DNA of 64,000 nucleotides from Zobellia nedashkovskayae (GTDB lineage Bacteria > Bacteroidota > Bacteroidia > Flavobacteriales > Flavobacteriaceae): assembly GCF_015330125.1 (NCBI RefSeq), contig NZ_JADDXR010000002.1:372001-436000 (forward strand), read 5' to 3'. Positions within the stretch are counted from its first letter, which is position 1; each line of letters opens with the position of its first letter. Under the pieces are notes generated by a model, which saw only the letters and a list, made by a program, of their open reading frames with translations, made no database searches and was not told where the DNA came from. Both the position numbers and the translations under genes were made by a program. Below, in pieces: positions 1 to 64,000 of the stretch.

Positions 1-1350
1 CCGCAAAGCGTTCGACTTTTGGTCTTTGGAGCCATTTTGATATTCTTGTTTTTATTTTCCTTTTGGTTGATTAAAGATGCCTTGTATGCCTTGGCATTTG
101 TTGCCGGTACCGTAATTACGTTTGTCATATTAGGGGTGGTGGCATCGCTTTTCACTAAGATGGTGAAACGCTTTTTTCCCAAGCATTGGAGCTTTACGGC
201 ACGGCAAAGTTTACTCAACCTGTTCAGACCAAACAACCAAACCGTTGTACTGGTCGTTGCTATAGGTTTGGGTACTTTCCTTATTAGCACTTTATATTTT
301 ACCAAAGATATTCTATTATCAAAAGCTGAAATTGGACAGAGCTCTGAAAGTGCCAATATGATAATCTTGGATATTCAACCGGAACAGCGAGATTCAGTTG
401 CAAAAACTATTGGTGACAAAGGTTTCCCAGTACTCAACAACATTCCTTTGGTAACCATGCGTATGCAGAATATTAACGGTAGATCGGTTAATGAACTCCG
501 GAAAGATACCACACACCAATTACGCAGATGGATTCTTAATCATGAATTCAGAACCACATACCGCGATTCCCTTACTCCTTCTGAAAATTTGCTGGAAGGC
601 ACATGGACTCCTGAGATAAAAGAGGGCGAACCTGTGTACATTTCTATTTCCGATAATCTTTCCAGAGATGCTGAAATAGGCGTGGGCGACCCTGTTGTTT
701 TTAATGTACAAGGCGTATTATTAAAAACTACAGTTGGCAGTATACGCGAAGTAGATTGGGCGCAGATGCAACTTAATTTTTCAGTTGTATTTCCTAAAGG
801 AGTTTTGGAAAAAGCACCTCAATTCAATGTTTTTACCAGTAATATACCAGACGAAAAAGGCTCGGCACTATTACAACGGGATTTGGTTGCTAAATTTCCC
901 AATGTGACTATAATAGATTTGCGACAGGTTTCCACTTTGCTCGCAGATATACTAGATCAAGTGTCTTGGGTCATCAATTTTATGGCTTTCTTTAGCATAT
1001 TTACCGGTATTATCGTACTTATTGGCTCCGTTAGAACAAGCAAATACCAGCGCATCAAAGAAAGCGTACTACTCCGTACGTTGGGCGCAAAAAACAAACA
1101 GATTTTAAAAATATCCGCCTTAGAATATATCTTTTTAGGTCTACTGGGTAGTTTGGTCGGAATTATACTTGCTTTGATAAGCAGCCTTTGCTTGGCAGTT
1201 TTCGTTTTTAAAGAACCTTTTGTGCCATCCCTGATTCCGTTTACGATATTCTTACCCGGAATTACACTGCTCGTTTTAATAATCGGTCTAAGCAATATTC
1301 AAACCGTATTAAGAAGCTCGCCTTTAGAAGTATTGAGAAGGGAAGCTTGA
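1..1350 (+). CDS. FtsX-like ABC transporter permease, C-terminal part (5' end outside the window)
   Basis: The reading frame is open from the first base, so the gene starts upstream and only about the last 449 residues are seen. Membrane segments lie near the start and in the last third, around a periplasmic MacB-like core of roughly 250 residues. The last 130 residues form an FtsX-type permease domain with three hydrophobic segments and the usual cytoplasmic stretch after the first (LRTLGAKNKQILKI). It ends in SSPLEVLRREA, typical of YbbP/FtsX-family permeases that work with a separate ATPase on lipids or lipoproteins. The ATPase gene is not in the window. A strong terminator follows. Confidence 0.85.
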   Translation, partial: PQSVRLLVFGAILIFLFLFSFWLIKDALYALAFVAGTVITFVILGVVASLFTKMVKRFFPKHWSFTARQSLLNLFRPNNQTVVLVVAIGLGTFLISTLYFTKDILLSKAEIGQSSESANMIILDIQPEQRDSVAKTIGDKGFPVLNNIPLVTMRMQNINGRSVNELRKDTTHQLRRWILNHEFRTTYRDSLTPSENLLEGTWTPEIKEGEPVYISISDNLSRDAEIGVGDPVVFNVQGVLLKTTVGSIREVDWAQMQLNFSVVFPKGVLEKAPQFNVFTSNIPDEKGSALLQRDLVAKFPNVTIIDLRQVSTLLADILDQVSWVINFMAFFSIFTGIIVLIGSVRTSKYQRIKESVLLRTLGAKNKQILKISALEYIFLGLLGSLVGIILALISSLCLAVFVFKEPFVPSLIPFTIFLPGITLLVLIIGLSNIQTVLRSSPLEVLRREA

Positions 1351-1367
1351 TAACAAAATTATAAAAA

Positions 1368-1405
1368 ACAAAACCCCGTAAACTTTGAGCTTACGGGGTT
1401 TTGTT
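1368..1405. terminator. Bidirectional rho-independent terminator
   Basis: A perfect 15-bp stem (aacaaaaccccgtaa paired with ttacggggttttgtt) with an 8-nt loop. It is A-rich on its left and T-rich on its right, so it can serve both the permease gene from the left and the leftward MORN gene from the right. The two genes converge here. Confidence 0.9.
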
Positions 1406-1425
1406 TTTTTATTAAGAGGGTAAGC

Positions 1426-2271
1426 TTACTTATCATTAATCCGTTCCACCAGTTTATCATCGCTCCATTCACCACCGGCTACCAAATCCCCATCGGAATC
1501 AAAGAATTTACCATTTCCACTTCGTTTGTCATCTTTCCATTGTCCAGCATATTTCTCTCCATTTGGCCAGTAGTAGGTACCGAATCCACTTCGTTTATCT
1601 TCCTTGTAAGCACCAATGTAATATTCCCCATCAGGCCAATAAAAAGTACCTTCACCGTCGCGCTCGTTTCCTACCCAAAGTCCTTCGTAACGGCTACCAC
1701 TGTCTAAAAGAGCAATCCCGTAGCCATTAGCTTTTCCGTTTTTCACCTTACCTACATAATGCATTAAATTGCCTTTCGCACTTTTAAATTTTAGGTATTG
1801 CCCAGAAGATTTATCTTTCATCTGTTTCTTTAAACGGGCCAACTGTACTTTGGTTTTCTCCAAGGTAAAGTTTAAAGAATCGTATTTACGAACCTCCCTT
1901 GCAGAAGCAATTTCGGGTTTTGGCAAACTATCCAATTCCGCTTTTACAGAATCTGCTTTGGGCTGTGTTCCAGATTTTGCTTCCGCCAACTTCTGCGCCA
2001 AAGCAATGCGCAACGGAATACCCATTTTATTCTCTTCCCTCACTTTTAAAGAAGCGGTGTACGATTTAATTGCGGAATCATACTGGCCCTCTAGCAAAAT
2101 AGAATCTATTATGGCCAACTTCTCATATTCGCTCAATTCTTCGGAAATATGTCCTTGTTCTTTCTTTACTTCGGTAAGTTGTTTTTGCAGTGAATTTGAC
2201 TTTGTAAAATAGAACAAAGAACAGCCAATGGTTGCGGCCAGAATCAAATAGAGAATAACATTCTTTTTCAT
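1426..2271 (-). CDS. MORN-repeat protein with N-terminal membrane anchor and coiled coil
   Basis: 281 residues. The first 23 form one hydrophobic segment (signal anchor; the cysteine after ATIG is a weak lipobox candidate). A heptad-rich coiled-coil stretch follows at about 28-50, and another charged helical stretch at about 125-155. Residues 175-265 hold four MORN-type repeats (for example YEGLWVGNERDGEGTFYW and YAGQWKDDKRSGNGKF). MORN repeats usually form elongated scaffold or membrane-contact surfaces, and no enzymatic residues are evident. It is the last gene of a leftward operon, 25 bp after the DUF2490 gene. The role is probably envelope scaffolding, which is inference. Confidence 0.75.
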   Translation of the reverse strand: MKKNVILYLILAATIGCSLFYFTKSNSLQKQLTEVKKEQGHISEELSEYEKLAIIDSILLEGQYDSAIKSYTASLKVREENKMGIPLRIALAQKLAEAKSGTQPKADSVKAELDSLPKPEIASAREVRKYDSLNFTLEKTKVQLARLKKQMKDKSSGQYLKFKSAKGNLMHYVGKVKNGKANGYGIALLDSGSRYEGLWVGNERDGEGTFYWPDGEYYIGAYKEDKRSGFGTYYWPNGEKYAGQWKDDKRSGNGKFFDSDGDLVAGGEWSDDKLVERINDK

Positions 2272-2296
2272 GATTTTCTAAATTTTCAGGTTCGTC

Positions 2297-3127
2297 TTAA
2301 TCGTCTAGGTGAATTTCCGGTAATTTGTTTTTCACCCTTCTAAAATCTGGGGAATAGTACATGTGAAAACGCAATGTCCAGTTTTGTTTGTAATATCCCG
2401 CATTGGTTAAATCCTGTCCTTGGGAATACATTAATCCCGTTGCAAATGTCAATCTAGGCGTAGCAATATATCCAAAGGTGGTTGTTAAACGTAAGTCTTC
2501 CATAGGGCTACCCACAACTGCCTTTCCACTTTGCATAATCAATTCCGCTTCCGGCGAAACATAAATGGTCTTAGGTTTTAGCTTATGGCTGTTCAAAGGA
2601 ATTTTTGCCCGGAACATATAACGCCATCTATTTCTAAAAATATACTCGCTATTCTCCACAAAACTTTGCGTCCATCGGTGTTCAATTCTGATGCGATGAT
2701 AGATCATTGCCGTATACAAGGGTTGTGCAAATTGGTACTGGTGCCATATACGCCATTCCGGTACCACATTTCTATCTTCAGAATCCTCGTCCGTATTGAA
2801 ATTGATACGCACTACTCCACCTAGACTAAAGTTCACTTTTTTAGAATAAATATAGCCGATTGCATGACGATTATAAATCTGGCCTACCTGACCAATAAAA
2901 GGCGTGGCTTTGGTTTCTTCAAAGCGAAAATGCGTTTGCGCATCCCAAAATAGACGCTTGCCAATTCTAATCTTACCATAGGTATTTACCCATAATTTAG
3001 TCTTAGGTTCTTTGTATTCCGACTCAAATGGTAATTCTACTTTTTCCTCTTCTTGGGCTGAGACGCTTCCGGTTACGACCAATAGCGACATTACGAGCCA
3101 AATAAAATTATTTTTTCTGCTTTCCAT
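2297..3127 (-). CDS. DUF2490 family outer-membrane beta-barrel protein
   Basis: 276 residues with a signal peptide cut near VSAQE. The body has alternating amphipathic beta strands rich in Tyr, Trp and Arg (WRIWHQYQFAQPLY, RWRYMFRAKIPL, YKQNWTLRFHMYYSP), which fits the DUF2490 family of Bacteroidota outer-membrane barrels of unknown substrate. Its start codon is 2 bp after the stop of the upstream large secreted protein gene, so the two are almost certainly co-transcribed and probably work together in the envelope. Confidence 0.75.
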   Translation of the reverse strand: MESRKNNFIWLVMSLLVVTGSVSAQEEEKVELPFESEYKEPKTKLWVNTYGKIRIGKRLFWDAQTHFRFEETKATPFIGQVGQIYNRHAIGYIYSKKVNFSLGGVVRINFNTDEDSEDRNVVPEWRIWHQYQFAQPLYTAMIYHRIRIEHRWTQSFVENSEYIFRNRWRYMFRAKIPLNSHKLKPKTIYVSPEAELIMQSGKAVVGSPMEDLRLTTTFGYIATPRLTFATGLMYSQGQDLTNAGYYKQNWTLRFHMYYSPDFRRVKNKLPEIHLDD

Positions 3128-3129
3128 GT

Positions 3130-5064
3130 CTAGTTCTCTTTGGCGGTTGATTGCTCATGAAGCAGTTTCATAATCTCATTGGGGTTCTTCTCCCTACGCA
3201 ATTTGCGTTCTAGTTTTTTGGTATCCTCTTCCCTAAGTTTCACCATACGATCGTTGGTATGCGTAATCTGCTCGGTAAGCTTTTTTGCATTTTCACAATC
3301 CACTTCGGTTGCTTGTTTTAGAAAACTCGGAATTAGTATTTCGCTGTAGGCGGAAGTGACTTTCTTTTTAACCCCTTCTTGCATCACCGTTGCCATAAAA
3401 GGATTCCAAATGGCATCTTCGTACAGTATTTTTATTTCCTCGGATGTAGCGGGAAGGGCACCTAGAACACTCGTTAATTCTTGTAATTCATCCAAGCACA
3501 CTTTCAGCTTGTTACCAAAAGCTAATTTCTCTTTGGGATTGTTCAGGGAAGCATATTCCCCTAGTGACTTGTCCGCCAGTTTTTTTAAGTTGTTCAGCGG
3601 AGCATTGTATAGCACCGGAAGCGCAGGCAGTAAAGAGTCTATTTGCGATACTAAAGTATCGTTCTCGGCAATCAAGTCTGTTTCTAGTCCGTTTAAGGCC
3701 TGTAATCGTGCCTCGTTCGTCAATCGGTCGGATAAGGACTCCATGAGCTCTTGCAAACTTAGTCTGGCGTATTCCGCTATTGCGGCGACGGTTTTTGTGG
3801 AGTTGCCATTAAAATTGAACTCACCGGTATTGGCCAATACAAATGTTTTAGTGGCTTGTGTACTATCGGTTACGACTTCAATATTCGTACTGGGTTTTCC
3901 AGAGGGCCACAGTTGTTGCATCAACTTAGGAAGCTCCATATACTCCAAAATATCTTCCTCTTTGTATTTTGCGAAAGTACTGAGCGGTTGCAGAAAGTCG
4001 GCATCTATTTTTTTGACCACTTCATATCTATACTGCGCATCTGCATCGGAGCGTCGTACTATGTTCAAATGACTGTTATGTAAAAGGGTATCGCTTATGG
4101 ATTTTGCCGTTTTATAATCTTGGGCAATTTGGTCAATATCTGATTTCTGCTGGGCATCTAGTTCGTAAAACGGGACTTTAACCTTAAAATTCGGAGTCAG
4201 TTCAGTTGGTCCCATTTCGTTTAGAATGCCGTTTAATTTTGCATAGTAACCGTCGTTCTCGGCTAACAGCTGAGCAACATCACTTTTAAAATCAATGGAA
4301 TTTTCAGAAGTTATGGTTGCTTTTAAAAGGTCTATATATCCTTGGTTTAGAGCTATGGTTTTATAAGAATTATGCGAAGCAAAAACACTGATTTTTTTGG
4401 ATATACCATCCGTAGTCCAATTAATCTCCTGTAGCAGCCCCTCGTCAAAAATCCAGTTTTCAGTATCTTCTAGGTCGTTAGATGCGTAAGATGTCCATTC
4501 ATCATGTGCTAGTCCGTTTCTTAGAAAGCGACCCACGAGTACCGTACTATCGTTTTCCATCTGAAAACTTTGTTGGGGCACGCCATTTTTAAAATTGATA
4601 ACACTACTAAAAAGTGTGGTTTCTATTTCTGAGGATTTAATGCGGTTTACTTCATACGACCATTTCCCATCGGGTTTACCTTTTGAAAGGGCACCTCTCC
4701 CCTCCTCTTGTTGGCCACTGATCAATATGCGGTATTCATAACCTACGAGCTTACTTTCACTCTCCGTTTGGAACTCGCCAAACTGAAAATGCCAAGGTCC
4801 CGATGGGGTGCCTTTATAAAACCTGCCTTCCATTAAAAAAGAAGTATCCGCTTCTTCCAATAAGGCATTGAGGTTGCTACTTTGTAATTGAAAAGCACCA
4901 TCGTAGAGGGTATCTTGTTCCGTTACCACATAGGTGTAGGCAGCTTTCCCCTTGTAGGCGCCAACTTCTAGCGGGCCATTATATTGTTGTTTCTCTTGAC
5001 CATACGAATGGTACAGGAACACCAGGGAAATTAAAAGAACAAGCCGTTTTTTAAAATAGATCAT
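3130..5064 (-). CDS. Large secreted protein with MORN/YwqK-like N-terminal half
   Basis: 644 residues from the ATG at 5064. The frame extends to 5154, but the ATG at 5064 begins a normal signal peptide (MIYFKKRLVLLISLVFLYHSYGQ read in two parts: basic start, then a hydrophobic core ending YGQ), so I prefer it. Residues 30-230 contain MORN-like or YwqK-like strands such as GRFYKGTPSGPWHF and GALSKGKPDGKWSY. The second half is largely helical and charged, ending in a Lys/Glu-rich coiled coil. No catalytic motif is recognised. It is the first gene of the operon with the DUF2490 barrel and the MORN protein, and all three share the theme of repeat-rich envelope proteins. Confidence 0.65.
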   Translation of the reverse strand: MIYFKKRLVLLISLVFLYHSYGQEKQQYNGPLEVGAYKGKAAYTYVVTEQDTLYDGAFQLQSSNLNALLEEADTSFLMEGRFYKGTPSGPWHFQFGEFQTESESKLVGYEYRILISGQQEEGRGALSKGKPDGKWSYEVNRIKSSEIETTLFSSVINFKNGVPQQSFQMENDSTVLVGRFLRNGLAHDEWTSYASNDLEDTENWIFDEGLLQEINWTTDGISKKISVFASHNSYKTIALNQGYIDLLKATITSENSIDFKSDVAQLLAENDGYYAKLNGILNEMGPTELTPNFKVKVPFYELDAQQKSDIDQIAQDYKTAKSISDTLLHNSHLNIVRRSDADAQYRYEVVKKIDADFLQPLSTFAKYKEEDILEYMELPKLMQQLWPSGKPSTNIEVVTDSTQATKTFVLANTGEFNFNGNSTKTVAAIAEYARLSLQELMESLSDRLTNEARLQALNGLETDLIAENDTLVSQIDSLLPALPVLYNAPLNNLKKLADKSLGEYASLNNPKEKLAFGNKLKVCLDELQELTSVLGALPATSEEIKILYEDAIWNPFMATVMQEGVKKKVTSAYSEILIPSFLKQATEVDCENAKKLTEQITHTNDRMVKLREEDTKKLERKLRREKNPNEIMKLLHEQSTAKEN

Positions 5065-5329
5065 TCGGCAATTTTGGTATATAATTGGTTCGTCTTGGTA
5101 GTAAAATACGGAGCTTAGCCCTATCTGGACGTTTGCCGGAAGCCTTTTTAACATATACGGAAACCTGTACGTCTATTTTTACGGATTTATCAGGCATTCA
5201 ACAAGTTCCATTAAAATTTTTGGTTTTAAAAAGTTGAATAGTACATAAATGCAAAAAGAAAAAAAAACCACAAAAAGCTACCTACACCCGTAATTTCTTA
5301 CACTTTAACGAGTAAAATAGTAGATGACC

Positions 5330-5670
5330 GCAATTGTAAAAATAACACTTGCTTTTGATATGGCTATTGTACGATATTTAAGGTGTTTAGGAAAATAGCC
5401 TTTGGGTTTGAGTGAAAAATGAGAATGACGCTATTGGTTACAACACTAGTTTTCGTTTAGATATTGACCACATTTTTTATAGTGGATTACGCTTTTACGT
5501 AAGACTATACCATTACAAACGGAGATATTTGTAGCATACCGTTTAACCCTCTTTATTTTCATAAAAGCAGGGAATGGGCACATACTAGAAATGAACACTA
5601 AAAAAGTTATTTATTTAACCCTATATACAGTGGTCATACGGCGTAGGCCTTGTATCCAGTAGTTGTCAAC
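5330..5670. repeat. Dispersed 340-bp repeat, copy 1 (head of cassette cluster 1)
   Basis: The stretch from gcaattgtaaaa to ccagtagttgt recurs in the same orientation at 35833-36176. Shared blocks include ggtttgagtgaaaaat, ttacaacac, ttttcgtttag, ttacgcttttacgtaag, ggagatatttgtag, ataccgtttaaccct and cttgtatccagtagttgt. Within each copy tacaacac near the middle-left and gtagttgt at the right end are complementary outer arms about 230 bp apart, so the DNA could fold. Each copy lies directly before a cassette-like unit. No gene is seen in it, and none in the 265 bases between the upstream operon start and this repeat. It could be an attI-like or oversized attC-like site, or a decayed mobile element. 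Confidence 0.7.
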
Positions 5671-6518
5671 AATATTCAAAATAGCTTTATTGCATGCATT
5701 TAACACATATCAAACTTAAACCAACAACCAAAATTGACCTCAATTTTGATACAAGTGAAATTGGAAAAGGAATAGAATCCCCAAAATCTGCAATTGAAGA
5801 GTCTAAAGAATATTTAAAGTCAAATAAGCATTCGGATTTTTATAGCAAGGACTTAATGGTAGTTGTTGACCAAAAACTAATTTACGTTTTTGACTATTTT
5901 ATTGGAAAAGAAAAAATACTCATTCCCGAAATAAATCCATCAACAGTTTTCTACTCAAATGCTGTTATGTCTCATAGAAGATTGGTTTCCTTTAAAAAAG
6001 ATTTATTTGAAAATTCTCCAACAGTAAAAAATTTTAATAAGCGAATTAATCTAAATCTTTTTGGAAATTTCTTCCAATTAGCTTCTAATTGCATTGTCAA
6101 TCTACAAGCGGCATTAGAAAGTTTTGCTAATCGCCAAATACCAGATAACCATCCATTTTTAGATGTAAATGGAAAAGAGTTCGAACCTTCAATATTTCAT
6201 AAATTAGATAAAGCATTACCTGAAATTAAAGGGAAAAAATTTAAAAGTAAATTCAGAAAATATAATTTTTTAGTACGAAGAGTAATTGAGTTACGAAACG
6301 AAATTATTCACCTAACACCTATAGAAGAAACAACTAATACCAAATATAAAACCACTTATAGAAAATTACTGTCTTTTGATTACGCCGAAGCTATAATTTC
6401 TGTAGAACAGCTAATAAACTTCTACGAACCGGGTTTGATTGAGAAATGTGATTGTGGTAAAGAGTTCTATTATGATATAGAGGAAAGATATGATTCTAAA
6501 TGAAATACTGTTGACAAC
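5662..6518 (+). mobile_element. Integron-cassette-like unit 1 (HEPN-type cargo)
   Basis: The unit begins gttgtcaacaatatt (5662-5676) and ends aatactgttgacaac (6504-6518). The two ends are reverse complements at 14 of 15 positions. In integrons the start of an inserted cassette (TTRRRY after a G) pairs with the RYYYAAC at its own end, because both come from one circular attC. The same logic with different bases is seen in the other three units. The single gene fills the unit almost completely. No integrase is nearby. Confidence 0.65.
5694..6503 (+). CDS. HEPN-motif protein of unknown role, cassette cargo
   Basis: 269 residues, no signal peptide. Residues 115-215 are helical and contain RNEIIH at 201-206. 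This matches the Rx4-6H signature of HEPN domains with a polar residue after the Arg, as in many metal-independent RNases of toxin and defence systems. A short zinc-knuckle-like CDCGKEF lies near the C-terminus. It is the only gene of cassette-like unit 1, and its coding sequence is clearly more AT-rich than the neighbouring housekeeping operons, in keeping with transfer. A HEPN fold is inferred from one motif and the helical context. It may instead be a non-catalytic HEPN relative or an Abi-type protein. Confidence 0.6.
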   Translation: MHLTHIKLKPTTKIDLNFDTSEIGKGIESPKSAIEESKEYLKSNKHSDFYSKDLMVVVDQKLIYVFDYFIGKEKILIPEINPSTVFYSNAVMSHRRLVSFKKDLFENSPTVKNFNKRINLNLFGNFFQLASNCIVNLQAALESFANRQIPDNHPFLDVNGKEFEPSIFHKLDKALPEIKGKKFKSKFRKYNFLVRRVIELRNEIIHLTPIEETTNTKYKTTYRKLLSFDYAEAIISVEQLINFYEPGLIEKCDCGKEFYYDIEERYDSK

Positions 6519-6799
6519 AATGGTAACCGTTGCACAACTCCTTTTACAAAATTAATAGATGATTTTAAGATGGTATAAAAAAAATTAAATAACTGACAAC
6601 CAAGTTGTTATAATTTTAACAAACTTAAAAAATAGGTGTTTTAAATAATTTTAATGGTTCTGCAACCGCCACAATGACTATAAGTATTTGCTTGTTCTCG
6701 CCTACTTACGAAAATCCTCGCGGATTTTCTATTCGGTTTTTATTTGCTAAATAAGGTGCTTAAAACACGCAACAAACCATATACATAAACGTTACAGCA
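6519..6799. repeat. attC-like hairpin region between cassettes 1 and 2
   Basis: The first part (6516-6537) begins aacaatggtaacc and recurs after cassette 2 at 7495. A second hairpin-like module spans about 6669-6799: the left arm acaatgactataagtatttg, a central palindrome GAAAATCC-tcgc-GGATTTTC (6710-6729), and a right arm caaaccatatacataaac ending in the next boundary gttacagc. The left arm and centre closely match the sequence after cassette 4 (38773-38840). Between the two parts, about 6540-6665 is AT-rich and without recognisable content. Imperfect long hairpins with unpaired bases are typical of attC sites. Confidence 0.55.
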
Positions 6800-7497
6800 C
6801 ATATGACCAAAAAACAAACATTTGTTATAATTACAATATTTCTGCTGTTCATTAGCTGTGAAAAAAAGCAGACTGCTTTGGAATTTGAAAAGTCTGTTGC
6901 GAATGAAATTTTTCCAGCTTTACTTGACTCTTTATTCCACGATACAAGATTAGCGCCATCACCACCACCACCACCAAATTCTGAATGGAGTGATTCAACG
7001 GCAGTTAAATGGGACGAATCCAAAATGATAGCCGAATACGAAAAACGGAAAGCTGAATTAGAAAAAGACACAACCAAATTGGTAATTGCGATTGTGGACA
7101 GCACTTACCAAATAAATGAAAGAGCGAAAAAAGAGCTTATTGAATTTTATAGGGATTTCGCAATTGAATTGGACACAGCAAATATTGACCAATCGTATAA
7201 AATCAATTTATCGGAATTAAAACACGATGATAAGTTTAAACTTAAATATCGTTCGGAATTTCCAGCGACAAGCAAAGTTTGGAAAGGTGATTATGATTTC
7301 CGTCTTTCTGGAATAACTGGATTTTCACGTATTCAATTTGACCGAACAAAAAATTATGGAGTTATGATAAGCGGTTTTGGTTGCGGTAGACTTTGTGGTT
7401 TTAGTGGACTAGTGTTCATTAGAAAATTGAATGGGAAATGGATAATTGATAAAATTAAAGTAACCGCTATATCGTAAAAAAAAATACATGCTGTAAC
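6791..7497 (+). mobile_element. Integron-cassette-like unit 2 (lipoprotein cargo)
   Basis: The unit starts gttacagca (6791-6799) and ends tgctgtaac (7489-7497), a perfect 9-bp inverted pair that differs from the pairs of the other units. The gene starts 12 bases after the left boundary and stops 20 bases before the right one, the tight packing expected of cassettes. Confidence 0.6.
6803..7477 (+). CDS. Hypothetical lipoprotein, cassette cargo
   Basis: 224 residues. A lipoprotein signal peptide is clear: basic start, hydrophobic core, then LFISC with the lipidated Cys at 19. A proline run (about residues 52-59) and a charged helical stretch (70-95) follow. The last 100 residues look like mixed beta strands, including GFSRIQFDRTKNYGVM and a C-terminal VFIRKLNGKWIIDKIKV strand typical of small NTF2-like or DUF-type lipoproteins. 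No catalytic motif is seen. It is the sole gene of cassette-like unit 2 and is AT-rich. Its function is unknown. Confidence 0.65.
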   Translation: MTKKQTFVIITIFLLFISCEKKQTALEFEKSVANEIFPALLDSLFHDTRLAPSPPPPPNSEWSDSTAVKWDESKMIAEYEKRKAELEKDTTKLVIAIVDSTYQINERAKKELIEFYRDFAIELDTANIDQSYKINLSELKHDDKFKLKYRSEFPATSKVWKGDYDFRLSGITGFSRIQFDRTKNYGVMISGFGCGRLCGFSGLVFIRKLNGKWIIDKIKVTAIS

Positions 7498-7520
7498 AAT
7501 GGTAACCTTTGCACAAGCCG
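7489..7520 (+). repeat. Truncated attC-like left arm after cassette 2
   Basis: Directly after the boundary tgctgtaac comes aatggtaacctttgcacaa, matching 17 or so of 19 bases found after cassette 1 (aatggtaaccgttgcacaa). The matching right arm and a further cassette are absent, so the array seems to end here. The rest of the stretch to 7718 shows no gene. Confidence 0.5.
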
Positions 7521-7718
7521 TTGATTCTACACGGAACGGATTTCCTAGAGTTCCACAAAAAAATAAAAACTCACCATCCACACAAAATAACGGTCTACCT
7601 ATACAAAACCGCCTAGCGCGTGACCTTCTTCTTTTTATATTGCCACCACTATTCCCTCTATCGTACATCATCATGTAACGTATTGCGAACTTTTGTCGCA
7701 ATCTAACTACTCCAAAAA

Positions 7719-8081
7719 ATGAATGTTCAACTACGTAGGGTCTATATCTCCAGCGCAATTGCACTAATTGCCGCACTCTTATTACAATCTTGTTACACCA
7801 CCCGTTTGGTAAGCACACACGGCGTGCCCATGCCTCCTGAAACTATGGAAGGCCAAGACTGGTACCGCGATAAAATGTACGGAGAATATACGGCCGTAGT
7901 AAAAACTTCCGTGCTTACAGATGGTATGATGATCAAAGTTCCCAAAGACAAATGTGAATCCGGAAAACTGTTTTCGGTTGAATTCACGGACACTTTTGGA
8001 GGCAACCTTTTGTACTTAGTAACTTTTGGAAGCCGTAGAAAAGTGAAGATAAAATATGTATGTATGCTACCTGATCTTTAA
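7719..8081 (+). CDS. Small lipoprotein of unknown function
   Basis: 120 residues with a lipoprotein signal peptide (LLQSC, Cys at 25) followed by YTTRLVSTHG, which resembles short Bacteroidota lipoproteins and loosely recalls Bor-like surface lipoproteins. The C-terminus has two predicted beta strands (LLYLVTFGSRRKVKIKYVCM). It lies 4 bp before the FAD oxidase gene and is probably co-transcribed with it. Nothing in the sequence identifies a partner or activity. Confidence 0.65.
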   Translation: MNVQLRRVYISSAIALIAALLLQSCYTTRLVSTHGVPMPPETMEGQDWYRDKMYGEYTAVVKTSVLTDGMMIKVPKDKCESGKLFSVEFTDTFGGNLLYLVTFGSRRKVKIKYVCMLPDL

Positions 8082-8085
8082 TATT

Positions 8086-9723
8086 ATGGCCAAGACAAGT
8101 GAATTATTAGTTGGAAAATGGGATACGCTGCACGAGAACGGGGCTTTTGACCTGAAGCGTCAATATATTACCCGTCACGAGCATAAAGCCACTATGCCCA
8201 GCAGGGTGTTGCGCTATAACGACGCTGCGGAAGAAATTCAGCGCTTGATTAAAAAATGTGAATCGGAAAACGAGGGTTTCCGCGCATTCGGTTCGCGTTG
8301 GTCCATGTCCAAAATTGCGCATCAGAAAGATAATATGCATCAAAACAATTTGATGTATCTAGACCTTGAAATAGAGGAAGGCGATATGCACCCCGATTCT
8401 GAATACGCGCATGAAAATATCTTCTTTTTTGAATGCGGAAGTACCATTAAACAGATTTCACAAAAACTAAATGAATACGGTAAATCCTTAAAAACCACAG
8501 GTGCCAGTAATGGGCAGACCATTGCGGGTTGTATTTCCACCGGTGTACATGGGTCCGCTTTTGATACGGGTGCGGTACAGGATTATATCGTAGGCCTGAA
8601 CATCATTACGGGACCAAATGCTGAAGATAATGTGTATCTGGAACGGCATTCCCAACCCAGTTTAAACGATGCTTTTGCGCAAAGTATAAACGCTAGGGTC
8701 ATTAGGAATGACGACCTTTTCAATGCCGCTTTGGTGGGTTTGGGCAGTTTTGGGTTTATTCACGGCGTTGCCCTAGAAGCAGACGACCTTTTCCTGTTGG
8801 ATAGATACGTGAGAAGAATTGATAAAAACCTGGCCCTTTCCTTATCCAAAACTTTAGATTTTAAGAATTCCGAGTTTAAAATTGATAATGAAGTAGATGA
8901 AAACGGAAAACCTAACCGACCGTACCATTATAAAATTTTCATTAACCCGTATGTGGACGAAGACCAATATGTGGTGGAGGCCATGTACAAGAAAAAGTAC
9001 ACCCTAGCCTACCCGGACCCGTTTACTAAAATTGAAAAATCGCTTTATAAAGACCTTATTTATTTGCTGATCAAATTCAGTGAGAAATTCCCGAAAAGTA
9101 TTCCGTGGTTTATAAAGAGTTTGCAAAAAAGTATTCTGCCAGAAATTACCAAAGACGAAGAAAAAATTAGGGCTACGCTCTATGAAACCTTTTGGGATGC
9201 CGGTTACAAAGGCCCTGCTTTTGCCTGTTCTATGGGCGTTGCCATTGAAGATTCCGAAAGGGCATTGAACGCGCTGGTAAAAATGACCAAAGACCATCCT
9301 ATTCCCGGAATTTTTGCGATGCGCTACGTCAACAAAACGGAAGCCACTTTGGGCTTTACCAAATTCCATAAAACCTGCGTTATTGAGATTGACGGCATCC
9401 AATGGAATAAATCCGATAAAATTCCCAGTTTGGAGGAATATGGTCGGTTTATGATCGAGGCGATGCAAGCTGAAAATATTCCGTTTACCGTGCATTGGGG
9501 CAAAAGCATGGACTATGCATTTCCCGATCTAGCCCACCACATGTACGGCAACAACGTAGACCAATGGATGAAATGTAGAAGTTGGCTGCTTTCCGAGAAA
9601 ATGGCGAATGTATTTTCCAACGAATTTATTACCACATTAGGATTGGAAACGTATCAAAATGTGCCCAACGATTTTATTGAATCTTTGGATAAAAGCGGAC
9701 AGCCCGCACATTTAATTACATAG
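8086..9723 (+). CDS. FAD-binding (VAO-family) oxidase, sugar-lactone oxidase-like
   Basis: 545 residues from the ATG at 8086; an in-frame ATG at 8056 would overlap the lipoprotein gene by 26 bases and is less likely. Residues 40-240 form a PCMH-type FAD-binding domain, with RAFGSRWSMS (66-75) and the pyrophosphate-binding stretch TGASNGQTIAGCISTGVHG (138-156). The C-terminal half resembles the substrate domain of gulonolactone, arabinonolactone and alditol oxidases. At the place where covalent flavoproteins of this family have GSGHS, this one has GSRWS, so the usual FAD-linking histidine is missing. There is no signal peptide. Substrate unknown. Confidence 0.75.
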   Translation: MAKTSELLVGKWDTLHENGAFDLKRQYITRHEHKATMPSRVLRYNDAAEEIQRLIKKCESENEGFRAFGSRWSMSKIAHQKDNMHQNNLMYLDLEIEEGDMHPDSEYAHENIFFFECGSTIKQISQKLNEYGKSLKTTGASNGQTIAGCISTGVHGSAFDTGAVQDYIVGLNIITGPNAEDNVYLERHSQPSLNDAFAQSINARVIRNDDLFNAALVGLGSFGFIHGVALEADDLFLLDRYVRRIDKNLALSLSKTLDFKNSEFKIDNEVDENGKPNRPYHYKIFINPYVDEDQYVVEAMYKKKYTLAYPDPFTKIEKSLYKDLIYLLIKFSEKFPKSIPWFIKSLQKSILPEITKDEEKIRATLYETFWDAGYKGPAFACSMGVAIEDSERALNALVKMTKDHPIPGIFAMRYVNKTEATLGFTKFHKTCVIEIDGIQWNKSDKIPSLEEYGRFMIEAMQAENIPFTVHWGKSMDYAFPDLAHHMYGNNVDQWMKCRSWLLSEKMANVFSNEFITTLGLETYQNVPNDFIESLDKSGQPAHLIT

Positions 9724-9761
9724 CTATAATTCGTAAACCATACTTTTAGTTCACACCGATC

Positions 9762-9809
9762 AAGCCTCATCATTTGGTTCCTATCCTTTTGATGAGGCTT
9801 CTTTTTTTT
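9762..9809 (+). terminator. Rho-independent terminator after the oxidase gene
   Basis: An 11-bp perfect stem (aagcctcatca with tgatgaggctt), a 17-nt loop and a run of eight T. It is 39 bases past the stop codon. Confidence 0.85.
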
Positions 9810-9908
9810 CTTTCCTTTTCAGTTTTAAACCTTGGTAAATGCGGTGATAATTCGTTGATAAAAATCAGGTATAAAATCTTGTGCTATCTTAAATAAAAAT
9901 TCACTTAA

Positions 9909-9936
9909 TGTCAATTTAACATATTGACAGTCAATA
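9909..9936. promoter_or_regulatory. Overlapping palindromes, candidate operator before the protease genes
   Basis: tgtcaat (9909-9915) pairs with attgaca (9923-9929), and the overlapping tattgac-a-gtcaata (9922-9936) is a perfect palindrome. A possible -7 box tatttttg (TAnnTTTG form) lies at 10025-10032. The stretch 9810-10132 holds no gene, and these are the only structured elements I see there. Confidence 0.35.
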
Positions 9937-10132
9937 ATTTGAGATTATAATAAAAAATACTGCAGATTATAAAGAATTTCCATCAAACTATACATAACTG
10001 GTTTTTTTTTGCCTCTTAGTACGGTATTTTTGTCGTGAAGTTAAAACCCATATTCCTCCACAAACTAAACTTGAATCCAGTTTCAATATAACCATTGAAA
10101 ACTTTATTCAATACTTAAAAAACATAGTTGAA

Positions 10133-10375
10133 ATGGAATTGGTTATTCAAACCGGAAGAGAAAACAACGACCTATGGAAAATCCCACAGGTAAAAACTTT
10201 ACTCCAGCCGTACCATCCTGTTATTTCCGCAGATGTACTTTGTCTGGAGGACAAATGCTTTCATTACCTAACGCTAAATGACCATGCCCCTGTACAGAAA
10301 CTTATAGGTCTACTCATGGAAATAAAAGGCATTAAAGCTGCCTATCAAAAACCACTTGACTTCCCCCCAATGTAA
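10133..10375 (+). CDS. Stand-alone protease-propeptide-like small protein
   Basis: 80 residues, no signal peptide. The second half (HYLTLNDHAPVQKLIGLL, then GIKAAYQKPLDFPP) aligns by eye with the segment of the following S8 protease before its catalytic domain (FYKLAAPEGEDLESIAASL, then VDGAYVKPGCLPP). Shared features are the F/H-Y-x-L strand, a helix, and the closing AYxKP...PP motif. Subtilase propeptides of the I9 type act as folding helpers and inhibitors, and free-standing I9 proteins inhibit subtilases. This gene lies 119 bp before the protease gene, so a role as inhibitor, immunity protein or chaperone for it is a reasonable inference. Confidence 0.6.
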   Translation: MELVIQTGRENNDLWKIPQVKTLLQPYHPVISADVLCLEDKCFHYLTLNDHAPVQKLIGLLMEIKGIKAAYQKPLDFPPM

Positions 10376-10494
10376 CAGTTTCTATTTGTAAAAGAAAGCT
10401 GTTCAAAAGTTCAAAAATACCCCCGCTCTTATTGGAAACTCAGTATTAACCTTGGTCGATACTAATAAAAAAGTCGACCTATAAATTCAATTTT

Positions 10495-12246
10495 ATGGCA
10501 ACAAAAAAAAGTAAAGTAGTCATTGATTCGCCATCGGGTTCACCACCAGAACTCATTGTCGTCTCAAAAAGCGTTGAGGCACCTCATGCCGAGGAAGCCG
10601 AAAGTGCAGCAAAATCGAAGTCCAAACCATCGGCAAATACCTTAGCAGGTTTTGTGGTGGGTAAAAAGCTGCAGCTTGTTCCGTTATTCGCGGACACAGA
10701 TGCAGAAGTGGCAGAACTGGTTTCAAAGGCAAGCCAAGAAGAAGGTGCCGAAGACCTTTCAAAAATGCGGCAATTTTATAAACTAGCAGCACCGGAAGGA
10801 GAAGACCTGGAAAGTATTGCTGCCTCATTGAACGAACTAGACGAAGTGGATGGTGCGTATGTTAAACCCGGCTGTCTACCTCCCGTTTATTTTGGTGATG
10901 ACGGTATGGAAGCAGCACCTAGTGATGATGCACCACCCATTACCCAAAACCTAACAAACAACCAAGGGTATCTAAATGCTGCACCACAAGGGGTAGACGC
11001 GCGTTACGCTTGGACGCTACCTGGTGGACGTGGTAACGGTGTCCGTATTATTGATATTGAGGGTGGTTGGAATTTTAACCATGAGGACTTACGGGTAAAC
11101 GTAGGTGGCTTACTTGGAGGAAACAACAACACAAGCGACCTACGTTGGCACAATCACGGTACGGCAGTATTTGGTGAAATGACGGGAGACCGAAACAGTT
11201 TTGGGGTAACCGGAATATGCCCGAGCGCCAATGTCAGGGCGTACTCTATTTTTGGTGTGGGGAGTGCCAATGCTATCAGAAGAGCAGCTGATAATCTCCG
11301 CGCCGGTGACCTTATGTTAATTGAATTGCATAGAGGAGGGCCTAACTATCCCGGTGGAAATACGCAAATGGGCTTCATTGCCATTGAATGGTGGCCAGAT
11401 GACCTTGCGGCCTTGCAATATGCCACCAATAAAGGTATCATAGTCATAGAAGCGGCTGGAAACGGGTCTCAAAACCTTGATGCCGCAATCTATAATACAA
11501 GACCTAATGGGTTCCCATCCAGTTGGCGAAATCCGTTTCGTAGAACTGCAGGTCATGATAGCGGCTGTGTTATTGTGGGTGCAGGTGCGCCGCCTCCTGG
11601 CACTAATGGAGGAAATTGGGGCGCTGACCGTAGCCGCTTAGGCTTTAGTAATTATGGTTCTTGTGTTGATACCCAAGGTTGGGGCCGAGGTGTTACTACA
11701 GCTGGTTATGGAAATGTTACGGGCAACAACCCAAATAATAAGAATGAATGGTACACAAATTCCTTTAGTGGTACCAGTAGTGCTTCACCTATCGTTACGG
11801 GTGCTGTAGCCTGTTTGCAAGGTATTCAAAAAGCAGCAGGAAGGGCTATGCTTACGCCTCGTAGAGCTCGCCAATTGTTGAGAAGCACGGGTTCCGCACA
11901 ACAGGCAGGAGCTAATCCGGTATCACAACGCATTGGTAGACGTCCAGACCTAAGGGCATTGGTTAGAGCTACCGCTTCCCGTAGACCTTGGTGTGGAGTT
12001 CAGTTCAATGGTAGTGTACCACGTAATGCTACCCGCAGATGGTTTACCCATAGCTGGCCTGATCATTACCATGTCATCTGGACGGTAGTTCCAACAGCAC
12101 CGGCCATTGACGGTTCTGCTCAGATAGAATTTGAAGTGAAAACTACAAGACAGGCTTTGGGGCTGATCAAGTATTACATAGAGATCAAAAATCTTAAGAA
12201 TTATACGGTAAACGTACAAGCACGTTACTGTGTAGTTGCATCATAA
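10495..12246 (+). CDS. Subtilisin-like (S8) serine protease with C-terminal accessory domain
   Basis: 583 residues. An Ala/Ser/Lys-rich start without signal peptide is followed by a propeptide-like domain (about 50-130). The S8 catalytic domain (about 165-490) has Asp187 in VRIIDIEGG, His221 in WHNHGTAVFGE, oxyanion Asn323 in AAGNGS and Ser428 in FSGTSSASP, so it should be active. Residues 499-583 form a separate small beta-rich domain (CGVQFNGSVPRN, WFTHSWP, IKYYIEIKNL) that is duplicated as the next gene. The absence of a secretion signal suggests cytoplasmic action or export by a non-Sec route. It heads a group of peptidase genes. Confidence 0.85.
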   Translation: MATKKSKVVIDSPSGSPPELIVVSKSVEAPHAEEAESAAKSKSKPSANTLAGFVVGKKLQLVPLFADTDAEVAELVSKASQEEGAEDLSKMRQFYKLAAPEGEDLESIAASLNELDEVDGAYVKPGCLPPVYFGDDGMEAAPSDDAPPITQNLTNNQGYLNAAPQGVDARYAWTLPGGRGNGVRIIDIEGGWNFNHEDLRVNVGGLLGGNNNTSDLRWHNHGTAVFGEMTGDRNSFGVTGICPSANVRAYSIFGVGSANAIRRAADNLRAGDLMLIELHRGGPNYPGGNTQMGFIAIEWWPDDLAALQYATNKGIIVIEAAGNGSQNLDAAIYNTRPNGFPSSWRNPFRRTAGHDSGCVIVGAGAPPPGTNGGNWGADRSRLGFSNYGSCVDTQGWGRGVTTAGYGNVTGNNPNNKNEWYTNSFSGTSSASPIVTGAVACLQGIQKAAGRAMLTPRRARQLLRSTGSAQQAGANPVSQRIGRRPDLRALVRATASRRPWCGVQFNGSVPRNATRRWFTHSWPDHYHVIWTVVPTAPAIDGSAQIEFEVKTTRQALGLIKYYIEIKNLKNYTVNVQARYCVVAS

Positions 12247-12265
12247 AAACAAATAATATTAATCC

Positions 12266-12291
12266 GGAAAGGTCAAAAATTTAGCCTTTCC
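12266..12291 (+). other. Intergenic hairpin
   Basis: ggaaagg pairs with cctttcc across a 12-nt loop, between the protease and its small companion gene. No T-run follows, so it is more likely an mRNA processing or stability element than a terminator. Confidence 0.4.
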
Positions 12292-12306
12292 CTAAAATCT
12301 AAAATT

Positions 12307-12567
12307 ATGAGAGTAGGTGTTCAATTTACTGGCAGTGTACCTAGAAATAGTACACGTAAATGGTTTACCCATAGCTGGCCGGAAGCTTGGCATGTGGTAT
12401 GGAATTGTGTTCCGCAAAGTCCGATTAGGGATGGAGGCGCACAACTGGAATGGAAGATTCAAGTCTGTAGACAGAGTAGTACTAAAATCAAGTACTTCAT
12501 TGAGGCCAAAAACCTTACGGGCTCAACCCTTCAGTTTGAGGCGCGATACGCTATAATGAACCGATAA
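12307..12567 (+). CDS. Stand-alone copy of the S8 protease C-terminal domain
   Basis: 86 residues, no signal peptide. Nearly its full length aligns without gaps to residues 500-583 of the protease just upstream. Shared blocks are GVQF-x-GSVPRN, TR-x-WFTHSWP, IKY-x-IE-x-KNL and ARY, about half of all positions by eye. It probably arose by duplication of the protease tail. Conserved Trp, His and Pro residues suggest a small beta-sandwich binding domain. It could compete with or bind the same ligand as the protease tail. The family is not known to me. Confidence 0.65.
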   Translation: MRVGVQFTGSVPRNSTRKWFTHSWPEAWHVVWNCVPQSPIRDGGAQLEWKIQVCRQSSTKIKYFIEAKNLTGSTLQFEARYAIMNR

Positions 12568-12599
12568 AAATATTTGGTAACACTAAAAATATATGAATT

Positions 12600-12911
12600 A
12601 TGAATATAAATATTAATATCAACGAAACGTCTGATGCTACCAGCAATACTGCTGAAGACCCTACGGAAACTACAAGTGCCGTAGCCGATGCAGGGCTTCC
12701 GCCCTCTGATGTAGCAGTTACATCCGCAGACGACCAGAATTCAGATGATATGGACGCTACTGCTTCAATGGAAGATGGGCATGTAGATATTGGCGGTCCA
12801 CCAGAATGGCTTCTTCAAGCCATGTCCGAGTCAACTTCAGAAGAAGATGATGCAACCGCCGCTACCGATGAAGATATGGACGATGGCGGAAGTGGTCCCG
12901 AACTGGACTAA
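12600..12911 (+). CDS. Highly acidic low-complexity small protein
   Basis: 103 residues, rich in Asp, Glu, Ser, Thr and Ala and almost without Lys or Arg. It starts MNINININET, has one hydrophobic island GGPPEWLLQAMSES near residue 62-75, and ends MDDGGSGPELD. No signal peptide. It is 32 bp after the accessory-domain gene and is followed by a terminator, so it closes a four-gene group with the S8 protease. The extended acidic composition with one short hydrophobic motif suggests a disordered adaptor, an inhibitor or a protease substrate. All of these are inference. Confidence 0.5.
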   Translation: MNINININETSDATSNTAEDPTETTSAVADAGLPPSDVAVTSADDQNSDDMDATASMEDGHVDIGGPPEWLLQAMSESTSEEDDATAATDEDMDDGGSGPELD

Positions 12912-12931
12912 TTTCCAATTTAGAATTCTTG

Positions 12932-12967
12932 ACCCGTATGGTGAAAACTGTACGGGTTTTTGTTTTT
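12932..12967 (+). terminator. Rho-independent terminator of the S8 protease group
   Basis: acccgta pairs with tacgggt (12932-12938 with 12951-12957) across a 12-nt loop and is followed by a T-rich run. Confidence 0.75.
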
Positions 12968-13169
12968 CACAAAAGCTGAATGTATTGAAAAAGCTCTGAT
13001 AACCAAACAAGTAAAACCTCAAAAACACCATTTATACAAAATCAGCTACAATCCACACAACGCCGAACTAGCTAGGCATCAAAATCACTAATTTAAGATT
13101 TTACTTACTGAACGGTAAGCACATATTTACAGTAAAAGGTTCCCTAAAAAATAGAAACTGACTATACAC

Positions 13170-13221
13170 GACCATCGAAACTATGTTTCAATTGGCACAT
13201 AGTTAAAAACACACGATGGTC
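13170..13221. promoter_or_regulatory. Nested inverted repeats before the giant membrane protein
   Basis: gaccatcg (13170-13177) pairs with cgatggtc (13214-13221), and inside it aactatg (13179-13185) pairs with catagtt (13198-13204). It lies 43 bases before the start codon and could be an operator or a 5'-leader structure. The rest of 12968-13264 shows no gene. Confidence 0.45.
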
Positions 13222-13264
13222 TCCATTGTGAACACCTCATTTTCTAATTCTTATTGCAGAACCT

Positions 13265-16200
13265 ATGCCCACCACGTCTTCTTTAGGAAATTCTCTACGT
13301 AAACCCTTTACAGCAAATAAGCGGCTCTTTACGTTACTTACCGTGACTTTTATAATTATTGGGCTGTTCTTTGCTATTTACTACTCCCACATTAAAAATA
13401 ACGAGCACCATTATCGCGAGTCTAAACTTCACAGTTTAGATGCCAATTTTGACATTATTACCAAGCAACTCAATAATAATTTCCAGAAGTATTATTCTAC
13501 GGAGTACGATTCCATTTACTCCAGTAAAGAAGTAACAGCCGAGCTTAGATCAATTTTTTATAACAAACTAAACAACTCGCAATGGGATGTCCTATTAAAT
13601 AAGGTCAGTAAAATTACTCCATCGAAAGGTATCATAAAAAAACTCACTAAAAATGAAGAAAAAGATGGAGCTTATTCGCTATTAAATCAAAGAGATTCAA
13701 TTACCAAGAACAAGATAAGACCCAAAGTTTGGAGAGCTCTTAAACAAAAAATAAGTGAGAGTACACCTTTTGACCAAGAGTTTGATGAATACATTGTCGT
13801 TTTTAAAAAATCCGCAGAATTAAATGAAAAAAATCAGGCGGATTCAATTATAGAATTAAGCTCGCTAAAGGGGCGGATTATCTTACCTGACAGCCTTAAT
13901 AAACTCAATCCGTTTAACATTGGCATGTCTATTGGCATTCCCAAGAACGATGAGGTTTATCAGCTATTTGGACGTGAATACACCTATGAAACGGACCTAG
14001 ATACCCGCGTACATTATGATATTCAAATTTTTGGACTTGTGGAGACAGAGCGTTACAATGAAGCCGTCAGAAAATTAGATCCCTGGATAATTGCTTTGCT
14101 CACCACGTTCTTACTTCTTGGTCTTTTTGGAATGCCCTATTTTAAAATGCTCTTTATTGCTGAAGATGAACGCCTATCCAGTAATGACATTATTTTGTCT
14201 GGCATATCTGTAATTATTGGTGCGCCCATTTTAATAATCGTGTTCTTCTCTCTCATGAACCATTATTACGACTATTACTACAAATTTCCGGACAGACTTG
14301 ATGATTTAAGTGAAAAAATCAAAACCCGTTTTGAAGCTGAAAACGCAGCCAATGTTACCACACTTTATGATATGTCGCTCGCCAGTGAAGAGCGAGCTAG
14401 AGAAAACAGCGACAGTCTGTCTATTCGTATTTCAAAGGGCAATGAAGCCTATCGTGAAAACCACAAGTTTATCTCTAAAATAGATACTACCACCGGCGCT
14501 GTAAAGTATCACATAAGATTAATTGATAAAAATAACATAGAGAATACAAAAAACCTTGGTAGCCGCCCCTACTACACGGATTATGTTAATTCTAAAAACC
14601 TCTGGTTCCTAGATACACTCGCCCATAAAATCAAATATGTCATGAGGCCTGTGGTTTCCATTGAAGACCAAAGCGAGGAAGCCGTTTACCTATTGAAAAA
14701 TGAACGGGACTCCATCTCTGGTTATAGAGTGGGCGCCGCTCAACTAAAATCTTTGCATGAAGCCATTTTACCCTTTGGCTTTCAGTTTGCCGTGGTAGAT
14801 GAAACTGGCGAAGTCTGGTTTCACTCCAAAAAAGGAAGAGCTACCCTAGAAAATTTTCTCTATGTAAGTAGAAACAAAGAAAAAATAGAGGCCGCCATGC
14901 TGGGGCGAATAAAAACAGCAGGCATGGTCAACTATAGAGATAAAGGGCAATTATATAGTATTAGACCCATAGCCAACACTAATCTTAGTGTAATTGCCCT
15001 ATATGATATAGGACTGCTCCGTACCAAAGTATCTGAAGTTTTAACCCTTTCCTGTATTGGTATTGTATTGGCTCTGATTTTATTACTGATTATCACTATC
15101 CTTTCGCTCATCATTAGAAATCCGAAACTAGGACTCTATAAATACGACCGATTCTTATTTGACTTTTTAACTCCAAAAAAAGAGTTGAGAGACTCTTACA
15201 TTATTCTGTCTATTCTACTAACAGGCCTTATTACCATTGCATTTGGCATTAGTTTTCTTATACCTCCAACTACAGCCTATATTCTATGTCTCCTTCTTGG
15301 TATCTATTCCTATTTAATCATATTCTACACGTTGCACCCTCATAGAGGAAACAACGATTTTAAGTTTAAGGTTCGCGATATTCTACTGTTATTAGCCATA
15401 ATTTTCCTCAATATTCTCACTTGTAAAGTCAATGAAAATGAGATTAAGTACGTGCTTCCTTCTTTAATTCTTCAGTTCATTTGTTTAGCTGTGATTTACT
15501 TTAATAAGTCATCAAAAAAAACAAAGTTCATTACCAAAGTTCACCATAAAGTACATTCCATAATTAAAAATGTGAGTGACTTTAGCCGACGTAAAAACAG
15601 GAACATACGAATTGGCTACAGCTATTGGTATGCCCTATTTCTATTCTGTTGGTTGATTCTGTCTACCATTTTTCCAGCGTATTTAATTTTTAAGAATGCT
15701 AAGTTTTTAAATGACCAAATATGGACAAAGACGGATAAGATTGATATGGCCAGACGCTTCATGGATAAAGAAAAAGAACTGGAAACAAGTTTCCCTGCCT
15801 TTACCGGTCAAGAAGATGAATATGCGAAGCTTCAAGAAAAACACTTAAGTGAAGGTCAATATCACGAGACATTTACCCTAAAGGAAACAACAAATACCAA
15901 AACTTCTAAAAACACCCCAAAAAACACAGGCCTAGAAGATTTCCTATGGCACATACGCCCTACTTATGACGCTCGCATAGCTGAATTCCAAGGAATGGTT
16001 TATGCATATGCGCATGATTTCTCGTGGACTAGTGAAGAAAACCCCAACACTTTTTATCTAAATTATTTAGACAGTAATAAAGCGATTTGCATAGCGGACA
16101 CCAGTCTAAAAAACTCAGCGGACTCTCTACCCCCTAAATTCATTCTTTTAGTGGTCATAGGTCTTATTATTATTCTGGCTATTCTATTTTCTTTGATTTT

Positions 16201-17443
16201 ATTTTTCTCGGATCGTTTTTTCGCTTTTCGGTTTAGGCATTTAAAACCTAACGATTTTGACACCAATGAGAAAGAAGGCTACATTGAAAAATTTGGTCAA
16301 ATTCTTCACGATGAAAAATCAAATTCTGGTTTGCTCCTTATTGGACCTCCTTTTTGTGGAAAACAAACCTTTGCGAAGGAAATTTTAATTGATGCCGGTT
16401 ACCTGAGAATAGCCACACTTTCTATGTTACAGCTCGAAAATATGCCAATGAACTCTGACATTGGGGAGAATCTGGGCATCCTTTCCAGCAGCTATCAAAA
16501 AGGACAAAATGATTTTCATCATGAGGATTATGAAGCCTATGTAATAGAACATTTAGAGCATAACATAAAATCGTTTGACGCCAACCATACCAAACTCCGG
16601 ATTATCCTATTTCTTATTTCACAGCGAAAACGCATTATTCTCGTCTCTGAAGTATATCCAAGCCAAATTTTTTCTATGTATGAGTCCGCTCAAGAAGAAG
16701 CTGAACGTTCTTTGGGAAGTCTTCAAGACGACTTTAATTCATGGCGTAATATTTTAAGTGCGTTTCCGCAAATCTTAATTGGCATTACAAAAAACACTAA
16801 AAAAGTATCCAAACAACTCAATTTTGGCCTCCAAAGTGCTCAAAGACCATCTTCAAATGATATTGATATTCTAACTGATGAATTGGGGTATAGCAAATTC
16901 CTGCCCACTTTGGCGCCTGTTATATTGGTCAAATCGCTTTATGATACACCATATGCTATAAATCAACCGCATCGCTTAGACCGGCAACGCATGGTAATGC
17001 ATACCCAAAACTTAGCGCATGGCTACTATAATGACATCTGGAACACCTTACCTACACGTGAACGCTATTTATTATATGATCTAGCCAAAGATGGTTTTAT
17101 GAACATCAAAAATAGGAACTCACTTTTCTCACTAATGAAAAAAGGTTTGGTGGTATGGCATGATCGGCCTAAGATTTTCAATTACAGTTTTAAGAATTTT
17201 ATCATGACTTCAGTGTCATTAAATGAAGCCTTACGACTAGAAAACAAGAACCGCGGAAAAGGGACTTGGGCCAACACACGCATTCTATTTTATCTGCTGA
17301 TTATAACTGTCATCGTGTTCATTGGTCTAGGGAAGCCAGAGCTACTAAAAGATTTTGAAACGCTAGTTGGCACACTGGGCGGACTAGGCGTATTAATCCC
17401 TCTAATAAGTAAACTATTGGCCTCTGGAGGTCAAAAATTATAA
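13265..17443 (+). CDS. Giant membrane sensor protein with Cache-like domain and P-loop NTPase domain
   Basis: 1392 residues. In order: one membrane segment (about 20-40), a first external region to about 270, two membrane segments, and a second external region (about 335-600) resembling a double Cache sensor. Then come several more membrane segments (about 600-830), a third external region, a membrane segment near 962-985, and a cytoplasmic domain. The last has Walker A GPPFCGKQT at 1027-1035, a Walker B-like IILVSE ending at Glu1129 and a winged-helix-like stretch (LPTRERYLLYDLAKDGF). Two C-terminal membrane segments end the protein. I infer an AAA/STAND-type NTPase sensing an external ligand. 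The metzincin gene follows after 18 bp, which suggests a functional link with the peptidases. Confidence 0.7.
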   Translation: MPTTSSLGNSLRKPFTANKRLFTLLTVTFIIIGLFFAIYYSHIKNNEHHYRESKLHSLDANFDIITKQLNNNFQKYYSTEYDSIYSSKEVTAELRSIFYNKLNNSQWDVLLNKVSKITPSKGIIKKLTKNEEKDGAYSLLNQRDSITKNKIRPKVWRALKQKISESTPFDQEFDEYIVVFKKSAELNEKNQADSIIELSSLKGRIILPDSLNKLNPFNIGMSIGIPKNDEVYQLFGREYTYETDLDTRVHYDIQIFGLVETERYNEAVRKLDPWIIALLTTFLLLGLFGMPYFKMLFIAEDERLSSNDIILSGISVIIGAPILIIVFFSLMNHYYDYYYKFPDRLDDLSEKIKTRFEAENAANVTTLYDMSLASEERARENSDSLSIRISKGNEAYRENHKFISKIDTTTGAVKYHIRLIDKNNIENTKNLGSRPYYTDYVNSKNLWFLDTLAHKIKYVMRPVVSIEDQSEEAVYLLKNERDSISGYRVGAAQLKSLHEAILPFGFQFAVVDETGEVWFHSKKGRATLENFLYVSRNKEKIEAAMLGRIKTAGMVNYRDKGQLYSIRPIANTNLSVIALYDIGLLRTKVSEVLTLSCIGIVLALILLLIITILSLIIRNPKLGLYKYDRFLFDFLTPKKELRDSYIILSILLTGLITIAFGISFLIPPTTAYILCLLLGIYSYLIIFYTLHPHRGNNDFKFKVRDILLLLAIIFLNILTCKVNENEIKYVLPSLILQFICLAVIYFNKSSKKTKFITKVHHKVHSIIKNVSDFSRRKNRNIRIGYSYWYALFLFCWLILSTIFPAYLIFKNAKFLNDQIWTKTDKIDMARRFMDKEKELETSFPAFTGQEDEYAKLQEKHLSEGQYHETFTLKETTNTKTSKNTPKNTGLEDFLWHIRPTYDARIAEFQGMVYAYAHDFSWTSEENPNTFYLNYLDSNKAICIADTSLKNSADSLPPKFILLVVIGLIIILAILFSLILFFSDRFFAFRFRHLKPNDFDTNEKEGYIEKFGQILHDEKSNSGLLLIGPPFCGKQTFAKEILIDAGYLRIATLSMLQLENMPMNSDIGENLGILSSSYQKGQNDFHHEDYEAYVIEHLEHNIKSFDANHTKLRIILFLISQRKRIILVSEVYPSQIFSMYESAQEEAERSLGSLQDDFNSWRNILSAFPQILIGITKNTKKVSKQLNFGLQSAQRPSSNDIDILTDELGYSKFLPTLAPVILVKSLYDTPYAINQPHRLDRQRMVMHTQNLAHGYYNDIWNTLPTRERYLLYDLAKDGFMNIKNRNSLFSLMKKGLVVWHDRPKIFNYSFKNFIMTSVSLNEALRLENKNRGKGTWANTRILFYLLIITVIVFIGLGKPELLKDFETLVGTLGGLGVLIPLISKLLASGGQKL

Positions 17444-17461
17444 TAACTAAATACACACATC

Positions 17462-18238
17462 ATGGGAAAGAAAACAAATTCCAAAAAAGAGCTATTCGCT
17501 CAAAAAAGCAAAGAAGAAATTATGAAGAACGGGCAATCTGGCGTACACAAGTACGGGGATAACTTTATTTGTGCCACAGACCGCTCGGGACATTCCACAC
17601 CGGGTGACCGATCTCCGCTTGAAATTTTAGTGGATGCCAGTGAGGGATTCATTCCCCTTTGGGCGCAATACCAAGTGCTACGTTGGACTTTTGACGAAAC
17701 TGCCTTGTATTATTATCAGAATGCAGAGGGTATAAAAACCTATGTTAGGGAATTATTGGGTGAGGCCTTACTGGGTTGGGGCGAGGCAGTACCCGTTCGT
17801 TTTAATGAGAATGCGGACAATTCAGATTTTCAGATACACGTTTCCCCATCCGATAATTGCAATGCCCACGGTTGCGTTTTGGCAAGTGCCTTTTTTCCCG
17901 ATAGCGGAAGACACCAATTGGTGATATATCCAAAAATGTTCGAGCAAAGCAAACAGGAACAACTGGAAACTATGATGCACGAATTGGGGCATATTTTTGG
18001 GCTTCGCCATTTTTTCGCCAAGATAAGCGAGCAGGCTTGGCCATCCGAAATTTTTGGGGAACACAAACCTTTTTCCATCATGAATTACGGTGCAAAAAGT
18101 GTGATGACCGAAGAAGATATCAGGGATTTGAAAAGACTCTATGAAATGGCTTGGAATAAATGCCTTGTTGATATTAATGGTACGCCTATACATTTAGTAA
18201 TGCCTTTTCATACCATCAACACTGCTATTGTGGTATAA
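17462..18238 (+). CDS. Metzincin-type zinc metalloprotease
   Basis: 258 residues, no signal peptide. The zinc motif HELGHIFGLRH (His173, Glu174, His177, His183) matches HExxHxxGxxH of metzincins. Met207 in SIMNYG is the Met-turn. Residues 75-150 look like the N-terminal strands of the matrixin/astacin fold (RFNENADNSDFQIHV). No propeptide with a cysteine switch is evident. It lies between the giant membrane protein and a secreted protein in the same direction. The lack of a Sec signal is shared with the other proteases of this island. Activity is likely; the substrate is unknown. Confidence 0.8.
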   Translation: MGKKTNSKKELFAQKSKEEIMKNGQSGVHKYGDNFICATDRSGHSTPGDRSPLEILVDASEGFIPLWAQYQVLRWTFDETALYYYQNAEGIKTYVRELLGEALLGWGEAVPVRFNENADNSDFQIHVSPSDNCNAHGCVLASAFFPDSGRHQLVIYPKMFEQSKQEQLETMMHELGHIFGLRHFFAKISEQAWPSEIFGEHKPFSIMNYGAKSVMTEEDIRDLKRLYEMAWNKCLVDINGTPIHLVMPFHTINTAIVV

Positions 18239-18268
18239 CAATTCAAACTTCATACTAAAAGAACCATT

Positions 18269-19597
18269 ATGAGAAAAGTAATTCCATTCGTATGGTTTCT
18301 GTGCTTCTGTTATTTTTCAATGGAGGCACAGGAAACCATTACGTTCAAAGCCGATTTAGTAAAAAAAGAATTAGAACATGTAGCCACAGACGACCTGAAA
18401 GCGAACCAATTTTATGATTTGAAATTATTAGGTGTCAACACTGCTTTTGTTGCGGTTGTGGTTACAACTACAGATTACAGTTTAACCTCTAGCACACCGG
18501 GTCTTCTAAAATCGCTTTTACTTAAAATTCCAGATTCGGGTATTTTAGGTTTTATATCTCAGGAGAGCGATGCCCCAAAATATGGTCTCATCTATGCCCA
18601 ATCTATGGAGCATGTTAAAAAACTCGATTCACTTACTGAACGTGCCAATGCTCTTTATGAAGTCTCCAATGACAATGCCGAATTTAGAACATTGGACATG
18701 GTGAAAGGCATTCAAAAGAAGGCCCAACTTCATTTACGAGAACTCAACCAAGTTTTCAATACAACTGCAGATATACTGCAGCCAAAAAAGGTAGATTATG
18801 ATGTACTGAGAAGCAATGTGGCCCAATCGTATCATTACATTCAAAGTGCTAAACACTATTATAAAACCCTTCTCGAGAACTCTGACCTGAGTATAGATTC
18901 TAGTGTAGCCAATGAATTGATTTTATATTCTTCAAATTTGGAGGTTCTGAGCGAAGCTATAGATTTGGAAACCAGTTTAAGGTATTTTGATTTTCTTGTG
19001 GGTGCTACGGAGATGAAGAACTACGAGCAATTTCCAGAACTGCTAAAGGCATCTAAAGACGTTATGGAAGCAAAAATAACGCTGATCAATACGTTTACAA
19101 ACGATACTATTTTTACTAAAAAAATCGACTTTTTTACAAAGAAAGGTGGTTTTAAGTTCGATTTCTCAACGGGATTCTTCTATAACAACCTCAACGAAAA
19201 GTCGTACTATTTGGAAAGTCAGGATGATGGACGAAACCGAATACTTGAAGAAAACGGAAGTAATTTTGATATAGCCATCGGTGCATTGGCACATTTAAGT
19301 TATCAATTTAAAGCGGGCCTGCGAGGCGGATTAAATGCCGGAGCAGCGGTATCGCCTCTAGACGGGATTACCCGATATCTGTTCGGGGCTGGAGTATTGA
19401 TTGGCAGAGAGCAGCTCATAGGAATAAACGCCGGAGCTTCATTAGCGCGACTAGATGTACTCTCAAATAGCGTGGAAAGTGAAAATGGAAATTTGTACGT
19501 CCCCGCAGAAATCACCTCAGTCCCCACCTATAAAAAATCGAAATGGGGCATCTATGTTGGGCTCACCTACAACCTCACCAGAGAGCGAAAAAAATAA
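18269..19597 (+). CDS. Secreted or outer-membrane protein of unknown function
   Basis: 442 residues with a signal peptide ending near MEAQE. The middle (about 120-260) is helical. The last 150 residues have Gly- and aromatic-rich alternating strands (FKFDFSTGFFYNN, GGLNAGAAVSPLDG, KWGIYVGLTYNLT) as in small outer-membrane barrels. It follows the metzincin gene by 30 bp and is the only protein of the peptidase island with a clear Sec signal apart from the sensor's membrane segments. Its 3' end is 3 bp from the convergent gene. No family recognised. Confidence 0.6.
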   Translation: MRKVIPFVWFLCFCYFSMEAQETITFKADLVKKELEHVATDDLKANQFYDLKLLGVNTAFVAVVVTTTDYSLTSSTPGLLKSLLLKIPDSGILGFISQESDAPKYGLIYAQSMEHVKKLDSLTERANALYEVSNDNAEFRTLDMVKGIQKKAQLHLRELNQVFNTTADILQPKKVDYDVLRSNVAQSYHYIQSAKHYYKTLLENSDLSIDSSVANELILYSSNLEVLSEAIDLETSLRYFDFLVGATEMKNYEQFPELLKASKDVMEAKITLINTFTNDTIFTKKIDFFTKKGGFKFDFSTGFFYNNLNEKSYYLESQDDGRNRILEENGSNFDIAIGALAHLSYQFKAGLRGGLNAGAAVSPLDGITRYLFGAGVLIGREQLIGINAGASLARLDVLSNSVESENGNLYVPAEITSVPTYKKSKWGIYVGLTYNLTRERKK

Positions 19598-19600
19598 AAG

Positions 19601-20089
19601 CTACGTATCCAGCTCAGGATATAATTTTCTTGCTTTAGCAGCTATACCCTGCAATTCGCCTGAAGACATTTCCATTTCCAGACCTCTATTTTCCATTGAC
19701 TTATTTTGACCGCCTTCCGCTTGCATTATCATTGCACCAAGAACAAGGCCCTTATTATGTTCCGCTACTTTCTCGTCTTTCATTTTTTCCTTTTGTTCCT
19801 CTACTTCTTTCTTTTCCGTTTCCGCTTTTTCAGCGCGTTTCCTGTTCACTTCTTTTCCAAATAGAAACCCTACTGCCGCAAATACAATGGCCTCTACACC
19901 CGAGAACAAATAGATTAAGCGGCTCCAACTAGGGTCGCCGCTATCAACTTTTCCAATTAAAAAATAGATAAAAATGCCGTAGGCTATAAGAACGGCAAGT
20001 GCAATCATATTTTCAAAAGTGAACCAACCTTTAGGATTGGTAGATGGTTCAGGAAAGCTACCTGTAGTTACTTTAGTTTTATCTGGCAT
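19601..20089 (-). CDS. Small membrane protein with cytoplasmic coiled coil
   Basis: 162 residues with two membrane segments (about 24-45 and 55-80), followed by a strongly charged Lys/Glu-rich coiled coil (about 82-115) and a short tail. It is the last gene of the leftward operon starting at 26488, 13 bp after the dipeptidase gene. It might be a membrane tether or holin-like partner for the soluble hydrolases of this operon, but the sequence alone does not decide this. Confidence 0.55.
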   Translation of the reverse strand: MPDKTKVTTGSFPEPSTNPKGWFTFENMIALAVLIAYGIFIYFLIGKVDSGDPSWSRLIYLFSGVEAIVFAAVGFLFGKEVNRKRAEKAETEKKEVEEQKEKMKDEKVAEHNKGLVLGAMIMQAEGGQNKSMENRGLEMEMSSGELQGIAAKARKLYPELDT

Positions 20090-20102
20090 AATGAGTTCTA
20101 TT

Positions 20103-21890
20103 TTAAACCAATTCGGCTTCCGTGCTTGTCTCCCCTTTTTTGGGCTCAGATAAACCCTCTAAAAAACCACGTCTATCTAAAAATTCACGCCCGTTTTCAT
20201 AGAGTATGCCTACTACAACTTCATTTAACTCTTTCTTTTTCTTAGTAAAATCGAACAAATCTTTGGCTCCCCCATTCACCTTCTGATATTTCTTGGCAGC
20301 AACGGGCAACCATTTCATCAAGCATGCTTTTAAATTTTTGAATTGGCGGCTATCACTACATATATTGGACGGCTCAATAAAAGCATCAAAGTCACTACCT
20401 ATACAGATAAATTTTTCCGGTGCATCCTGAAATTTGGATTTTAAACCAATCACCGCCATAATGTGAATGATATTAAAACAAAAATTTAACGGATGTACTT
20501 CTTTCTTGGAAGGCTCTAACCATGACTCTTCCGCTTGTATTTCCTCTACACTGGCATAGTCTATTGATTTAATACTCGTGTATGGGAAGTAATGGATAAA
20601 ATCTGGTGTGGTTATAAACTCGCACACATCTTCTTGAAGTTTAGATTTTGTGCTGTACCCCAATATATCCACATCTAGCCCCACTCCAATAAGTCCGTTG
20701 CTATTGGCAATTTCAATAATATCTTCATCCATTAAGTTAATGGTTCCGGGATGAAAACTGAATTCCGTGTTGGCATCAGCACCCCAATATCCTGCTACTT
20801 TGGGTTTTGTGTAGAGCTTCACGGTCTTTATTCCTTGATCCACGTGATTCGCACATTTTTCAATTTCAAGATTGTGCTTCCAATCACTTATGGAATACCC
20901 TGTTACACCAACGTGAGAAGCAATCAAGGGAATTTTACCAAAACCTTCTTTCTCTCGTAAGGCGTATAAATCTTCCCTGGACTTCAGGCTTAAATGCTTG
21001 ATGTCTATCAATACGCCTGCATCATCCTTTTTCTTGGTAGGCGCTTCTAATTTATAGGCTGTTCTAACAACTTCTTCCCCTAATTCACTTAATCCATTCC
21101 CAAAAGGATAAAAAGACGGATGCCTGAGGTTTTTCGTTCCATAAGCATGTGTCGCCAAATGTTGCTCCGGTATATGCGTTAAGTGGGTAAGCGTTAGGTA
21201 TAATACATCTAGCCCATAATCCCGGAAAGCTTTATACAACTTTTTAAGTACCTCCTGTGGTTTTCTATTGTCTTCGGAAATGGCAAAATTAGGATCAAAA
21301 AACGGGTCTTTTTCCAATCCCTCAAAACTATCATAATCAAGGGCATTCCCTATTTTTTTCATACAAAGATTATGTCCACCTTCAATAGCGAACACCAAAT
21401 TTGGCAACGCTTTTGACACGGCTTCTCTAGTATTTTTAGAAGGCCTGGCAATAAGATTTAAACTTCCTTTTGTGTGTGGCTCCCTATTTTCTAAATTTCT
21501 GTTTTTTAGATATAATGCCACCTCTTTCAGATACAAATTTAGATATGAAACCTCCCCTTCTTTAATCGCATCAAAATAGGCATCATCTAACGGTTTTTTG
21601 AGGTAACTTTTTAATACATCGGCTAGAAACCCTTTACTGGAAGCCATCCCAAATTCTATAGCGGCAATAGCGGCTATGCCGTACCTTACAGGAGCCTCAT
21701 TCAGGTAATCAATACAACATTGACTTTCAAGCCTGCGAAGTACATTCTCATCTGTATAATCTTTAAAAGCTTTGGTCATACTTATGGGCATGGTGGCTGC
21801 ATTCGCTTTTTTTGAATGCGACTCTTTTGGCTTTGGTGCCAAGTGGTTTTTTGCCATGGGATGAAAATGAAGGTCAAAATAATTATCCAT
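20103..21890 (-). CDS. M19-like membrane dipeptidase family protein (amidohydrolase fold)
   Basis: 595 residues, no signal peptide. Features of the M19 (renal dipeptidase) metal site are visible: DLHFHP at the start in place of the usual HxD, an EGGHN motif near 177, HLTH and DIKHLS strands, IASHVG, GVGLDVD, and GSDFDAF near residue 497, equivalent to the family's GSDFDG. It is much longer than usual M19 enzymes (about 350-400 residues), with insertions in the middle. M19 enzymes cleave dipeptides, often with D-residues. It sits in one operon with two proteases and a peptidoglycan amidase, so peptide or cell-wall fragment breakdown is plausible. Confidence 0.65.
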   Translation of the reverse strand: MDNYFDLHFHPMAKNHLAPKPKESHSKKANAATMPISMTKAFKDYTDENVLRRLESQCCIDYLNEAPVRYGIAAIAAIEFGMASSKGFLADVLKSYLKKPLDDAYFDAIKEGEVSYLNLYLKEVALYLKNRNLENREPHTKGSLNLIARPSKNTREAVSKALPNLVFAIEGGHNLCMKKIGNALDYDSFEGLEKDPFFDPNFAISEDNRKPQEVLKKLYKAFRDYGLDVLYLTLTHLTHIPEQHLATHAYGTKNLRHPSFYPFGNGLSELGEEVVRTAYKLEAPTKKKDDAGVLIDIKHLSLKSREDLYALREKEGFGKIPLIASHVGVTGYSISDWKHNLEIEKCANHVDQGIKTVKLYTKPKVAGYWGADANTEFSFHPGTINLMDEDIIEIANSNGLIGVGLDVDILGYSTKSKLQEDVCEFITTPDFIHYFPYTSIKSIDYASVEEIQAEESWLEPSKKEVHPLNFCFNIIHIMAVIGLKSKFQDAPEKFICIGSDFDAFIEPSNICSDSRQFKNLKACLMKWLPVAAKKYQKVNGGAKDLFDFTKKKKELNEVVVGILYENGREFLDRRGFLEGLSEPKKGETSTEAELV

Positions 21891-21901
21891 GATTTTTGCT
21901 T

Positions 21902-24646
21902 TTAATTGAAACTTTCAAAATATACTTTTAGTAATCTTTCCGTTTGGTCTTCATCAAACTGACCATAACTTTCAAACACCTTGTTTACCGGTCTTCCCGT
22001 CATTGCGGCCACACTTATCCGTGCTCGTTCTGTTAAGGCTTCTCCAACTTGTTCGCTTTCAAAACCAGGCGTTAATTTTCTACGTGCGGTGTTCCATAAA
22101 AAATGCACGATTTCACGAACGCCCAAGTCCCATTCTTTGCGGCTCTCCTTACCTGCATAAGCATTCTTCAACCCTTTAATTTCATCGGAGGTTACTTCTT
22201 TTGCCAACAAAGCCGTCAGGTCTAAAATACCCGCACCAAATCTCTTTTGGTCCCATTCTCTATTATCCACTACATTCTGGGCAGATTCTTTTAAATGCTT
22301 CCGAAACAACTCAACAATTTGCCACGGTTTCTCTATGAATTTGTTCAAATTTTTAAGGTTTTTAGCTTTCCATAAAGCCGCAGCAGAAGCCACGTGTGGC
22401 GTTGCATAGCTCGTACCCGAACCAAATACCATTATGTCTTCTTGCTTTTTGTTCTTGAACGGCACATACACATCTTCGCCGGGTGCCGTTATATCTACCG
22501 CTGGGCCGTACGATGTATACCGCCAAGGTTCGTTATTTGGATTGGATGCAGCTACGGCAATAGTACCCGGATACACTGCTGGAGCAATTACGGATTCTAC
22601 CATATTACCTGCCGCACATACCCAAATAACCCCTCGTTCATAGGCCGTTTTGGCAATACTATAAATCATAGGACGCGGATAACTACCCATGCACATAAAA
22701 ACAACATCTGCATTGGCGTTGATTGCCTGAGAAACGGCATTGAACAAATTGCGCCCTCTACCGATTAAAATCACGGATTTTGAAATCCGATACGGAATTA
22801 CCTTTACCAATGATTCTTCTTCCGCAACGGCAACCCCTTGATTCCCGTCATTTTCAATTCTGCCGTTAGCCCTGTTCCCCATAATTATACTTGCGGTACG
22901 GGTGCCGTGACCGGGTTGTTTTAAAATGCCCATGCTCATTTCATCCCTAGCATCTTCCCCATCTATAAAATCTTCATCCTGCAGTAAGTTGTAGCCTCCC
23001 AAAACCTTGGAATGGTCCGTATAGCCCGTATCTAATTGTATCAGTCGTATTTTATCGGCATTTGCTTTTAAACTGTCATATGCTTTAACATCCTTCAGAT
23101 TGTTTGCGTTGGTCGCATTTAGATTCCACTTTCTATATTCGCCACTCTGCCCTTTTGGAATAAATTCCTTTACCAAACTGGCATTCGCCCAACGGATTTT
23201 AAAATCACCTTCACTCTTGTCCCAATCTGCCGTGCCGTCATCTAGTGATTCTAAACTTTCATTACCGGACCATCGCCCATAATGCCCGGGTTTGATATCC
23301 GTAGACATTTCCAAATCGGGCGTGCAGGTATCTATTTGTGGCAACCCTTCCAGTTCTGCCGCCACTTCCCATGGGGTTTTATCGGATTGTACATGTATGT
23401 AATAAAAAAGCCTGTGGGCCTGTTCTGTAGACATCGGGTATAAAGGCTCACTAAGCACCAGACCGGAAACCAAACTGGCTGCGTTTTGCTTCCAGTCGTT
23501 CTGCATTTCTTTGACTCCGGATAATTGTATCTCAAAATAAAGGGTCTGATTGGTTGTACTTTCGGAATGGTTCATAGCATACTGTGTTGATGGTGTAGTT
23601 CTATTTTCGGTATGAACAGGAGTTGAACTCACATTTGTATCTAAAACACTGACCAAAGACGACTTGTATTTTTCCATTGCTTTGCTAACAGGCATTTTTG
23701 CTATCATATTCAGGATACTACTCACACGAATACCTTCGTTCCCCATCCAGTCTATCATATTATATGGGTCTCCGGGTTGTACTACGGACCCGTCTTTTCT
23801 CAGCCATTGTCCGTGTCTGTTTTTTCTGGGTACGGCACTGTGGTGTAGCGCTACTACTTCACCCGTACCCAAACCGAGAACCATACTTCCCGATGAACCG
23901 GGAAGCGTATCCGATTCATAGATTAGAAAGTCATCTTTAAGCACCAGCATGCGAATGTCTTTCATTACAATTTTCTTGTAATCCCCTTTTGGGTGTTGCA
24001 CAATGGCACAGTTCTCCCCATCTATAATCTTACCCAATTTTTTATCCAATCGGGCAACGGGAAAATTACTGATCGGTGTTCCTTCATTGGAAACTTTCTC
24101 CACCGCGACAATGGTAAAATCTAGACCGCTATACGGGTCACCAGCATCTTTTTTATAATGGGATGTCACAAAAAACTCTTGTGGCACCAAGTTGAAACTT
24201 TCAGACTTATTAGGGTTTCCCATTTGATCCAATTCGTAGTTGAACTGAATGGTAGAATTTGCGGCCACTTCCGCAGTTCCCAATACATGGTTGTTGGTAA
24301 GAATCAGGTTTGGGCCTATCAAAAAACCGGTTCCATAACCTGTATTGCCCAACCTAGAATTAGTGGTTATTCTACCAACCGCTTGGGATAGCTCTACAAT
24401 GCGCTGAATAATACGGATATCCTGAAAATTGGCCTCTCCATTAATACGTTCCAATGCTTGCAATTCTGCCGTGCCTTCACGGGAAATCCGGTTGTACAAG
24501 CGCTCGGTATCAGTTTGTATTTCGGACAATTCTAGTTTTCCCTGTCTCACATGGGTAATATCCGTTTTTATTCGGTCTATATCACCCAAGACACTCGTAT
24601 AATTAGCGTATGCATTCTCGGCCAAATCCCTTAATTTATCATCCAT
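21902..24646 (-). CDS. Double protease: trypsin-like (S1) domain fused to subtilisin-like (S8) domain
   Basis: 914 residues, no signal peptide. Residues 1-90 are a helical, coiled-coil-like region. The S1 domain (about 92-320) has His120 in LTNNHVLG, Asp176 in GLDFTIV and Ser252 in PGSSGS. A linker region (about 365-450) contains a propeptide-like segment (FYYIHVQSDKTPWEVAAEL). The S8 domain (about 530-790) has Asp539 in IQLDTGYT, His580 in PGHGTRTAS, Asn681 in CAAGN and Ser746 in GSGTSYATP. Both catalytic triads look intact. A helical C-terminal domain closes the protein. Two serine-protease folds in one chain is rare. It is co-operonic with an amidase, a second trypsin-like protease and a dipeptidase. 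Confidence 0.85.
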   Translation of the reverse strand: MDDKLRDLAENAYANYTSVLGDIDRIKTDITHVRQGKLELSEIQTDTERLYNRISREGTAELQALERINGEANFQDIRIIQRIVELSQAVGRITTNSRLGNTGYGTGFLIGPNLILTNNHVLGTAEVAANSTIQFNYELDQMGNPNKSESFNLVPQEFFVTSHYKKDAGDPYSGLDFTIVAVEKVSNEGTPISNFPVARLDKKLGKIIDGENCAIVQHPKGDYKKIVMKDIRMLVLKDDFLIYESDTLPGSSGSMVLGLGTGEVVALHHSAVPRKNRHGQWLRKDGSVVQPGDPYNMIDWMGNEGIRVSSILNMIAKMPVSKAMEKYKSSLVSVLDTNVSSTPVHTENRTTPSTQYAMNHSESTTNQTLYFEIQLSGVKEMQNDWKQNAASLVSGLVLSEPLYPMSTEQAHRLFYYIHVQSDKTPWEVAAELEGLPQIDTCTPDLEMSTDIKPGHYGRWSGNESLESLDDGTADWDKSEGDFKIRWANASLVKEFIPKGQSGEYRKWNLNATNANNLKDVKAYDSLKANADKIRLIQLDTGYTDHSKVLGGYNLLQDEDFIDGEDARDEMSMGILKQPGHGTRTASIIMGNRANGRIENDGNQGVAVAEEESLVKVIPYRISKSVILIGRGRNLFNAVSQAINANADVVFMCMGSYPRPMIYSIAKTAYERGVIWVCAAGNMVESVIAPAVYPGTIAVAASNPNNEPWRYTSYGPAVDITAPGEDVYVPFKNKKQEDIMVFGSGTSYATPHVASAAALWKAKNLKNLNKFIEKPWQIVELFRKHLKESAQNVVDNREWDQKRFGAGILDLTALLAKEVTSDEIKGLKNAYAGKESRKEWDLGVREIVHFLWNTARRKLTPGFESEQVGEALTERARISVAAMTGRPVNKVFESYGQFDEDQTERLLKVYFESFN

Positions 24647-24674
24647 GATATACAGCGTTACAAATGGTTATTTT

Positions 24675-25691
24675 TTAATTTACAATCAACTCTAAATCCA
24701 GAGCATAATGGTCCAAATCCGCTTTGTTCAATTCATTGGGTGCTCCCATTGTTATAGCTTCCAGTTCTACATAATCCAATTCAAAATCTTGGTATTTGGT
24801 AAAAAGTCCGTTTAACATTTCTATGAACTCAGGTTGCGGAAAACAGTCCGTTTTATCCGTTCTTACATGGCAATGCGTCCACACACCAGGTGCCCCCGTC
24901 TGTGCTTCTTCACTCATAGAAAACCAAGAACTGGTATATTTAAAATCTCTAATGGGTACATCAAAAACCTTAGCTAGCGTGAGTAGCAACCGCTCACATT
25001 CTACGATTTGCTTTTCGGTATATTTCTGAAAATATTGATGTCCTCTCCACGGCGTATCCAACTGACAAACCTCAGATTCCGGCACAACTATTTTCTTGGA
25101 ATTACTCTGAAAGTAAAACTGACCGTCATTGCTTTTTTGAAGCGGACCTAAAGAACAAATCTCGATCCCTATTGATTTCTTGTTGAGTATACTATTGTTC
25201 TTCAATCTCGTTCCCAAGTGGTGTGCCCAGAACATTTCATTAAAAGCCCTGTAGGTCACCCCATCAAACATATCATCACCTTCTAACGATTTTCTACCAA
25301 TTACAAAAGACGTTCCCACTCTATTTAGGGTGCCCGGTTTATTGTCATTCTCCCACCAGCCAATGGTATAATCAGGTCTATGAAGGCCCGCGGTATGATG
25401 CAAGTAGATGGTATCTTTCTCCGTGTATTCGTGCATCCACTCATCATCTTCAAGTATATAATCTATAGTGCCCCAACTGAATTTATAGCCTGCCAACATT
25501 ATTTTTTTCCAACTATTATTGCCCACAATTCCATCTACATGAAGAAAATTAGCTCTTTGAAACTGGACCACCTTTTCATGTGTTTTTTCGTCAAAATTTG
25601 GTGAAATTTCCAAAGGATATCCTGACCTACACAAAAGGTTTTTTAAGAATGAAACGGAGGAATTAAAACTGCCTTTACGCAATGTTTTCAT
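24675..25691 (-). CDS. N-acetylmuramoyl-L-alanine amidase with peptidoglycan-binding domain
   Basis: 338 residues from the ATG at 25691 (attcaaaaaATG); a TTG 48 bases further upstream is a weaker start. Residues 13-65 match the peptidoglycan-binding type 1 domain (VVQFQRANFLHVDGIVG). From about 90 comes an Amidase_2 domain: HHTAG at 98-102, WAHHLGTR and THCHVRTDKTDCFP supply the zinc and catalytic positions. The amidase would cut the bond between muramic acid and the stem peptide. There is no signal peptide, unlike housekeeping amidases, so access to the wall would need lysis or a special exporter. It sits between two protease genes in one operon. Confidence 0.8.
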   Translation of the reverse strand: MKTLRKGSFNSSVSFLKNLLCRSGYPLEISPNFDEKTHEKVVQFQRANFLHVDGIVGNNSWKKIMLAGYKFSWGTIDYILEDDEWMHEYTEKDTIYLHHTAGLHRPDYTIGWWENDNKPGTLNRVGTSFVIGRKSLEGDDMFDGVTYRAFNEMFWAHHLGTRLKNNSILNKKSIGIEICSLGPLQKSNDGQFYFQSNSKKIVVPESEVCQLDTPWRGHQYFQKYTEKQIVECERLLLTLAKVFDVPIRDFKYTSSWFSMSEEAQTGAPGVWTHCHVRTDKTDCFPQPEFIEMLNGLFTKYQDFELDYVELEAITMGAPNELNKADLDHYALDLELIVN

Positions 25692-25732
25692 TTTTTGAAT
25701 TTTGGAGTTAGAAGCGTATTTTCTAAATGACC

Positions 25733-26488
25733 CTACCAATTGGCAACCCCATCTATAAATTCTTGATACAGGTCCGAAGACTTATTGGGGCAACCACCGT
25801 AATTGTGAATGCCCACGCCAATACATCTATTTCTCAACAGCGGGCTTCCACTTTGCCCGCCAAACGTATCTGCCTGATAAAAGAACCTACCATTTTCCTT
25901 TACCAGATTATCGGACATTTTATATTGAAACAATCCATTATCACGGTCCGCAGGATACCCGCAAATTTCAGCTATGTTCGGGTCTTCCATGGCAGGTGTA
26001 ATAAAACTACAATGACTCACCTCTTTACTGAGTTTAATAGCACCCATATCATATCTTGTAGAGGCATTATCTATCCATCCTCTAGTGGCCATAAGTTCCA
26101 CAGCCTCATACCTACCATACGGCTCTGCGAGTCCACTTTTACCGGGAATGGCAATGATGGAAGTCTTCCAACCTCCAGAAGATTTGTTGTAGACGCAATG
26201 TCCGGCCGTATATAAAATGTTTCCGGCCACCAGCCATCCAGAACCCACGTAATTCAAGCCATTACTGGCTTTCATGTACAGCTTACAAATAGCCATATAC
26301 GGCATTTGCTGAGTTGCTAATACTTTTTGGCGCTGATCAATTCCACAAACCGTTTCGTTCGTTAAATCTTCATTCCGCTCAATCCATGATTCGCTGGTTA
26401 TCTCTTTCTCATTTATTCCCTGGTTTTCTTCAACCGGTTTATGAAAAACAAGCTCTTTTTCTATTTCTGTTGTGATTACATCTCCCAT
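25733..26488 (-). CDS. Trypsin/V8-like serine protease
   Basis: 251 residues, no signal peptide. The S1 triad is visible: His97 in LYTAGHCVY, Asp147 in YDMGAIKL and Ser213 in GGQSGSP, the last being typical of V8-type glutamyl endopeptidases. An acidic, probably disordered N-terminal stretch of about 45 residues could be a propeptide. This is the first gene of the leftward hydrolase operon (gaps of 41, 28, 11 and 12 bp between genes), so its promoter lies in 26489-26700. Confidence 0.8.
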   Translation of the reverse strand: MGDVITTEIEKELVFHKPVEENQGINEKEITSESWIERNEDLTNETVCGIDQRQKVLATQQMPYMAICKLYMKASNGLNYVGSGWLVAGNILYTAGHCVYNKSSGGWKTSIIAIPGKSGLAEPYGRYEAVELMATRGWIDNASTRYDMGAIKLSKEVSHCSFITPAMEDPNIAEICGYPADRDNGLFQYKMSDNLVKENGRFFYQADTFGGQSGSPLLRNRCIGVGIHNYGGCPNKSSDLYQEFIDGVANW

Positions 26489-26585
26489 GTTTATAAATAG
26501 TATTGATAAAAGTTCAGTATGTTATGCTCACAGATAGGAGCATCAAAAAACATTCTATATTGATAACAGGGGGAATTCTCGGAAA

Positions 26586-26606
26586 TTCCGAATTAGCAAT
26601 TCGGAA
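26586..26606. promoter_or_regulatory. Palindrome upstream of the hydrolase operon
   Basis: ttccgaatt-agc-aattcggaa is a perfect 9-bp inverted repeat about 100 bp before the first gene of the leftward hydrolase operon. Without a T-run it is a better candidate operator than a terminator. The rest of 26489-26968 is AT-rich and shows no gene. taaatttg at 26834-26841 fits a Bacteroidota -7 box for rightward transcription. Confidence 0.4.
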
Positions 26607-26968
26607 TAAATGGATACATCTTATTAAAACAGCTATGTGATAATTGACTTTGATTTTAAATAATGAGATACAAATGACTACCTCACTTCTATCAAGCCAC
26701 ATTACTTATATAAATCTAACAATCAACTGTTTATATGGAGTTTGAAAATGTATACATGGTATGAATTTACGTACAAATGACAAATTCCACTTAAACTATT
26801 CAAGGTTTTCTGCGCATAAAGACGACCCCTAGCTAAATTTGTACCCCCAAAATCTACATTCTAAATCAGGTTGCAAATCTCCTTTTACTAGAGTAAAAGA
26901 AAAAACAGTACTTTAGAAATACAATTACGCTTACTTGTATAGGTGAAACTCACTTTTAAAAATTGAAT

Positions 26969-27154
26969 ATGAAACAAGCAATTCATTCCAAAATACTGCT
27001 TCTTGTTTTCTTACTATTGACTATTGGTTCCTTTGCACAGCAGCAAAAAGACACCCGGGCAAGTAATGTGCCTCAAAGTGCGAATGAAGTTTCGTTTACC
27101 TCTGTTCTCAATGCTCACTTAAACGCTGTTAGCACTAAAAACTTAGAGGCTTAA
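26969..27154 (+). pseudogene. Truncated secreted protein gene (SnoaL/NTF2-like start)
   Basis: From the ATG at 26969 the frame gives a good signal peptide (ending GSFAQQ) and about 35 more residues, including FTSVLNAHLNAVSTKNLEA, and then stops. That segment resembles the first helix of SnoaL-like NTF2-fold proteins, which normally run another 100 residues. The AraC gene begins 24 bases later, so the 3' part seems to have been deleted. It could also be a genuine short secreted peptide. Confidence 0.45.
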
Positions 27155-27178
27155 AAGCATCCCTATTACCCAAAAGAC

Positions 27179-27991
27179 ATGGGAACTGAACCAAATAAAC
27201 ACACAAGTAAAAGAATAGAAGTCCCTGAAAATTTTCAGGATATTTTTACGCATTTCTATAGAGCTGAAAACCGTTCAGAAAAACCCATTACCAAAACGCT
27301 TGTTCCCAGCTTTCAAATTATTATGGTTTTTAGTTTTGGTGCGCCTATTTCATTTGTGACGGAACATGAATCTGAAATTACGATTGAAAAATGCCTTGTC
27401 CTTGGTCCCATAAAAAAAGCTTTTGATTATACCTTACCTGCTGGTTCGGATATGCTGGTCGCCAATTTTAAAGATGATGCCTTTTATATGTTTTTTGGGA
27501 AGGTGATTTTATCCAATTACCTACCCACAAATCCAGATTCGCTTTTAACCGAGAATTGCTTTACTAATCTCTGGCAACTTATTAAAAACGTAACCCCAAA
27601 AGAGCGTGTAAACCTGATTCTAGATTTCTGCAAACCCTATTTAAAAGAAAGTGAAACAGCTTTTCAAAAATTAGCTGATTATACAGGCGACTATACAGTC
27701 TTTAACCCCATTAAAATTATAGCTCAGGAAACCCAACAGAGCGAAAGAACTATTCAGCTCAACCATAAAAAATACTTTGGTTATACCGGCAAAGAAAAGA
27801 GCCGGTACGAGAAATTCATAAAAGCCATCGGGTTGCTACAAAACCAATCCTCTAAAGTAAATTGGTTCGCTATTATTGAGGCTTGCGGTTATTATGACCA
27901 AAGTCAACTGATACACGACTTCAAACACTTCACGGGGCACACGCCTACTCAATACCTCAAATTCTCACAGGATATTTGCCAAACGGAATAG
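27179..27991 (+). CDS. AraC-family transcriptional regulator
   Basis: 270 residues. The N-terminal part (about 1-150) is a sensing domain of the type with a conserved LGP-x-KK motif, found in many Bacteroidota AraC proteins. The C-terminal 100 residues hold two helix-turn-helix units, the second with YYDQSQLIHDFKHFTGHTPTQYL, the classical AraC signature. It precedes and probably controls the quinone-reductase gene 73 bp downstream. Confidence 0.85.
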   Translation: MGTEPNKHTSKRIEVPENFQDIFTHFYRAENRSEKPITKTLVPSFQIIMVFSFGAPISFVTEHESEITIEKCLVLGPIKKAFDYTLPAGSDMLVANFKDDAFYMFFGKVILSNYLPTNPDSLLTENCFTNLWQLIKNVTPKERVNLILDFCKPYLKESETAFQKLADYTGDYTVFNPIKIIAQETQQSERTIQLNHKKYFGYTGKEKSRYEKFIKAIGLLQNQSSKVNWFAIIEACGYYDQSQLIHDFKHFTGHTPTQYLKFSQDICQTE

Positions 27992-28064
27992 CATTTCGTT
28001 TTCTTACAATTACAGCCCAAAGGACAGAGCTAAATTTGCTTCATCAATCTAAAATCCATAGAAA

Positions 28065-28640
28065 ATGAAGCATCTTATTATTTACGCCCATCCTAATGCG
28101 GGCAGTCTAAACTGCCATTTAAAACAGACGGTCGTAGAAACCCTAAAACAGCAAAAACACGAAGTGGTCATCAGGGATTTGTATAACCTCAACTTTAACC
28201 CTATTCTGTCTTTAAAAGATATATCTGGGCAGCGCATGGGTGAGGTTTCACAAGACGTCAAAAAAGAACAAGAATACATTACATGGGCGGAGCACATCAC
28301 TTTTATCTACCCTATTTGGTGGACCGGAATGCCCGCCATAATGAAAGGGTATATAGATCGTGTTTTTAGTTATGGTTTTGCTTACAGCTATGATGCTGGT
28401 ATTCAAAAAGGACTCCTCAAAGGAAAGCAAACCACTATAATCAATACCCACGGTAAATCACAGGCCGAATACGAAAGCATTGGCATGGACAAAGCCCTTT
28501 TCCTAACATCGGACACAGGTGTTTTTGAGTATTGTGGACTGGAAATCGAACAACATTTCTTTTTTGACCAAGCGGATAGACCATCGCCTGAACGCATACA
28601 AGAATGGATGGAAATGCTCATAGCTTCATATCAAATATAA
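28065..28640 (+). CDS. NAD(P)H:quinone reductase, flavodoxin-like fold
   Basis: 191 residues with the start HLIIYAHPNAGSLN, the FMN phosphate-binding loop of the YwrO/KefF/NQO1 family, and FIYPIWWTGMPAIMKGYIDRV, the family hallmark around the flavin. It should carry out two-electron reduction of quinones or other electrophiles in the cytoplasm using NAD(P)H. It follows the AraC regulator in the same direction, an arrangement seen for inducible detoxification genes. Confidence 0.88.
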   Translation: MKHLIIYAHPNAGSLNCHLKQTVVETLKQQKHEVVIRDLYNLNFNPILSLKDISGQRMGEVSQDVKKEQEYITWAEHITFIYPIWWTGMPAIMKGYIDRVFSYGFAYSYDAGIQKGLLKGKQTTIINTHGKSQAEYESIGMDKALFLTSDTGVFEYCGLEIEQHFFFDQADRPSPERIQEWMEMLIASYQI

Positions 28641-28737
28641 TCTTGACATTAAAGGAGTTCAAAATTGGTATATTTATACTCCTGTTTTAGCTTTTCCAAG
28701 TTAGCAACCGGAGACCACAACCTATACCTATTCCAAC

Positions 28738-30150
28738 ATGAGACTACCAATTACCCTAGTACTGCTTACACTCGGGCTTTTTTTTGGCGCTGCCCAAAAC
28801 GAAGCGAATGTCTATTTTACCACCGGATTCAAAATTGGGGAAGTAACGGATTCTTCCGCTATTATTCTGACGAGACTTTGCAAAACCGCCCAGCCTGTGG
28901 CGGTGTATCACAAGCAAGAAGATAAGGTGTTCCGACCTCCCATCGACTTTGATAATAACATGCCTATTTCTGAAATGGAAGGTGCGGTGGGCGGCTCTTC
29001 GGGGCAAGTGAAAATCAACCTGAAATCAAAAGACACCCTAATCAGTACGGAATGGGAATATGTTTCCGGTTACAGAGATTTCACACTGAAACAAAAATTT
29101 GATGGCTTAAAACCCAATACCCATTATGACATACAAATTGAAGGAAGAAAAAGTGAAGATGCCCCAGTAGCGGAAATAAAAGGGTCTTTCTCTACCGCTC
29201 CGTCTGCAGACCAGATAGTACCGGTATTTTTTACCTCATCTACTTGTCAATTTTATTGGTCTCATGATGATGCGGTTCGTGGTTTTAAAATCTATGACAG
29301 CATGCTTAAAATGAATCCGCTGTTCCATTGCCAAACGGGAGATTACGTGTATTATGACAAACCCGGACCCATGGCCTACACCGTAGAATTGGCAAGACAC
29401 AAATGGCACGCCATGAATTCTTGGCCTGCCCTATTCGACTTTTATAAAAACACGCCAGCTTACTTACAAAAGGACGATCACGATTTATTGAAAGACGACG
29501 CGACTTCATATTCCACACCTTTTGGCGAATTAAGCTATGAAGACGGTCTTGATATTTGGCGGGAGCAAGTACCCATTATTGACAAGCCCTACCGAACATT
29601 TAAATGGGGGAAAGATGTACAGATATGGAACGTAGAGGTACGCGAATTCCGCAGTGACAATAAATCACCGGACGGAAAAGAAAAAACCATTTGGGGAAAA
29701 GAACAGATTGCTTGGTTTAAAGAAACCGTGGAAGCTTCGGATGCTACTTTTAAAATTCTAGTTTCGCCCACTCCTATAGTTGGGCCTGACCGCTCAAAAG
29801 GGAAATATGACAACCACTCCAATACGTCGTTTGAAACAGAAGGAAAATGGTTGCGCCAGTATTTGGCCGACCAAAATGTATTGGTCATTAATGGCGATAG
29901 GCATTGGCAATATGTTTCCGTAGACCCGGTAACAGGCCTACGAGAATATAGTCAAGGGCCGGTGAGTAATTTTCATGCCCAAGGCTGGAATCAGGAAGAC
30001 AAACGTCCGGAGCATAAATTCCTAAGAGTACAAGGAGGATTTTTAGCGGTAAAGGTGTACCGAGAGAATAACGAAGCGGTAATTGAATTTACGCACTATG
30101 ATGTAGATGGTAACGAAGTAAATAAAGAGGTTATAAAGGTGTCTGTATAA
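28738..30150 (+). CDS. PhoD-like metallophosphatase, secreted
   Basis: 470 residues with a signal peptide cut near GAAQN. Residues 25-155 are the N-terminal beta-sandwich of PhoD proteins, and the metallophosphatase core follows. Metal-binding stretches seen are FTSSTCQFYW, QTGDYVYYD, YLQKDDHDLLKDD and VINGDRHWQYVS. PhoD enzymes hydrolyse phosphodiesters and phosphomonoesters using Ca and Fe. A C-terminal strand-rich tail continues to the end. Separate from the quinone-reductase gene by about 100 bp. Confidence 0.82.
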   Translation: MRLPITLVLLTLGLFFGAAQNEANVYFTTGFKIGEVTDSSAIILTRLCKTAQPVAVYHKQEDKVFRPPIDFDNNMPISEMEGAVGGSSGQVKINLKSKDTLISTEWEYVSGYRDFTLKQKFDGLKPNTHYDIQIEGRKSEDAPVAEIKGSFSTAPSADQIVPVFFTSSTCQFYWSHDDAVRGFKIYDSMLKMNPLFHCQTGDYVYYDKPGPMAYTVELARHKWHAMNSWPALFDFYKNTPAYLQKDDHDLLKDDATSYSTPFGELSYEDGLDIWREQVPIIDKPYRTFKWGKDVQIWNVEVREFRSDNKSPDGKEKTIWGKEQIAWFKETVEASDATFKILVSPTPIVGPDRSKGKYDNHSNTSFETEGKWLRQYLADQNVLVINGDRHWQYVSVDPVTGLREYSQGPVSNFHAQGWNQEDKRPEHKFLRVQGGFLAVKVYRENNEAVIEFTHYDVDGNEVNKEVIKVSV

Positions 30151-30175
30151 CCTCTTGTATGCTAATTATTAGGGA

Positions 30176-30307
30176 CTATAAGGGTATTTCCCTATTCAAC
30201 ACTTTCATAATAAAGAATACAGTCAGGGAAATGAAAAAACAGACAATCATTGCCAAGGTGTCCTCCCCTTCTATACGGGTTTTAAGCTTTGTATAAATTG
30301 CTTTCAT
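30176..30307 (-). CDS. Possible 43-residue single-pass membrane protein
   Basis: An ATG-initiated short frame encodes a basic start (MKAIYTKLKTRIEGED), a hydrophobic segment (LAMIVCFFISLTVFFIM) and a short basic tail. The composition and topology are those of small inner-membrane proteins. Nothing else is seen between 30151 and 30474. Coding status is uncertain, since AT-rich DNA can produce such frames by chance. Confidence 0.4.
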   Translation of the reverse strand: MKAIYTKLKTRIEGEDTLAMIVCFFISLTVFFIMKVLNREIPL

Positions 30308-30474
30308 AACAAGTAATTTGGTACAAAGTTCCCTCTTAATTCCTGTCTGGAAACAGAAAACCGACCAAGTGAACCTATTGAGGATAAGAGGTATACGATA
30401 TTTACATGGTCGTAAAACCCATACCGCACAGCGAATTTATTCTCTCGCCTAAAAAGTGAAGCTCTTAAATTCCA

Positions 30475-31881
30475 CTACAGGTTTTTGGGATTCACCCCAA
30501 TAGAATTAAACAACTTCGCTTTTGCGGAGAAAAACTTGTTCTGTACGGCGTTCCTTTTCAGCTCGGCATCTATGAGTTTACTTTCCCTAGAATTCACCAA
30601 AAACAAAGAACTTTCCCCAAAACCGAACTTCCGTTCTTCTGCCGCTACCATGGTATTATAATTAAATACCACGTCATCTATTAAGACATTTTGTTTTTCA
30701 AAGGATTCCAGTTCTCGGTACAGGCCTACTATTTTGTTCTTAATTCGTATTTCTGCATCATCCATTTCAAACTCGGCGTTCTGTAGTTTCAGCTTTGCCA
30801 GTTTTAAATCGCCTCGTTCTTTTCTAAGAAAAAGGGGCACGCTAAAAGCTACGCCACCTTTATAGTTTTCGGTAGTAAAACTGGAAATATACTCCGGTTT
30901 CTGTGTCAGGAAATTATACTGTAATTCAATTTTTGGCAAAAGCTTGTTGGCTTTCAATCGCTTTTCAACGGTGAGCCCATCAACCTTATACCCCAATGAT
31001 TTCAACTTCGGGTGGTTCTCTATGGAAAAACTATCTAAAGGCATACCCATAATTTCTAAAGTGGTATCAATATCACCTGCTAAATTGGTCTCCGGCGTTA
31101 CATTGGCCTGTAGCTCCACGGGCATATTATCTCCCATCCAAAGAAAATTGGAAAGCTCCAAAGCACTTTTCATAAAGCGGACTTTTGCCTGCTCCAAATT
31201 CAGCTCGCGATCTTGCATGGCTATTTTAGCCTCTACCGTATCAATTGCAGCAACCTGGCCAACTTGGGCACTCTTTTTCACCCCTTCAAAACGGATTTCG
31301 GCATTGGTCAAAAAATCAGCATATACTTGGGTATCTTGGTAAGCATGCAACCAATCAAAATACGCCAAAGAAGCCTCAAAAAGCACCTCGTTCACCTGCA
31401 AATCCCGCTCTACCAATGAACGCTCTTTAAAAATCTTGGCTTGCTTTAAAGTAGCCATACGTTGGTTTATCCAAAGCCCTTGCCCTACGGACATAGAAAT
31501 ACCGGCACTATACAATCCGTCATCAGGTACGGTCTGATCAGGATTCAGGTACACACCTTCGTTTTGCTCAAAATTTCCCTTTAGCTCAACGCCGTACCAA
31601 GTGGGTATTTTAAAAGTAGCGTTCAGACGGTCATAATACTCCGTACCCTTAAATTCCTTACGGTCATAATCTACCTCTATCTTAGGATCAAAACCACCAC
31701 GCGAACTCATGAGTTGCGCCTGCCCCATGCCTATATTTAGTTGGGCCTGTTTGGCTATGGGGTGGTACTTTTTTACGTACCCTAGATATTCGTTAAAACC
31801 TAAAACCACCTCTCCGGGCTGTTGGGCTTGCGCACCAAAACAGCATACAACAAGGAGATAAAATAGTAATTTCTTCATCAT
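30475..31881 (-). CDS. TolC-family outer-membrane efflux channel protein
   Basis: 468 residues with a signal peptide ending GAQAQQ. The mature protein shows two long helical coiled-coil repeats separated by beta-strand segments, with GVELKGNFEQNEG and GVAFSVPLFLRKERGD strands, as expected of TolC/OEP channels. It overlaps the HlyD-type adaptor gene by 4 bp and is the last gene of the TetR-headed operon, completing a three-component exporter. Confidence 0.85.
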   Translation of the reverse strand: MMKKLLFYLLVVCCFGAQAQQPGEVVLGFNEYLGYVKKYHPIAKQAQLNIGMGQAQLMSSRGGFDPKIEVDYDRKEFKGTEYYDRLNATFKIPTWYGVELKGNFEQNEGVYLNPDQTVPDDGLYSAGISMSVGQGLWINQRMATLKQAKIFKERSLVERDLQVNEVLFEASLAYFDWLHAYQDTQVYADFLTNAEIRFEGVKKSAQVGQVAAIDTVEAKIAMQDRELNLEQAKVRFMKSALELSNFLWMGDNMPVELQANVTPETNLAGDIDTTLEIMGMPLDSFSIENHPKLKSLGYKVDGLTVEKRLKANKLLPKIELQYNFLTQKPEYISSFTTENYKGGVAFSVPLFLRKERGDLKLAKLKLQNAEFEMDDAEIRIKNKIVGLYRELESFEKQNVLIDDVVFNYNTMVAAEERKFGFGESSLFLVNSRESKLIDAELKRNAVQNKFFSAKAKLFNSIGVNPKNL

Positions 31882-33233
31882 TTTTCCTTTTTAGCAGTCG
31901 TTTCTTTAGGCTGGTAATAGTTAGGTGGGAATCCGTTTATTTGCCGCCATAGCTCAAACCAAATCGGTACATCGTCTAAAAGGGATATGGTATTGGCACC
32001 GGAACCAACGCGAATATCCTCTGGCCAGGGTTCTGCTTCCGGGTCATCGTCCGGAGCGACCAATACACGGTATTTTCCGCTGACATCTATAAAGGTTTCC
32101 ACCGCTACGATTTTTCCTGCAAACGTTCCGTAGGAAGCATTGGGCCAACCGCTAAAAACAATAGCGGGCCAACCATCAAACTGTATCCGTACTTTTTCGC
32201 CTACGTGTACCAATGGCAAGTCTATAGGAGCCACAAAAGTTTCTACGGCCTTTTCAAACTCAGAAGGCATAATACCTACCAAACGATCTCCCTCTTTAAA
32301 GTTCTGACCTATGCCACCTTGCACCGCTTTATTGATAAAACCGCTCTGGGGCGCCTTTATATAGTACATACCGGTACGCACCTCATAATTGGCGTATTGG
32401 TTCTCTAATTTGCTTACCTGCGCTTCCGAATCAAACTGATTGGATTGTGCGGTGTACATATCGCTCTGCGCCTTGGAAATCTTATCCGTGTATGCTACGG
32501 CCACGCGGTTAATTTCCATGGTGGCATTGAGCACATCGTTTTTAGCGGCCAACAGTTTATTTTCCTGAGAAATAAGTTTGGCCTGTGTTTCCTGTAGCTT
32601 CAATCTTTTTGCCTCCACATCCGTCATGGCCTTTAGGCCTTCTTGCTGCAATTGCGCTATACGATCGTATTGCCGCTGGGCAATCTCAAGATTGGTACGT
32701 GCGGCCTGCAGGTCTATACTATCGCTCTTTACCTTCAGTTTGGATTGCAGCAGTTTGTTTCTGGATTGCTCCAATTTTAGACCACGCTCATTGCCCAATG
32801 CGGAAATCTGATTGTTTAATGCACCTACCTTTCCTTGGTACGATTCAACAGACATATTTTTTGCCGCTATCTGCTGCCCTGTCCGTTCCACCAAACGTGG
32901 GTCAAAATACTCGTTCTTTACTTCGGAAATATGTAAAATGGTATCTCCTTTTTTCACAAAATCACCTTCTTGTACGTACCATTTTTCAATACGTCCCGGA
33001 ATGGGCGATTGTATGCTCTGCGGCCTGTGCTCCGGACTTAGCGTAGTTAGACTTCCCGTACCACGCACACTCTGCGTCCACGGTAGGAATAAAAGAATAA
33101 AGCCAAAAAGCGCGGACCCCAACAAGAACCGGTTAAAGTGCTTGTAGTGCCTTTGGTGAAAAACCTTATTTGTAGATTTGTATCCCGTTAGGTGCACCGT
33201 TTTATTTATCGGATTGTTAGATATATTCAGCAT
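31878..33233 (-). CDS. HlyD-family periplasmic adaptor (membrane fusion protein)
   Basis: 451 residues with one membrane segment (about 33-52). A split lipoyl domain follows (SPIPGRIEKWYVQEGDFV at about 77-95, partner near 290-310 with IKAPQSGFINK) around a long coiled-coil hairpin (about 125-275). A beta-barrel domain comes last. Such adaptors connect an inner-membrane ABC exporter to TolC. The 6-bp gap to the ABC gene and the 4-bp overlap with tolC show a single operon. The long hairpin is like those of type I secretion adaptors. Confidence 0.87.
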   Translation of the reverse strand: MLNISNNPINKTVHLTGYKSTNKVFHQRHYKHFNRFLLGSALFGFILLFLPWTQSVRGTGSLTTLSPEHRPQSIQSPIPGRIEKWYVQEGDFVKKGDTILHISEVKNEYFDPRLVERTGQQIAAKNMSVESYQGKVGALNNQISALGNERGLKLEQSRNKLLQSKLKVKSDSIDLQAARTNLEIAQRQYDRIAQLQQEGLKAMTDVEAKRLKLQETQAKLISQENKLLAAKNDVLNATMEINRVAVAYTDKISKAQSDMYTAQSNQFDSEAQVSKLENQYANYEVRTGMYYIKAPQSGFINKAVQGGIGQNFKEGDRLVGIMPSEFEKAVETFVAPIDLPLVHVGEKVRIQFDGWPAIVFSGWPNASYGTFAGKIVAVETFIDVSGKYRVLVAPDDDPEAEPWPEDIRVGSGANTISLLDDVPIWFELWRQINGFPPNYYQPKETTAKKEK

Positions 33234-33239
33234 AGCTTC

Positions 33240-34904
33240 TTAAGTTATGGAAACAAGTTGCCCCTGGTTCAACGTAATTATTTTTTGGCATGCCTTTACC
33301 CATCTTAGGTCTTGGCTTACGACTACTAGCGCCCACGGGTTTGACTTATTGGTCAAAAACTTCATGATGCGCTCCGCTTCCACCTCATCAAACTGGTCCA
33401 AGGGATCATCTAATAACAGTAGTTTTGGCATGTGCACGATACTTCGCGCCAAGACTATTTTTCGTGCAATGGTATAGGGTATATACTGCCCTTCCGGATA
33501 AATCATAGAATTGAGGCCGTTGGGCTGTTCCTTTATGAACTGTAGCAACCCAATATTCTCCAGAACCCAATGCAGGTCTACATGCGGGACGCGTTTATCC
33601 CCTAAAGTAATGTTCTCCAAAATAGTACCTTCAAACGGACTTTCCTCTGGAATGCACTGCCCTAAGAACGACCTGTAATGGTTGGGTTTTATTCCCTTCA
33701 GCGAAAAATCGTTCGCATAAATATTACCTTCGGTAGGTTCAAAAATACCCGCGATCAATCGTAACAAGGTAGATTTACCGGAACCGTTCTCCCCTATGAC
33801 CAGTTGTCTGCTTCCCGGTTCTATTTTAAAAGAAATATCATGTAGAATGTTTTTCTTCGTAGCCGTACCAAAAGAAATTTTATCCAGCTCTACCGTTAAC
33901 TCGTCATCATCTTTTAATGGCTGCTCACCTCCTTGGTTCTCCAGTTTAAGGTCTACGACCTGTCCTATTTTTTCAAGGGAGGTCAACAGGTCATAAAAGG
34001 TTTCAAAACCACGTATCAATTTTTCAACGGAAGTAATCACCAAAAGAATAATAATCTCTGCAGCTACAAACTGCCCAATGTTCATTTCTTGGTTCAGTAC
34101 CAATAAGCCCCCAATGGCAAACAACCCGGCCGTTACCAAAACCTTAAACCCGATCATCTGAATAAATTGCATCAGCAATACCCTAAAATGACTTTCGCGA
34201 GATTTCAGGTATTCGGAAACCAGGTTATCGTTTTTATCTACGGCAAGACTGGTACGTCCGGATAGTTTAAAACTCACCTGCGAACGTGCCACTTCCTGAA
34301 TCCAGTGCGCTACTTTGTACTTTAATTTGGATTCCTCCAAACTGGTATCCATACCTTTCTGCACCGTAAAACGGAACACCAGGTAGACTAATAACAGCAG
34401 CAGAATACCATAAATGATAAAAAACGGATGGTAGAACGAAAGCAGCAACAAGCCAAAAATAATCTGTAAAATAGCTGCCGGTACATCTAGCAAAAGTTTG
34501 GAAAGTCCCTTTTGAACCGTAATGGTATCAAAAAACCGGTTGGCCAGCTCTGGCGGATAGTAGTTGCGCAGCTCGCTCATTTTAATTTTTGGAAACCGAT
34601 AGGTAAACTCAAAAGAGGCGCGTGTAAATATTTTCTGCTGCATGTTCTCCACAATACGGATCTGCATGATTTGCAAAATACCCCCAAAAGCAACACCACC
34701 GGTCACTAAGACCACAAGAAGTATCCATGAAGAGCTGATTTCCGCACCTTGTATAAGATTGATAATAGTCTGAATACCCAACGGAAGCGAAAGATTCACC
34801 AAACCCGCAAAAATGGCATAATAAAAAGTTTGCAGTACATCTCGTTTATCCAGTTTTAGCAAGCCCATAAGGCGCTGCCAAGAGGTCAGTATTTTTTTAG
34901 CCAT
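33240..34904 (-). CDS. ABC exporter (fused membrane and nucleotide-binding domains) with degenerate ATPase motifs
   Basis: 554 residues: a six-helix membrane domain (about 20-310) and a nucleotide-binding domain. Walker A GENGSGKST and the Q-loop GQCIPEESP are intact. In place of LSGGQ is a sequence reading GQYIPYTIARKI, the usual catalytic Glu after Walker B is Asp (LLLLDDP), and the switch His is Gln (VVVSQD). It therefore looks like the weak half of an asymmetric ATPase, yet no second ABC gene is in the operon. It may form heterodimers with a protein encoded elsewhere, or hydrolyse slowly. The upstream TetR gene overlaps it by 8 bp. Confidence 0.85.
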   Translation of the reverse strand: MAKKILTSWQRLMGLLKLDKRDVLQTFYYAIFAGLVNLSLPLGIQTIINLIQGAEISSSWILLVVLVTGGVAFGGILQIMQIRIVENMQQKIFTRASFEFTYRFPKIKMSELRNYYPPELANRFFDTITVQKGLSKLLLDVPAAILQIIFGLLLLSFYHPFFIIYGILLLLLVYLVFRFTVQKGMDTSLEESKLKYKVAHWIQEVARSQVSFKLSGRTSLAVDKNDNLVSEYLKSRESHFRVLLMQFIQMIGFKVLVTAGLFAIGGLLVLNQEMNIGQFVAAEIIILLVITSVEKLIRGFETFYDLLTSLEKIGQVVDLKLENQGGEQPLKDDDELTVELDKISFGTATKKNILHDISFKIEPGSRQLVIGENGSGKSTLLRLIAGIFEPTEGNIYANDFSLKGIKPNHYRSFLGQCIPEESPFEGTILENITLGDKRVPHVDLHWVLENIGLLQFIKEQPNGLNSMIYPEGQYIPYTIARKIVLARSIVHMPKLLLLDDPLDQFDEVEAERIMKFLTNKSNPWALVVVSQDLRWVKACQKIITLNQGQLVSIT

Positions 34905-35583
34905 TCGGGTTTTTATTTAAAGAATTAAATACCAGTTGTGTAAAGTAGTCGGTTGGGTCGCCATTTTCATGGCAATCGGTCAAGGACTCAAAATGGTCCT
35001 TTAAAAAATGTTGGTGCAAGGAGCCTTCCAGCACCGTGCTGGCCAAACTGTTGGGGTACGTATAATTGCCGTCTACGTTTTTGATCATCTCGCTCAAACG
35101 GGTTACCAGTCTTTTATAGATTACAAAATAGCCCTCTTTGTTCTCTGTATCTACCTCTTTGGTAAGGTAGGATTTAGAATATTCGTTAATAACGATCTTG
35201 CTTAAAAGCACCTCGTTAATATGCGAGAAGTCCGAATCATATTTTGTTGCACTGGTAACCAGCGCCAACGCTTTTTTTAGCTTTTCCTCTGGGTCTTGTA
35301 TGTTGTGGGTGGCGAATACCAATTTGTACTCTACCCAACCCCAGTACCAAGACGTTAAGTACAACAGTAATTTGTGCTTGTTCTCAAAATAGCGGTATAC
35401 AGAACTTTCATTACTCTTTATCTTAGCTCCTAATTTTTTAAAATTGAAACTTTCAAAACCCATAGCATTGATCATGAGAATACTTTCCTCTACAATACGC
35501 CTACCCAAAGTAGTAGACTCGGGGTCTTTGATATATATTTTTTCGTTGATGCCGATTTTAACCGACTGTAATAATTTATCCAT
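34897..35583 (-). CDS. TetR-family transcriptional regulator of the exporter operon
   Basis: 228 residues. The N-terminal helix-turn-helix (about 28-70) reads IVEESILMINAMGFESF, then KLGAKIKSNESSVYRYF, a typical TetR DNA-binding domain, followed by a helical ligand domain. It is the first gene of the operon, overlapping the ABC gene by 8 bp, so it probably represses itself and the exporter. A perfect palindrome 70 bp upstream is its likely site. Confidence 0.85.
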   Translation of the reverse strand: MDKLLQSVKIGINEKIYIKDPESTTLGRRIVEESILMINAMGFESFNFKKLGAKIKSNESSVYRYFENKHKLLLYLTSWYWGWVEYKLVFATHNIQDPEEKLKKALALVTSATKYDSDFSHINEVLLSKIVINEYSKSYLTKEVDTENKEGYFVIYKRLVTRLSEMIKNVDGNYTYPNSLASTVLEGSLHQHFLKDHFESLTDCHENGDPTDYFTQLVFNSLNKNPNG

Positions 35584-35652
35584 AGTGCTGAGCTTATTAA
35601 GTTGAGATACTACTTCATTATGCTTTGTTGAGCAAACACACTCGCAAATATA

Positions 35653-35665
35653 ATAGTAATACTAT
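35653..35665. promoter_or_regulatory. Candidate TetR operator
   Basis: atagta-a-tactat is a perfect 13-base palindrome 70 bp before the TetR start codon, with a related half site attactatta near 35702. Autoregulation by the adjacent TetR protein is the simple reading. Confidence 0.45.
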
Positions 35666-35832
35666 CATAACTTAATAGTTTAACTTTTATTTTTAACTCA
35701 ATTACTATTATTTATGGTTGTATCACTGTTATTTAAGGGGATGATAAAAAAGAGGTTGTTTTTTTATGAATTCATCAACAGCGTCATACGTCCATAAATT
35801 CGTACGTTTTGTCGAATAACTGTCAGAAAGAA

Positions 35833-36176
35833 GCAATTGTAAAAGGGACACTTACCGTATTTCAACTTAATTCTTGATATTTAAAGTTCTGTCGGAAAAG
35901 GATGTTGGGGTTTGAGTGAAAAATAAAAAGGATACTATGCGTTACAACACAAGTTTTCGTTTAGCTTTTGACCCTATTTTTTTTGAGATTACGCTTTTAC
36001 GTAAGGCTGTACAATTCAAAACGGAGATATTTGTAGTATACCGTTTAACCCTCCCTATTTTTATAGAATTAGGAATGGGTAAATAGTACCAAGAACAACT
36101 ATGAGCACTAAAATAGTAATTTGTTTAATACTAAACATGATGGTTATACGGCATATGCCTTGTATCCAGTAGTTGT
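35833..36176. repeat. Dispersed 340-bp repeat, copy 2 (head of cassette cluster 2)
   Basis: Same orientation as copy 1 at 5330-5670, with long identical blocks such as gtttgagtgaaaaat, ttacgcttttacgtaag or -agg, cggagatatttgtag, ataccgtttaaccct and ccttgtatccagtagttgt. The two copies differ at many positions, so the duplication is old or came by separate acquisition. Copy 2 ends exactly where cassette-like unit 3 starts. No gene is seen between 35584 and 36211 apart from this repeat and the TetR operator. Confidence 0.7.
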
Positions 36177-37335
36177 GGGTAATGTAAGAACCATCGAGAA
36201 AACAAATAATAATGAATGTAGAAAGTTTACTTAATAAAATAAAAATCTTCGCTGAATTAGTAATAGAATCAGGTTTTAAAAGGGACGTTACCGATTATAG
36301 ACAATCTATTGGGCAAGCACAAAATCAGAATTTAGTTTTTATGAAAGGACTTTCCGAAAACATAAAATCTAATCTTATCTATTTTGAAAATAATTCATTA
36401 AATGGAGAGCTGAAAAGTGTTTTAAGAGAGAACGAACCATTTACGTCACTCAATACTTTAACAGAATTGGAGGAATTAGATTCAGATAAAGAAATTGATG
36501 GACCACAATATTTTCAAAAATTTAATTCAATACTTAATCGACTACAAAAAGCAATTCAAACTAACGAATCTGAATTAAATACGGTTAAAACTACTTTTGA
36601 CAAATACGTTTCAGAAGATGATGAATATGATAGTGACGAAGAACAAGCTGTGATGTCATTAATTTTTAAAGACTTAAAATCGACAGGTAGTTTAAAAGAA
36701 TTTTCAAAAGTTTTACATCGTTGGAATAGAACTCTTCTGATTTACCATACTTTACTAAAACAAGAATCGCCAAAAGAAATTTCACTTGTAGAAATCCAAA
36801 ATGGCTCAATAGATGTAATTTTCAATATTGACTTTGACGTTGCAATAGATTTGACCGAACTAATTAAAACAGGATTAAAGGTTTATGGTGCATATTTAAT
36901 GTATAAATCAAAAACTGCAAAAGAAATTATTGCTTCATATATGGGTAATAAAAAACTTATTGCAACCGAAAAGGGCAGAGAAAAACTAATGCTTGATAAT
37001 ATTAAAGAATCTATAAAACAATTAGCATTAGAACAGCACAAAGAAAATTTGAAATCCGATTCACCACCATTAAAAGCTGGAGCGACTAAAAAAGCCGATG
37101 AAATTGCGAAAGTTATTACTGACCATATTGTTAAAGGGAATGAAGTAAAACTATTAACACCACCAGAACCAGAAGAAGAAGATGAACCAGATATTTCAAC
37201 AGAATTGAGAACTGAAACATCAATAGTCAGAGAAAGATGGAAAAAACTTGAACAAAAAGAGCAACAATTATTACTTGATAAATATACGATTAAGGACGAG
37301 GACGAAAATGATAGCGAATAAACACTACCCACAAC
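36172..37335 (+). mobile_element. Integron-cassette-like unit 3 (unknown cargo)
   Basis: The left end gttgtgggtaatg (36172-36184) and right end cactacccacaac (37323-37335) are reverse complements at 12 of 13 positions and differ in sequence from the other units. One gene fills the unit. Confidence 0.65.
36212..37321 (+). CDS. Hypothetical protein, cassette cargo
   Basis: 369 residues, no signal peptide. Mostly helical and acidic. A short conserved-looking segment (SLVEIQNGSIDVIFNIDFDVAIDL is read around 192-215; only its core NGSIDV and FDVAID stand out) precedes a hydrophobic patch (LIKTGLKVYGAYLMYKSKT) that might associate with membrane. The C-terminus is a charged tail with a PPEPEEEDEP stretch. 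It is the sole gene of unit 3, next to the Shedu unit, and is AT-rich like the other cargo. No family is recognised, but similar placement beside defence genes suggests a defence or stress role. Confidence 0.6.
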   Translation: MNVESLLNKIKIFAELVIESGFKRDVTDYRQSIGQAQNQNLVFMKGLSENIKSNLIYFENNSLNGELKSVLRENEPFTSLNTLTELEELDSDKEIDGPQYFQKFNSILNRLQKAIQTNESELNTVKTTFDKYVSEDDEYDSDEEQAVMSLIFKDLKSTGSLKEFSKVLHRWNRTLLIYHTLLKQESPKEISLVEIQNGSIDVIFNIDFDVAIDLTELIKTGLKVYGAYLMYKSKTAKEIIASYMGNKKLIATEKGREKLMLDNIKESIKQLALEQHKENLKSDSPPLKAGATKKADEIAKVITDHIVKGNEVKLLTPPEPEEEDEPDISTELRTETSIVRERWKKLEQKEQQLLLDKYTIKDEDENDSE

Positions 37336-37458
37336 ACCGTATAAAAATGATTGCGGTTTAGTGCTTAATCAAAGGTCGTTGCGTGTTTGTAAAGTCTGAT
37401 TTTCCTGCGGAAAATCCTCGCATACAAACCCGCAACTATTCTTATACATCAACGTTGT
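37331..37458. repeat. attC-like imperfect hairpin between cassettes 3 and 4
   Basis: Outer arms acaac (37331-37335) and gttgt (37454-37458); next tataaaaatgattgcg opposite cgcaactattcttata with some unpaired bases; then gtttgta (37385-37391) with tacaaac (37423-37429); and the centre GATTTTCC-tgc-GGAAAATC (37398-37416). The length (128 bp), imperfect pairing and boundary complementarity are like integron attC sites of the longer type. It could also serve as a transcription terminator. Confidence 0.65.
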
Positions 37459-38777
37459 GCGTCATTTGACAAAAAAATAACTAAAGAACTATGCCAGAAG
37501 AATTTAAAGGTGAAAAAATAGAAAGAGATTTAACCACAAAACAAGTTTGGTTCTACCACGACACAGAAGCTGGCATAAAACAAATTTCCAAAGAAGTATT
37601 CAAAAAAGTTGACAAACTTATTCATTACCCAAGAGGCTTTGAAGGTGGAGAAAAATATAAGTTTATTAAAAAATTTACCTATTTAGGATTTGGCGGTAAA
37701 CTGCCTGTTGGAGTTGTCAAAGCTACTTCATATGGTTATGGTTTTACTAAAACTTTAAATCCATTTTCATATTTTATTGATGAAACCTATGAAATTAAAG
37801 AAGTAATAATTGAAAAAAAAGGAAAAACAGAGTTAGACGTTGATAATAAATTACTTTATTTAAATGAAACTAGCTTACAAGAGTTACAAGATTCATTTAG
37901 TGCTATTTATAAAAAAAATCGTGCTGAAATAGATTTTGTATTACAATTAACTTTAAATAGTATTTTCCCAAAAGTAATTGACAAACCTGAAAAGACATAT
38001 ATTGAAAATGCTCTTGCTTCTTCCTTGGCAAGTTGGGGAAATTCTATAGATGAATTTTCAGATGGAGATAAAAAAGCTATTCAAGATTTATTTGACAAAC
38101 TATCTATAGGAACAGACTTTTTAAGCAAAGAATCTTTAGCTAAAACAAAGGAAATTGTTGATAGTAAATTTATTCAAAAGACAATTGAACGATTTAATGA
38201 ACTTTTTGCATTATCAACTGATGGAGAAAGTCTTGAAAAACATTGGCAAGTATTTCTACAAGAAAACAACTGGGTTTTTTCTTCAATATTCGCACAACCA
38301 ATTATTCTATATCAAAGAGAAGCTTATGTTGGAGGAAAAAGTCTTGACAATACAAATGGAAAAATGAATGATTTTCTAATTAAAAATAGTCTAAGTGATA
38401 ATGTTTCTTTCTTGGAAATAAAGACTCATAAAACTAAACTTGTTGAGAATAGTTCTTACAGAGGAGAAGATGTTTATAGTGTTTCAAAAGACCTTTCTGG
38501 TTCGACTGCTCAAGTTCTAAATCAAAGAGATAATTTTCAAAAGGAATTTTATGCATTAAAGGCAAAAAGCAGGAAAAACGGAAATTTTGAAACCTTTAAT
38601 TCTAAATGCATTGTACTAATTGGAAACTTGGCGGATTTGGACGAAGACCAAAGATATTCTTTTGAACTTTCTAGAAGCAATAGTAAAGATGTTGAAATTA
38701 TAACCTTTGATGAATTAAAAGCAAAAATTGAGAGCTTTCAAGAATTATTAAATGAAGAATAAAAACGAACGCACAAC
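37454..38777 (+). mobile_element. Integron-cassette-like unit 4 (Shedu-type cargo)
   Basis: The left end gttgtgcgt (37454-37462) and right end acgcacaac (38769-38777) are a perfect 9-bp inverted pair. The left end is at the same time the right limit of the attC-like hairpin that follows unit 3, as expected in a head-to-tail cassette array. Confidence 0.68.
37491..38762 (+). CDS. Shedu-type defence nuclease (SduA/DUF4263 C-terminal domain)
   Basis: 423 residues, no signal peptide. The C-terminal 180 residues match the Shedu SduA (DUF4263) PD-(D/E)xK nuclease: a leading helix with LEKHWQVFLQENNWVFS, then Asp294 in GKMNDFLI, Glu309 and Lys311 in FLEIKTHKT, and the family's downstream GSTAQVLNQRDNF helix. 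The N-terminal half (about 1-200) is a strand-rich domain of the type that varies among Shedu proteins and is thought to sense phage. Shedu is a single-gene anti-phage system acting by DNA cleavage. It fills cassette-like unit 4. Confidence 0.8.
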   Translation: MPEEFKGEKIERDLTTKQVWFYHDTEAGIKQISKEVFKKVDKLIHYPRGFEGGEKYKFIKKFTYLGFGGKLPVGVVKATSYGYGFTKTLNPFSYFIDETYEIKEVIIEKKGKTELDVDNKLLYLNETSLQELQDSFSAIYKKNRAEIDFVLQLTLNSIFPKVIDKPEKTYIENALASSLASWGNSIDEFSDGDKKAIQDLFDKLSIGTDFLSKESLAKTKEIVDSKFIQKTIERFNELFALSTDGESLEKHWQVFLQENNWVFSSIFAQPIILYQREAYVGGKSLDNTNGKMNDFLIKNSLSDNVSFLEIKTHKTKLVENSSYRGEDVYSVSKDLSGSTAQVLNQRDNFQKEFYALKAKSRKNGNFETFNSKCIVLIGNLADLDEDQRYSFELSRSNSKDVEIITFDELKAKIESFQELLNEE

Positions 38778-38840
38778 AATGGCTATAAGTAATTGCTTGT
38801 TCTCGCCTACTTCTGAAAATACTGACGGATTTTCCCCGCT
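38773..38840 (+). repeat. attC-like left arm after cassette 4
   Basis: acaacaatggctataagtaa and the following ttgcttgttctcgcctactt closely repeat the arm at 6669-6710, and the centre GAAAATactgacgGATTTTC is a variant of the same palindrome. The right arm is missing, and the NERD gene follows 100 bases later without a matching left boundary. This suggests a partly decayed site. Confidence 0.55.
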
Positions 38841-38936
38841 CGTGCCAAACCTGCTGGAATAACCAACTTGAAAACACAAGATATACCAACTCCTTTTTAT
38901 AGACCAGACCTTAATCTATAATTTGAACAAACACAA

Positions 38937-39986
38937 ATGGCAAGAATTTATGGAACTATAGAATCATTGAAATCCTTAAAATCCGCATTAGAGAATAAAG
39001 GAATTTCAAGGTTTGGTTCTGTAAAAGAAATTAAAGTTTTTTTGGCTAATTATACGTCAGAAATACAATCAATTCTTGATGACACTTCAAAGCAGTTAGA
39101 AGCAGAATATGTTAACACCCGCAACAACTTAGAGCTTATAACCCAGAAAAAAAATGAAATAATCAATTTTAAGGAAGAGTCAATAAACAATAAAACCAGT
39201 GAAATACAGCAGAAAATTGATGTAATCCAAAATAAGAATGGAGCGAACTTTTTAAACAAAATACTGTCACGTATCAATCTCTTCTTTCTTAAAAAAGAGT
39301 CTAAGCGTTATCAAAGAAAAACAACCGAACTGGCAAATTCAGCTCTTAAAAATATATCTAGAAGTATTGAAAATGACCAAGCTTTTATAAGAGAATATGA
39401 AACGGAAAAAACTTCCCTAATTGAAAAAAGAGCAAAACCTAACATTAAAAAATTAGAGTATACCCTGAGTGTAATAAAAAGTTCAAGAAATCTAATTTCG
39501 GGGGCAATTGGGGAAAATTTGGTCGTTAAGGAAATAAAAAAACTATCTGATGATTATATTTTAATTAATGACTTTAGCTTAAATTTTTCTCCTCCTATAT
39601 TTTACAAAAAAAAGAATCAAAGAATCTATTCCATACAAATTGACCATCTCTTGATATGTAAAGCAGGTATTTTTATAATTGAAACAAAAAACTGGAGTAC
39701 ATCATCAGTAGAGTCAATCAGTTTAAGGTCACCGATTGAACAAATAGAAAGGGCAAATTTTGCGCTTTACATCCATATTTCGGAACACATAACTTTAAAT
39801 GGACATCATTGGGGAGAACAACAAATTCCAATACGAAATCTTATTGTTATGATCAATAACAAACCAAAAGGTGAGTTCAAATATGTAAAAGTTAAACTCT
39901 TGAATGAAATGAACGATTACATAAAATATTTTGAACCTATTTTAACGGAAAACCAAGTAAACAGAATAACAAATATTTTAAATTGA
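38937..39986 (+). CDS. NERD-domain (nuclease-related) protein with coiled coil
   Basis: 349 residues, no signal peptide. Residues 40-180 form a charged coiled coil. The NERD domain (about 185-310) has the opening GAIGENLVVKEIKKL, and a PD-(D/E)xK-like core with Asp236 in QIDHLLI and Glu249, Lys251 in FIIETKNW, so nuclease activity is possible. NERD proteins are common in defence islands and on plasmids. It adjoins the Shedu unit and is AT-rich. The cassette boundary at its left is not recognisable, and at its right gctagcaatg may be a mutated GCTAAC boundary. Confidence 0.75.
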   Translation: MARIYGTIESLKSLKSALENKGISRFGSVKEIKVFLANYTSEIQSILDDTSKQLEAEYVNTRNNLELITQKKNEIINFKEESINNKTSEIQQKIDVIQNKNGANFLNKILSRINLFFLKKESKRYQRKTTELANSALKNISRSIENDQAFIREYETEKTSLIEKRAKPNIKKLEYTLSVIKSSRNLISGAIGENLVVKEIKKLSDDYILINDFSLNFSPPIFYKKKNQRIYSIQIDHLLICKAGIFIIETKNWSTSSVESISLRSPIEQIERANFALYIHISEHITLNGHHWGEQQIPIRNLIVMINNKPKGEFKYVKVKLLNEMNDYIKYFEPILTENQVNRITNILN

Positions 39987-39998
39987 TGAGAAATTAAT

Positions 39999-40060
39999 GC
40001 TAGCAATGTATAACCGCAATTACGGCAGATTCGACTACCCAACAACCAATTAGGTTTGGA
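39999..40060 (+). repeat. Possible decayed attC-like site after the NERD gene
   Basis: gctagcaatgtataaccgc has the layout of the other sites (boundary, then aatg-x-tataa) but with agc where AAC is expected. The stretch to 40327 shows nothing else recognisable beyond the presumed promoter region of the next gene. Confidence 0.35.
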
Positions 40061-40327
40061 GTAAGTTATGCACAGGACAGCAAAAAATTAGGAGTCTAGA
40101 AACAACATTTCTTGAAAAAATTCTCTTCACTCACATAAGAATATACTTTCTTTTTATGCGTTCTATTCTAATCACAGTCGGCTTTTAGGAATCTAACAGC
40201 AACTATCTGTGATTGGATAAAAGACTTATAGGTTGGACCAAAAAAAGATATAGAATATGGAATATCATATTTTAAATTAAACCATTGCCCCACCCTTTTG
40301 TCTTACTTAACATAAAATCTACAAGAA

Positions 40328-41296
40328 ATGAATTTTATAAGACCTACCGCATTCCTTTCGCTATTGCTAGCATTACACAGTTGTAGTGACGACAACTCCA
40401 CTGCTGACGAGACTGCGGTTATAGACCCCACGGAAGAAGCCTGTACTACAGACCAAGTTCTGGATAGCAGTAGAGGCCCTTGTGATGTAACCTTGCCCTA
40501 CGCTTCTGAATTTGAGGAATCTACTTCAGAAACTACCCGCACCATAGCTTCCAATTCCATACCGGAGCATCTGGTGGGACTTTTTGGTGGGGGTTCCGGT
40601 TCTTTGAACCCCAATGCTATTTCGGAACAATCCGAAACTTACGAGTTACCATTGGACCCCAGTGAAGCGAATGATTTTACATCGCTTTTAAATCAAAATA
40701 CAGGACCGCAATATTCTTTTGGTGTGTTATTAAACGGCGTGGAGTTAGATCCCGTTGCTGCAGAGCCCTTTCCGCATGAAGGTGCTTTGAGCGCTAATGT
40801 AAATTGGGAATGGAACTTAGAGGCCTTGAACGTAAACCTTGGCCTGGATTGCAATAATGCACATGTGCAACCTACGGGAAAATACCATTATCACGGTTCG
40901 CCTATTCTTTTTCTGGAAAACCTGAATATTCCCGATACTGAAATGACCATGATCGGCTATGCCGGAGACGGTTTTCCCATTTATTATAAATATGCCTATG
41001 AGGATGCTACCGATGCTTCGTCTGCCGTTATTGCCATGACACCTAGCTACGAATTAAAAACCGGAGACAGACCCGGAGATGGTGTTACGGCTCCTTGCGA
41101 TGTCTATAATGGTATTTATTCCAACGATTATGAATATATTGAAACCGCTGGTATTTTGGATAGGGCCAATGGAAGAAATGGGGTTACGCCAGAATATCCT
41201 AATGGCACGTATTATTATGTTATTACGGATGCTTTCCCCAGTATACCTAGGTATTTTAGAGGCACGCCTTCGGACGATTTTAAAATAGGACGTTAA
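40328..41296 (+). CDS. YHYH-domain lipoprotein
   Basis: 322 residues with a lipoprotein signal peptide (LALHSC, Cys about 19). The body contains the YHYH motif in PTGKYHYHGSP near residue 190, with the surrounding GYAGDGFPIYYKY segment usual in this family. YHYH proteins are secreted, probably metal- or substrate-binding, and of unknown activity. The next gene starts directly after the stop codon, so the two are translationally linked. Confidence 0.75.
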   Translation: MNFIRPTAFLSLLLALHSCSDDNSTADETAVIDPTEEACTTDQVLDSSRGPCDVTLPYASEFEESTSETTRTIASNSIPEHLVGLFGGGSGSLNPNAISEQSETYELPLDPSEANDFTSLLNQNTGPQYSFGVLLNGVELDPVAAEPFPHEGALSANVNWEWNLEALNVNLGLDCNNAHVQPTGKYHYHGSPILFLENLNIPDTEMTMIGYAGDGFPIYYKYAYEDATDASSAVIAMTPSYELKTGDRPGDGVTAPCDVYNGIYSNDYEYIETAGILDRANGRNGVTPEYPNGTYYYVITDAFPSIPRYFRGTPSDDFKIGR

Positions 41297-41863
41297 ATGA
41301 AATATAGTATTCTCCTGCTGATATGGAGTATGTCTTTTTCTGCTTCTTGGGCACATGAGGCCAATGAGGCTTTTTTTAAATTCACCCAAACGGAAAATAC
41401 CATTGAAGTAGCGGCCGAATTTCCGTGGACGTTGAGAAATGCGCTTCTTGCTTACAAACCTTCCTTAAAAGAGGCGGTGAATAACTGTGATTTTGAAACT
41501 ACCTTTTTAGAATACTTAAGGGAAAATCTTATCCTAAAAGATGAAAATGGCGTGGTTCTCCAATTGCTAGGTTTTGAAGAACTGGATAATAACCAACACG
41601 CCCATCAAAATACCTATAACATCACTTTTAAGGGAACAAGTCTTTCTGAAGTAACGAATACTACTTTATGTAACCTTAACGGCAATCAGGTAAACTACAA
41701 CACCCTTGCTCTAGGTAAGAACAATGAAACATTCCAAACCGGAAACGAGAAGGGTACTTTTCAATTAAAAAAGGAAAACAATACTCCGTATCTATTGCTC
41801 TTATTGATTCCCTTGTTTTATTTTTTTTATAAAAAATTCGGTAAAAAATCGGTTTCCAACTAA
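41297..41863 (+). CDS. Secreted protein with C-terminal membrane anchor
   Basis: 188 residues with a signal peptide ending SWAHE. A single extracytoplasmic domain of about 130 residues (FKFTQTENTIEVAAEFPW at its start) is followed by a hydrophobic segment (LLLLLIPLFYFFYKKF) and a basic end, so it would be held in the membrane with its bulk outside. The start codon directly abuts the YHYH gene's stop codon. It may be a partner of the YHYH lipoprotein. No firm family. Confidence 0.6.
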   Translation: MKYSILLLIWSMSFSASWAHEANEAFFKFTQTENTIEVAAEFPWTLRNALLAYKPSLKEAVNNCDFETTFLEYLRENLILKDENGVVLQLLGFEELDNNQHAHQNTYNITFKGTSLSEVTNTTLCNLNGNQVNYNTLALGKNNETFQTGNEKGTFQLKKENNTPYLLLLLIPLFYFFYKKFGKKSVSN

Positions 41864-42037
41864 AATTACCGATTGTTTTTATTGTGTAATGTTGGGGTGC
41901 TTTTTGAGGTAAATGGGGTTGCTTTCTATGAAAAAAATGGGCAGGGATATGAGACAATTTTTAAGGGTCTCCAGGCTTAACTCAAGCAAAAAAATAAGAT
42001 AAAGGTTCTTTCTTGTTAAAAGAATTTTACACTAATT

Positions 42038-42073
42038 AAAAGCAACATTTCGCTCAAACGAAATGTTGCTTTT
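42038..42073. terminator. Bidirectional terminator-like hairpin
   Basis: A perfect 15-bp stem (aaaagcaacatttcg with cgaaatgttgctttt) and 6-nt loop, with A/T tails on both sides. It lies 175 bp past the preceding gene. The rest of 41864-42257 shows no gene. Confidence 0.75.
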
Positions 42074-42257
42074 TGCATTTATAAATGAAAATACAAAAGT
42101 ATACTAAAGGCTCTATTAGAAAGTTCCTTACTTTTATCTTCCGCACAAACCAAACTCAAAAGAGTTAGCCAATTACATTCTTTTGGGTCAGGACGTGTTT
42201 TTTCTGGTATAAAAACACAAGAAACACATCACTTTAAAAACTGAAGAACAGCTACAC

Positions 42258-44063
42258 ATGAAACACATTAAAACCCTCCTATTTGTATTCCTCTTAACGC
42301 TAAGCACAACTATAAAGGCACAGGAGACTCCGTTTTCCGATTTATTACAGAACATAGATTCTAGAGAGAAAACCAGTTTAAATGGCCTATGGGACATGAT
42401 TGTTGATCCACTAGAGAACGGATATTACAACCATAGGTTACAACCCAAGGACGACGGCTATTTTATGAATGCCCAAATGCAATCTCCGTCTGACTTAATA
42501 GAATACAATTTTGATACCAGCAAGCAACTTATGGTTCCTGGGGATTGGAATACGCAAATGGACAAATTGTATTACTACGAGGGCACCGTTTGGTACAAAA
42601 AGGACTTTACCTATACCGCCAAGAATGACCAGGCCGCCTTTTTATATTTTGAGGCCGTAAATTATGAGGCCATTGTTTACCTGAACGGCGAACGTATTGG
42701 GAAGCATGTGGGTGGATATACCCCATTTCAGTTTGAGGTTACGGACAAGCTAAAAGAGGGTAACAACTTTGTGGTCGTAAAAGTGGATAACAAACGGAAA
42801 AGAGAAAACGTGCCTACGGTAAACCAAGATTGGTGGAACTATGGCGGTATTACCAGATCGGTTCATTTGATTACTACGCCAAAATCTCATATTAACGATT
42901 ATTCGGTTCAATTGCCAAAAGGAGTTACCAATGCCATTACAGGTTGGGTTTCGGTTGCCAACGGAAAGGATGGCGATGCGGTTAGTATAGCTATTCCCGA
43001 ACTGAAAAAAACAGTAAACACCGTTCTTAAAAACGGAAAAGCAGCATTCTCGATTAAAGCGAAACCAGAACTTTGGAGTCCAACTAGCCCCAAAACTTAT
43101 GAAGTTGTTTTAAAAACGGCCACGGATGAGATTACGGATCAGATCGGTTTTAGAACCATAGCTACGGAAGGGTCCAAAATCTTATTAAACGGAAAACAGA
43201 TATTTCTAAAAGGGATAAGCATTCACGAAGAAGCCCCCTTTAAAACAGGGCGTGTAGTTTCTGTAGAAGAGTGCAAAATATTGTTGGAATGGGCCAAAGA
43301 ATTGGGCTGTAATTTTATCCGGCTTGCCCACTACCCTCATAGCGAAGCCATGGTCCGGGAAGCAGAAAAAATGGGCTTTTTAATTTGGTCCGAAATACCG
43401 GTGTATTGGACTATTCAGTTTGATAATGAAGATACCTATGCCAATGCAAAAAACCAGCTTACGGAAATGATTTCTAGGGATAAAAACCGCGCAGCCGTTG
43501 TATTATGGTCTATGGCGAATGAAACCCCTGAAGGTGAATCTAGATTGAATTTCATAGGAAACCTTGCCGAACAAGCCCGAAAGTTAGATGATACCCGCCT
43601 GATTACCGCTGCCCTAGATACGCAAGGACAAGGTGATGACGGCAACTTAATTGAAGACCCTCTTGGGGAAGTTGTAGATGTTATAGGCATTAATAATTAC
43701 TGTGGCTGGTACGCAGGTGCAACCGATACCTGTGCTTCATTAAAATGGGCAAGTGCGTACAATAAACCCATGATTATGAGTGAAGTTGGTGGAGGCGCCC
43801 TTTACGGTCATCATGGTAATAAGAACGAACGATGGACGGAAGAATACCAAGCAGAAGTATTTAAAACCAATATTGAAATGATGCGTAACATTGATTTCCT
43901 ATCCGGTCTATCTCCGTGGATTTTGATGGATTTTCGCTCTTCCAGACGTCCTTTACGAAGAATTCAAGACGATTTTAATAGAAAAGGATTGATCTCTGAA
44001 CAGGGCATGAGAAAACAAGCTTTTTACATCCTTCAAGACTATTACGAGAAAGAAAATAACTAA
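42258..44063 (+). CDS. Glycoside hydrolase family 2 enzyme (beta-galactosidase/glucuronidase-like)
   Basis: 601 residues with a signal peptide ending IKAQE. An N-terminal jelly-roll sugar-binding domain (about 40-210), an Ig-like domain (about 215-300) and the TIM barrel follow. The acid/base is Glu422 in WSMANETPEG and the nucleophile Glu509 in IMSEVGGGA, both in the expected GH2 positions. At 601 residues it is like beta-glucuronidases rather than the 1000-residue LacZ type. It is probably periplasmic, acting on algal oligosaccharides. It stands alone between two terminators. Confidence 0.87.
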   Translation: MKHIKTLLFVFLLTLSTTIKAQETPFSDLLQNIDSREKTSLNGLWDMIVDPLENGYYNHRLQPKDDGYFMNAQMQSPSDLIEYNFDTSKQLMVPGDWNTQMDKLYYYEGTVWYKKDFTYTAKNDQAAFLYFEAVNYEAIVYLNGERIGKHVGGYTPFQFEVTDKLKEGNNFVVVKVDNKRKRENVPTVNQDWWNYGGITRSVHLITTPKSHINDYSVQLPKGVTNAITGWVSVANGKDGDAVSIAIPELKKTVNTVLKNGKAAFSIKAKPELWSPTSPKTYEVVLKTATDEITDQIGFRTIATEGSKILLNGKQIFLKGISIHEEAPFKTGRVVSVEECKILLEWAKELGCNFIRLAHYPHSEAMVREAEKMGFLIWSEIPVYWTIQFDNEDTYANAKNQLTEMISRDKNRAAVVLWSMANETPEGESRLNFIGNLAEQARKLDDTRLITAALDTQGQGDDGNLIEDPLGEVVDVIGINNYCGWYAGATDTCASLKWASAYNKPMIMSEVGGGALYGHHGNKNERWTEEYQAEVFKTNIEMMRNIDFLSGLSPWILMDFRSSRRPLRRIQDDFNRKGLISEQGMRKQAFYILQDYYEKENN

Positions 44064-44112
44064 TATCTTGTACTCCGCTGGTTTTACCATTTAGTGTACT
44101 TTTAGTATTTAG

Positions 44113-44149
44113 AAAAGCACTCCTTTGTTTAAAAAGGGAGTGCTTTTTT
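44113..44149 (+). terminator. Rho-independent terminator after the GH2 gene
   Basis: aaaagcactcc pairs with ggagtgctttt and continues into seven T. It is about 50 bases past the stop. Confidence 0.85.
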
Positions 44150-44294
44150 TATGCTACGCTTCTATTCTAAAAATAAAACTTTAAAAATCTGACTGCATTT
44201 TCCACAAATAGCAGCACTCTATAAAAACACCATCCCTATAAAACGACAGTAAACCAAGGGGTTGAATTTTATTATTTAGATTTATTATAAATAA

Positions 44295-44326
44295 TTTGGC
44301 AGATTAAACATGCATAGATACATTTG
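44295..44326 (+). promoter_or_regulatory. Bacteroidota-type promoter of the TonB receptor gene
   Basis: tttg (44295-44298) and tacatttg (44319-44326) are 20 bases apart, matching the TTTG / TAnnTTTG promoter of Bacteroidota primary sigma factor. The predicted start is near 44333, giving a leader of about 33 bases. Confidence 0.6.
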
Positions 44327-44365
44327 TCGGAAATTAACTATTCATATCAAGTCTAAATAAATATA

Positions 44366-46765
44366 ATGAAATATTTTATATCAGCCTTAGCGTTAGTAAT
44401 CCTCTCTCACGTTGGTTTTTCCCAAGAAACAACTGTAACCGGAAAAATAACGGACAACACCAAAATGCCTCTTTTTGGTGTAAACGTCCTCCTAAAAAAT
44501 ACGAGTACCGGAACCCAAACCAACGAAGCGGGTTCTTTTGAACTTAACCATCTTACCAACGGAGATTATATTCTTTCCCTCTCCTATTTGGGATTCAAAA
44601 CCAAGGAAATTCCATTTTCGGTTGCCGGTAATCAAAACGTAACCTTACCTGAGATTGTTCTTTACGAAGGAAATGAAATTCTTAACGAAGTAATCGTTGA
44701 AGCCGAACGACGGAACAAGTTTTCTAGAAAGCAAACAGCGTATGTTTCTAAAATGCCCTTAAAGAATATAGAGAACCCACAGGTCTACAACACCATTACA
44801 AATCAATTACTTATTTCCCAGTCCGTTAACACCTTCCAAGATGCTTTAGTAAATGCTGCGGGTATTACACAATTATGGTCCTCTACAGGTAGAAGTGGCG
44901 ATGGTGCCGGGTATTATTCTAGTCGTGGTTTTGCCGTTCAACCGCAATTGGTAAATGGCGTTGCCGGAATTACAAATGGGTTTATCAACCCGTCTAATGT
45001 AGAACGTGTGGAAGTCATAAAAGGACCTTCTGGAACTTTATTCGGAAGCTCGGTTACCTCTTATGGTGGCTTGATTAATATTGTCACCAAAAAACCATAT
45101 AACAGCACTGGGGGAGAGATAACGGTATCTGGCGGTTCAAATGATTTTGCCAAACTAAATGTAGATGTAAATATCTCTGATGGGGAAAAATTATCGTTCC
45201 GTTTAAATGGTGGTTTTCAAAAAGACAACAGCTTTCAAGATGCCGGTTTTAAGAAGTCGGTTTTTATAGCGCCATCACTTTCATACAAGGTTAACAACAA
45301 CGTATCCTTAAACTTTTCTTATGAAGCATCAGGAAATGAACAAACTAATGAGACATTCTTGTTTCTAAACAGATATGGTCCTATTGCTTTTAATTCTATT
45401 GAAGATTTAGATTACGATACCAATTTATCATTTACGAGCAACGATGTTACCATAGATAATATCACCCAGAATTATAGAGGAGAAATTGCGTGGAAAATGA
45501 CGGACAATTGGTCTTCTCAAACCCTAATAGCAGGCGGATTGGCAAAATCTTTAGGCTACTACACCTATTTATGGAACACTGCAGATTATACAGATCCAGC
45601 AGCTCCCGTAGGTACAGAAAACTTTAGCCTATATGCACAAGACACAGATTCTAGAACCAAGACCTTAAACCTTCAGCAAAACTTTAATGGCACCTTTTAT
45701 TTAGGGGATTTAGAAAATAAATTATTAGTCGGTTTAGATTACCTAGACTCTAAAACTATAGACAAAAGCTCTAACTGGGGATACTTACATTCTATAAACC
45801 TACAGGGCGATTTAATATTTGGTGAGCCAGCAATTAATGCCGAGAATTTAAGTGCTGCATTATCTGGTTTAGGAAATCTAGATTCTGATGTTAGACAAAA
45901 TGTATTTGGAGCCTATGTCTCAGATGTTATCCATATTATACCTTCTTTATCCGTTATGGCAAGTGTGCGTTATGACCGATTTGATTATGAAGGCGATGTT
46001 AATACGGTAGATGATGATGACACTGAATATACCGAATCTACTTTCTCCCCAAAGTTTGGTATTGTTTTCCAACCCATTTTAGATCAGTTATCCGTTTTTG
46101 CGAATTACCAAAATGGATTTTCTTATGTAAATCCGCAATACATCACCGACTTTTCCACAGGTGAAACCGTATTACAATCCTATGATGTTGAAGAAGCAAA
46201 CCAATTTGAAGTGGGGATGAAATCTAATCTATTCCATAATAAATTAGAAGCTACATTAAGCTATTACAACATAAACGTAGACAACAAATATTACTGGGCG
46301 ACACAAACACAGGATTTAGAAATAAACAGCCAAGGTATTGAGCTTGAAGTAAACGCCAACCCAACTGAAGGGTTACACATACATACCGGTTTTAGTTACA
46401 ACGATTCTGAAATTACAGATTCTCCTTCTGCGCCAAATCTAGAAGGGAATAGGTATGGTGAATCCGGTCCGGAAATTACCTATAACTTTTGGACGGACTA
46501 TAAGTTTCTAAAAAACTTTGGTATAGGGGCTGGTTTTAATGGCGCTAGCGAATATGATACTATGGTTGACTATAAAGCAACAACGGGAATTTTTTACATC
46601 CCAGCGTACACCATTGTTAATGCTTCTGTCTACTATGAAACGGATAAATTTAGATTTGGTATTAAAGGAAATAACCTAGCTGATACATCTTATTATTCCG
46701 GGTGGAGTACGGTAACACCACAGCAAAGAAGAACAATTCTAGGTACGTTAAGTTTTAAATTTTAA
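44366..46765 (+). CDS. TonB-dependent receptor, siderophore type
   Basis: 799 residues with a signal peptide ending GFSQE. Residues 22-100 are a CarboxypepD_reg-like domain, then a plug (about 125-250; GPSGTLFGSSVTSYGG) and a 22-strand barrel ending LGTLSFKF with the usual terminal aromatic. The plug and ending resemble FhuA/FepA-like siderophore receptors rather than SusC (which is longer, about 1000). The following PepSY membrane protein supports an iron role. Confidence 0.87.
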   Translation: MKYFISALALVILSHVGFSQETTVTGKITDNTKMPLFGVNVLLKNTSTGTQTNEAGSFELNHLTNGDYILSLSYLGFKTKEIPFSVAGNQNVTLPEIVLYEGNEILNEVIVEAERRNKFSRKQTAYVSKMPLKNIENPQVYNTITNQLLISQSVNTFQDALVNAAGITQLWSSTGRSGDGAGYYSSRGFAVQPQLVNGVAGITNGFINPSNVERVEVIKGPSGTLFGSSVTSYGGLINIVTKKPYNSTGGEITVSGGSNDFAKLNVDVNISDGEKLSFRLNGGFQKDNSFQDAGFKKSVFIAPSLSYKVNNNVSLNFSYEASGNEQTNETFLFLNRYGPIAFNSIEDLDYDTNLSFTSNDVTIDNITQNYRGEIAWKMTDNWSSQTLIAGGLAKSLGYYTYLWNTADYTDPAAPVGTENFSLYAQDTDSRTKTLNLQQNFNGTFYLGDLENKLLVGLDYLDSKTIDKSSNWGYLHSINLQGDLIFGEPAINAENLSAALSGLGNLDSDVRQNVFGAYVSDVIHIIPSLSVMASVRYDRFDYEGDVNTVDDDDTEYTESTFSPKFGIVFQPILDQLSVFANYQNGFSYVNPQYITDFSTGETVLQSYDVEEANQFEVGMKSNLFHNKLEATLSYYNINVDNKYYWATQTQDLEINSQGIELEVNANPTEGLHIHTGFSYNDSEITDSPSAPNLEGNRYGESGPEITYNFWTDYKFLKNFGIGAGFNGASEYDTMVDYKATTGIFYIPAYTIVNASVYYETDKFRFGIKGNNLADTSYYSGWSTVTPQQRRTILGTLSFKF

Positions 46766-46780
46766 AATATAATTCACAAA

Positions 46781-46800
46781 GGCAACCCGTAAGGGTTGTC
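46781..46800 (+). terminator. Short hairpin between receptor and PepSY genes (attenuator)
   Basis: ggcaaccc with gggttgtc (one G-U pair) and loop gtaa, followed by tttattcttt. It is weak, so partial read-through into the PepSY gene is likely. Confidence 0.55.
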
Positions 46801-46817
46801 TTTATTCTTTACACAAA

Positions 46818-47969
46818 ATGGCGATAAAAAAACACATACTTACACTACACAAAATCTTAGGCCTGGCCACAGGAGTGGTTGTCTTTATCGTGGCCATTAC
46901 CGGATGCTTATGGGCTTTTAGGGCAGAAATAGAAAGCACTTACGACCAATATAAAAAAGTAGTTCCCCAAGACCAAACCATCCTCACTCCCACCCAGGCT
47001 AAATTTCTTGCTGGAGAAGTGTTTCCTGACAACCACATTCATGGTACTTTATTCAAAAAAGCCGATGATGCCATAGAGGTTATTTTTTATGATGCGGAAC
47101 CTGAATTTTATCAAAGTGTGTTTTTAAATCCGTATACGGGAGAAGTGATTCAAGTTGATAATCACCTTACCGGTTTTTTTGCCTTTGTACTAAAAGGGCA
47201 TATTCGCTTATGGCTGCCTAAAGATATTGGAGAACAGGTAGTAGGCGCATCCATTTTACTCTTCATTTTCATCATAATCTCCGGCTTTATCCTATGGCTT
47301 CCCAAAAAGAAAAAAAACTTAAAACAACGCCTAAAATTTGATTGGAAAAAAACAACACGTTGGAAACGTAAAAACTTTGATTTACATACCGTGGTAGGTT
47401 TCTACATATGTTCATTCGCATTGATTTTAGCTTTTACCGGTTCTATGATGTCCTACAAGTGGCTTATGTACGGTGTGTATAAATCTTTTGGCGGAGATAA
47501 GGACGTAGCATTTATTATTCCAGAAAACAACAGCGAACCACTGGTTAACGCCAATGAAATTCCCATGGACCGGTTGATCGTAAAACTAATGAAGGAATCT
47601 CCGGAGGCCACCGCTTACGAGCTCCACTACCCTACCTCTGAAAATGAAAGTATTTACGTGGAAGTCTCAAACAGCGAAGACCTTTTTTATGATGCCGATT
47701 TTCGTTTTTTTGACCAAAATACCTTGGAAGAAATAGAGACTACTAGTATTTACGGGAAGTACAAAAATGGCAAAGCAGCCGACAAGATTGTACGTATGAC
47801 CTACGACATCCATATTGGTGCCATTGGTGGAATTACCGGAAAAATAATTGCCTTTTTAGTAAGCTTGTTAACCGCTACTTTACCAGTAACGGGTGTGCTA
47901 TTATGGTATGGCCGCAAGTATAAGAAAAAAAGAGAATTGGATACAGTTAAATTTGACTATAATAATTGA
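46818..47969 (+). CDS. PepSY-associated membrane protein (iron-uptake partner)
   Basis: 383 residues with four membrane segments: near 13-33 (GLATGVVVFIVAITGCLWAF), about 137-160, about 190-215 and about 340-365. A PepSY-type periplasmic domain sits between the first two. Members of this family are usually next to siderophore receptors and are thought to reduce or release iron from siderophores in the periplasm; conserved His residues (HKILG, DLHTVVG, YDIHIGAIGG) could bind haem. It is 52 bp after the TonB receptor. Confidence 0.82.
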   Translation: MAIKKHILTLHKILGLATGVVVFIVAITGCLWAFRAEIESTYDQYKKVVPQDQTILTPTQAKFLAGEVFPDNHIHGTLFKKADDAIEVIFYDAEPEFYQSVFLNPYTGEVIQVDNHLTGFFAFVLKGHIRLWLPKDIGEQVVGASILLFIFIIISGFILWLPKKKKNLKQRLKFDWKKTTRWKRKNFDLHTVVGFYICSFALILAFTGSMMSYKWLMYGVYKSFGGDKDVAFIIPENNSEPLVNANEIPMDRLIVKLMKESPEATAYELHYPTSENESIYVEVSNSEDLFYDADFRFFDQNTLEEIETTSIYGKYKNGKAADKIVRMTYDIHIGAIGGITGKIIAFLVSLLTATLPVTGVLLWYGRKYKKKRELDTVKFDYNN

Positions 47970-48231
47970 CATTTCAATTCATAACCTTTTAAATCCGGTA
48001 TTAAAAATTAAGCGAAATAGCATTTTTTCATTAGCCAAAGAACACTTCATCGAATAAAAACTCTGCTTGCCGAAAGAATGTACTAAATCCTTAAACCCGT
48101 ACAGATTTACTATATAGCCATTTTCTTACATCATAATGTGTATATTTTGACACTATTTTCTTACGTTATACAACATTTTTTTACTTATTAAATGGATTTT
48201 GAATTACTTAGCCCTGTGTATCATTGGTGCT

Positions 48232-48858
48232 ATGAAATTAAATCAAATCTACTTATTTGTAATCCTTTTGCTATTTCTTACATCTAGCGGGATAGCTCAA
48301 GTGAAAATTGGCGATGATGTAAGTACCATTCACGAAGCTTCGCTTTTTGAATTGGAGAGTACTTCAAAGGCTTTGGTTTTAACTAGGGTTACCACCGCTC
48401 AAATGTTAGACATTGTACCCCTAAACGGTGCATTGGTCTATAATACAGACACCAATTGTGTACATGTATTTGACGGTAGCAATTGGCAAAACCTTTGTAC
48501 TAATGCCTCTGGTTCTATTTCTTTAGTAAATAATGTAGATGGTTCCTTTACCATAACCTCATCCAACGGCACTGTATATACCTCACCTAATTTATTAGAA
48601 CTGAAAGGAGAAACCGGACCTCAAGGACCGGCCGGCACAGATGGTAGTGAAATACAACAAGAACAATTAGTAATCATAGCCAGTAATGGTCAAACACAGT
48701 TTACCACACCTGCACCAATAATTGACAGTAAAAAAATTGAAGTATTCAGAAATGGCGTGAGAGTAAATTTCATCACTATAGATGCCAATACCATAGAATT
48801 GGAAAGTGACATTACTTGTTATCAAAATGACAGCATACGAATAGTACAACTTTTCTAA
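48232..48858 (+). CDS. Secreted cell-surface protein with short collagen-like segment
   Basis: 208 residues from the ATG at 48232; a TTG further upstream is unlikely. A signal peptide ends GIAQ. The middle contains a Gly-x-y stretch (GETGPQGPAGTDGS near 137-150) as in collagen-like surface fibres. The end (KIEVFRNGVRVNF, then NDSIRIVQLF) resembles the end of the next gene product (QVWVYRNGAKLVA, then GDVIEVQYTK), so both share a C-terminal beta domain. First gene of a four-gene surface cluster. Confidence 0.65.
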   Translation: MKLNQIYLFVILLLFLTSSGIAQVKIGDDVSTIHEASLFELESTSKALVLTRVTTAQMLDIVPLNGALVYNTDTNCVHVFDGSNWQNLCTNASGSISLVNNVDGSFTITSSNGTVYTSPNLLELKGETGPQGPAGTDGSEIQQEQLVIIASNGQTQFTTPAPIIDSKKIEVFRNGVRVNFITIDANTIELESDITCYQNDSIRIVQLF

Positions 48859-48901
48859 TACCTAATCCACAAAACATCCTTAAACCTTTAAATTAAAAAT
48901 T

Positions 48902-49582
48902 ATGAAAACCCAAAATCTATCAAAAAATTTCAAAAGCTTAGCCATAGGTGTCGTTTTATTAACTGGAGTATCACTCTCTGCACAGCAAACTACAGGCGAT
49001 GTTGTCAAACAAGCCGATGTTGACCCTGGCACCACCACAACAGCAGGTGCCGTTCGTGTAATAGATAATAAGGGTACCATTAAGTATCTTCAAGCTAAAA
49101 ACGGACTTACGTTACTTTCCAACACTACAAATGATGTAACTACCACAACATGGCAGTTAGGAGGAACACTTACCGATGATACCTTAATAGACGTTGACGG
49201 GAATGTTTTTGGTCTTAATGGTATAGAATTGATTTCTACGGAAACTGCCTCTACAGATGCAACTACTGAATCTGATGCCGGAACGGGTTCTGGTTATACT
49301 CTATTGGTTAGAGACGAAGCAACAGGTGCCTTAAAAAAATTATTGGCCACCGATCTTATCCAAAGCGGACAAGAAGCTTTTACTGCCACCGCCGATCAAA
49401 CCGCATATGCACTTACCGGTTCGCCAATATTACCAAGCTATAGTCAAGTATGGGTATATAGAAATGGCGCTAAATTGGTTGCTAATGTAGATTATACGGT
49501 AGCCGCTTCAACCGTTACTTTGGTTGAAAATGATTACTCCGTTTATGGAGGCGACGTTATTGAGGTGCAGTATACCAAGTAA
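48902..49582 (+). CDS. Secreted Thr-rich surface protein
   Basis: 226 residues with a signal peptide ending SLSAQQ. It is Thr/Ala/Asp-rich with little Cys or Lys, typical of surface or adhesion proteins. Its C-terminal 45 residues match the C-terminal domain of the preceding gene product. Located 43 bp after it and likely part of the same transcript. Function unknown. Confidence 0.65.
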   Translation: MKTQNLSKNFKSLAIGVVLLTGVSLSAQQTTGDVVKQADVDPGTTTTAGAVRVIDNKGTIKYLQAKNGLTLLSNTTNDVTTTTWQLGGTLTDDTLIDVDGNVFGLNGIELISTETASTDATTESDAGTGSGYTLLVRDEATGALKKLLATDLIQSGQEAFTATADQTAYALTGSPILPSYSQVWVYRNGAKLVANVDYTVAASTVTLVENDYSVYGGDVIEVQYTK

Positions 49583-49763
49583 GCTTAAATTCAATAGATA
49601 ATTTTATACATCTTTAAAAAGGTGTGGGTCATTTAGCAGTGTATTAATTTTCTATAAAAGGAAATTTCACTGCTTTTCGTCCGTATTCATGTGTACTTGA
49701 ATATTACGTTTCATCCATCTTAACCATTTCTTCATTTTCGCACCAAAATTAAAATATCGCCTC

Positions 49764-50825
49764 TTGACTTTTCTAGTTTGCCTGTTTCTACAGCAAGGCA
49801 TTCGTGCGCAACAGGAAATGGTTATAGATCATAAAGGGACGAAGGTAAGTATTAGGAATACTGTAGTAAGTACAGGTCCAACAGCTCCCCTTAACCCTTT
49901 AGAAAATGATATTTGGTTTGATTCTAGTGCAGAAGTAACCAAGGTTTATAATGGAAGTATTTGGCTGACCATAAATTTAGATGCGCTTTCAAAAAAAGAA
50001 GACGCGGCCAATAAGTCCACCGATGTTGATTTATCCGATGCTACGAATACAAAGTTCCCTACTGAACTTGCGGTAAAGACCTATGTAGATACGGAACTAG
50101 CCGCTGTAGCCGGTGTAAATCTCTATTCTGACAATGGAATTTTAACGGATAACCGTGCGGTAACACAAAACAATTATGACCTGAACTTTGATGCAAATAC
50201 ATTAGTCATTAGTGGTGATGATAACCTAGTTGGCATTGGCACCGATACGCCCAGTAAAAAATTGGATGTAAACGGAAAGGCCAGAATACGTACACTGGAT
50301 GCTGGCGCTAATACAGACCAAATTGTGACCACAGATGCAGACGGCGTTTTGAGAAAATTACCGCTTTCCGATCTAGAGACAAAAACTTCCATAGCTCAGA
50401 ATACCGGTACAGGAACAATAACCCATACTAGTGAAGACGGCACTTCGCAAGCTGTAACTGTTATTAGTACAAATGCGAATAATAGTATTACAGCGGGTAC
50501 CGATGGTGGCGCCTATTACAAAAGCCCAATAAAGGCTTATGGAACATTAATTCCCGCAAGTAATAGCATTACGGCCAGTGGTCTTAGTGCTGCTACCAAA
50601 ATAGGTACGGGTAGATATACCTTTACAATGACGACCGCTAGGTCATCTGCTAATTACCCAATTCAATTAAGTGTTTTAGAAACCAGTACTAACAATATTC
50701 ATATTTATGTTACAGGCCAAACCACAACAACCTTTAGTATTGCTATTGTACATGAGGGAGGTGGCATGTTAGGCGCAGATACCTATGCAGACAGAACCTG
50801 CTATTTCACCATATTAGACTTTTAA
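49764..50825 (+). CDS. Secreted surface protein, probable non-ATG start
   Basis: 353 residues from a TTG at 49764, which gives a short signal peptide ending IRAQQ; no ATG lies upstream in the open frame (which begins about 49701), so a TTG or ATT start is needed. The middle contains LYSDNGILTDNRAVTQNN and KKLDVNGKARIRTLDAG, motifs found in bacterial tail-fibre or adhesin-like proteins. The last 120 residues are a beta-rich domain. Followed after 4 bp by the T9SS substrate gene. Confidence 0.65.
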   Translation: MTFLVCLFLQQGIRAQQEMVIDHKGTKVSIRNTVVSTGPTAPLNPLENDIWFDSSAEVTKVYNGSIWLTINLDALSKKEDAANKSTDVDLSDATNTKFPTELAVKTYVDTELAAVAGVNLYSDNGILTDNRAVTQNNYDLNFDANTLVISGDDNLVGIGTDTPSKKLDVNGKARIRTLDAGANTDQIVTTDADGVLRKLPLSDLETKTSIAQNTGTGTITHTSEDGTSQAVTVISTNANNSITAGTDGGAYYKSPIKAYGTLIPASNSITASGLSAATKIGTGRYTFTMTTARSSANYPIQLSVLETSTNNIHIYVTGQTTTTFSIAIVHEGGGMLGADTYADRTCYFTILDF

Positions 50826-50829
50826 TAAC

Positions 50830-51969
50830 ATGATTAGATGTATATTAATTTATATTTTATCTTCTCTCATGGCAGAAAGTCTAAATGCACAGACCATGAG
50901 AAATTTTGGTGATTTAGAAATTCATACGGATGCTAAAATGGGGTTCTATTCTTCCCTTGAAAATGATGGATTTTTCAACAGTTCATCTGGCCTTGCAGGA
51001 TTTTATGGACGCTACCAAAATACTATTTCTGGTTCTGTTTCTCCTGTATTTCATGATATTGAAATTAATAATGACCAGGGAATTGTTCTTCAGGTTCCTA
51101 TAGCTATTGGGAATAACACCAATTTTGTTTTTGGAGATTTTATAACTACAAAATACCTAGATACCAATTATGTTGAACTCCTTGCTACATCTTTCTACAA
51201 TGGGGAATCAAATTTTTCAAAAGTAAATGGATTTTTATCGGTTTCCGATGTACAGAAATTTCTATTTCCCATTGGTGACGAAACCTATCTAAGACCTCTA
51301 CTTATAGATACAGAAGGTGTAACAGCCTCTTTTAAAAGCACCTATCTCTTTGAAGATGGCACGGTAACGTATTCAAACTTTTTAAATACTAATTCTGAAC
51401 TGACAGCAATCAGTAACGAGGAGTATTGGGTTTTGGAAGGAGATACCAGTACTATAGTAACAATTGATTGGAATGAACGAAGTGCGCTTAAAGCTATAGT
51501 TAACGACCTAAATACTATTACCGTGGCAGGTTTTGATAAGGAAGCGATGAAATGGACAAATTTGGGAGCCACAGACCGAACAGGAAATCTTGGAGAAGGT
51601 TTTATTTCATCAAGGAAATTTATTCCCAATCAGTACAGCGCAATAACGTTTGGCATCTTAAAAGCAAAAACAGGTGCGCTTCATCAAGGTTATCACTATT
51701 TAGTTACTCCAAATGGAGATGGTATCAATGACTTTCTCTATATACCAGAATTGGAAGATTATGAAAGCAACCATCTCTTCATATTTGCCAGAAATGGACT
51801 TAAAGTTTTTGAACAAGAAAACTATTTAAATCAATTTAATGGCAAAACGGGTACAGGAATATCCGCAATACAAAGAGATAAAGGTTTGCCAGAGGGTGTA
51901 TACTTTTATTTGGTTACCGTTGGTGAAAATAAGCTACCTATTCAAGGTTTTTTATATTTAGAAAGGTAA
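50830..51969 (+). CDS. T9SS type B sorting-domain surface protein
   Basis: 379 residues with a signal peptide ending SLNAQT. The last 90 residues carry the gliding-motility-associated C-terminal (type B sorting) domain: HYLVTPNGDGINDFLYI, NHLFIFARNGLKVFE and LPEGVYFYLVTV. Such proteins are exported by the type IX system and attached to the outer surface. It closes the four-gene cluster (48232-51969), whose other members probably assemble with it. The 305 bases after it hold only AT-rich sequence with a repeated aaaatcaacttttt (52184 and 52204). Confidence 0.85.
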   Translation: MIRCILIYILSSLMAESLNAQTMRNFGDLEIHTDAKMGFYSSLENDGFFNSSSGLAGFYGRYQNTISGSVSPVFHDIEINNDQGIVLQVPIAIGNNTNFVFGDFITTKYLDTNYVELLATSFYNGESNFSKVNGFLSVSDVQKFLFPIGDETYLRPLLIDTEGVTASFKSTYLFEDGTVTYSNFLNTNSELTAISNEEYWVLEGDTSTIVTIDWNERSALKAIVNDLNTITVAGFDKEAMKWTNLGATDRTGNLGEGFISSRKFIPNQYSAITFGILKAKTGALHQGYHYLVTPNGDGINDFLYIPELEDYESNHLFIFARNGLKVFEQENYLNQFNGKTGTGISAIQRDKGLPEGVYFYLVTVGENKLPIQGFLYLER

Positions 51970-52274
51970 AATTCAACTCAGACCTAATTGGCTAACTCAG
52001 CCTTAATGCTTTAAAGAAATCGAAATTATCTTTTTGTTCGATTTTAACGTTTAACTTTCTATTTTTTCCATTCTAAGCATCATTATCCCTAGGTTTCTTG
52101 GGTTTTAAACGCAAAAAACAGGAGATTAAGAAAAACACACAACACCCTTATTAACAGTTATTTAAATTAGTATTTTAAGATTTAAAATCAACTTTTTAAA
52201 AAAAAAATCAACTTTTTTTCAGGAGTTTCCTCTAATCGATTGTTTTATAGACAGAAACCAAAAAAAAAATTCTC

Positions 52275-52445
52275 ATGAAAACTCTCGAATCAACTCAAGT
52301 AGTAAAAGAAAGGGAAATAAAAAAAATACAAGCGGTATTCAATTACCAAATACACTTGTTAAAAGGGCAGACTTACTTACTGAAAGGGTTATTACTATTT
52401 GCCGTATTACAATATATATTTCTCATGTTCATAGTACAAAACTAA
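52275..52445 (+). CDS. Small membrane protein, paralogue A
   Basis: 56 residues: a charged start with EREIKKIQAVFNYQ and one hydrophobic segment (LLLFAVLQYIFLMFIV). The next small gene encodes the same layout with EREEIKKIFDNQ and LIVFAVVQYFILLAFL, so the two are paralogues. Matching motifs in both make chance unlikely. Role unknown. Confidence 0.65.
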   Translation: MKTLESTQVVKEREIKKIQAVFNYQIHLLKGQTYLLKGLLLFAVLQYIFLMFIVQN

Positions 52446-52497
52446 ATGACCAAATAAAAAAATCAAATAGGAAATTACCTAACCAAAACACACTCAG

Positions 52498-52641
52498 ATG
52501 AAAAATTTAGAACCGATTCAAATTACCGATAATACTGAAAGAGAAGAAATCAAAAAAATATTTGATAATCAAACCAACCTATTGCTAGGTCTGATTGTTT
52601 TTGCCGTGGTGCAGTATTTTATTCTTCTTGCTTTCCTATAA
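52498..52641 (+). CDS. Small membrane protein, paralogue B
   Basis: 47 residues with the same REEIKK start and C-terminal hydrophobic helix as paralogue A, 52 bp downstream of it. The shared FAV-x-QY core is the best conserved part. A terminator follows. Confidence 0.65.
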   Translation: MKNLEPIQITDNTEREEIKKIFDNQTNLLLGLIVFAVVQYFILLAFL

Positions 52642-52695
52642 AACATATAACCCACTTAACCTTCTTTGGATTTGTAGATTAGTACTTTGGGATGT

Positions 52696-52726
52696 AAAAA
52701 CTGTGTCTTGGGTAGACACAGTTTTT
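52696..52726. terminator. Terminator after the small paralogues
   Basis: aaaaactgtgtc pairs perfectly with gacacagttttt across a 7-nt loop. T-runs on both strands let it serve the convergent TonB receptor gene too. Confidence 0.88.
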
Positions 52727-52785
52727 CTTGTTTTTATGACTCACACAGATTATCAAAAGCAGACAGTCCAACTCTTTTATTAACC

Positions 52786-55299
52786 CTAGTTGAAGATTAG
52801 CCTAATAGACGCGTTAGGTGTAAAACCAAGAGAGCTTTGTCTATACTCTTTGGCGTTTGTAGCGGTCTCTGGCCTGTAAAATGTATTGATCGTATTGTCT
52901 CGGTTCAGTACGTTCCACGCAGCTACACCAATTTGGGTTTTGGTATTCTCTCCCCATTTGAACTCATATTTTGCCGACACATCTAAACGCAAATAATCAT
53001 CATGCCTAGAACTGTTGGCGCTACCAAAATTGACCGCATCATCATTTACCTCATCAGCAGCTACTGGGTGCGTATAGGGTTTTCCAGTACGCCAATTTAG
53101 GCCTGCAGCAACTAAAAACCGGTTTAACGTATAATTGGTTCCTACCGTTACCGCGTGGGTAATATCAAAATTACTAGGGAAATTAGGTTCTGGTAAATCT
53201 TTAAAATAATAGTCGCTTTTTAAAGTTGCATAACTAAGCCAATAACTAGCATTCTTCAACTGTTTACGGAGCAACACATCAATACCTTTGGCATCATAAT
53301 TTCCAGCTGTCTTTACATATTCATATCGATCTTGAAAACTTTGACTCTGCGTAGTAATACCATTCACTTTTTTATAAAAAGCAACGGCGTTCGCCAGCCA
53401 ACCATTCTTATTATAACTAAGGCCCGTAGAGATTTGTTTGCTGGTAATAACTGGAATAGAATCATTATCCGAAAGTTGCCATCGTCGTTTTTCAACACCC
53501 AAAAAATCATTTTGAAAATTAATGACCTGGGACGTATTCTGATGTTTGAACTCTCCTAAAACCTCAACGGTAAAACCTTTGCCAAAACCATGGTTGAAAC
53601 TTAAACGAGGTTCCCATAGTTGTTTTTTGAACTTATCTAAATGGTTAAAACGCATTCCTAGGTTAAATCTAGTAGCTTTATCATCGGACAGAAAACCTAT
53701 TTCTGAAAATATACCGTGTGCCCGTAAAACCTCTGCTTCCAAGAGCTTAAATTCTGGGTCATCTACGTCATCTAAGTTGGTTACTTTAGTCTCCATTAGT
53801 TGGTAACCGTTCGTCCATTTTAAATGCGGAGTAATTTTTTTTCCCACCTTAAGCTTCACCCCTGTTTCCGAAACTTTATTTTTCTGTAAAAACCGCTGGT
53901 CATCAAGAATATTGGCATTTACGGCCTTTAATTGATAATCCGTTTCATAAACCATAAGTTCAGAATCTAAGGTTTCCGTCCAATCCCTTTGGTATTGAAT
54001 ACCTCCTGCAATACTCATTTGATTTAGGGTACTTTGTCTTTCTTTAACCTCCCCCGATACTAGGGCATTTTCATTAAAAGAAACTTCATTGGCCGTGTAA
54101 ATAAAGTTAACCCGAAGGCGGTCTTTATCCGATGGATGAAATAGCAACCTGAAAGAAGCATCATGAAAATCAAAACCAATATCAGAATTCTTTTCTGTGG
54201 CGGTATTCTTTTCTATTTCCGTGTCTTGTGCTATACGGTCAAAATATTTGGTATAGGTAGGTGTCTCTATAAAGTTGCTAATTGCTTTTCGGGCAGATAT
54301 CTGAATAGATGCTTTTTGTCCCAATGGAGCATCTACAAAACCATTAGCATCTATTAAATTCACTCCAATACTGCCATTTATTTCCGGATTAATATAATCC
54401 TTGGTTTTCATGGCAATAGTGCCGGAAACGCCATCGGTATCGCCCACGCCGCTTCCATTTTTATGGAGTTCTACTTTTTGGGTCATATGCGGATTATACA
54501 TGGATATCAAACCAAAAAAATGACCCGATTGATACATTTTGATTCCGTCCCAAGTAATAAGATTTTGATCGTTACTACCTCCCCTAATATTAATATTGGA
54601 AACCGTTTCATCTATACTCTGTATACCGGGCAATGCCTGAACGGACTGCAGCACATCTTCTTCTATAAGACCTGGCAGAATACTAAATTTATTAAAATCT
54701 ATTTGAAGGGAACCGTTACCCAGCTTATCTACACCACGTATGAGATATTGATAAAGTATAACCTCTTCTAACTGCTCGTGTTCCGGGATGAGATATATTC
54801 TAGCACACTTAGTCGTATTAAAAAACTTGACTTCGCGCTGTATTGTCTTGTGGCCTATATGCCGAATTTGAATGACATCTGTGGCATGTACCGCTTCAAT
54901 TTCAAAATAACCTTCTGGATTGGTTATCGTACCTCGTGTTCCATTTTTTACGGTAACATAGGGCAAAGCTTCATTACTTTGAACATCTAACAGATAGCCG
55001 CAAAGCTTTAATCGTTTTTTTTTGATGGAAATAATACTGTCCGATACCAACACAAAATCTAAGTTACTTTGCGTTTTTAAATGATCTATGGTCTGCTCTA
55101 AAGACAGCTTAGTATCTGGAGGTATAACTTGAAGTTCATCTACTAAGGCAGAGGCATAATTGAACTGCACGCCAAAACGTTCCTGCAATTCAACTAAAAT
55201 ACTTGGTAGCGAAGTTGTACTCTGTACTTCCTGTGCGGTAATAGTATAATTGTTGAATGCAAGTACAAAGTAAAGTAAAATTAAAAGTCTCTTATTCAC
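52786..55299 (-). CDS. TonB-dependent receptor with STN signalling domain
   Basis: 837 residues with a signal peptide ending TITAQE. Residues 25-95 form a secretin/TonB N-terminal (STN) domain as in FecA-like transducers. A CarboxypepD_reg-like domain (about 98-180), plug (about 190-310; NINIRGGSNDQNLITWDG) and barrel follow. The STN domain and the adjacent FecR and sigma genes indicate transmembrane signalling: ligand binding outside switches on the sigma factor. The FecR gene overlaps it by 8 bp. Confidence 0.88.
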   Translation of the reverse strand: MNKRLLILLYFVLAFNNYTITAQEVQSTTSLPSILVELQERFGVQFNYASALVDELQVIPPDTKLSLEQTIDHLKTQSNLDFVLVSDSIISIKKKRLKLCGYLLDVQSNEALPYVTVKNGTRGTITNPEGYFEIEAVHATDVIQIRHIGHKTIQREVKFFNTTKCARIYLIPEHEQLEEVILYQYLIRGVDKLGNGSLQIDFNKFSILPGLIEEDVLQSVQALPGIQSIDETVSNINIRGGSNDQNLITWDGIKMYQSGHFFGLISMYNPHMTQKVELHKNGSGVGDTDGVSGTIAMKTKDYINPEINGSIGVNLIDANGFVDAPLGQKASIQISARKAISNFIETPTYTKYFDRIAQDTEIEKNTATEKNSDIGFDFHDASFRLLFHPSDKDRLRVNFIYTANEVSFNENALVSGEVKERQSTLNQMSIAGGIQYQRDWTETLDSELMVYETDYQLKAVNANILDDQRFLQKNKVSETGVKLKVGKKITPHLKWTNGYQLMETKVTNLDDVDDPEFKLLEAEVLRAHGIFSEIGFLSDDKATRFNLGMRFNHLDKFKKQLWEPRLSFNHGFGKGFTVEVLGEFKHQNTSQVINFQNDFLGVEKRRWQLSDNDSIPVITSKQISTGLSYNKNGWLANAVAFYKKVNGITTQSQSFQDRYEYVKTAGNYDAKGIDVLLRKQLKNASYWLSYATLKSDYYFKDLPEPNFPSNFDITHAVTVGTNYTLNRFLVAAGLNWRTGKPYTHPVAADEVNDDAVNFGSANSSRHDDYLRLDVSAKYEFKWGENTKTQIGVAAWNVLNRDNTINTFYRPETATNAKEYRQSSLGFTPNASIRLIFN

Positions 55300-56212
55300 T
55301 TGTACTTAAACGCACAGTATTGGGCTTTATTACCTCATATTCTAGACTAAGAGGCTCGCTAATAGCCATAAGCGCATTTTCTAAATTATCATGTACAAAA
55401 GCACCTGTAAAAAGTTGATTTACATCTACACTTTCTAGCGTGATTTTTATATCATATTGTCTTTCTAGCTCAGCAAGTACTTCCGAAACGGGAATACGCT
55501 GAAAAGCACTTGAATTCTTTGTCCACTGTGGTTCTTTTTGAGTGTGCTGACCAGTTACCAAAACACCTTTGTACCATTTAAGGTTATCGCCTACTTTAAG
55601 GATTTCTGTTTTGTTATCCGTAACCACACGAACAGTTCCTTCAAAACAAGCCACCTCAAAGAAGTCGCCTCTTTGCTTTACATTAAACTCGGTTCCCATT
55701 ACGGTTACCGTACCTTTTGAGGTTACAACATCAAACTTGGCTCCTTTTGCTACATCAAAAAAGGCTTCCCCTTGTAATTTAATCTCTCTTTTATCCTCCC
55801 AGTTTTTTTCATTGTAACTAACTTCTGAAAGCGCGTTAAGCACTACACGAGAGGAATCTGGCAATTCAATGGTCGTTTTTTCGGCAACCATAGTATGTAC
55901 CTCTGTCATTACATTCATAAAAAGGAAGTAATACACACCCAGCCCAAGCATAAGAACACTTGCTATTTTAAGCATAGGGTTTAGCCATTGTAACTTTTTA
56001 ACAGGAACTTCCGGGGCTTTTATGCGCTTTTTAAAACTTTCAAAATTTGGCATTTCAGAAAAACCAGAAGCTTTAAACTTAGAAGCATTTGCTACTATAT
56101 CCTTATGAAACGGAGTATCCTCCAAAGCTTCAAAAGCAATGCGTTCTTCTTCAGTTAAATCATCTGATAGCCATTTTTCTATCAAGCTCTTCTTATTCAT
56201 GGTATGACTCAT
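55292..56212 (-). CDS. fecR: FecR-family anti-sigma factor
   Basis: 306 residues. The N-terminal cytoplasmic part (about 1-80; KWLSDDLTEEERIAFEAL) would bind the sigma factor, one membrane segment lies near 83-103, and the periplasmic FecR domain (about 115-215) and a C-terminal DUF4974-type domain follow. Located between the sigma and receptor genes; it relays the signal of the STN domain. Confidence 0.88.
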   Translation of the reverse strand: MSHTMNKKSLIEKWLSDDLTEEERIAFEALEDTPFHKDIVANASKFKASGFSEMPNFESFKKRIKAPEVPVKKLQWLNPMLKIASVLMLGLGVYYFLFMNVMTEVHTMVAEKTTIELPDSSRVVLNALSEVSYNEKNWEDKREIKLQGEAFFDVAKGAKFDVVTSKGTVTVMGTEFNVKQRGDFFEVACFEGTVRVVTDNKTEILKVGDNLKWYKGVLVTGQHTQKEPQWTKNSSAFQRIPVSEVLAELERQYDIKITLESVDVNQLFTGAFVHDNLENALMAISEPLSLEYEVIKPNTVRLSTSE

Positions 56213-56247
56213 TTTATATAAAACAACCGAGACCTAAATTCTCCTGA

Positions 56248-56790
56248 CTATTTTATCTTAAAATCATGTAATTCTTTTTTCAATTGGTCAAAAGCCGAGT
56301 AAATACGGTACTCTACAACCTTTCTGGTGACCCCTAACATTTGTGCAATTTCTTCGTGCTTCTTCCCTTCTGCCTTATTTAGCATAAAAGCGGTACGCTG
56401 TTCTTCCGTTAATTTAGCCAATGCAGTTTGGTACTTTTTGTAGTACTGCTCCTGTTCCAATATATATTCTGGATTCTCATTCGTATACCCCTTTGGGGCT
56501 ACACTTTGATATTTCAAAACTACCTTTTGGTGTTTTGTTTCGTTCAACATCATATTGTTGGCTACTGTGAATAAAAATGATTTTGCTTTATCTGGAGTTA
56601 CTTTGCCGCAATTCTCCCATAGCTTAACAAATGCATCCTGTGCCTTGTCTCCGGGATTTAGTCTATCCCCATATTTATAATAAAGAAAGTCGTGAAGGTT
56701 CTTTGCATATTTGGTGTATAGACTACCAAATACAGTTTCTTCACATACGTTTTCATGGAGGTTTCTCTTCAAAATAATCTTGTTAGACAC
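56248..56790 (-). CDS. ECF RNA polymerase sigma factor (FecI-type)
   Basis: 180 residues with sigma region 2 (about 20-90; FLYYKYGDRLNPGDKAQDAFVKLW) and region 4 (about 120-175; LTEEQRTAFMLNKAEGKKHEEIA, read in parts). It belongs to the Bacteroidota ECF group paired with FecR. Gene order sigma-FecR-receptor with a 35-bp gap and an overlap shows one operon, positively autoregulated in known cases. Confidence 0.9.
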   Translation of the reverse strand: MSNKIILKRNLHENVCEETVFGSLYTKYAKNLHDFLYYKYGDRLNPGDKAQDAFVKLWENCGKVTPDKAKSFLFTVANNMMLNETKHQKVVLKYQSVAPKGYTNENPEYILEQEQYYKKYQTALAKLTEEQRTAFMLNKAEGKKHEEIAQMLGVTRKVVEYRIYSAFDQLKKELHDFKIK

Positions 56791-56888
56791 ATAAACAGAG
56801 GGCGAAAAAAAATTTTTTAAGAAATTTTCAGGAGTTTTACACGTTTAGTTGTTTCATTACTATACGGCACCCATAAAATAGCCTTGTT

Positions 56889-58331
56889 ATGAAAAAGACT
56901 AACGGTTTTATAAGTATTTTATTACTTACTGTTTTAATGCTGATCTCTTCCTGTAGGCAAGAGGAATATGCCTATGTGGGTACGCCGCCGGAGCAATCGC
57001 TATCTCTTGGGTCCACTGTTGTAAGTTTACTACAAGGCACCACCTCCAATGATGGTTCTTTAGATAACCTAATTGACCAAGCTAGTTGCTTTTCCGTACA
57101 ACTACCCGTTTCCGTAATCGTTAATGGAACTCAAATTTTAGTAGAGGACCAAAAAGATTATGAGGTAATAGAACTCATTTTTGATGAATATGAAGATGAT
57201 GAAGACACTTTAGAAATTATCTTCCCTATAACTATTATAATGTATGATTTTTCTACAAATGTTGTTTTGAATGCTGAGGAATTAAGTGTATTTAGAGATG
57301 GTTGCCCAGAAGAAAATGAAGCGGATGATGATATTGAATGTGTAGATATTCTATACCCAATTACGGCATCTATTTTCAATTCAAACAGCGAAATTATAGA
57401 TACGATTTCTTTTATGGACGATATGTCCTTCAATAGCTTTTTAAACAATTTAACGGACGATGATTTCGTAAGCCTAAACTTTCCTATAACTCTGTTATTA
57501 CATGATGGCACCTCTGTTGAAGTAAATAACCTAGTGGCATTGGAAAATGTTATAGAAGAGAATAAAGATGCTTGTGATGAAGACGATGACAATGATTTTA
57601 ATGATGATGATTGTATTGACTGTACCACAACTGAATTCTTAGAAGTATGGGCAGAATGCTCCAATTGGGAAGCACACCTTGTTGAGATTGACGGAGAGTC
57701 ACGTGCCCTTGAGTACTCCTCATATGTCTTTACCTTCCACCAAGATGGTTCAGTTTTAGCTGTTTCCGATACGGAGACTATAGTTGGGACTTGGGTTTCT
57801 AGTAGCGCCAATGATAAGGTCTTTATAACAATAACTGTTCCTGGTCTAGATGATATTAATGGCCTATGGGAGCTTCAAGAAATAAAACGCACACTATTGG
57901 ATACTGATGTTAGACTGATAGCAGGAGAAAACAAAGTCCATTTTAGAAGTATTTGTTTACCGGACATTCCTGTGATTGATCCTATAGACCCTATTGTTGA
58001 CCCTGTCATTGATATTGTAGAATCATTAACGACTGGTGTTTGGGGCGTTTCCAACTACTTAGTAGATGGTGTCAATGAACTTCCTCTCTTGGGTGGTAAT
58101 GTGCTTACTTTTGATGAAGATGGAGGTGTTGTAGGAAGTGGCTTATTACCATTAAGCGGTACATGGGTTGTTAATGAAGATAATACTGAGATGACCTTGG
58201 ATTTTGGTTTACTTCCGCCACTTAATCTGCTTAATGCAGATTGGGAAGTAGTCTCGGTTTCCGAAACTCAAATAGAGCTACAACATGTTGGATTAGCAGG
58301 TATTATTACCTCATTAGTACTAACACAATAA
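56889..58331 (+). CDS. Acidic lipoprotein with internal repeats
   Basis: 480 residues with lipoprotein signal (LISSC, Cys about 22). Three related strands recur about 80 residues apart (FPITIIMYDFS, YPITASIFNS, FPITLLLHDG), with an acidic stretch (DEDDDNDFNDDDC) after the third. The last 250 residues hold two lipocalin-like domains with GTWV strands (GTWVSSSANDK, GTWVVNEDN). It is divergent from the sigma gene and may be a surface or secreted product of that regulatory system. Confidence 0.7.
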   Translation: MKKTNGFISILLLTVLMLISSCRQEEYAYVGTPPEQSLSLGSTVVSLLQGTTSNDGSLDNLIDQASCFSVQLPVSVIVNGTQILVEDQKDYEVIELIFDEYEDDEDTLEIIFPITIIMYDFSTNVVLNAEELSVFRDGCPEENEADDDIECVDILYPITASIFNSNSEIIDTISFMDDMSFNSFLNNLTDDDFVSLNFPITLLLHDGTSVEVNNLVALENVIEENKDACDEDDDNDFNDDDCIDCTTTEFLEVWAECSNWEAHLVEIDGESRALEYSSYVFTFHQDGSVLAVSDTETIVGTWVSSSANDKVFITITVPGLDDINGLWELQEIKRTLLDTDVRLIAGENKVHFRSICLPDIPVIDPIDPIVDPVIDIVESLTTGVWGVSNYLVDGVNELPLLGGNVLTFDEDGGVVGSGLLPLSGTWVVNEDNTEMTLDFGLLPPLNLLNADWEVVSVSETQIELQHVGLAGIITSLVLTQ

Positions 58332-58363
58332 GAATTTACTTTAGCCATTATATTTTAATCATG

Positions 58364-58396
58364 AAAAAGAGGAGCTACTATGTAGCTCCTCTTTTT
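58364..58396. terminator. Bidirectional terminator
   Basis: aaaaagaggagctac pairs with gtagctcctcttttt across a 3-nt loop, between convergent genes. Confidence 0.9.
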
Positions 58397-58425
58397 ATTT
58401 GAAATCCACTACGTTCAAAGGATTT

Positions 58426-59502
58426 TTAATAATCCTTTATTCTTTCATACCCATCATTTTCAAAACTGATTTTATAATCCGATTTAAAAAAACTACTGGG
58501 TAGATAGTAATCTGTAGTGATTACCTGCGCACCAGAGGCCATGGCTTTTTCAAACCTACTGTAATCATTTGTTCTTGCTTCTTTGGTATCTGCATCTGCT
58601 CGCGTACGAACCATATATCCTAAAGCAACGAGGTTTTTGATCTTCTCAAAATCCGCTACCGGATCGTTTATAATCCTAAAAGCTGAATTTGGATTTCCTT
58701 CTTCTTTATTTACGAATAATACCGCTCCTTTTGAATTTGAAAAATTGGATAAGTAGGCATCCGTTTTTTCGTCTCCCTCATCCAGAACAAATAAAAACTT
58801 GCTTTTCACCTTGGTCAATTCTGGCCAACCTTTATCTAAAATCGCTTTCTCTAAAGTATCATAATCGCCCTTTATAAAATCAGGGGTAATTAAGTTTTCT
58901 TCAGAAAATATGTCTCGTATTTCTGTATTCAAATTTTGTAAAGCCTGAGCATCAAACGGCAACGGTTTTCTTGTCTCTGGCACTTCACTATCCTTGGTAT
59001 TGATGGTGATGATAATTGGCGTGTGCCCCAAATTAGCATTGGACCACGCTTTTAATTCCATCAAGGCCTCTTTAAAGAGTAATTGGTGGCTTCTAAAATC
59101 TACTTCCTGAACGTGAAATATTTTAAGACCTGGTGTTTTCAACTTTTGTTCCACATCAAAAGGTCTTGGTTCCAGTCCCATAGATTTTATGATTTCCAAA
59201 CCTTTGGGGTTTGAAAAATGACCTCCTTCTGGATCATGAAAAACATCGAGCTCCAAATTACGAAGTCCTAAATCTAATTGCGCGGATAGGGGAATATGGT
59301 CATATTCCAAACTACTTAATTTAGGTTCCTTTTTCAGCAAATACTCAAATAACGGTTTCTCAATTGCCACCTTATAGCTATTGTGGCTTCCAATAATTTG
59401 AATAGCATTCAATCTAGTTTCTTCTTGGCTTTTTTTGTTCTCTGGATTATTAAAAAATAACACAGATGTAATCAGTACCATTAAGGTGTAAGCTATTTTC
59501 AT
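58426..59502 (-). CDS. Phosphatidylinositol-phospholipase-C-like (Ca-dependent) protein
   Basis: 358 residues with a signal sequence or N-terminal anchor (about 1-20). The X-box features IIGSHNSYK (catalytic His) and LRNLELDVFHDPEGG (metal and second His region) match the Ca2+-dependent bacterial PI-PLC type found in Streptomyces. Likely secreted or periplasmic phosphodiesterase; the true substrate in this bacterium may be another glycerophospho-compound. Confidence 0.78.
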   Translation of the reverse strand: MKIAYTLMVLITSVLFFNNPENKKSQEETRLNAIQIIGSHNSYKVAIEKPLFEYLLKKEPKLSSLEYDHIPLSAQLDLGLRNLELDVFHDPEGGHFSNPKGLEIIKSMGLEPRPFDVEQKLKTPGLKIFHVQEVDFRSHQLLFKEALMELKAWSNANLGHTPIIITINTKDSEVPETRKPLPFDAQALQNLNTEIRDIFSEENLITPDFIKGDYDTLEKAILDKGWPELTKVKSKFLFVLDEGDEKTDAYLSNFSNSKGAVLFVNKEEGNPNSAFRIINDPVADFEKIKNLVALGYMVRTRADADTKEARTNDYSRFEKAMASGAQVITTDYYLPSSFFKSDYKISFENDGYERIKDY

Positions 59503-59592
59503 AAGGCAGAGATTAGCGCGTAATTTAACTCTTTTAATTTATGGTTTACCAGTATCCGTTTATCCATCCAAGAATCTTCGTCTTAGTTAAAA

Positions 59593-60315
59593 CTAGGCCT
59601 TACCATTCAAAGCCTTCCATTCTTCAAAACTAGTTCTGTATGCTTCATTTGTTAGTGGATAAAGCCCTACTATGGATGTTCCGCTTTCAACTTCGCCCAT
59701 AACGTATTCTTCAAAAAGTGTCATTGTAGTACATTCATCCGCAACTTCATCTGCAATGCCTGCCGGTATGACCATAATACCATCATCATCACCCACAATA
59801 AAATCACCTGGAAATACAGCCACATCTCCACAACCAATAGGTTCGTTGATAGCAATAGCCTGGTGCAGGGTTAAATTAGTAGGTGCCGTAGGCCTGTTGT
59901 GATAAGATGCAAAATTAAGATCGGCAATTTCAGCAGAATCACGGAAACCACCATCAGTGACAATACCCTCTACCCCACGCACCATTAAACGCGTAGCCAA
60001 TATAGACCCTGCAGAAGCGGCACGGGCATCTTTTCTACTATCTATGACCATAACATATCCTTTTGGACATTCTTCTACAGCAACGCGCTGTAAATGCTTT
60101 GGATCTCTAAACACCTCTATAGGATTCAAATCTTCCCGAGCAGGAATATAACGTAACGTATAGGCCTTACCTACCATGGTGGGCTTGCCCGTTTTTAACG
60201 GCTTAACATCCTGAATAAATTGATTTTTTAGGCCTTTTTTAAATAGACAAGTGGCTATAGTTGCCGTGCTGACCTTTCTTAATTTTTCTGTTGTGGTTGC
60301 TCCTTTTGCTGTCAT
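59593..60315 (-). CDS. RraA-family protein (4-hydroxy-4-methyl-2-oxoglutarate aldolase-like)
   Basis: 240 residues. Typical RraA fold features: GKAYTLRYIP, VMVIDSRKDARAASAG, GVEGIVTDGGFRDSAEI with the Arg-Asp pair used by the aldolases, and GDFIVGDDDGIMVIP. Members cleave or decarboxylate 2-oxo acids, or are regulators of RNase E. Located 21 bp after the TIM-barrel gene, so a sugar-acid metabolic role is favoured here. Confidence 0.82.
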   Translation of the reverse strand: MTAKGATTTEKLRKVSTATIATCLFKKGLKNQFIQDVKPLKTGKPTMVGKAYTLRYIPAREDLNPIEVFRDPKHLQRVAVEECPKGYVMVIDSRKDARAASAGSILATRLMVRGVEGIVTDGGFRDSAEIADLNFASYHNRPTAPTNLTLHQAIAINEPIGCGDVAVFPGDFIVGDDDGIMVIPAGIADEVADECTTMTLFEEYVMGEVESGTSIVGLYPLTNEAYRTSFEEWKALNGKA

Positions 60316-60336
60316 GCTGTGCTTCAGTTTTTTTTA

Positions 60337-61305
60337 TTATTCCGCTTTGTTCCAAGTATCTTTTAGGAAGGTCAAATCTTTTTTCATTTTGGAAAAAACC
60401 TCCTCCTTATCCATGGTAATTTCCGTAGCGCCATGCTCGGCACCGCCAAGGTCATATTCTAAATGTAAAGATATAGGTACGTTAATTTTGTATTTTTTAA
60501 GCAATGAAAAGTAACGTTCAAAATCTATCATTCCCTCTCCTAGAGGTGTATTTATTGGTTTCCACTTGCCTTCTTCCATTCCCCATTTAAAGTCTTTAAT
60601 AACAATACTTCTTATATAGGGTGCTATATATCGTAGATCCAATTCCCAGCTCATACCGCCTTCCACTACAGCGTGCCGTATGTCATACTGACTACCCAAA
60701 TGTTTGCTTTCCGGAGATGGTAATATAGGAGGCAAATCCCAAATAGGCGCCCCCACATGATTACCTGCGTGATTCTGGTAACAACCCACTAAACCTAATT
60801 CTTTATTGGCTGTTTCCAGTTCTTTAAAAAGTTCACGATACTTTTCCTGACTTTCCTGAATACTTAGCTCTTCTGGATAGGTAAGCCATCCGGTCCTGTA
60901 ATGTGTTATGCCTAATTTACTAGCCGTTTCCAACACCTGCTTGTCCACATCTTCTTTTGCATCCAACACATTGGTGGTCATCATTTTTGACTTTAAACCA
61001 TATTTCTTCATCGCTTCCATAGCCTTCGGTAAATCACGCTCCACATGCTCTGGCAAAACATGCCCTTTTGGTCTTACCGTTAAATCCAATCCATCAAAAC
61101 CAATTTCGGCAGCAGCCTTAGCCATATCATCATATTCCAAAAATTGTAAATGTTTAGAGAAAAGATGTACCTGAGGTTCCTCATTGAAAAGGTTAGTAGC
61201 TAAGGAAAAAGGGTCTGACATTGATAATAATGGAACTGCCAACACTGCAGAGCTAGATTTCTTAATGAAATTTCTGCGACTGACTTGAGCTTTGTAAATG
61301 GCCAT
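60337..61305 (-). CDS. Sugar-phosphate isomerase/epimerase-like TIM-barrel protein with Tat-type signal
   Basis: 322 residues. The start has SRRNFIKKSSSAVLAVPLL, a twin-arginine-type signal. The barrel (about 40-315) belongs to the AP-endonuclease-2/xylose-isomerase-like family, with metal-ligand candidates in GCYQNHAGNH, GSQYDIRHAVVEGG and SLHLEYD. The Tat signal implies periplasmic export of a folded metal enzyme. Operonic with the RraA-like gene; divergent from the gluconokinase-like gene across shared operator sites. Confidence 0.78.
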   Translation of the reverse strand: MAIYKAQVSRRNFIKKSSSAVLAVPLLSMSDPFSLATNLFNEEPQVHLFSKHLQFLEYDDMAKAAAEIGFDGLDLTVRPKGHVLPEHVERDLPKAMEAMKKYGLKSKMMTTNVLDAKEDVDKQVLETASKLGITHYRTGWLTYPEELSIQESQEKYRELFKELETANKELGLVGCYQNHAGNHVGAPIWDLPPILPSPESKHLGSQYDIRHAVVEGGMSWELDLRYIAPYIRSIVIKDFKWGMEEGKWKPINTPLGEGMIDFERYFSLLKKYKINVPISLHLEYDLGGAEHGATEITMDKEEVFSKMKKDLTFLKDTWNKAE

Positions 61306-61370
61306 AATCTGGTAGTTTTTTAAACGGTTTTAACACTTAATATTTTGTTAATAGTCAAATATAACTATAT

Positions 61371-61395
61371 TTGGTAAACCAATTTGGTAAACCAA
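61371..61395. promoter_or_regulatory. Tandem operator sites TTGGTAAACCAA
   Basis: Two exact copies of ttggtaaaccaa (61371-61382 and 61384-61395), 13 bp apart, lie between the divergent TIM-barrel and kinase genes. The near-palindromic unit resembles operators of GntR- or LacI-type sugar-acid regulators. A matching pair at 61991 precedes the alginate lyase. Confidence 0.65.
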
Positions 61396-61406
61396 TTATT
61401 TAACAA

Positions 61407-61907
61407 ATGAGTAGAAAAGATAAGTTTACAGTTGTTTTAGTGGGCGTTTGTGGAACCGGTAAAAGTGTTGTTGGGGAGAAGGTAGCTAAAAAATTAGACA
61501 TTCCATTTTTTGATGCCGATGCGCTATTTAGTGAGCAGCTAGTCGCGGATAAGGAAAATACCAATACCGAATCTAACACATGGTTATCAGCTATTACAAG
61601 CTTGGTAAATGAGCAGTATACCAAAGATGGATGTGTAGTTTCTTGTTCTATCTTAAAGAAAGAACAACGTTTACAGCTTGCTAAAAATCTAAATTTAAAT
61701 ATTGACTGGGTTTTTATGAACGGTACTTACGACGAGGTTAACCAACGTATAGACAAGGGGCATGCAAAACACCAAACTGAGTCCTCACTAGAATCGGACT
61801 TTGAACTATTGGAAATTCCTAAGAGGGCACTAACCATAGATATTACCCATTCTGAACAAGACATCGTAGACACTATTTTAAAGTATTTGGCCAGAAAATA
61901 TGGTTGA
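61407..61907 (+). CDS. Gluconokinase-like P-loop sugar kinase
   Basis: 166 residues. Walker A is GVCGTGKSVVG (about 12-22), followed by DADALF as in GntK/shikimate-kinase-like enzymes, and the C-terminal SDFELLEIPKRALTIDI, then DIVDTILKYL, is typical of gluconokinases. The usual central YR-x-x-LR and HF motifs are changed (SILKKEQRLQL; KGHAKHQ), so specificity may differ. It is preceded directly by tandem operator sites and precedes the alginate-lyase gene, suggesting a role in uronate or aldonate catabolism. Confidence 0.75.
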   Translation: MSRKDKFTVVLVGVCGTGKSVVGEKVAKKLDIPFFDADALFSEQLVADKENTNTESNTWLSAITSLVNEQYTKDGCVVSCSILKKEQRLQLAKNLNLNIDWVFMNGTYDEVNQRIDKGHAKHQTESSLESDFELLEIPKRALTIDITHSEQDIVDTILKYLARKYG

Positions 61908-61990
61908 TATGTGTTTTATTGACACGTTTACACCTTAAATATATTATATAGGGTCTCTATAATTTGTGCAATAAAAGAATATTCCTATTT

Positions 61991-62015
61991 TTGGTAAACC
62001 AAATTGGTAAACCAA
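61991..62015. promoter_or_regulatory. Second pair of TTGGTAAACCAA sites
   Basis: ttggtaaaccaa occurs at 61991-62002 and 62004-62015, again 13 bp apart, in the 432-bp gap before the alginate lyase. Identical unit and spacing at both places point to one regulator. No gene was found in 61908-62339. Confidence 0.65.
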
Positions 62016-62339
62016 TCAACTGGTTTAGTGGATTAATATGTAGGCAGCCATTGCACCTTATGGCATACATTAGATAAATACAACAGAAAAAATATTTAAA
62101 GATAGCAGAGCCATTAACATGCACTTGGTCGTCGATGAGCCAATTTTGAAAAACAGGAATAAAACCCTGAGCCTTCAAAAAAAACAGAGATGATCGGCGA
62201 CCAAAATTATCGTGTTGAAAAATAATAAAAATGGTCTCTATTTTACCGGTGATTCAGATTACAATTTAAATGCCTATTCTACTTTCAACGTAATAGTTAC
62301 TACTATTAATTTAGGCTTACTACTTAACTCAATATCAAT

Positions 62340-64000
62340 ATGATCAAACATATACGTGTATTACAAATTTTTATCTGCGTCTTTTTAATCTCCTTCAGCG
62401 GACATTCACAAGACCACCCAAGCCTAATTTTAACCAAAGAAGGTGTGCAGAAAATAAGAGCGGAATTAGGCAATGCTCCTCTTTTTGATGCTACTTTGGA
62501 AAAAGTGAAAGCCGAGGTAGATGCCGAAATTGCATTGGGAATCGACACCCCAATACCTAAAGATTTTTCTGGCGGATATACACACTCACGTCACAAGCTT
62601 AATTTTCAGACGCTTCAAAAAGCAGGGGTATTATATCAGATTTTAGACGATGAAAAATATGCCTTATATATTAAGGACATGTTATTTCAATATGAAAGCA
62701 TGTATAAAGATTTGCCTGTACACCCACAAACGCGCTCATACGCTAGAGGCAAATTATTCTGGCAATGCCTTAATGATTCTAATTGGTTGGTTTACGTAAG
62801 TCAGGCTTATGATTGTGTATATGACTACCTATCTAAAAAAGAACGCAAGCAACTTGAAAAAAATCTTTTCAGACCTTTTGCAGATTTCATATCCATAGAA
62901 AACCCTCAATTCTACAATCGCGTTCACAACCATAGTACATGGGGTAATGCTGCCGTAGGTATGATCGGGTTGGTAATGAACGACGATGAATTAATCCAAA
63001 GAGCATTATACGGAATAGAAGACGACGGATTACCTGTTGGAGCAAAAGATAACGATGGTGGTTTTATTAAAACAGAAGGACAAGAAGTTGGTTTTCTTGC
63101 CAATGTAGATGAACCATTTTCTCCTGATGGATATTATACCGAAGGACCTTACTACCAAAGATATGCTATGTATCCTTTCTTAATTTTTGCCGAGGCGTTG
63201 CACAATGTGAAGCCTGAGCAAAAGATTTTTGAACATAAGGATAGTGTGTTGCTAAAATCCGTAAATGTACTTATAAATCTTTCTGATGCTGATGGAGATT
63301 TTTTCCCTCTGAACGATTCTCAGAAAGGAATGTCCTATAAATCTCCAGACGTAGTCACCGCTCTTGATATTGCGTATCATTATGGAGGCCATAATCCACA
63401 ATTATTAAGTATTGCCGAAGACCAAGGCCGAGTTTTATTGGATGATTCAGGACTAGCCGTAGCCATAGGCATTAGAGATGGCAAGGCTGAACCTTTTCAG
63501 AAAAAATCAATAAACCTAACCGACGGTACCAATGGCGACGAAGGTGGTGTAGGTATACTTAGGTATGGTAATGAAGATATGAGCTTGGTTTTCAAATATG
63601 CCGCACAGGGTTTAAGCCACGGGCATTATGATAAGCTATCATTTTCGCTTTACGAAAAAGGTACAGAGATATTACAAGATTACGGACTTGCTCGTTTTGT
63701 AAACATCGAACAAAAAGGTGGTGGCAATTATTTAAAAGAAAATAAGACCTGGGCAAAACAAACTATAGCCCACAATACACTTGTACAAAATGAAACTTCT
63801 CATTTTGGCGGAAAATATGAAGTAGGTAGCAAATACCATTCAGAACTCTACTTTTTTGACACTTCCAATCCAGAAGTCCAAGTAGTAAGTGCTAAAGAGA
63901 AAAATGCATATCCTGGCACAGAAATGCAACGAACCATGGCCCTCATAAAAACCGACGGTTTTGAAAAACCTTTTTTATTGGATATTTTAAAAGTGGTTTC
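62340..64000 (+). CDS. PL17-type oligoalginate lyase (heparinase II/III-like), 3' end outside window
   Basis: At least 553 residues, running off the window. Signal peptide ends SGHSQD. An N-terminal alpha/alpha-toroid (about 25-330) is followed by a heparinase II/III beta-sandwich. Key positions resemble those of PL17 exo-lyases: Asn197-His198 in HNHSTWGN, Tyr265/Tyr266 in GYYTEGPYYQRY, and SHGHYDKLSF in the sandwich. PL17 enzymes cut alginate oligomers to unsaturated monomers, which become 4-deoxy-5-hexoseulose uronate. The paired operator sites upstream link it to the kinase gene. Confidence 0.87.
   Translation, partial: MIKHIRVLQIFICVFLISFSGHSQDHPSLILTKEGVQKIRAELGNAPLFDATLEKVKAEVDAEIALGIDTPIPKDFSGGYTHSRHKLNFQTLQKAGVLYQILDDEKYALYIKDMLFQYESMYKDLPVHPQTRSYARGKLFWQCLNDSNWLVYVSQAYDCVYDYLSKKERKQLEKNLFRPFADFISIENPQFYNRVHNHSTWGNAAVGMIGLVMNDDELIQRALYGIEDDGLPVGAKDNDGGFIKTEGQEVGFLANVDEPFSPDGYYTEGPYYQRYAMYPFLIFAEALHNVKPEQKIFEHKDSVLLKSVNVLINLSDADGDFFPLNDSQKGMSYKSPDVVTALDIAYHYGGHNPQLLSIAEDQGRVLLDDSGLAVAIGIRDGKAEPFQKKSINLTDGTNGDEGGVGILRYGNEDMSLVFKYAAQGLSHGHYDKLSFSLYEKGTEILQDYGLARFVNIEQKGGGNYLKENKTWAKQTIAHNTLVQNETSHFGGKYEVGSKYHSELYFFDTSNPEVQVVSAKEKNAYPGTEMQRTMALIKTDGFEKPFLLDILKVV

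Follow-up and report, generated by a model that had tools for sequence, protein, structure and literature searches.

Probable integron-like gene cassettes in Zobellia nedashkovskayae, and a tyrosine recombinase without the IntI insert at the head of related arrays

The window analysed here, a stretch of 64,000 nucleotides from the genome of Zobellia nedashkovskayae (G000), carries four single-gene units that are very probably gene cassettes of an integron-like site-specific system run by a tyrosine recombinase without the IntI-specific patch. The system works like an integron, yet the array recombinases lack the additional domain specific to IntI. In silico we observed the cassettes with their ends and sites, the platforms at which they begin, the neighbourhood of the recombinase and its co-occurrence with the sites.

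Results

Organisation of the window

The preliminary description had pointed out four units with unit-specific inverted ends, at 5662-6518, 6791-7497, 36172-37335 and 37454-38777, and all four end pairs are present. They are not free-standing: an attI-like platform, of a kind found repeatedly in the genus, stands at the start of each pair of units. We read the window as holding two such putative platforms, with two cassettes each. Sites were scored with R1, a covariance model built from seven G000 sites. The features are the following.

5373..5631, + strand: non-coding leader of platform 1, repeated at 35876-36141, with more copies in the genus
5632..5664, + strand: attI-like core GGTCATACGGCGTAGGCCTTGTATCCAGTA followed by GTT, with 3 differences from the platform 2 core; found beside a recombinase gene in G001
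5662..6518, + strand: cassette 1, ORF 5694-6503, 269 aa, without Pfam match; own-end pairing
6519..6528, + strand: AATGGTAACC, flanked by AAC and GTT; probably the two ends that are left of a site core
6673..6790, + strand: attC-like site core preceding cassette 2, with a damaged left box that reads CAC instead of AAC
6791..7497, + strand: cassette 2, ORF 6803-7477, 224 aa, lipoprotein-like by its start; 9 bp of own-end pairing
7498..7507, + strand: AATGGTAACC, a second apparently reduced site core
35876..36141, + strand: leader of platform 2, a copy of the platform 1 leader
36142..36174, + strand: attI-like core, core sequence GGTTATACGGCATATGCCTTGTATCCAGTA followed by GTT
36172..37335, + strand: cassette 3, ORF 36212-37321, 369 aa, without Pfam match; own-end pairing
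37336..37453, + strand: attC-like site core of 118 nt between cassettes 3 and 4, an R1 match
37454..38777, + strand: cassette 4, ORF 37491-38762, 423 aa, Shedu SduA-type; 9 bp of own-end pairing
38778..38834, + strand: truncated attC-like site, sharing 88% identity with the 6673 site along 59 bp, after which the similarity ends

The ends of unit 1 (GTTGTCAACA/TGTTGACAAC) pair over 10 bp, followed by an A·C mismatch and 4 more pairs, and those of unit 3 (GTTGTGGGTA/TACCCACAAC) over 10 bp, followed by A·C and 3 pairs. Unit 2 (GTTACAGCA/TGCTGTAAC) shows 9 paired bases, two mismatches of which the second is A·C, and 3 pairs; unit 4 (GTTGTGCGT/ACGCACAAC) pairs over 9 bp and weakly beyond, with A-G at position 11. 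The protein of cassette 4 matches SduA with an E-value of 8.9e-73. The sites at 6673..6790 (139.7 bits, E 3e-29) and 37336..37453 (138.6 bits) score highly with R1, both being among its seven source sequences. The latter is the foldable site that units 3 and 4 had been described as sharing; folded in circular form, its bottom strand reaches -31.0 kcal/mol and its top strand -26.6. Site cores frequently start with AATGG and some end with TAACC; cassettes 1 and 2 both end in AAC-AATGGTAACC-(G/T)TT, and the similarity of the cassette 4 site is gone after 57 nt. Because the window sites are damaged or reduced (reduced cores, the CAC box, the truncated site), we take the window cassettes to be largely locked, probably immobile through site decay.

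A large array in the same genome

A BLAST search with two window sites found relatives at C2:3553000-3575400 of the same genome. The array there measures about 24 kb, from about 3575400 down to about 3551300, and consists of units in tandem, most of them carrying a single gene; the ends are specific to each unit, and the site cores measure 118-121, 180-186 or 73 nt. It contains a site 93% identical to the one between cassettes 3 and 4, and a relative of cassette 2 with the same left end, GTTACAGCACATATGAC. By our own reading its last cassette carries a glycosidase-like gene. An element of about 245 bp that carries no gene is also present there in several near-identical copies, and the right-hand site is complete in six of these.

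Unit-specific pairing of the ends

The preliminary description had conceded that its reading would fail if such pairs were no commoner than in shuffled DNA. This is the case for plain pairs: using 40 dinucleotide shuffles as the chance baseline, GTT.../...AAC pairs of at least 9 bp, 300-2600 bp apart, number 23 on the + strand of the window against a mean of 23.6, and pairs of at least 10 bp number 7 against 6.3. It is not the case when the sites or the A·C feature are taken into account. When A·C is required at position 11, with two more pairs behind it, the window has 2 such cases (units 1 and 3) against 0.05 in shuffles, and the strand of the large array has 11 against 0.05.

For a cleaner test, site cores were located by core-only profiles from which the end boxes had been left out. 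In nine array regions and the window, 239 sites were found, giving 202 units with both ends in 10 regions of 6 genomes; eight of these regions come from five single-contig genomes, which were selected for how many strong sites they had at a stage when no recombinase had yet come to light, and the ninth is the array of G000. Of the 202 units, 136 showed 9 or more consecutive bp of pairing between their own two ends, whereas ends combined from different units did so in about 1% of 4,908 cases. In these 136 units the AAC and GTT ends pair over 9-10 consecutive bp; for known attC sites, self-pairing over 9-11 nt and conservation of these two ends are described (PMC2727003). At position 11, 180 of the 202 units have A·C, a mismatch that becomes a T·G wobble on the bottom strand, and positions 12-14 are paired again in 77-83%. 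Pairing over GTT only was seen in 28 units, many of which we think are explained by undetected intervening sites, and 7 of the 202 belong to a small number of genomes in which the ends are blurred by gaps or missed sites. The R boxes of canonical integrons are GTTRRRY and RYYYAAC. The left one occurs in 11 and the right one in 10 of the 202 units. The 143 well-paired units have 74 distinct 10-nt left ends and hence no fixed terminal repeat, which rules out a transposon with fixed terminal inverted repeats and bears out the earlier contrast with such elements.

Folding and covariation of the sites

Folding was computed with DNA parameters for the 134 sites that have a complete core and pair at 11 or more of 14 end positions, each with its own ends attached. 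The bottom strand was the more stable in 133 of them, with a mean of -28.3 kcal/mol against -23.5 for the top strand. The two arms of the sites also covary: in an alignment that was fitted to the structure and hence favours covariation, 94.2% of cells are paired and 325 cells have changed on both sides. On four of five measures all 500 shuffles stay below the observed value; the remaining measure, that of further pair types, is at chance with 272 of 500 shuffles, and sliding the partners lowers all the measures.

Cassettes as mobile units

We found 21 pairs of equal-length units at different places that are more than 90% identical; these comparisons are not independent, because ten are among five copies of one G014b cassette. 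On the left the homology starts 1-2 nt before GTT in 17 of 21 and extends further by 8, 8, 11 and at least 200 nt in the other four. The right-hand limit of homology lies 3-7 nt from the G of the following GTT in every one of the 21. The homology of near-identical cassettes thus breaks around CGTT, in agreement with an exchange point between the G and the TT. Units longer than 2.5 kb (19) were excluded from the ORF count. With a minimum ORF length of 60 aa, 149 of the others are ORF-bearing, 146 of them with the ORF on the array strand, and 34 have no ORF. Of 89 cassette proteins scanned, a few matched PADLOC models (AbiTii, PD-Lambda-2, DrmC and others, mostly one member each), and the commonest Pfam family had three members. 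Own-end pairing, covarying arms, bottom-strand bias, genes on one strand and exact repeated ends all speak for the earlier suggestion of circular cassettes with attC-type sites.

Distribution of the sites and of a recombinase at the array head

As had been proposed, a custom site model was run over related genomes. The sample comprised 199 Flavobacteriaceae genomes, about one per genus, with at most 15 candidates scored in each, and R1 matched at E<=1e-4 in 172 of them. An integrase with the integron-specific patch, which had also been put forward as the enzyme to look for, is another matter: IntI (TIGR02249) was found in none of the 199 at E<=1e-60. Over the phylum TIGR02249 exceeded its cut-off in 105 of 395 sampled genomes; of these, G233 belongs to the same class and all the rest to other classes.

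Five of the nine array regions are headed by a tyrosine recombinase ORF of 304-394 aa, oriented in the array direction; the remaining four, namely the array of G000 and, in three of these genomes, a second array, had none in the stretches examined. The first detected cassette lies 54-129 bp past the recombinase in three of the five regions and 1.1-1.8 kb past it in two. An alignment of the five recovered relatives in 126 of 199 genomes (E<=1e-55). Recombinase and sites occur together in 122 genomes, the recombinase only in 4, sites only in 50 and neither in 23 (odds ratio 14, p 3.6e-8), and 7 of the 57 genomes with at least 15 sites are without the recombinase at that threshold. Among the best 30 recombinase loci, 13 have a recognised site downstream within 1.5 kb and 17 do not. 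Twelve of these 13 were scorable, and in 11 the first cassette begins 30-130 bp after the recombinase stop codon; at 9 of these 11 loci ATATAA closely precedes GTTG. These 11 loci, together with the core in G001 described below, place an attI-like site next to the integrase gene. From its position and co-occurrence we infer that the recombinase acts on the cassettes.

The spacing between motifs is 65 residues in all 31 array recombinases, against 107 in IntI (11 of 20 IntI sequences, in which both motifs were found), and the array recombinases are placed outside the IntI clade. With TIGR02249 the five proteins P0001-P0005 scored below the cut-off, in a match broken into two pieces. With the XerA equivalog NF040815, whose cut-off is 220 bits, P0003 reached 223.2 and the other four 198-215. 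Most of the long forms have about 90 extra N-terminal residues. An N-terminal domain of the long forms bears a weak resemblance to the domains with which the helicases UvsW and XPB bind branched DNA.

G000 has no IntI (best TIGR02249 score 76 bits against a cut-off of 265) and no array-type recombinase, either by genome search or in the array stretch examined; it does have two Xer-like recombinases and one FimB-like. The earlier picture of a site cluster lacking an integrase is thus right as regards IntI in this genome, but most related genomes possess another recombinase, in part of them at the array head.

attI-like platforms in the genus

The leaders before units 1 and 3 (about 290-300 bp) are 78% identical over 302 columns. 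The leader recurs in the genus, conserved up to TATCCA-TA/GTTG, where cassette-specific sequence takes over. We searched stretches of related genomes with a 34-base core, allowing up to 10 substitutions (1-9 seen), and found it at 11 further places, L284 and L324 being second readings of counted places. Ten of the 11 platforms were scanned for sites; five are followed by a recognised site (L306, L311, L313, L319 and one of two in L314) and five are not. In G001 (L313) a divergent recombinase of 272 aa has its start codon about 60 bp from the core, and on the other side of the core is a cassette ending in a recognised site; the same core is present at both window platforms. G586 (L325) has the core and the divergent recombinase in the same order. 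Relatives of the G001 recombinase occur in 6 of 9 genomes of the genus and not in G000, G581 and G583 at E<=1e-30. Since the leaders end in attI-like cores, we read the window loci as probable satellite platforms.

Relatives, whose comparison with exact boundaries had been suggested, were compared at platform 1. The 2.3-kb island is absent in G585 and G583, where 352 and 106 bp of other sequence are found instead; in G581 and G580 the leader is present with a different content, not demonstrably cassettes.

Discussion

We propose that a tyrosine recombinase related to IntI and XerA, without the IntI-specific insert, would capture circular cassettes. Strand exchange would take place between a folded bottom-strand cassette site (AAC, a covarying stem, and CGTT cut after the G) and either another cassette site or an attI-like site, the latter adjoining the recombinase's own gene. 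Cassettes would in this way end up head to tail in one direction and be moved or copied with each joint within CGTT. In the genus, attI-like cores also terminate the non-coding leaders of about 300 bp at several loci, so that cassettes could gather on satellite platforms distant from the recombinase. Enzyme activity, a single-stranded substrate, a circular intermediate and a loss of the recombinase in G000 are what we infer on these grounds. As the array of G000 has been kept and the recombinase was not found, its cassettes should move only with a recombinase from outside.

Could the cassettes be explained otherwise? They might be orphan cassettes of ordinary IntI integrons (CALIN), inserted by an IntI from elsewhere, the recombinase adjoining the arrays by accident. 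The AAC and GTT ends, the self-pairing over 9-11 nt and the bottom-strand bias are indeed common to our sites and known attC, and IntI is frequent in other classes of the phylum. However, the family sample has sites in 172 genomes and IntI in none, canonical GTTRRRY boxes are scarce, and the array-type recombinase heads five regions and stands 30-130 bp from the first cassette at nearly all scorable loci; we therefore regard this explanation as improbable. Slightly less probable still is that the host's XerC/XerD move the cassettes, the folded site imitating a dif half-site, as in Xer-using phages, and the recombinase at the array head being dispensable. G000 would fit such a scheme, since it has Xer-like recombinases, no array-type one, and yet a large array with near-identical repeated cassettes, but the co-occurrence and the position of the array-type recombinase argue against it. 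That there are no mobile cassettes at all, only chance pairs and unrelated palindromic intergenic repeats, agrees with the equal frequency of unconditioned 9-10 bp pairs in shuffled window DNA; it can hardly be reconciled with own ends pairing so much more often than the ends of other units, with the A·C-conditioned pairs of the array, or with the diversity of left ends and the near-identical cassettes found elsewhere with the same ends, and we give it almost no credence.

Our preferred reading therefore remains that of cassettes run by a patch-less recombinase. Beyond this, we lean towards the view that most Flavobacteriaceae genera harbour a second class of integron, with folded single-stranded sites and a patch-less recombinase that may be sister to IntI or belong to the stock from which IntI arose. 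If this is true, integron recombination does not depend on the IntI insert, and the class escaped notice because IntI and canonical attC are what searches look for. The IntI-specific domain is presented as a defining feature (PMC9668308), and intI searches required the additional domain (PMC2426708). The insert is also described as "not fully conserved" in an integron-like subgroup, yet essential (PMC8138268), and gain of this insert (the I2 helix) is held to have shifted a tyrosine recombinase from double-strand to single-strand sites (PMC7790495). In the present system the N-terminal domain of the long forms may replace the work of the insert. A patch-less relative at the head of folded-site arrays makes both the need for the insert and the origin of integrons testable.

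No system by which single genes are captured and ordered is better known than the integron. The system described here would give Flavobacteriaceae one route to accessory genes, defence genes included, and would account for palindromic repeat families in their genomes. Our literature search found no account of such a flavobacterial system. Bacteroidota are listed among integron-bearing phyla (PMC8618304); an earlier survey is cited as having In0 only, and a later one as having a complete integron in Salinibacter ruber (PMC9024848).

Compared with IntI integrons such as those of class 1 or the Vibrio superintegron, the likeness is extensive: an integrase heading the array, an attI-like site, unidirectional single-gene cassettes, and folded AAC/GTT sites with unit-specific pairing of about 10 nt, a bottom strand favoured in folding and exchange within CGTT. 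The differences lie in the recombinase, which is without the insert (65 against 107 residues), outside the IntI clade and often oriented in the array direction, in the ends, where the GTTRRRY box is rare (11 of 202 units) and A·C at position 11 with renewed pairing is the rule, and in attI-like cores at several loci. The arrays of G000 resemble CALIN in that no integrase was found with them; unlike CALIN, their relatives have a system with its own recombinase. Xer recombinases resolve chromosome dimers at dif. In contrast to the archaeal XerA and to XerC/XerD, the recombinases studied here head cassette arrays, most long forms with about 90 additional N-terminal residues. Finally, the complete integron of Salinibacter ruber belongs to the wider Bacteroidetes group, as do our arrays, but in the account of it that we cite it was detected by its IntI and lies outside Flavobacteriaceae (PMC9024848).

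Two further features lie at the edges of the cassettes in the window. At platform 1, the attI-like locus that carries cassettes 1 and 2, each cassette is followed by the stretch AATGGTAACC (6519-6528 and 7498-7507), flanked by AAC and (G/T)TT. These stretches look like folded cassette sites that have lost their hairpin by deletion, with the two ends left. A 349-aa ORF with a NERD nuclease-related domain (38937-39986) lies directly behind the truncated site of cassette 4, and it may represent the next cassette, now decayed.

Repeated elements without a gene were also observed. In the large array of the same genome (C2:3553000-3575400; L050, L051), an element that has no gene, measures about 245 bp and begins with GTTGAGGGAAATGACC lies between cassettes in several near-identical copies; it might carry a promoter. 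The leader of about 300 bp, with the attI-like core at its end, occurs at several loci per genome in genus g1 (L305-L319).

Other tyrosine recombinases were encountered. The array of a related Flavobacteriaceae genome (G014) contains a cassette gene (L246:499-1773) for a tyrosine-recombinase-like protein, P0006, in which the HxLRH motif is changed and an additional C-terminal part is present. The Zobellia genome itself encodes a FimB-like tyrosine recombinase of 198 aa (C2:4001925-4002413; L055), adjoined by an ATPase ORF that looks TniB-like.

Finally, repeats reportedly make up 10.35% of the Tenacibaculum maritimum genome, a figure that the available portion of the publication leaves without explanation (PMC5561996). 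Part of these repeats could be attC-like cassette sites of the present kind.
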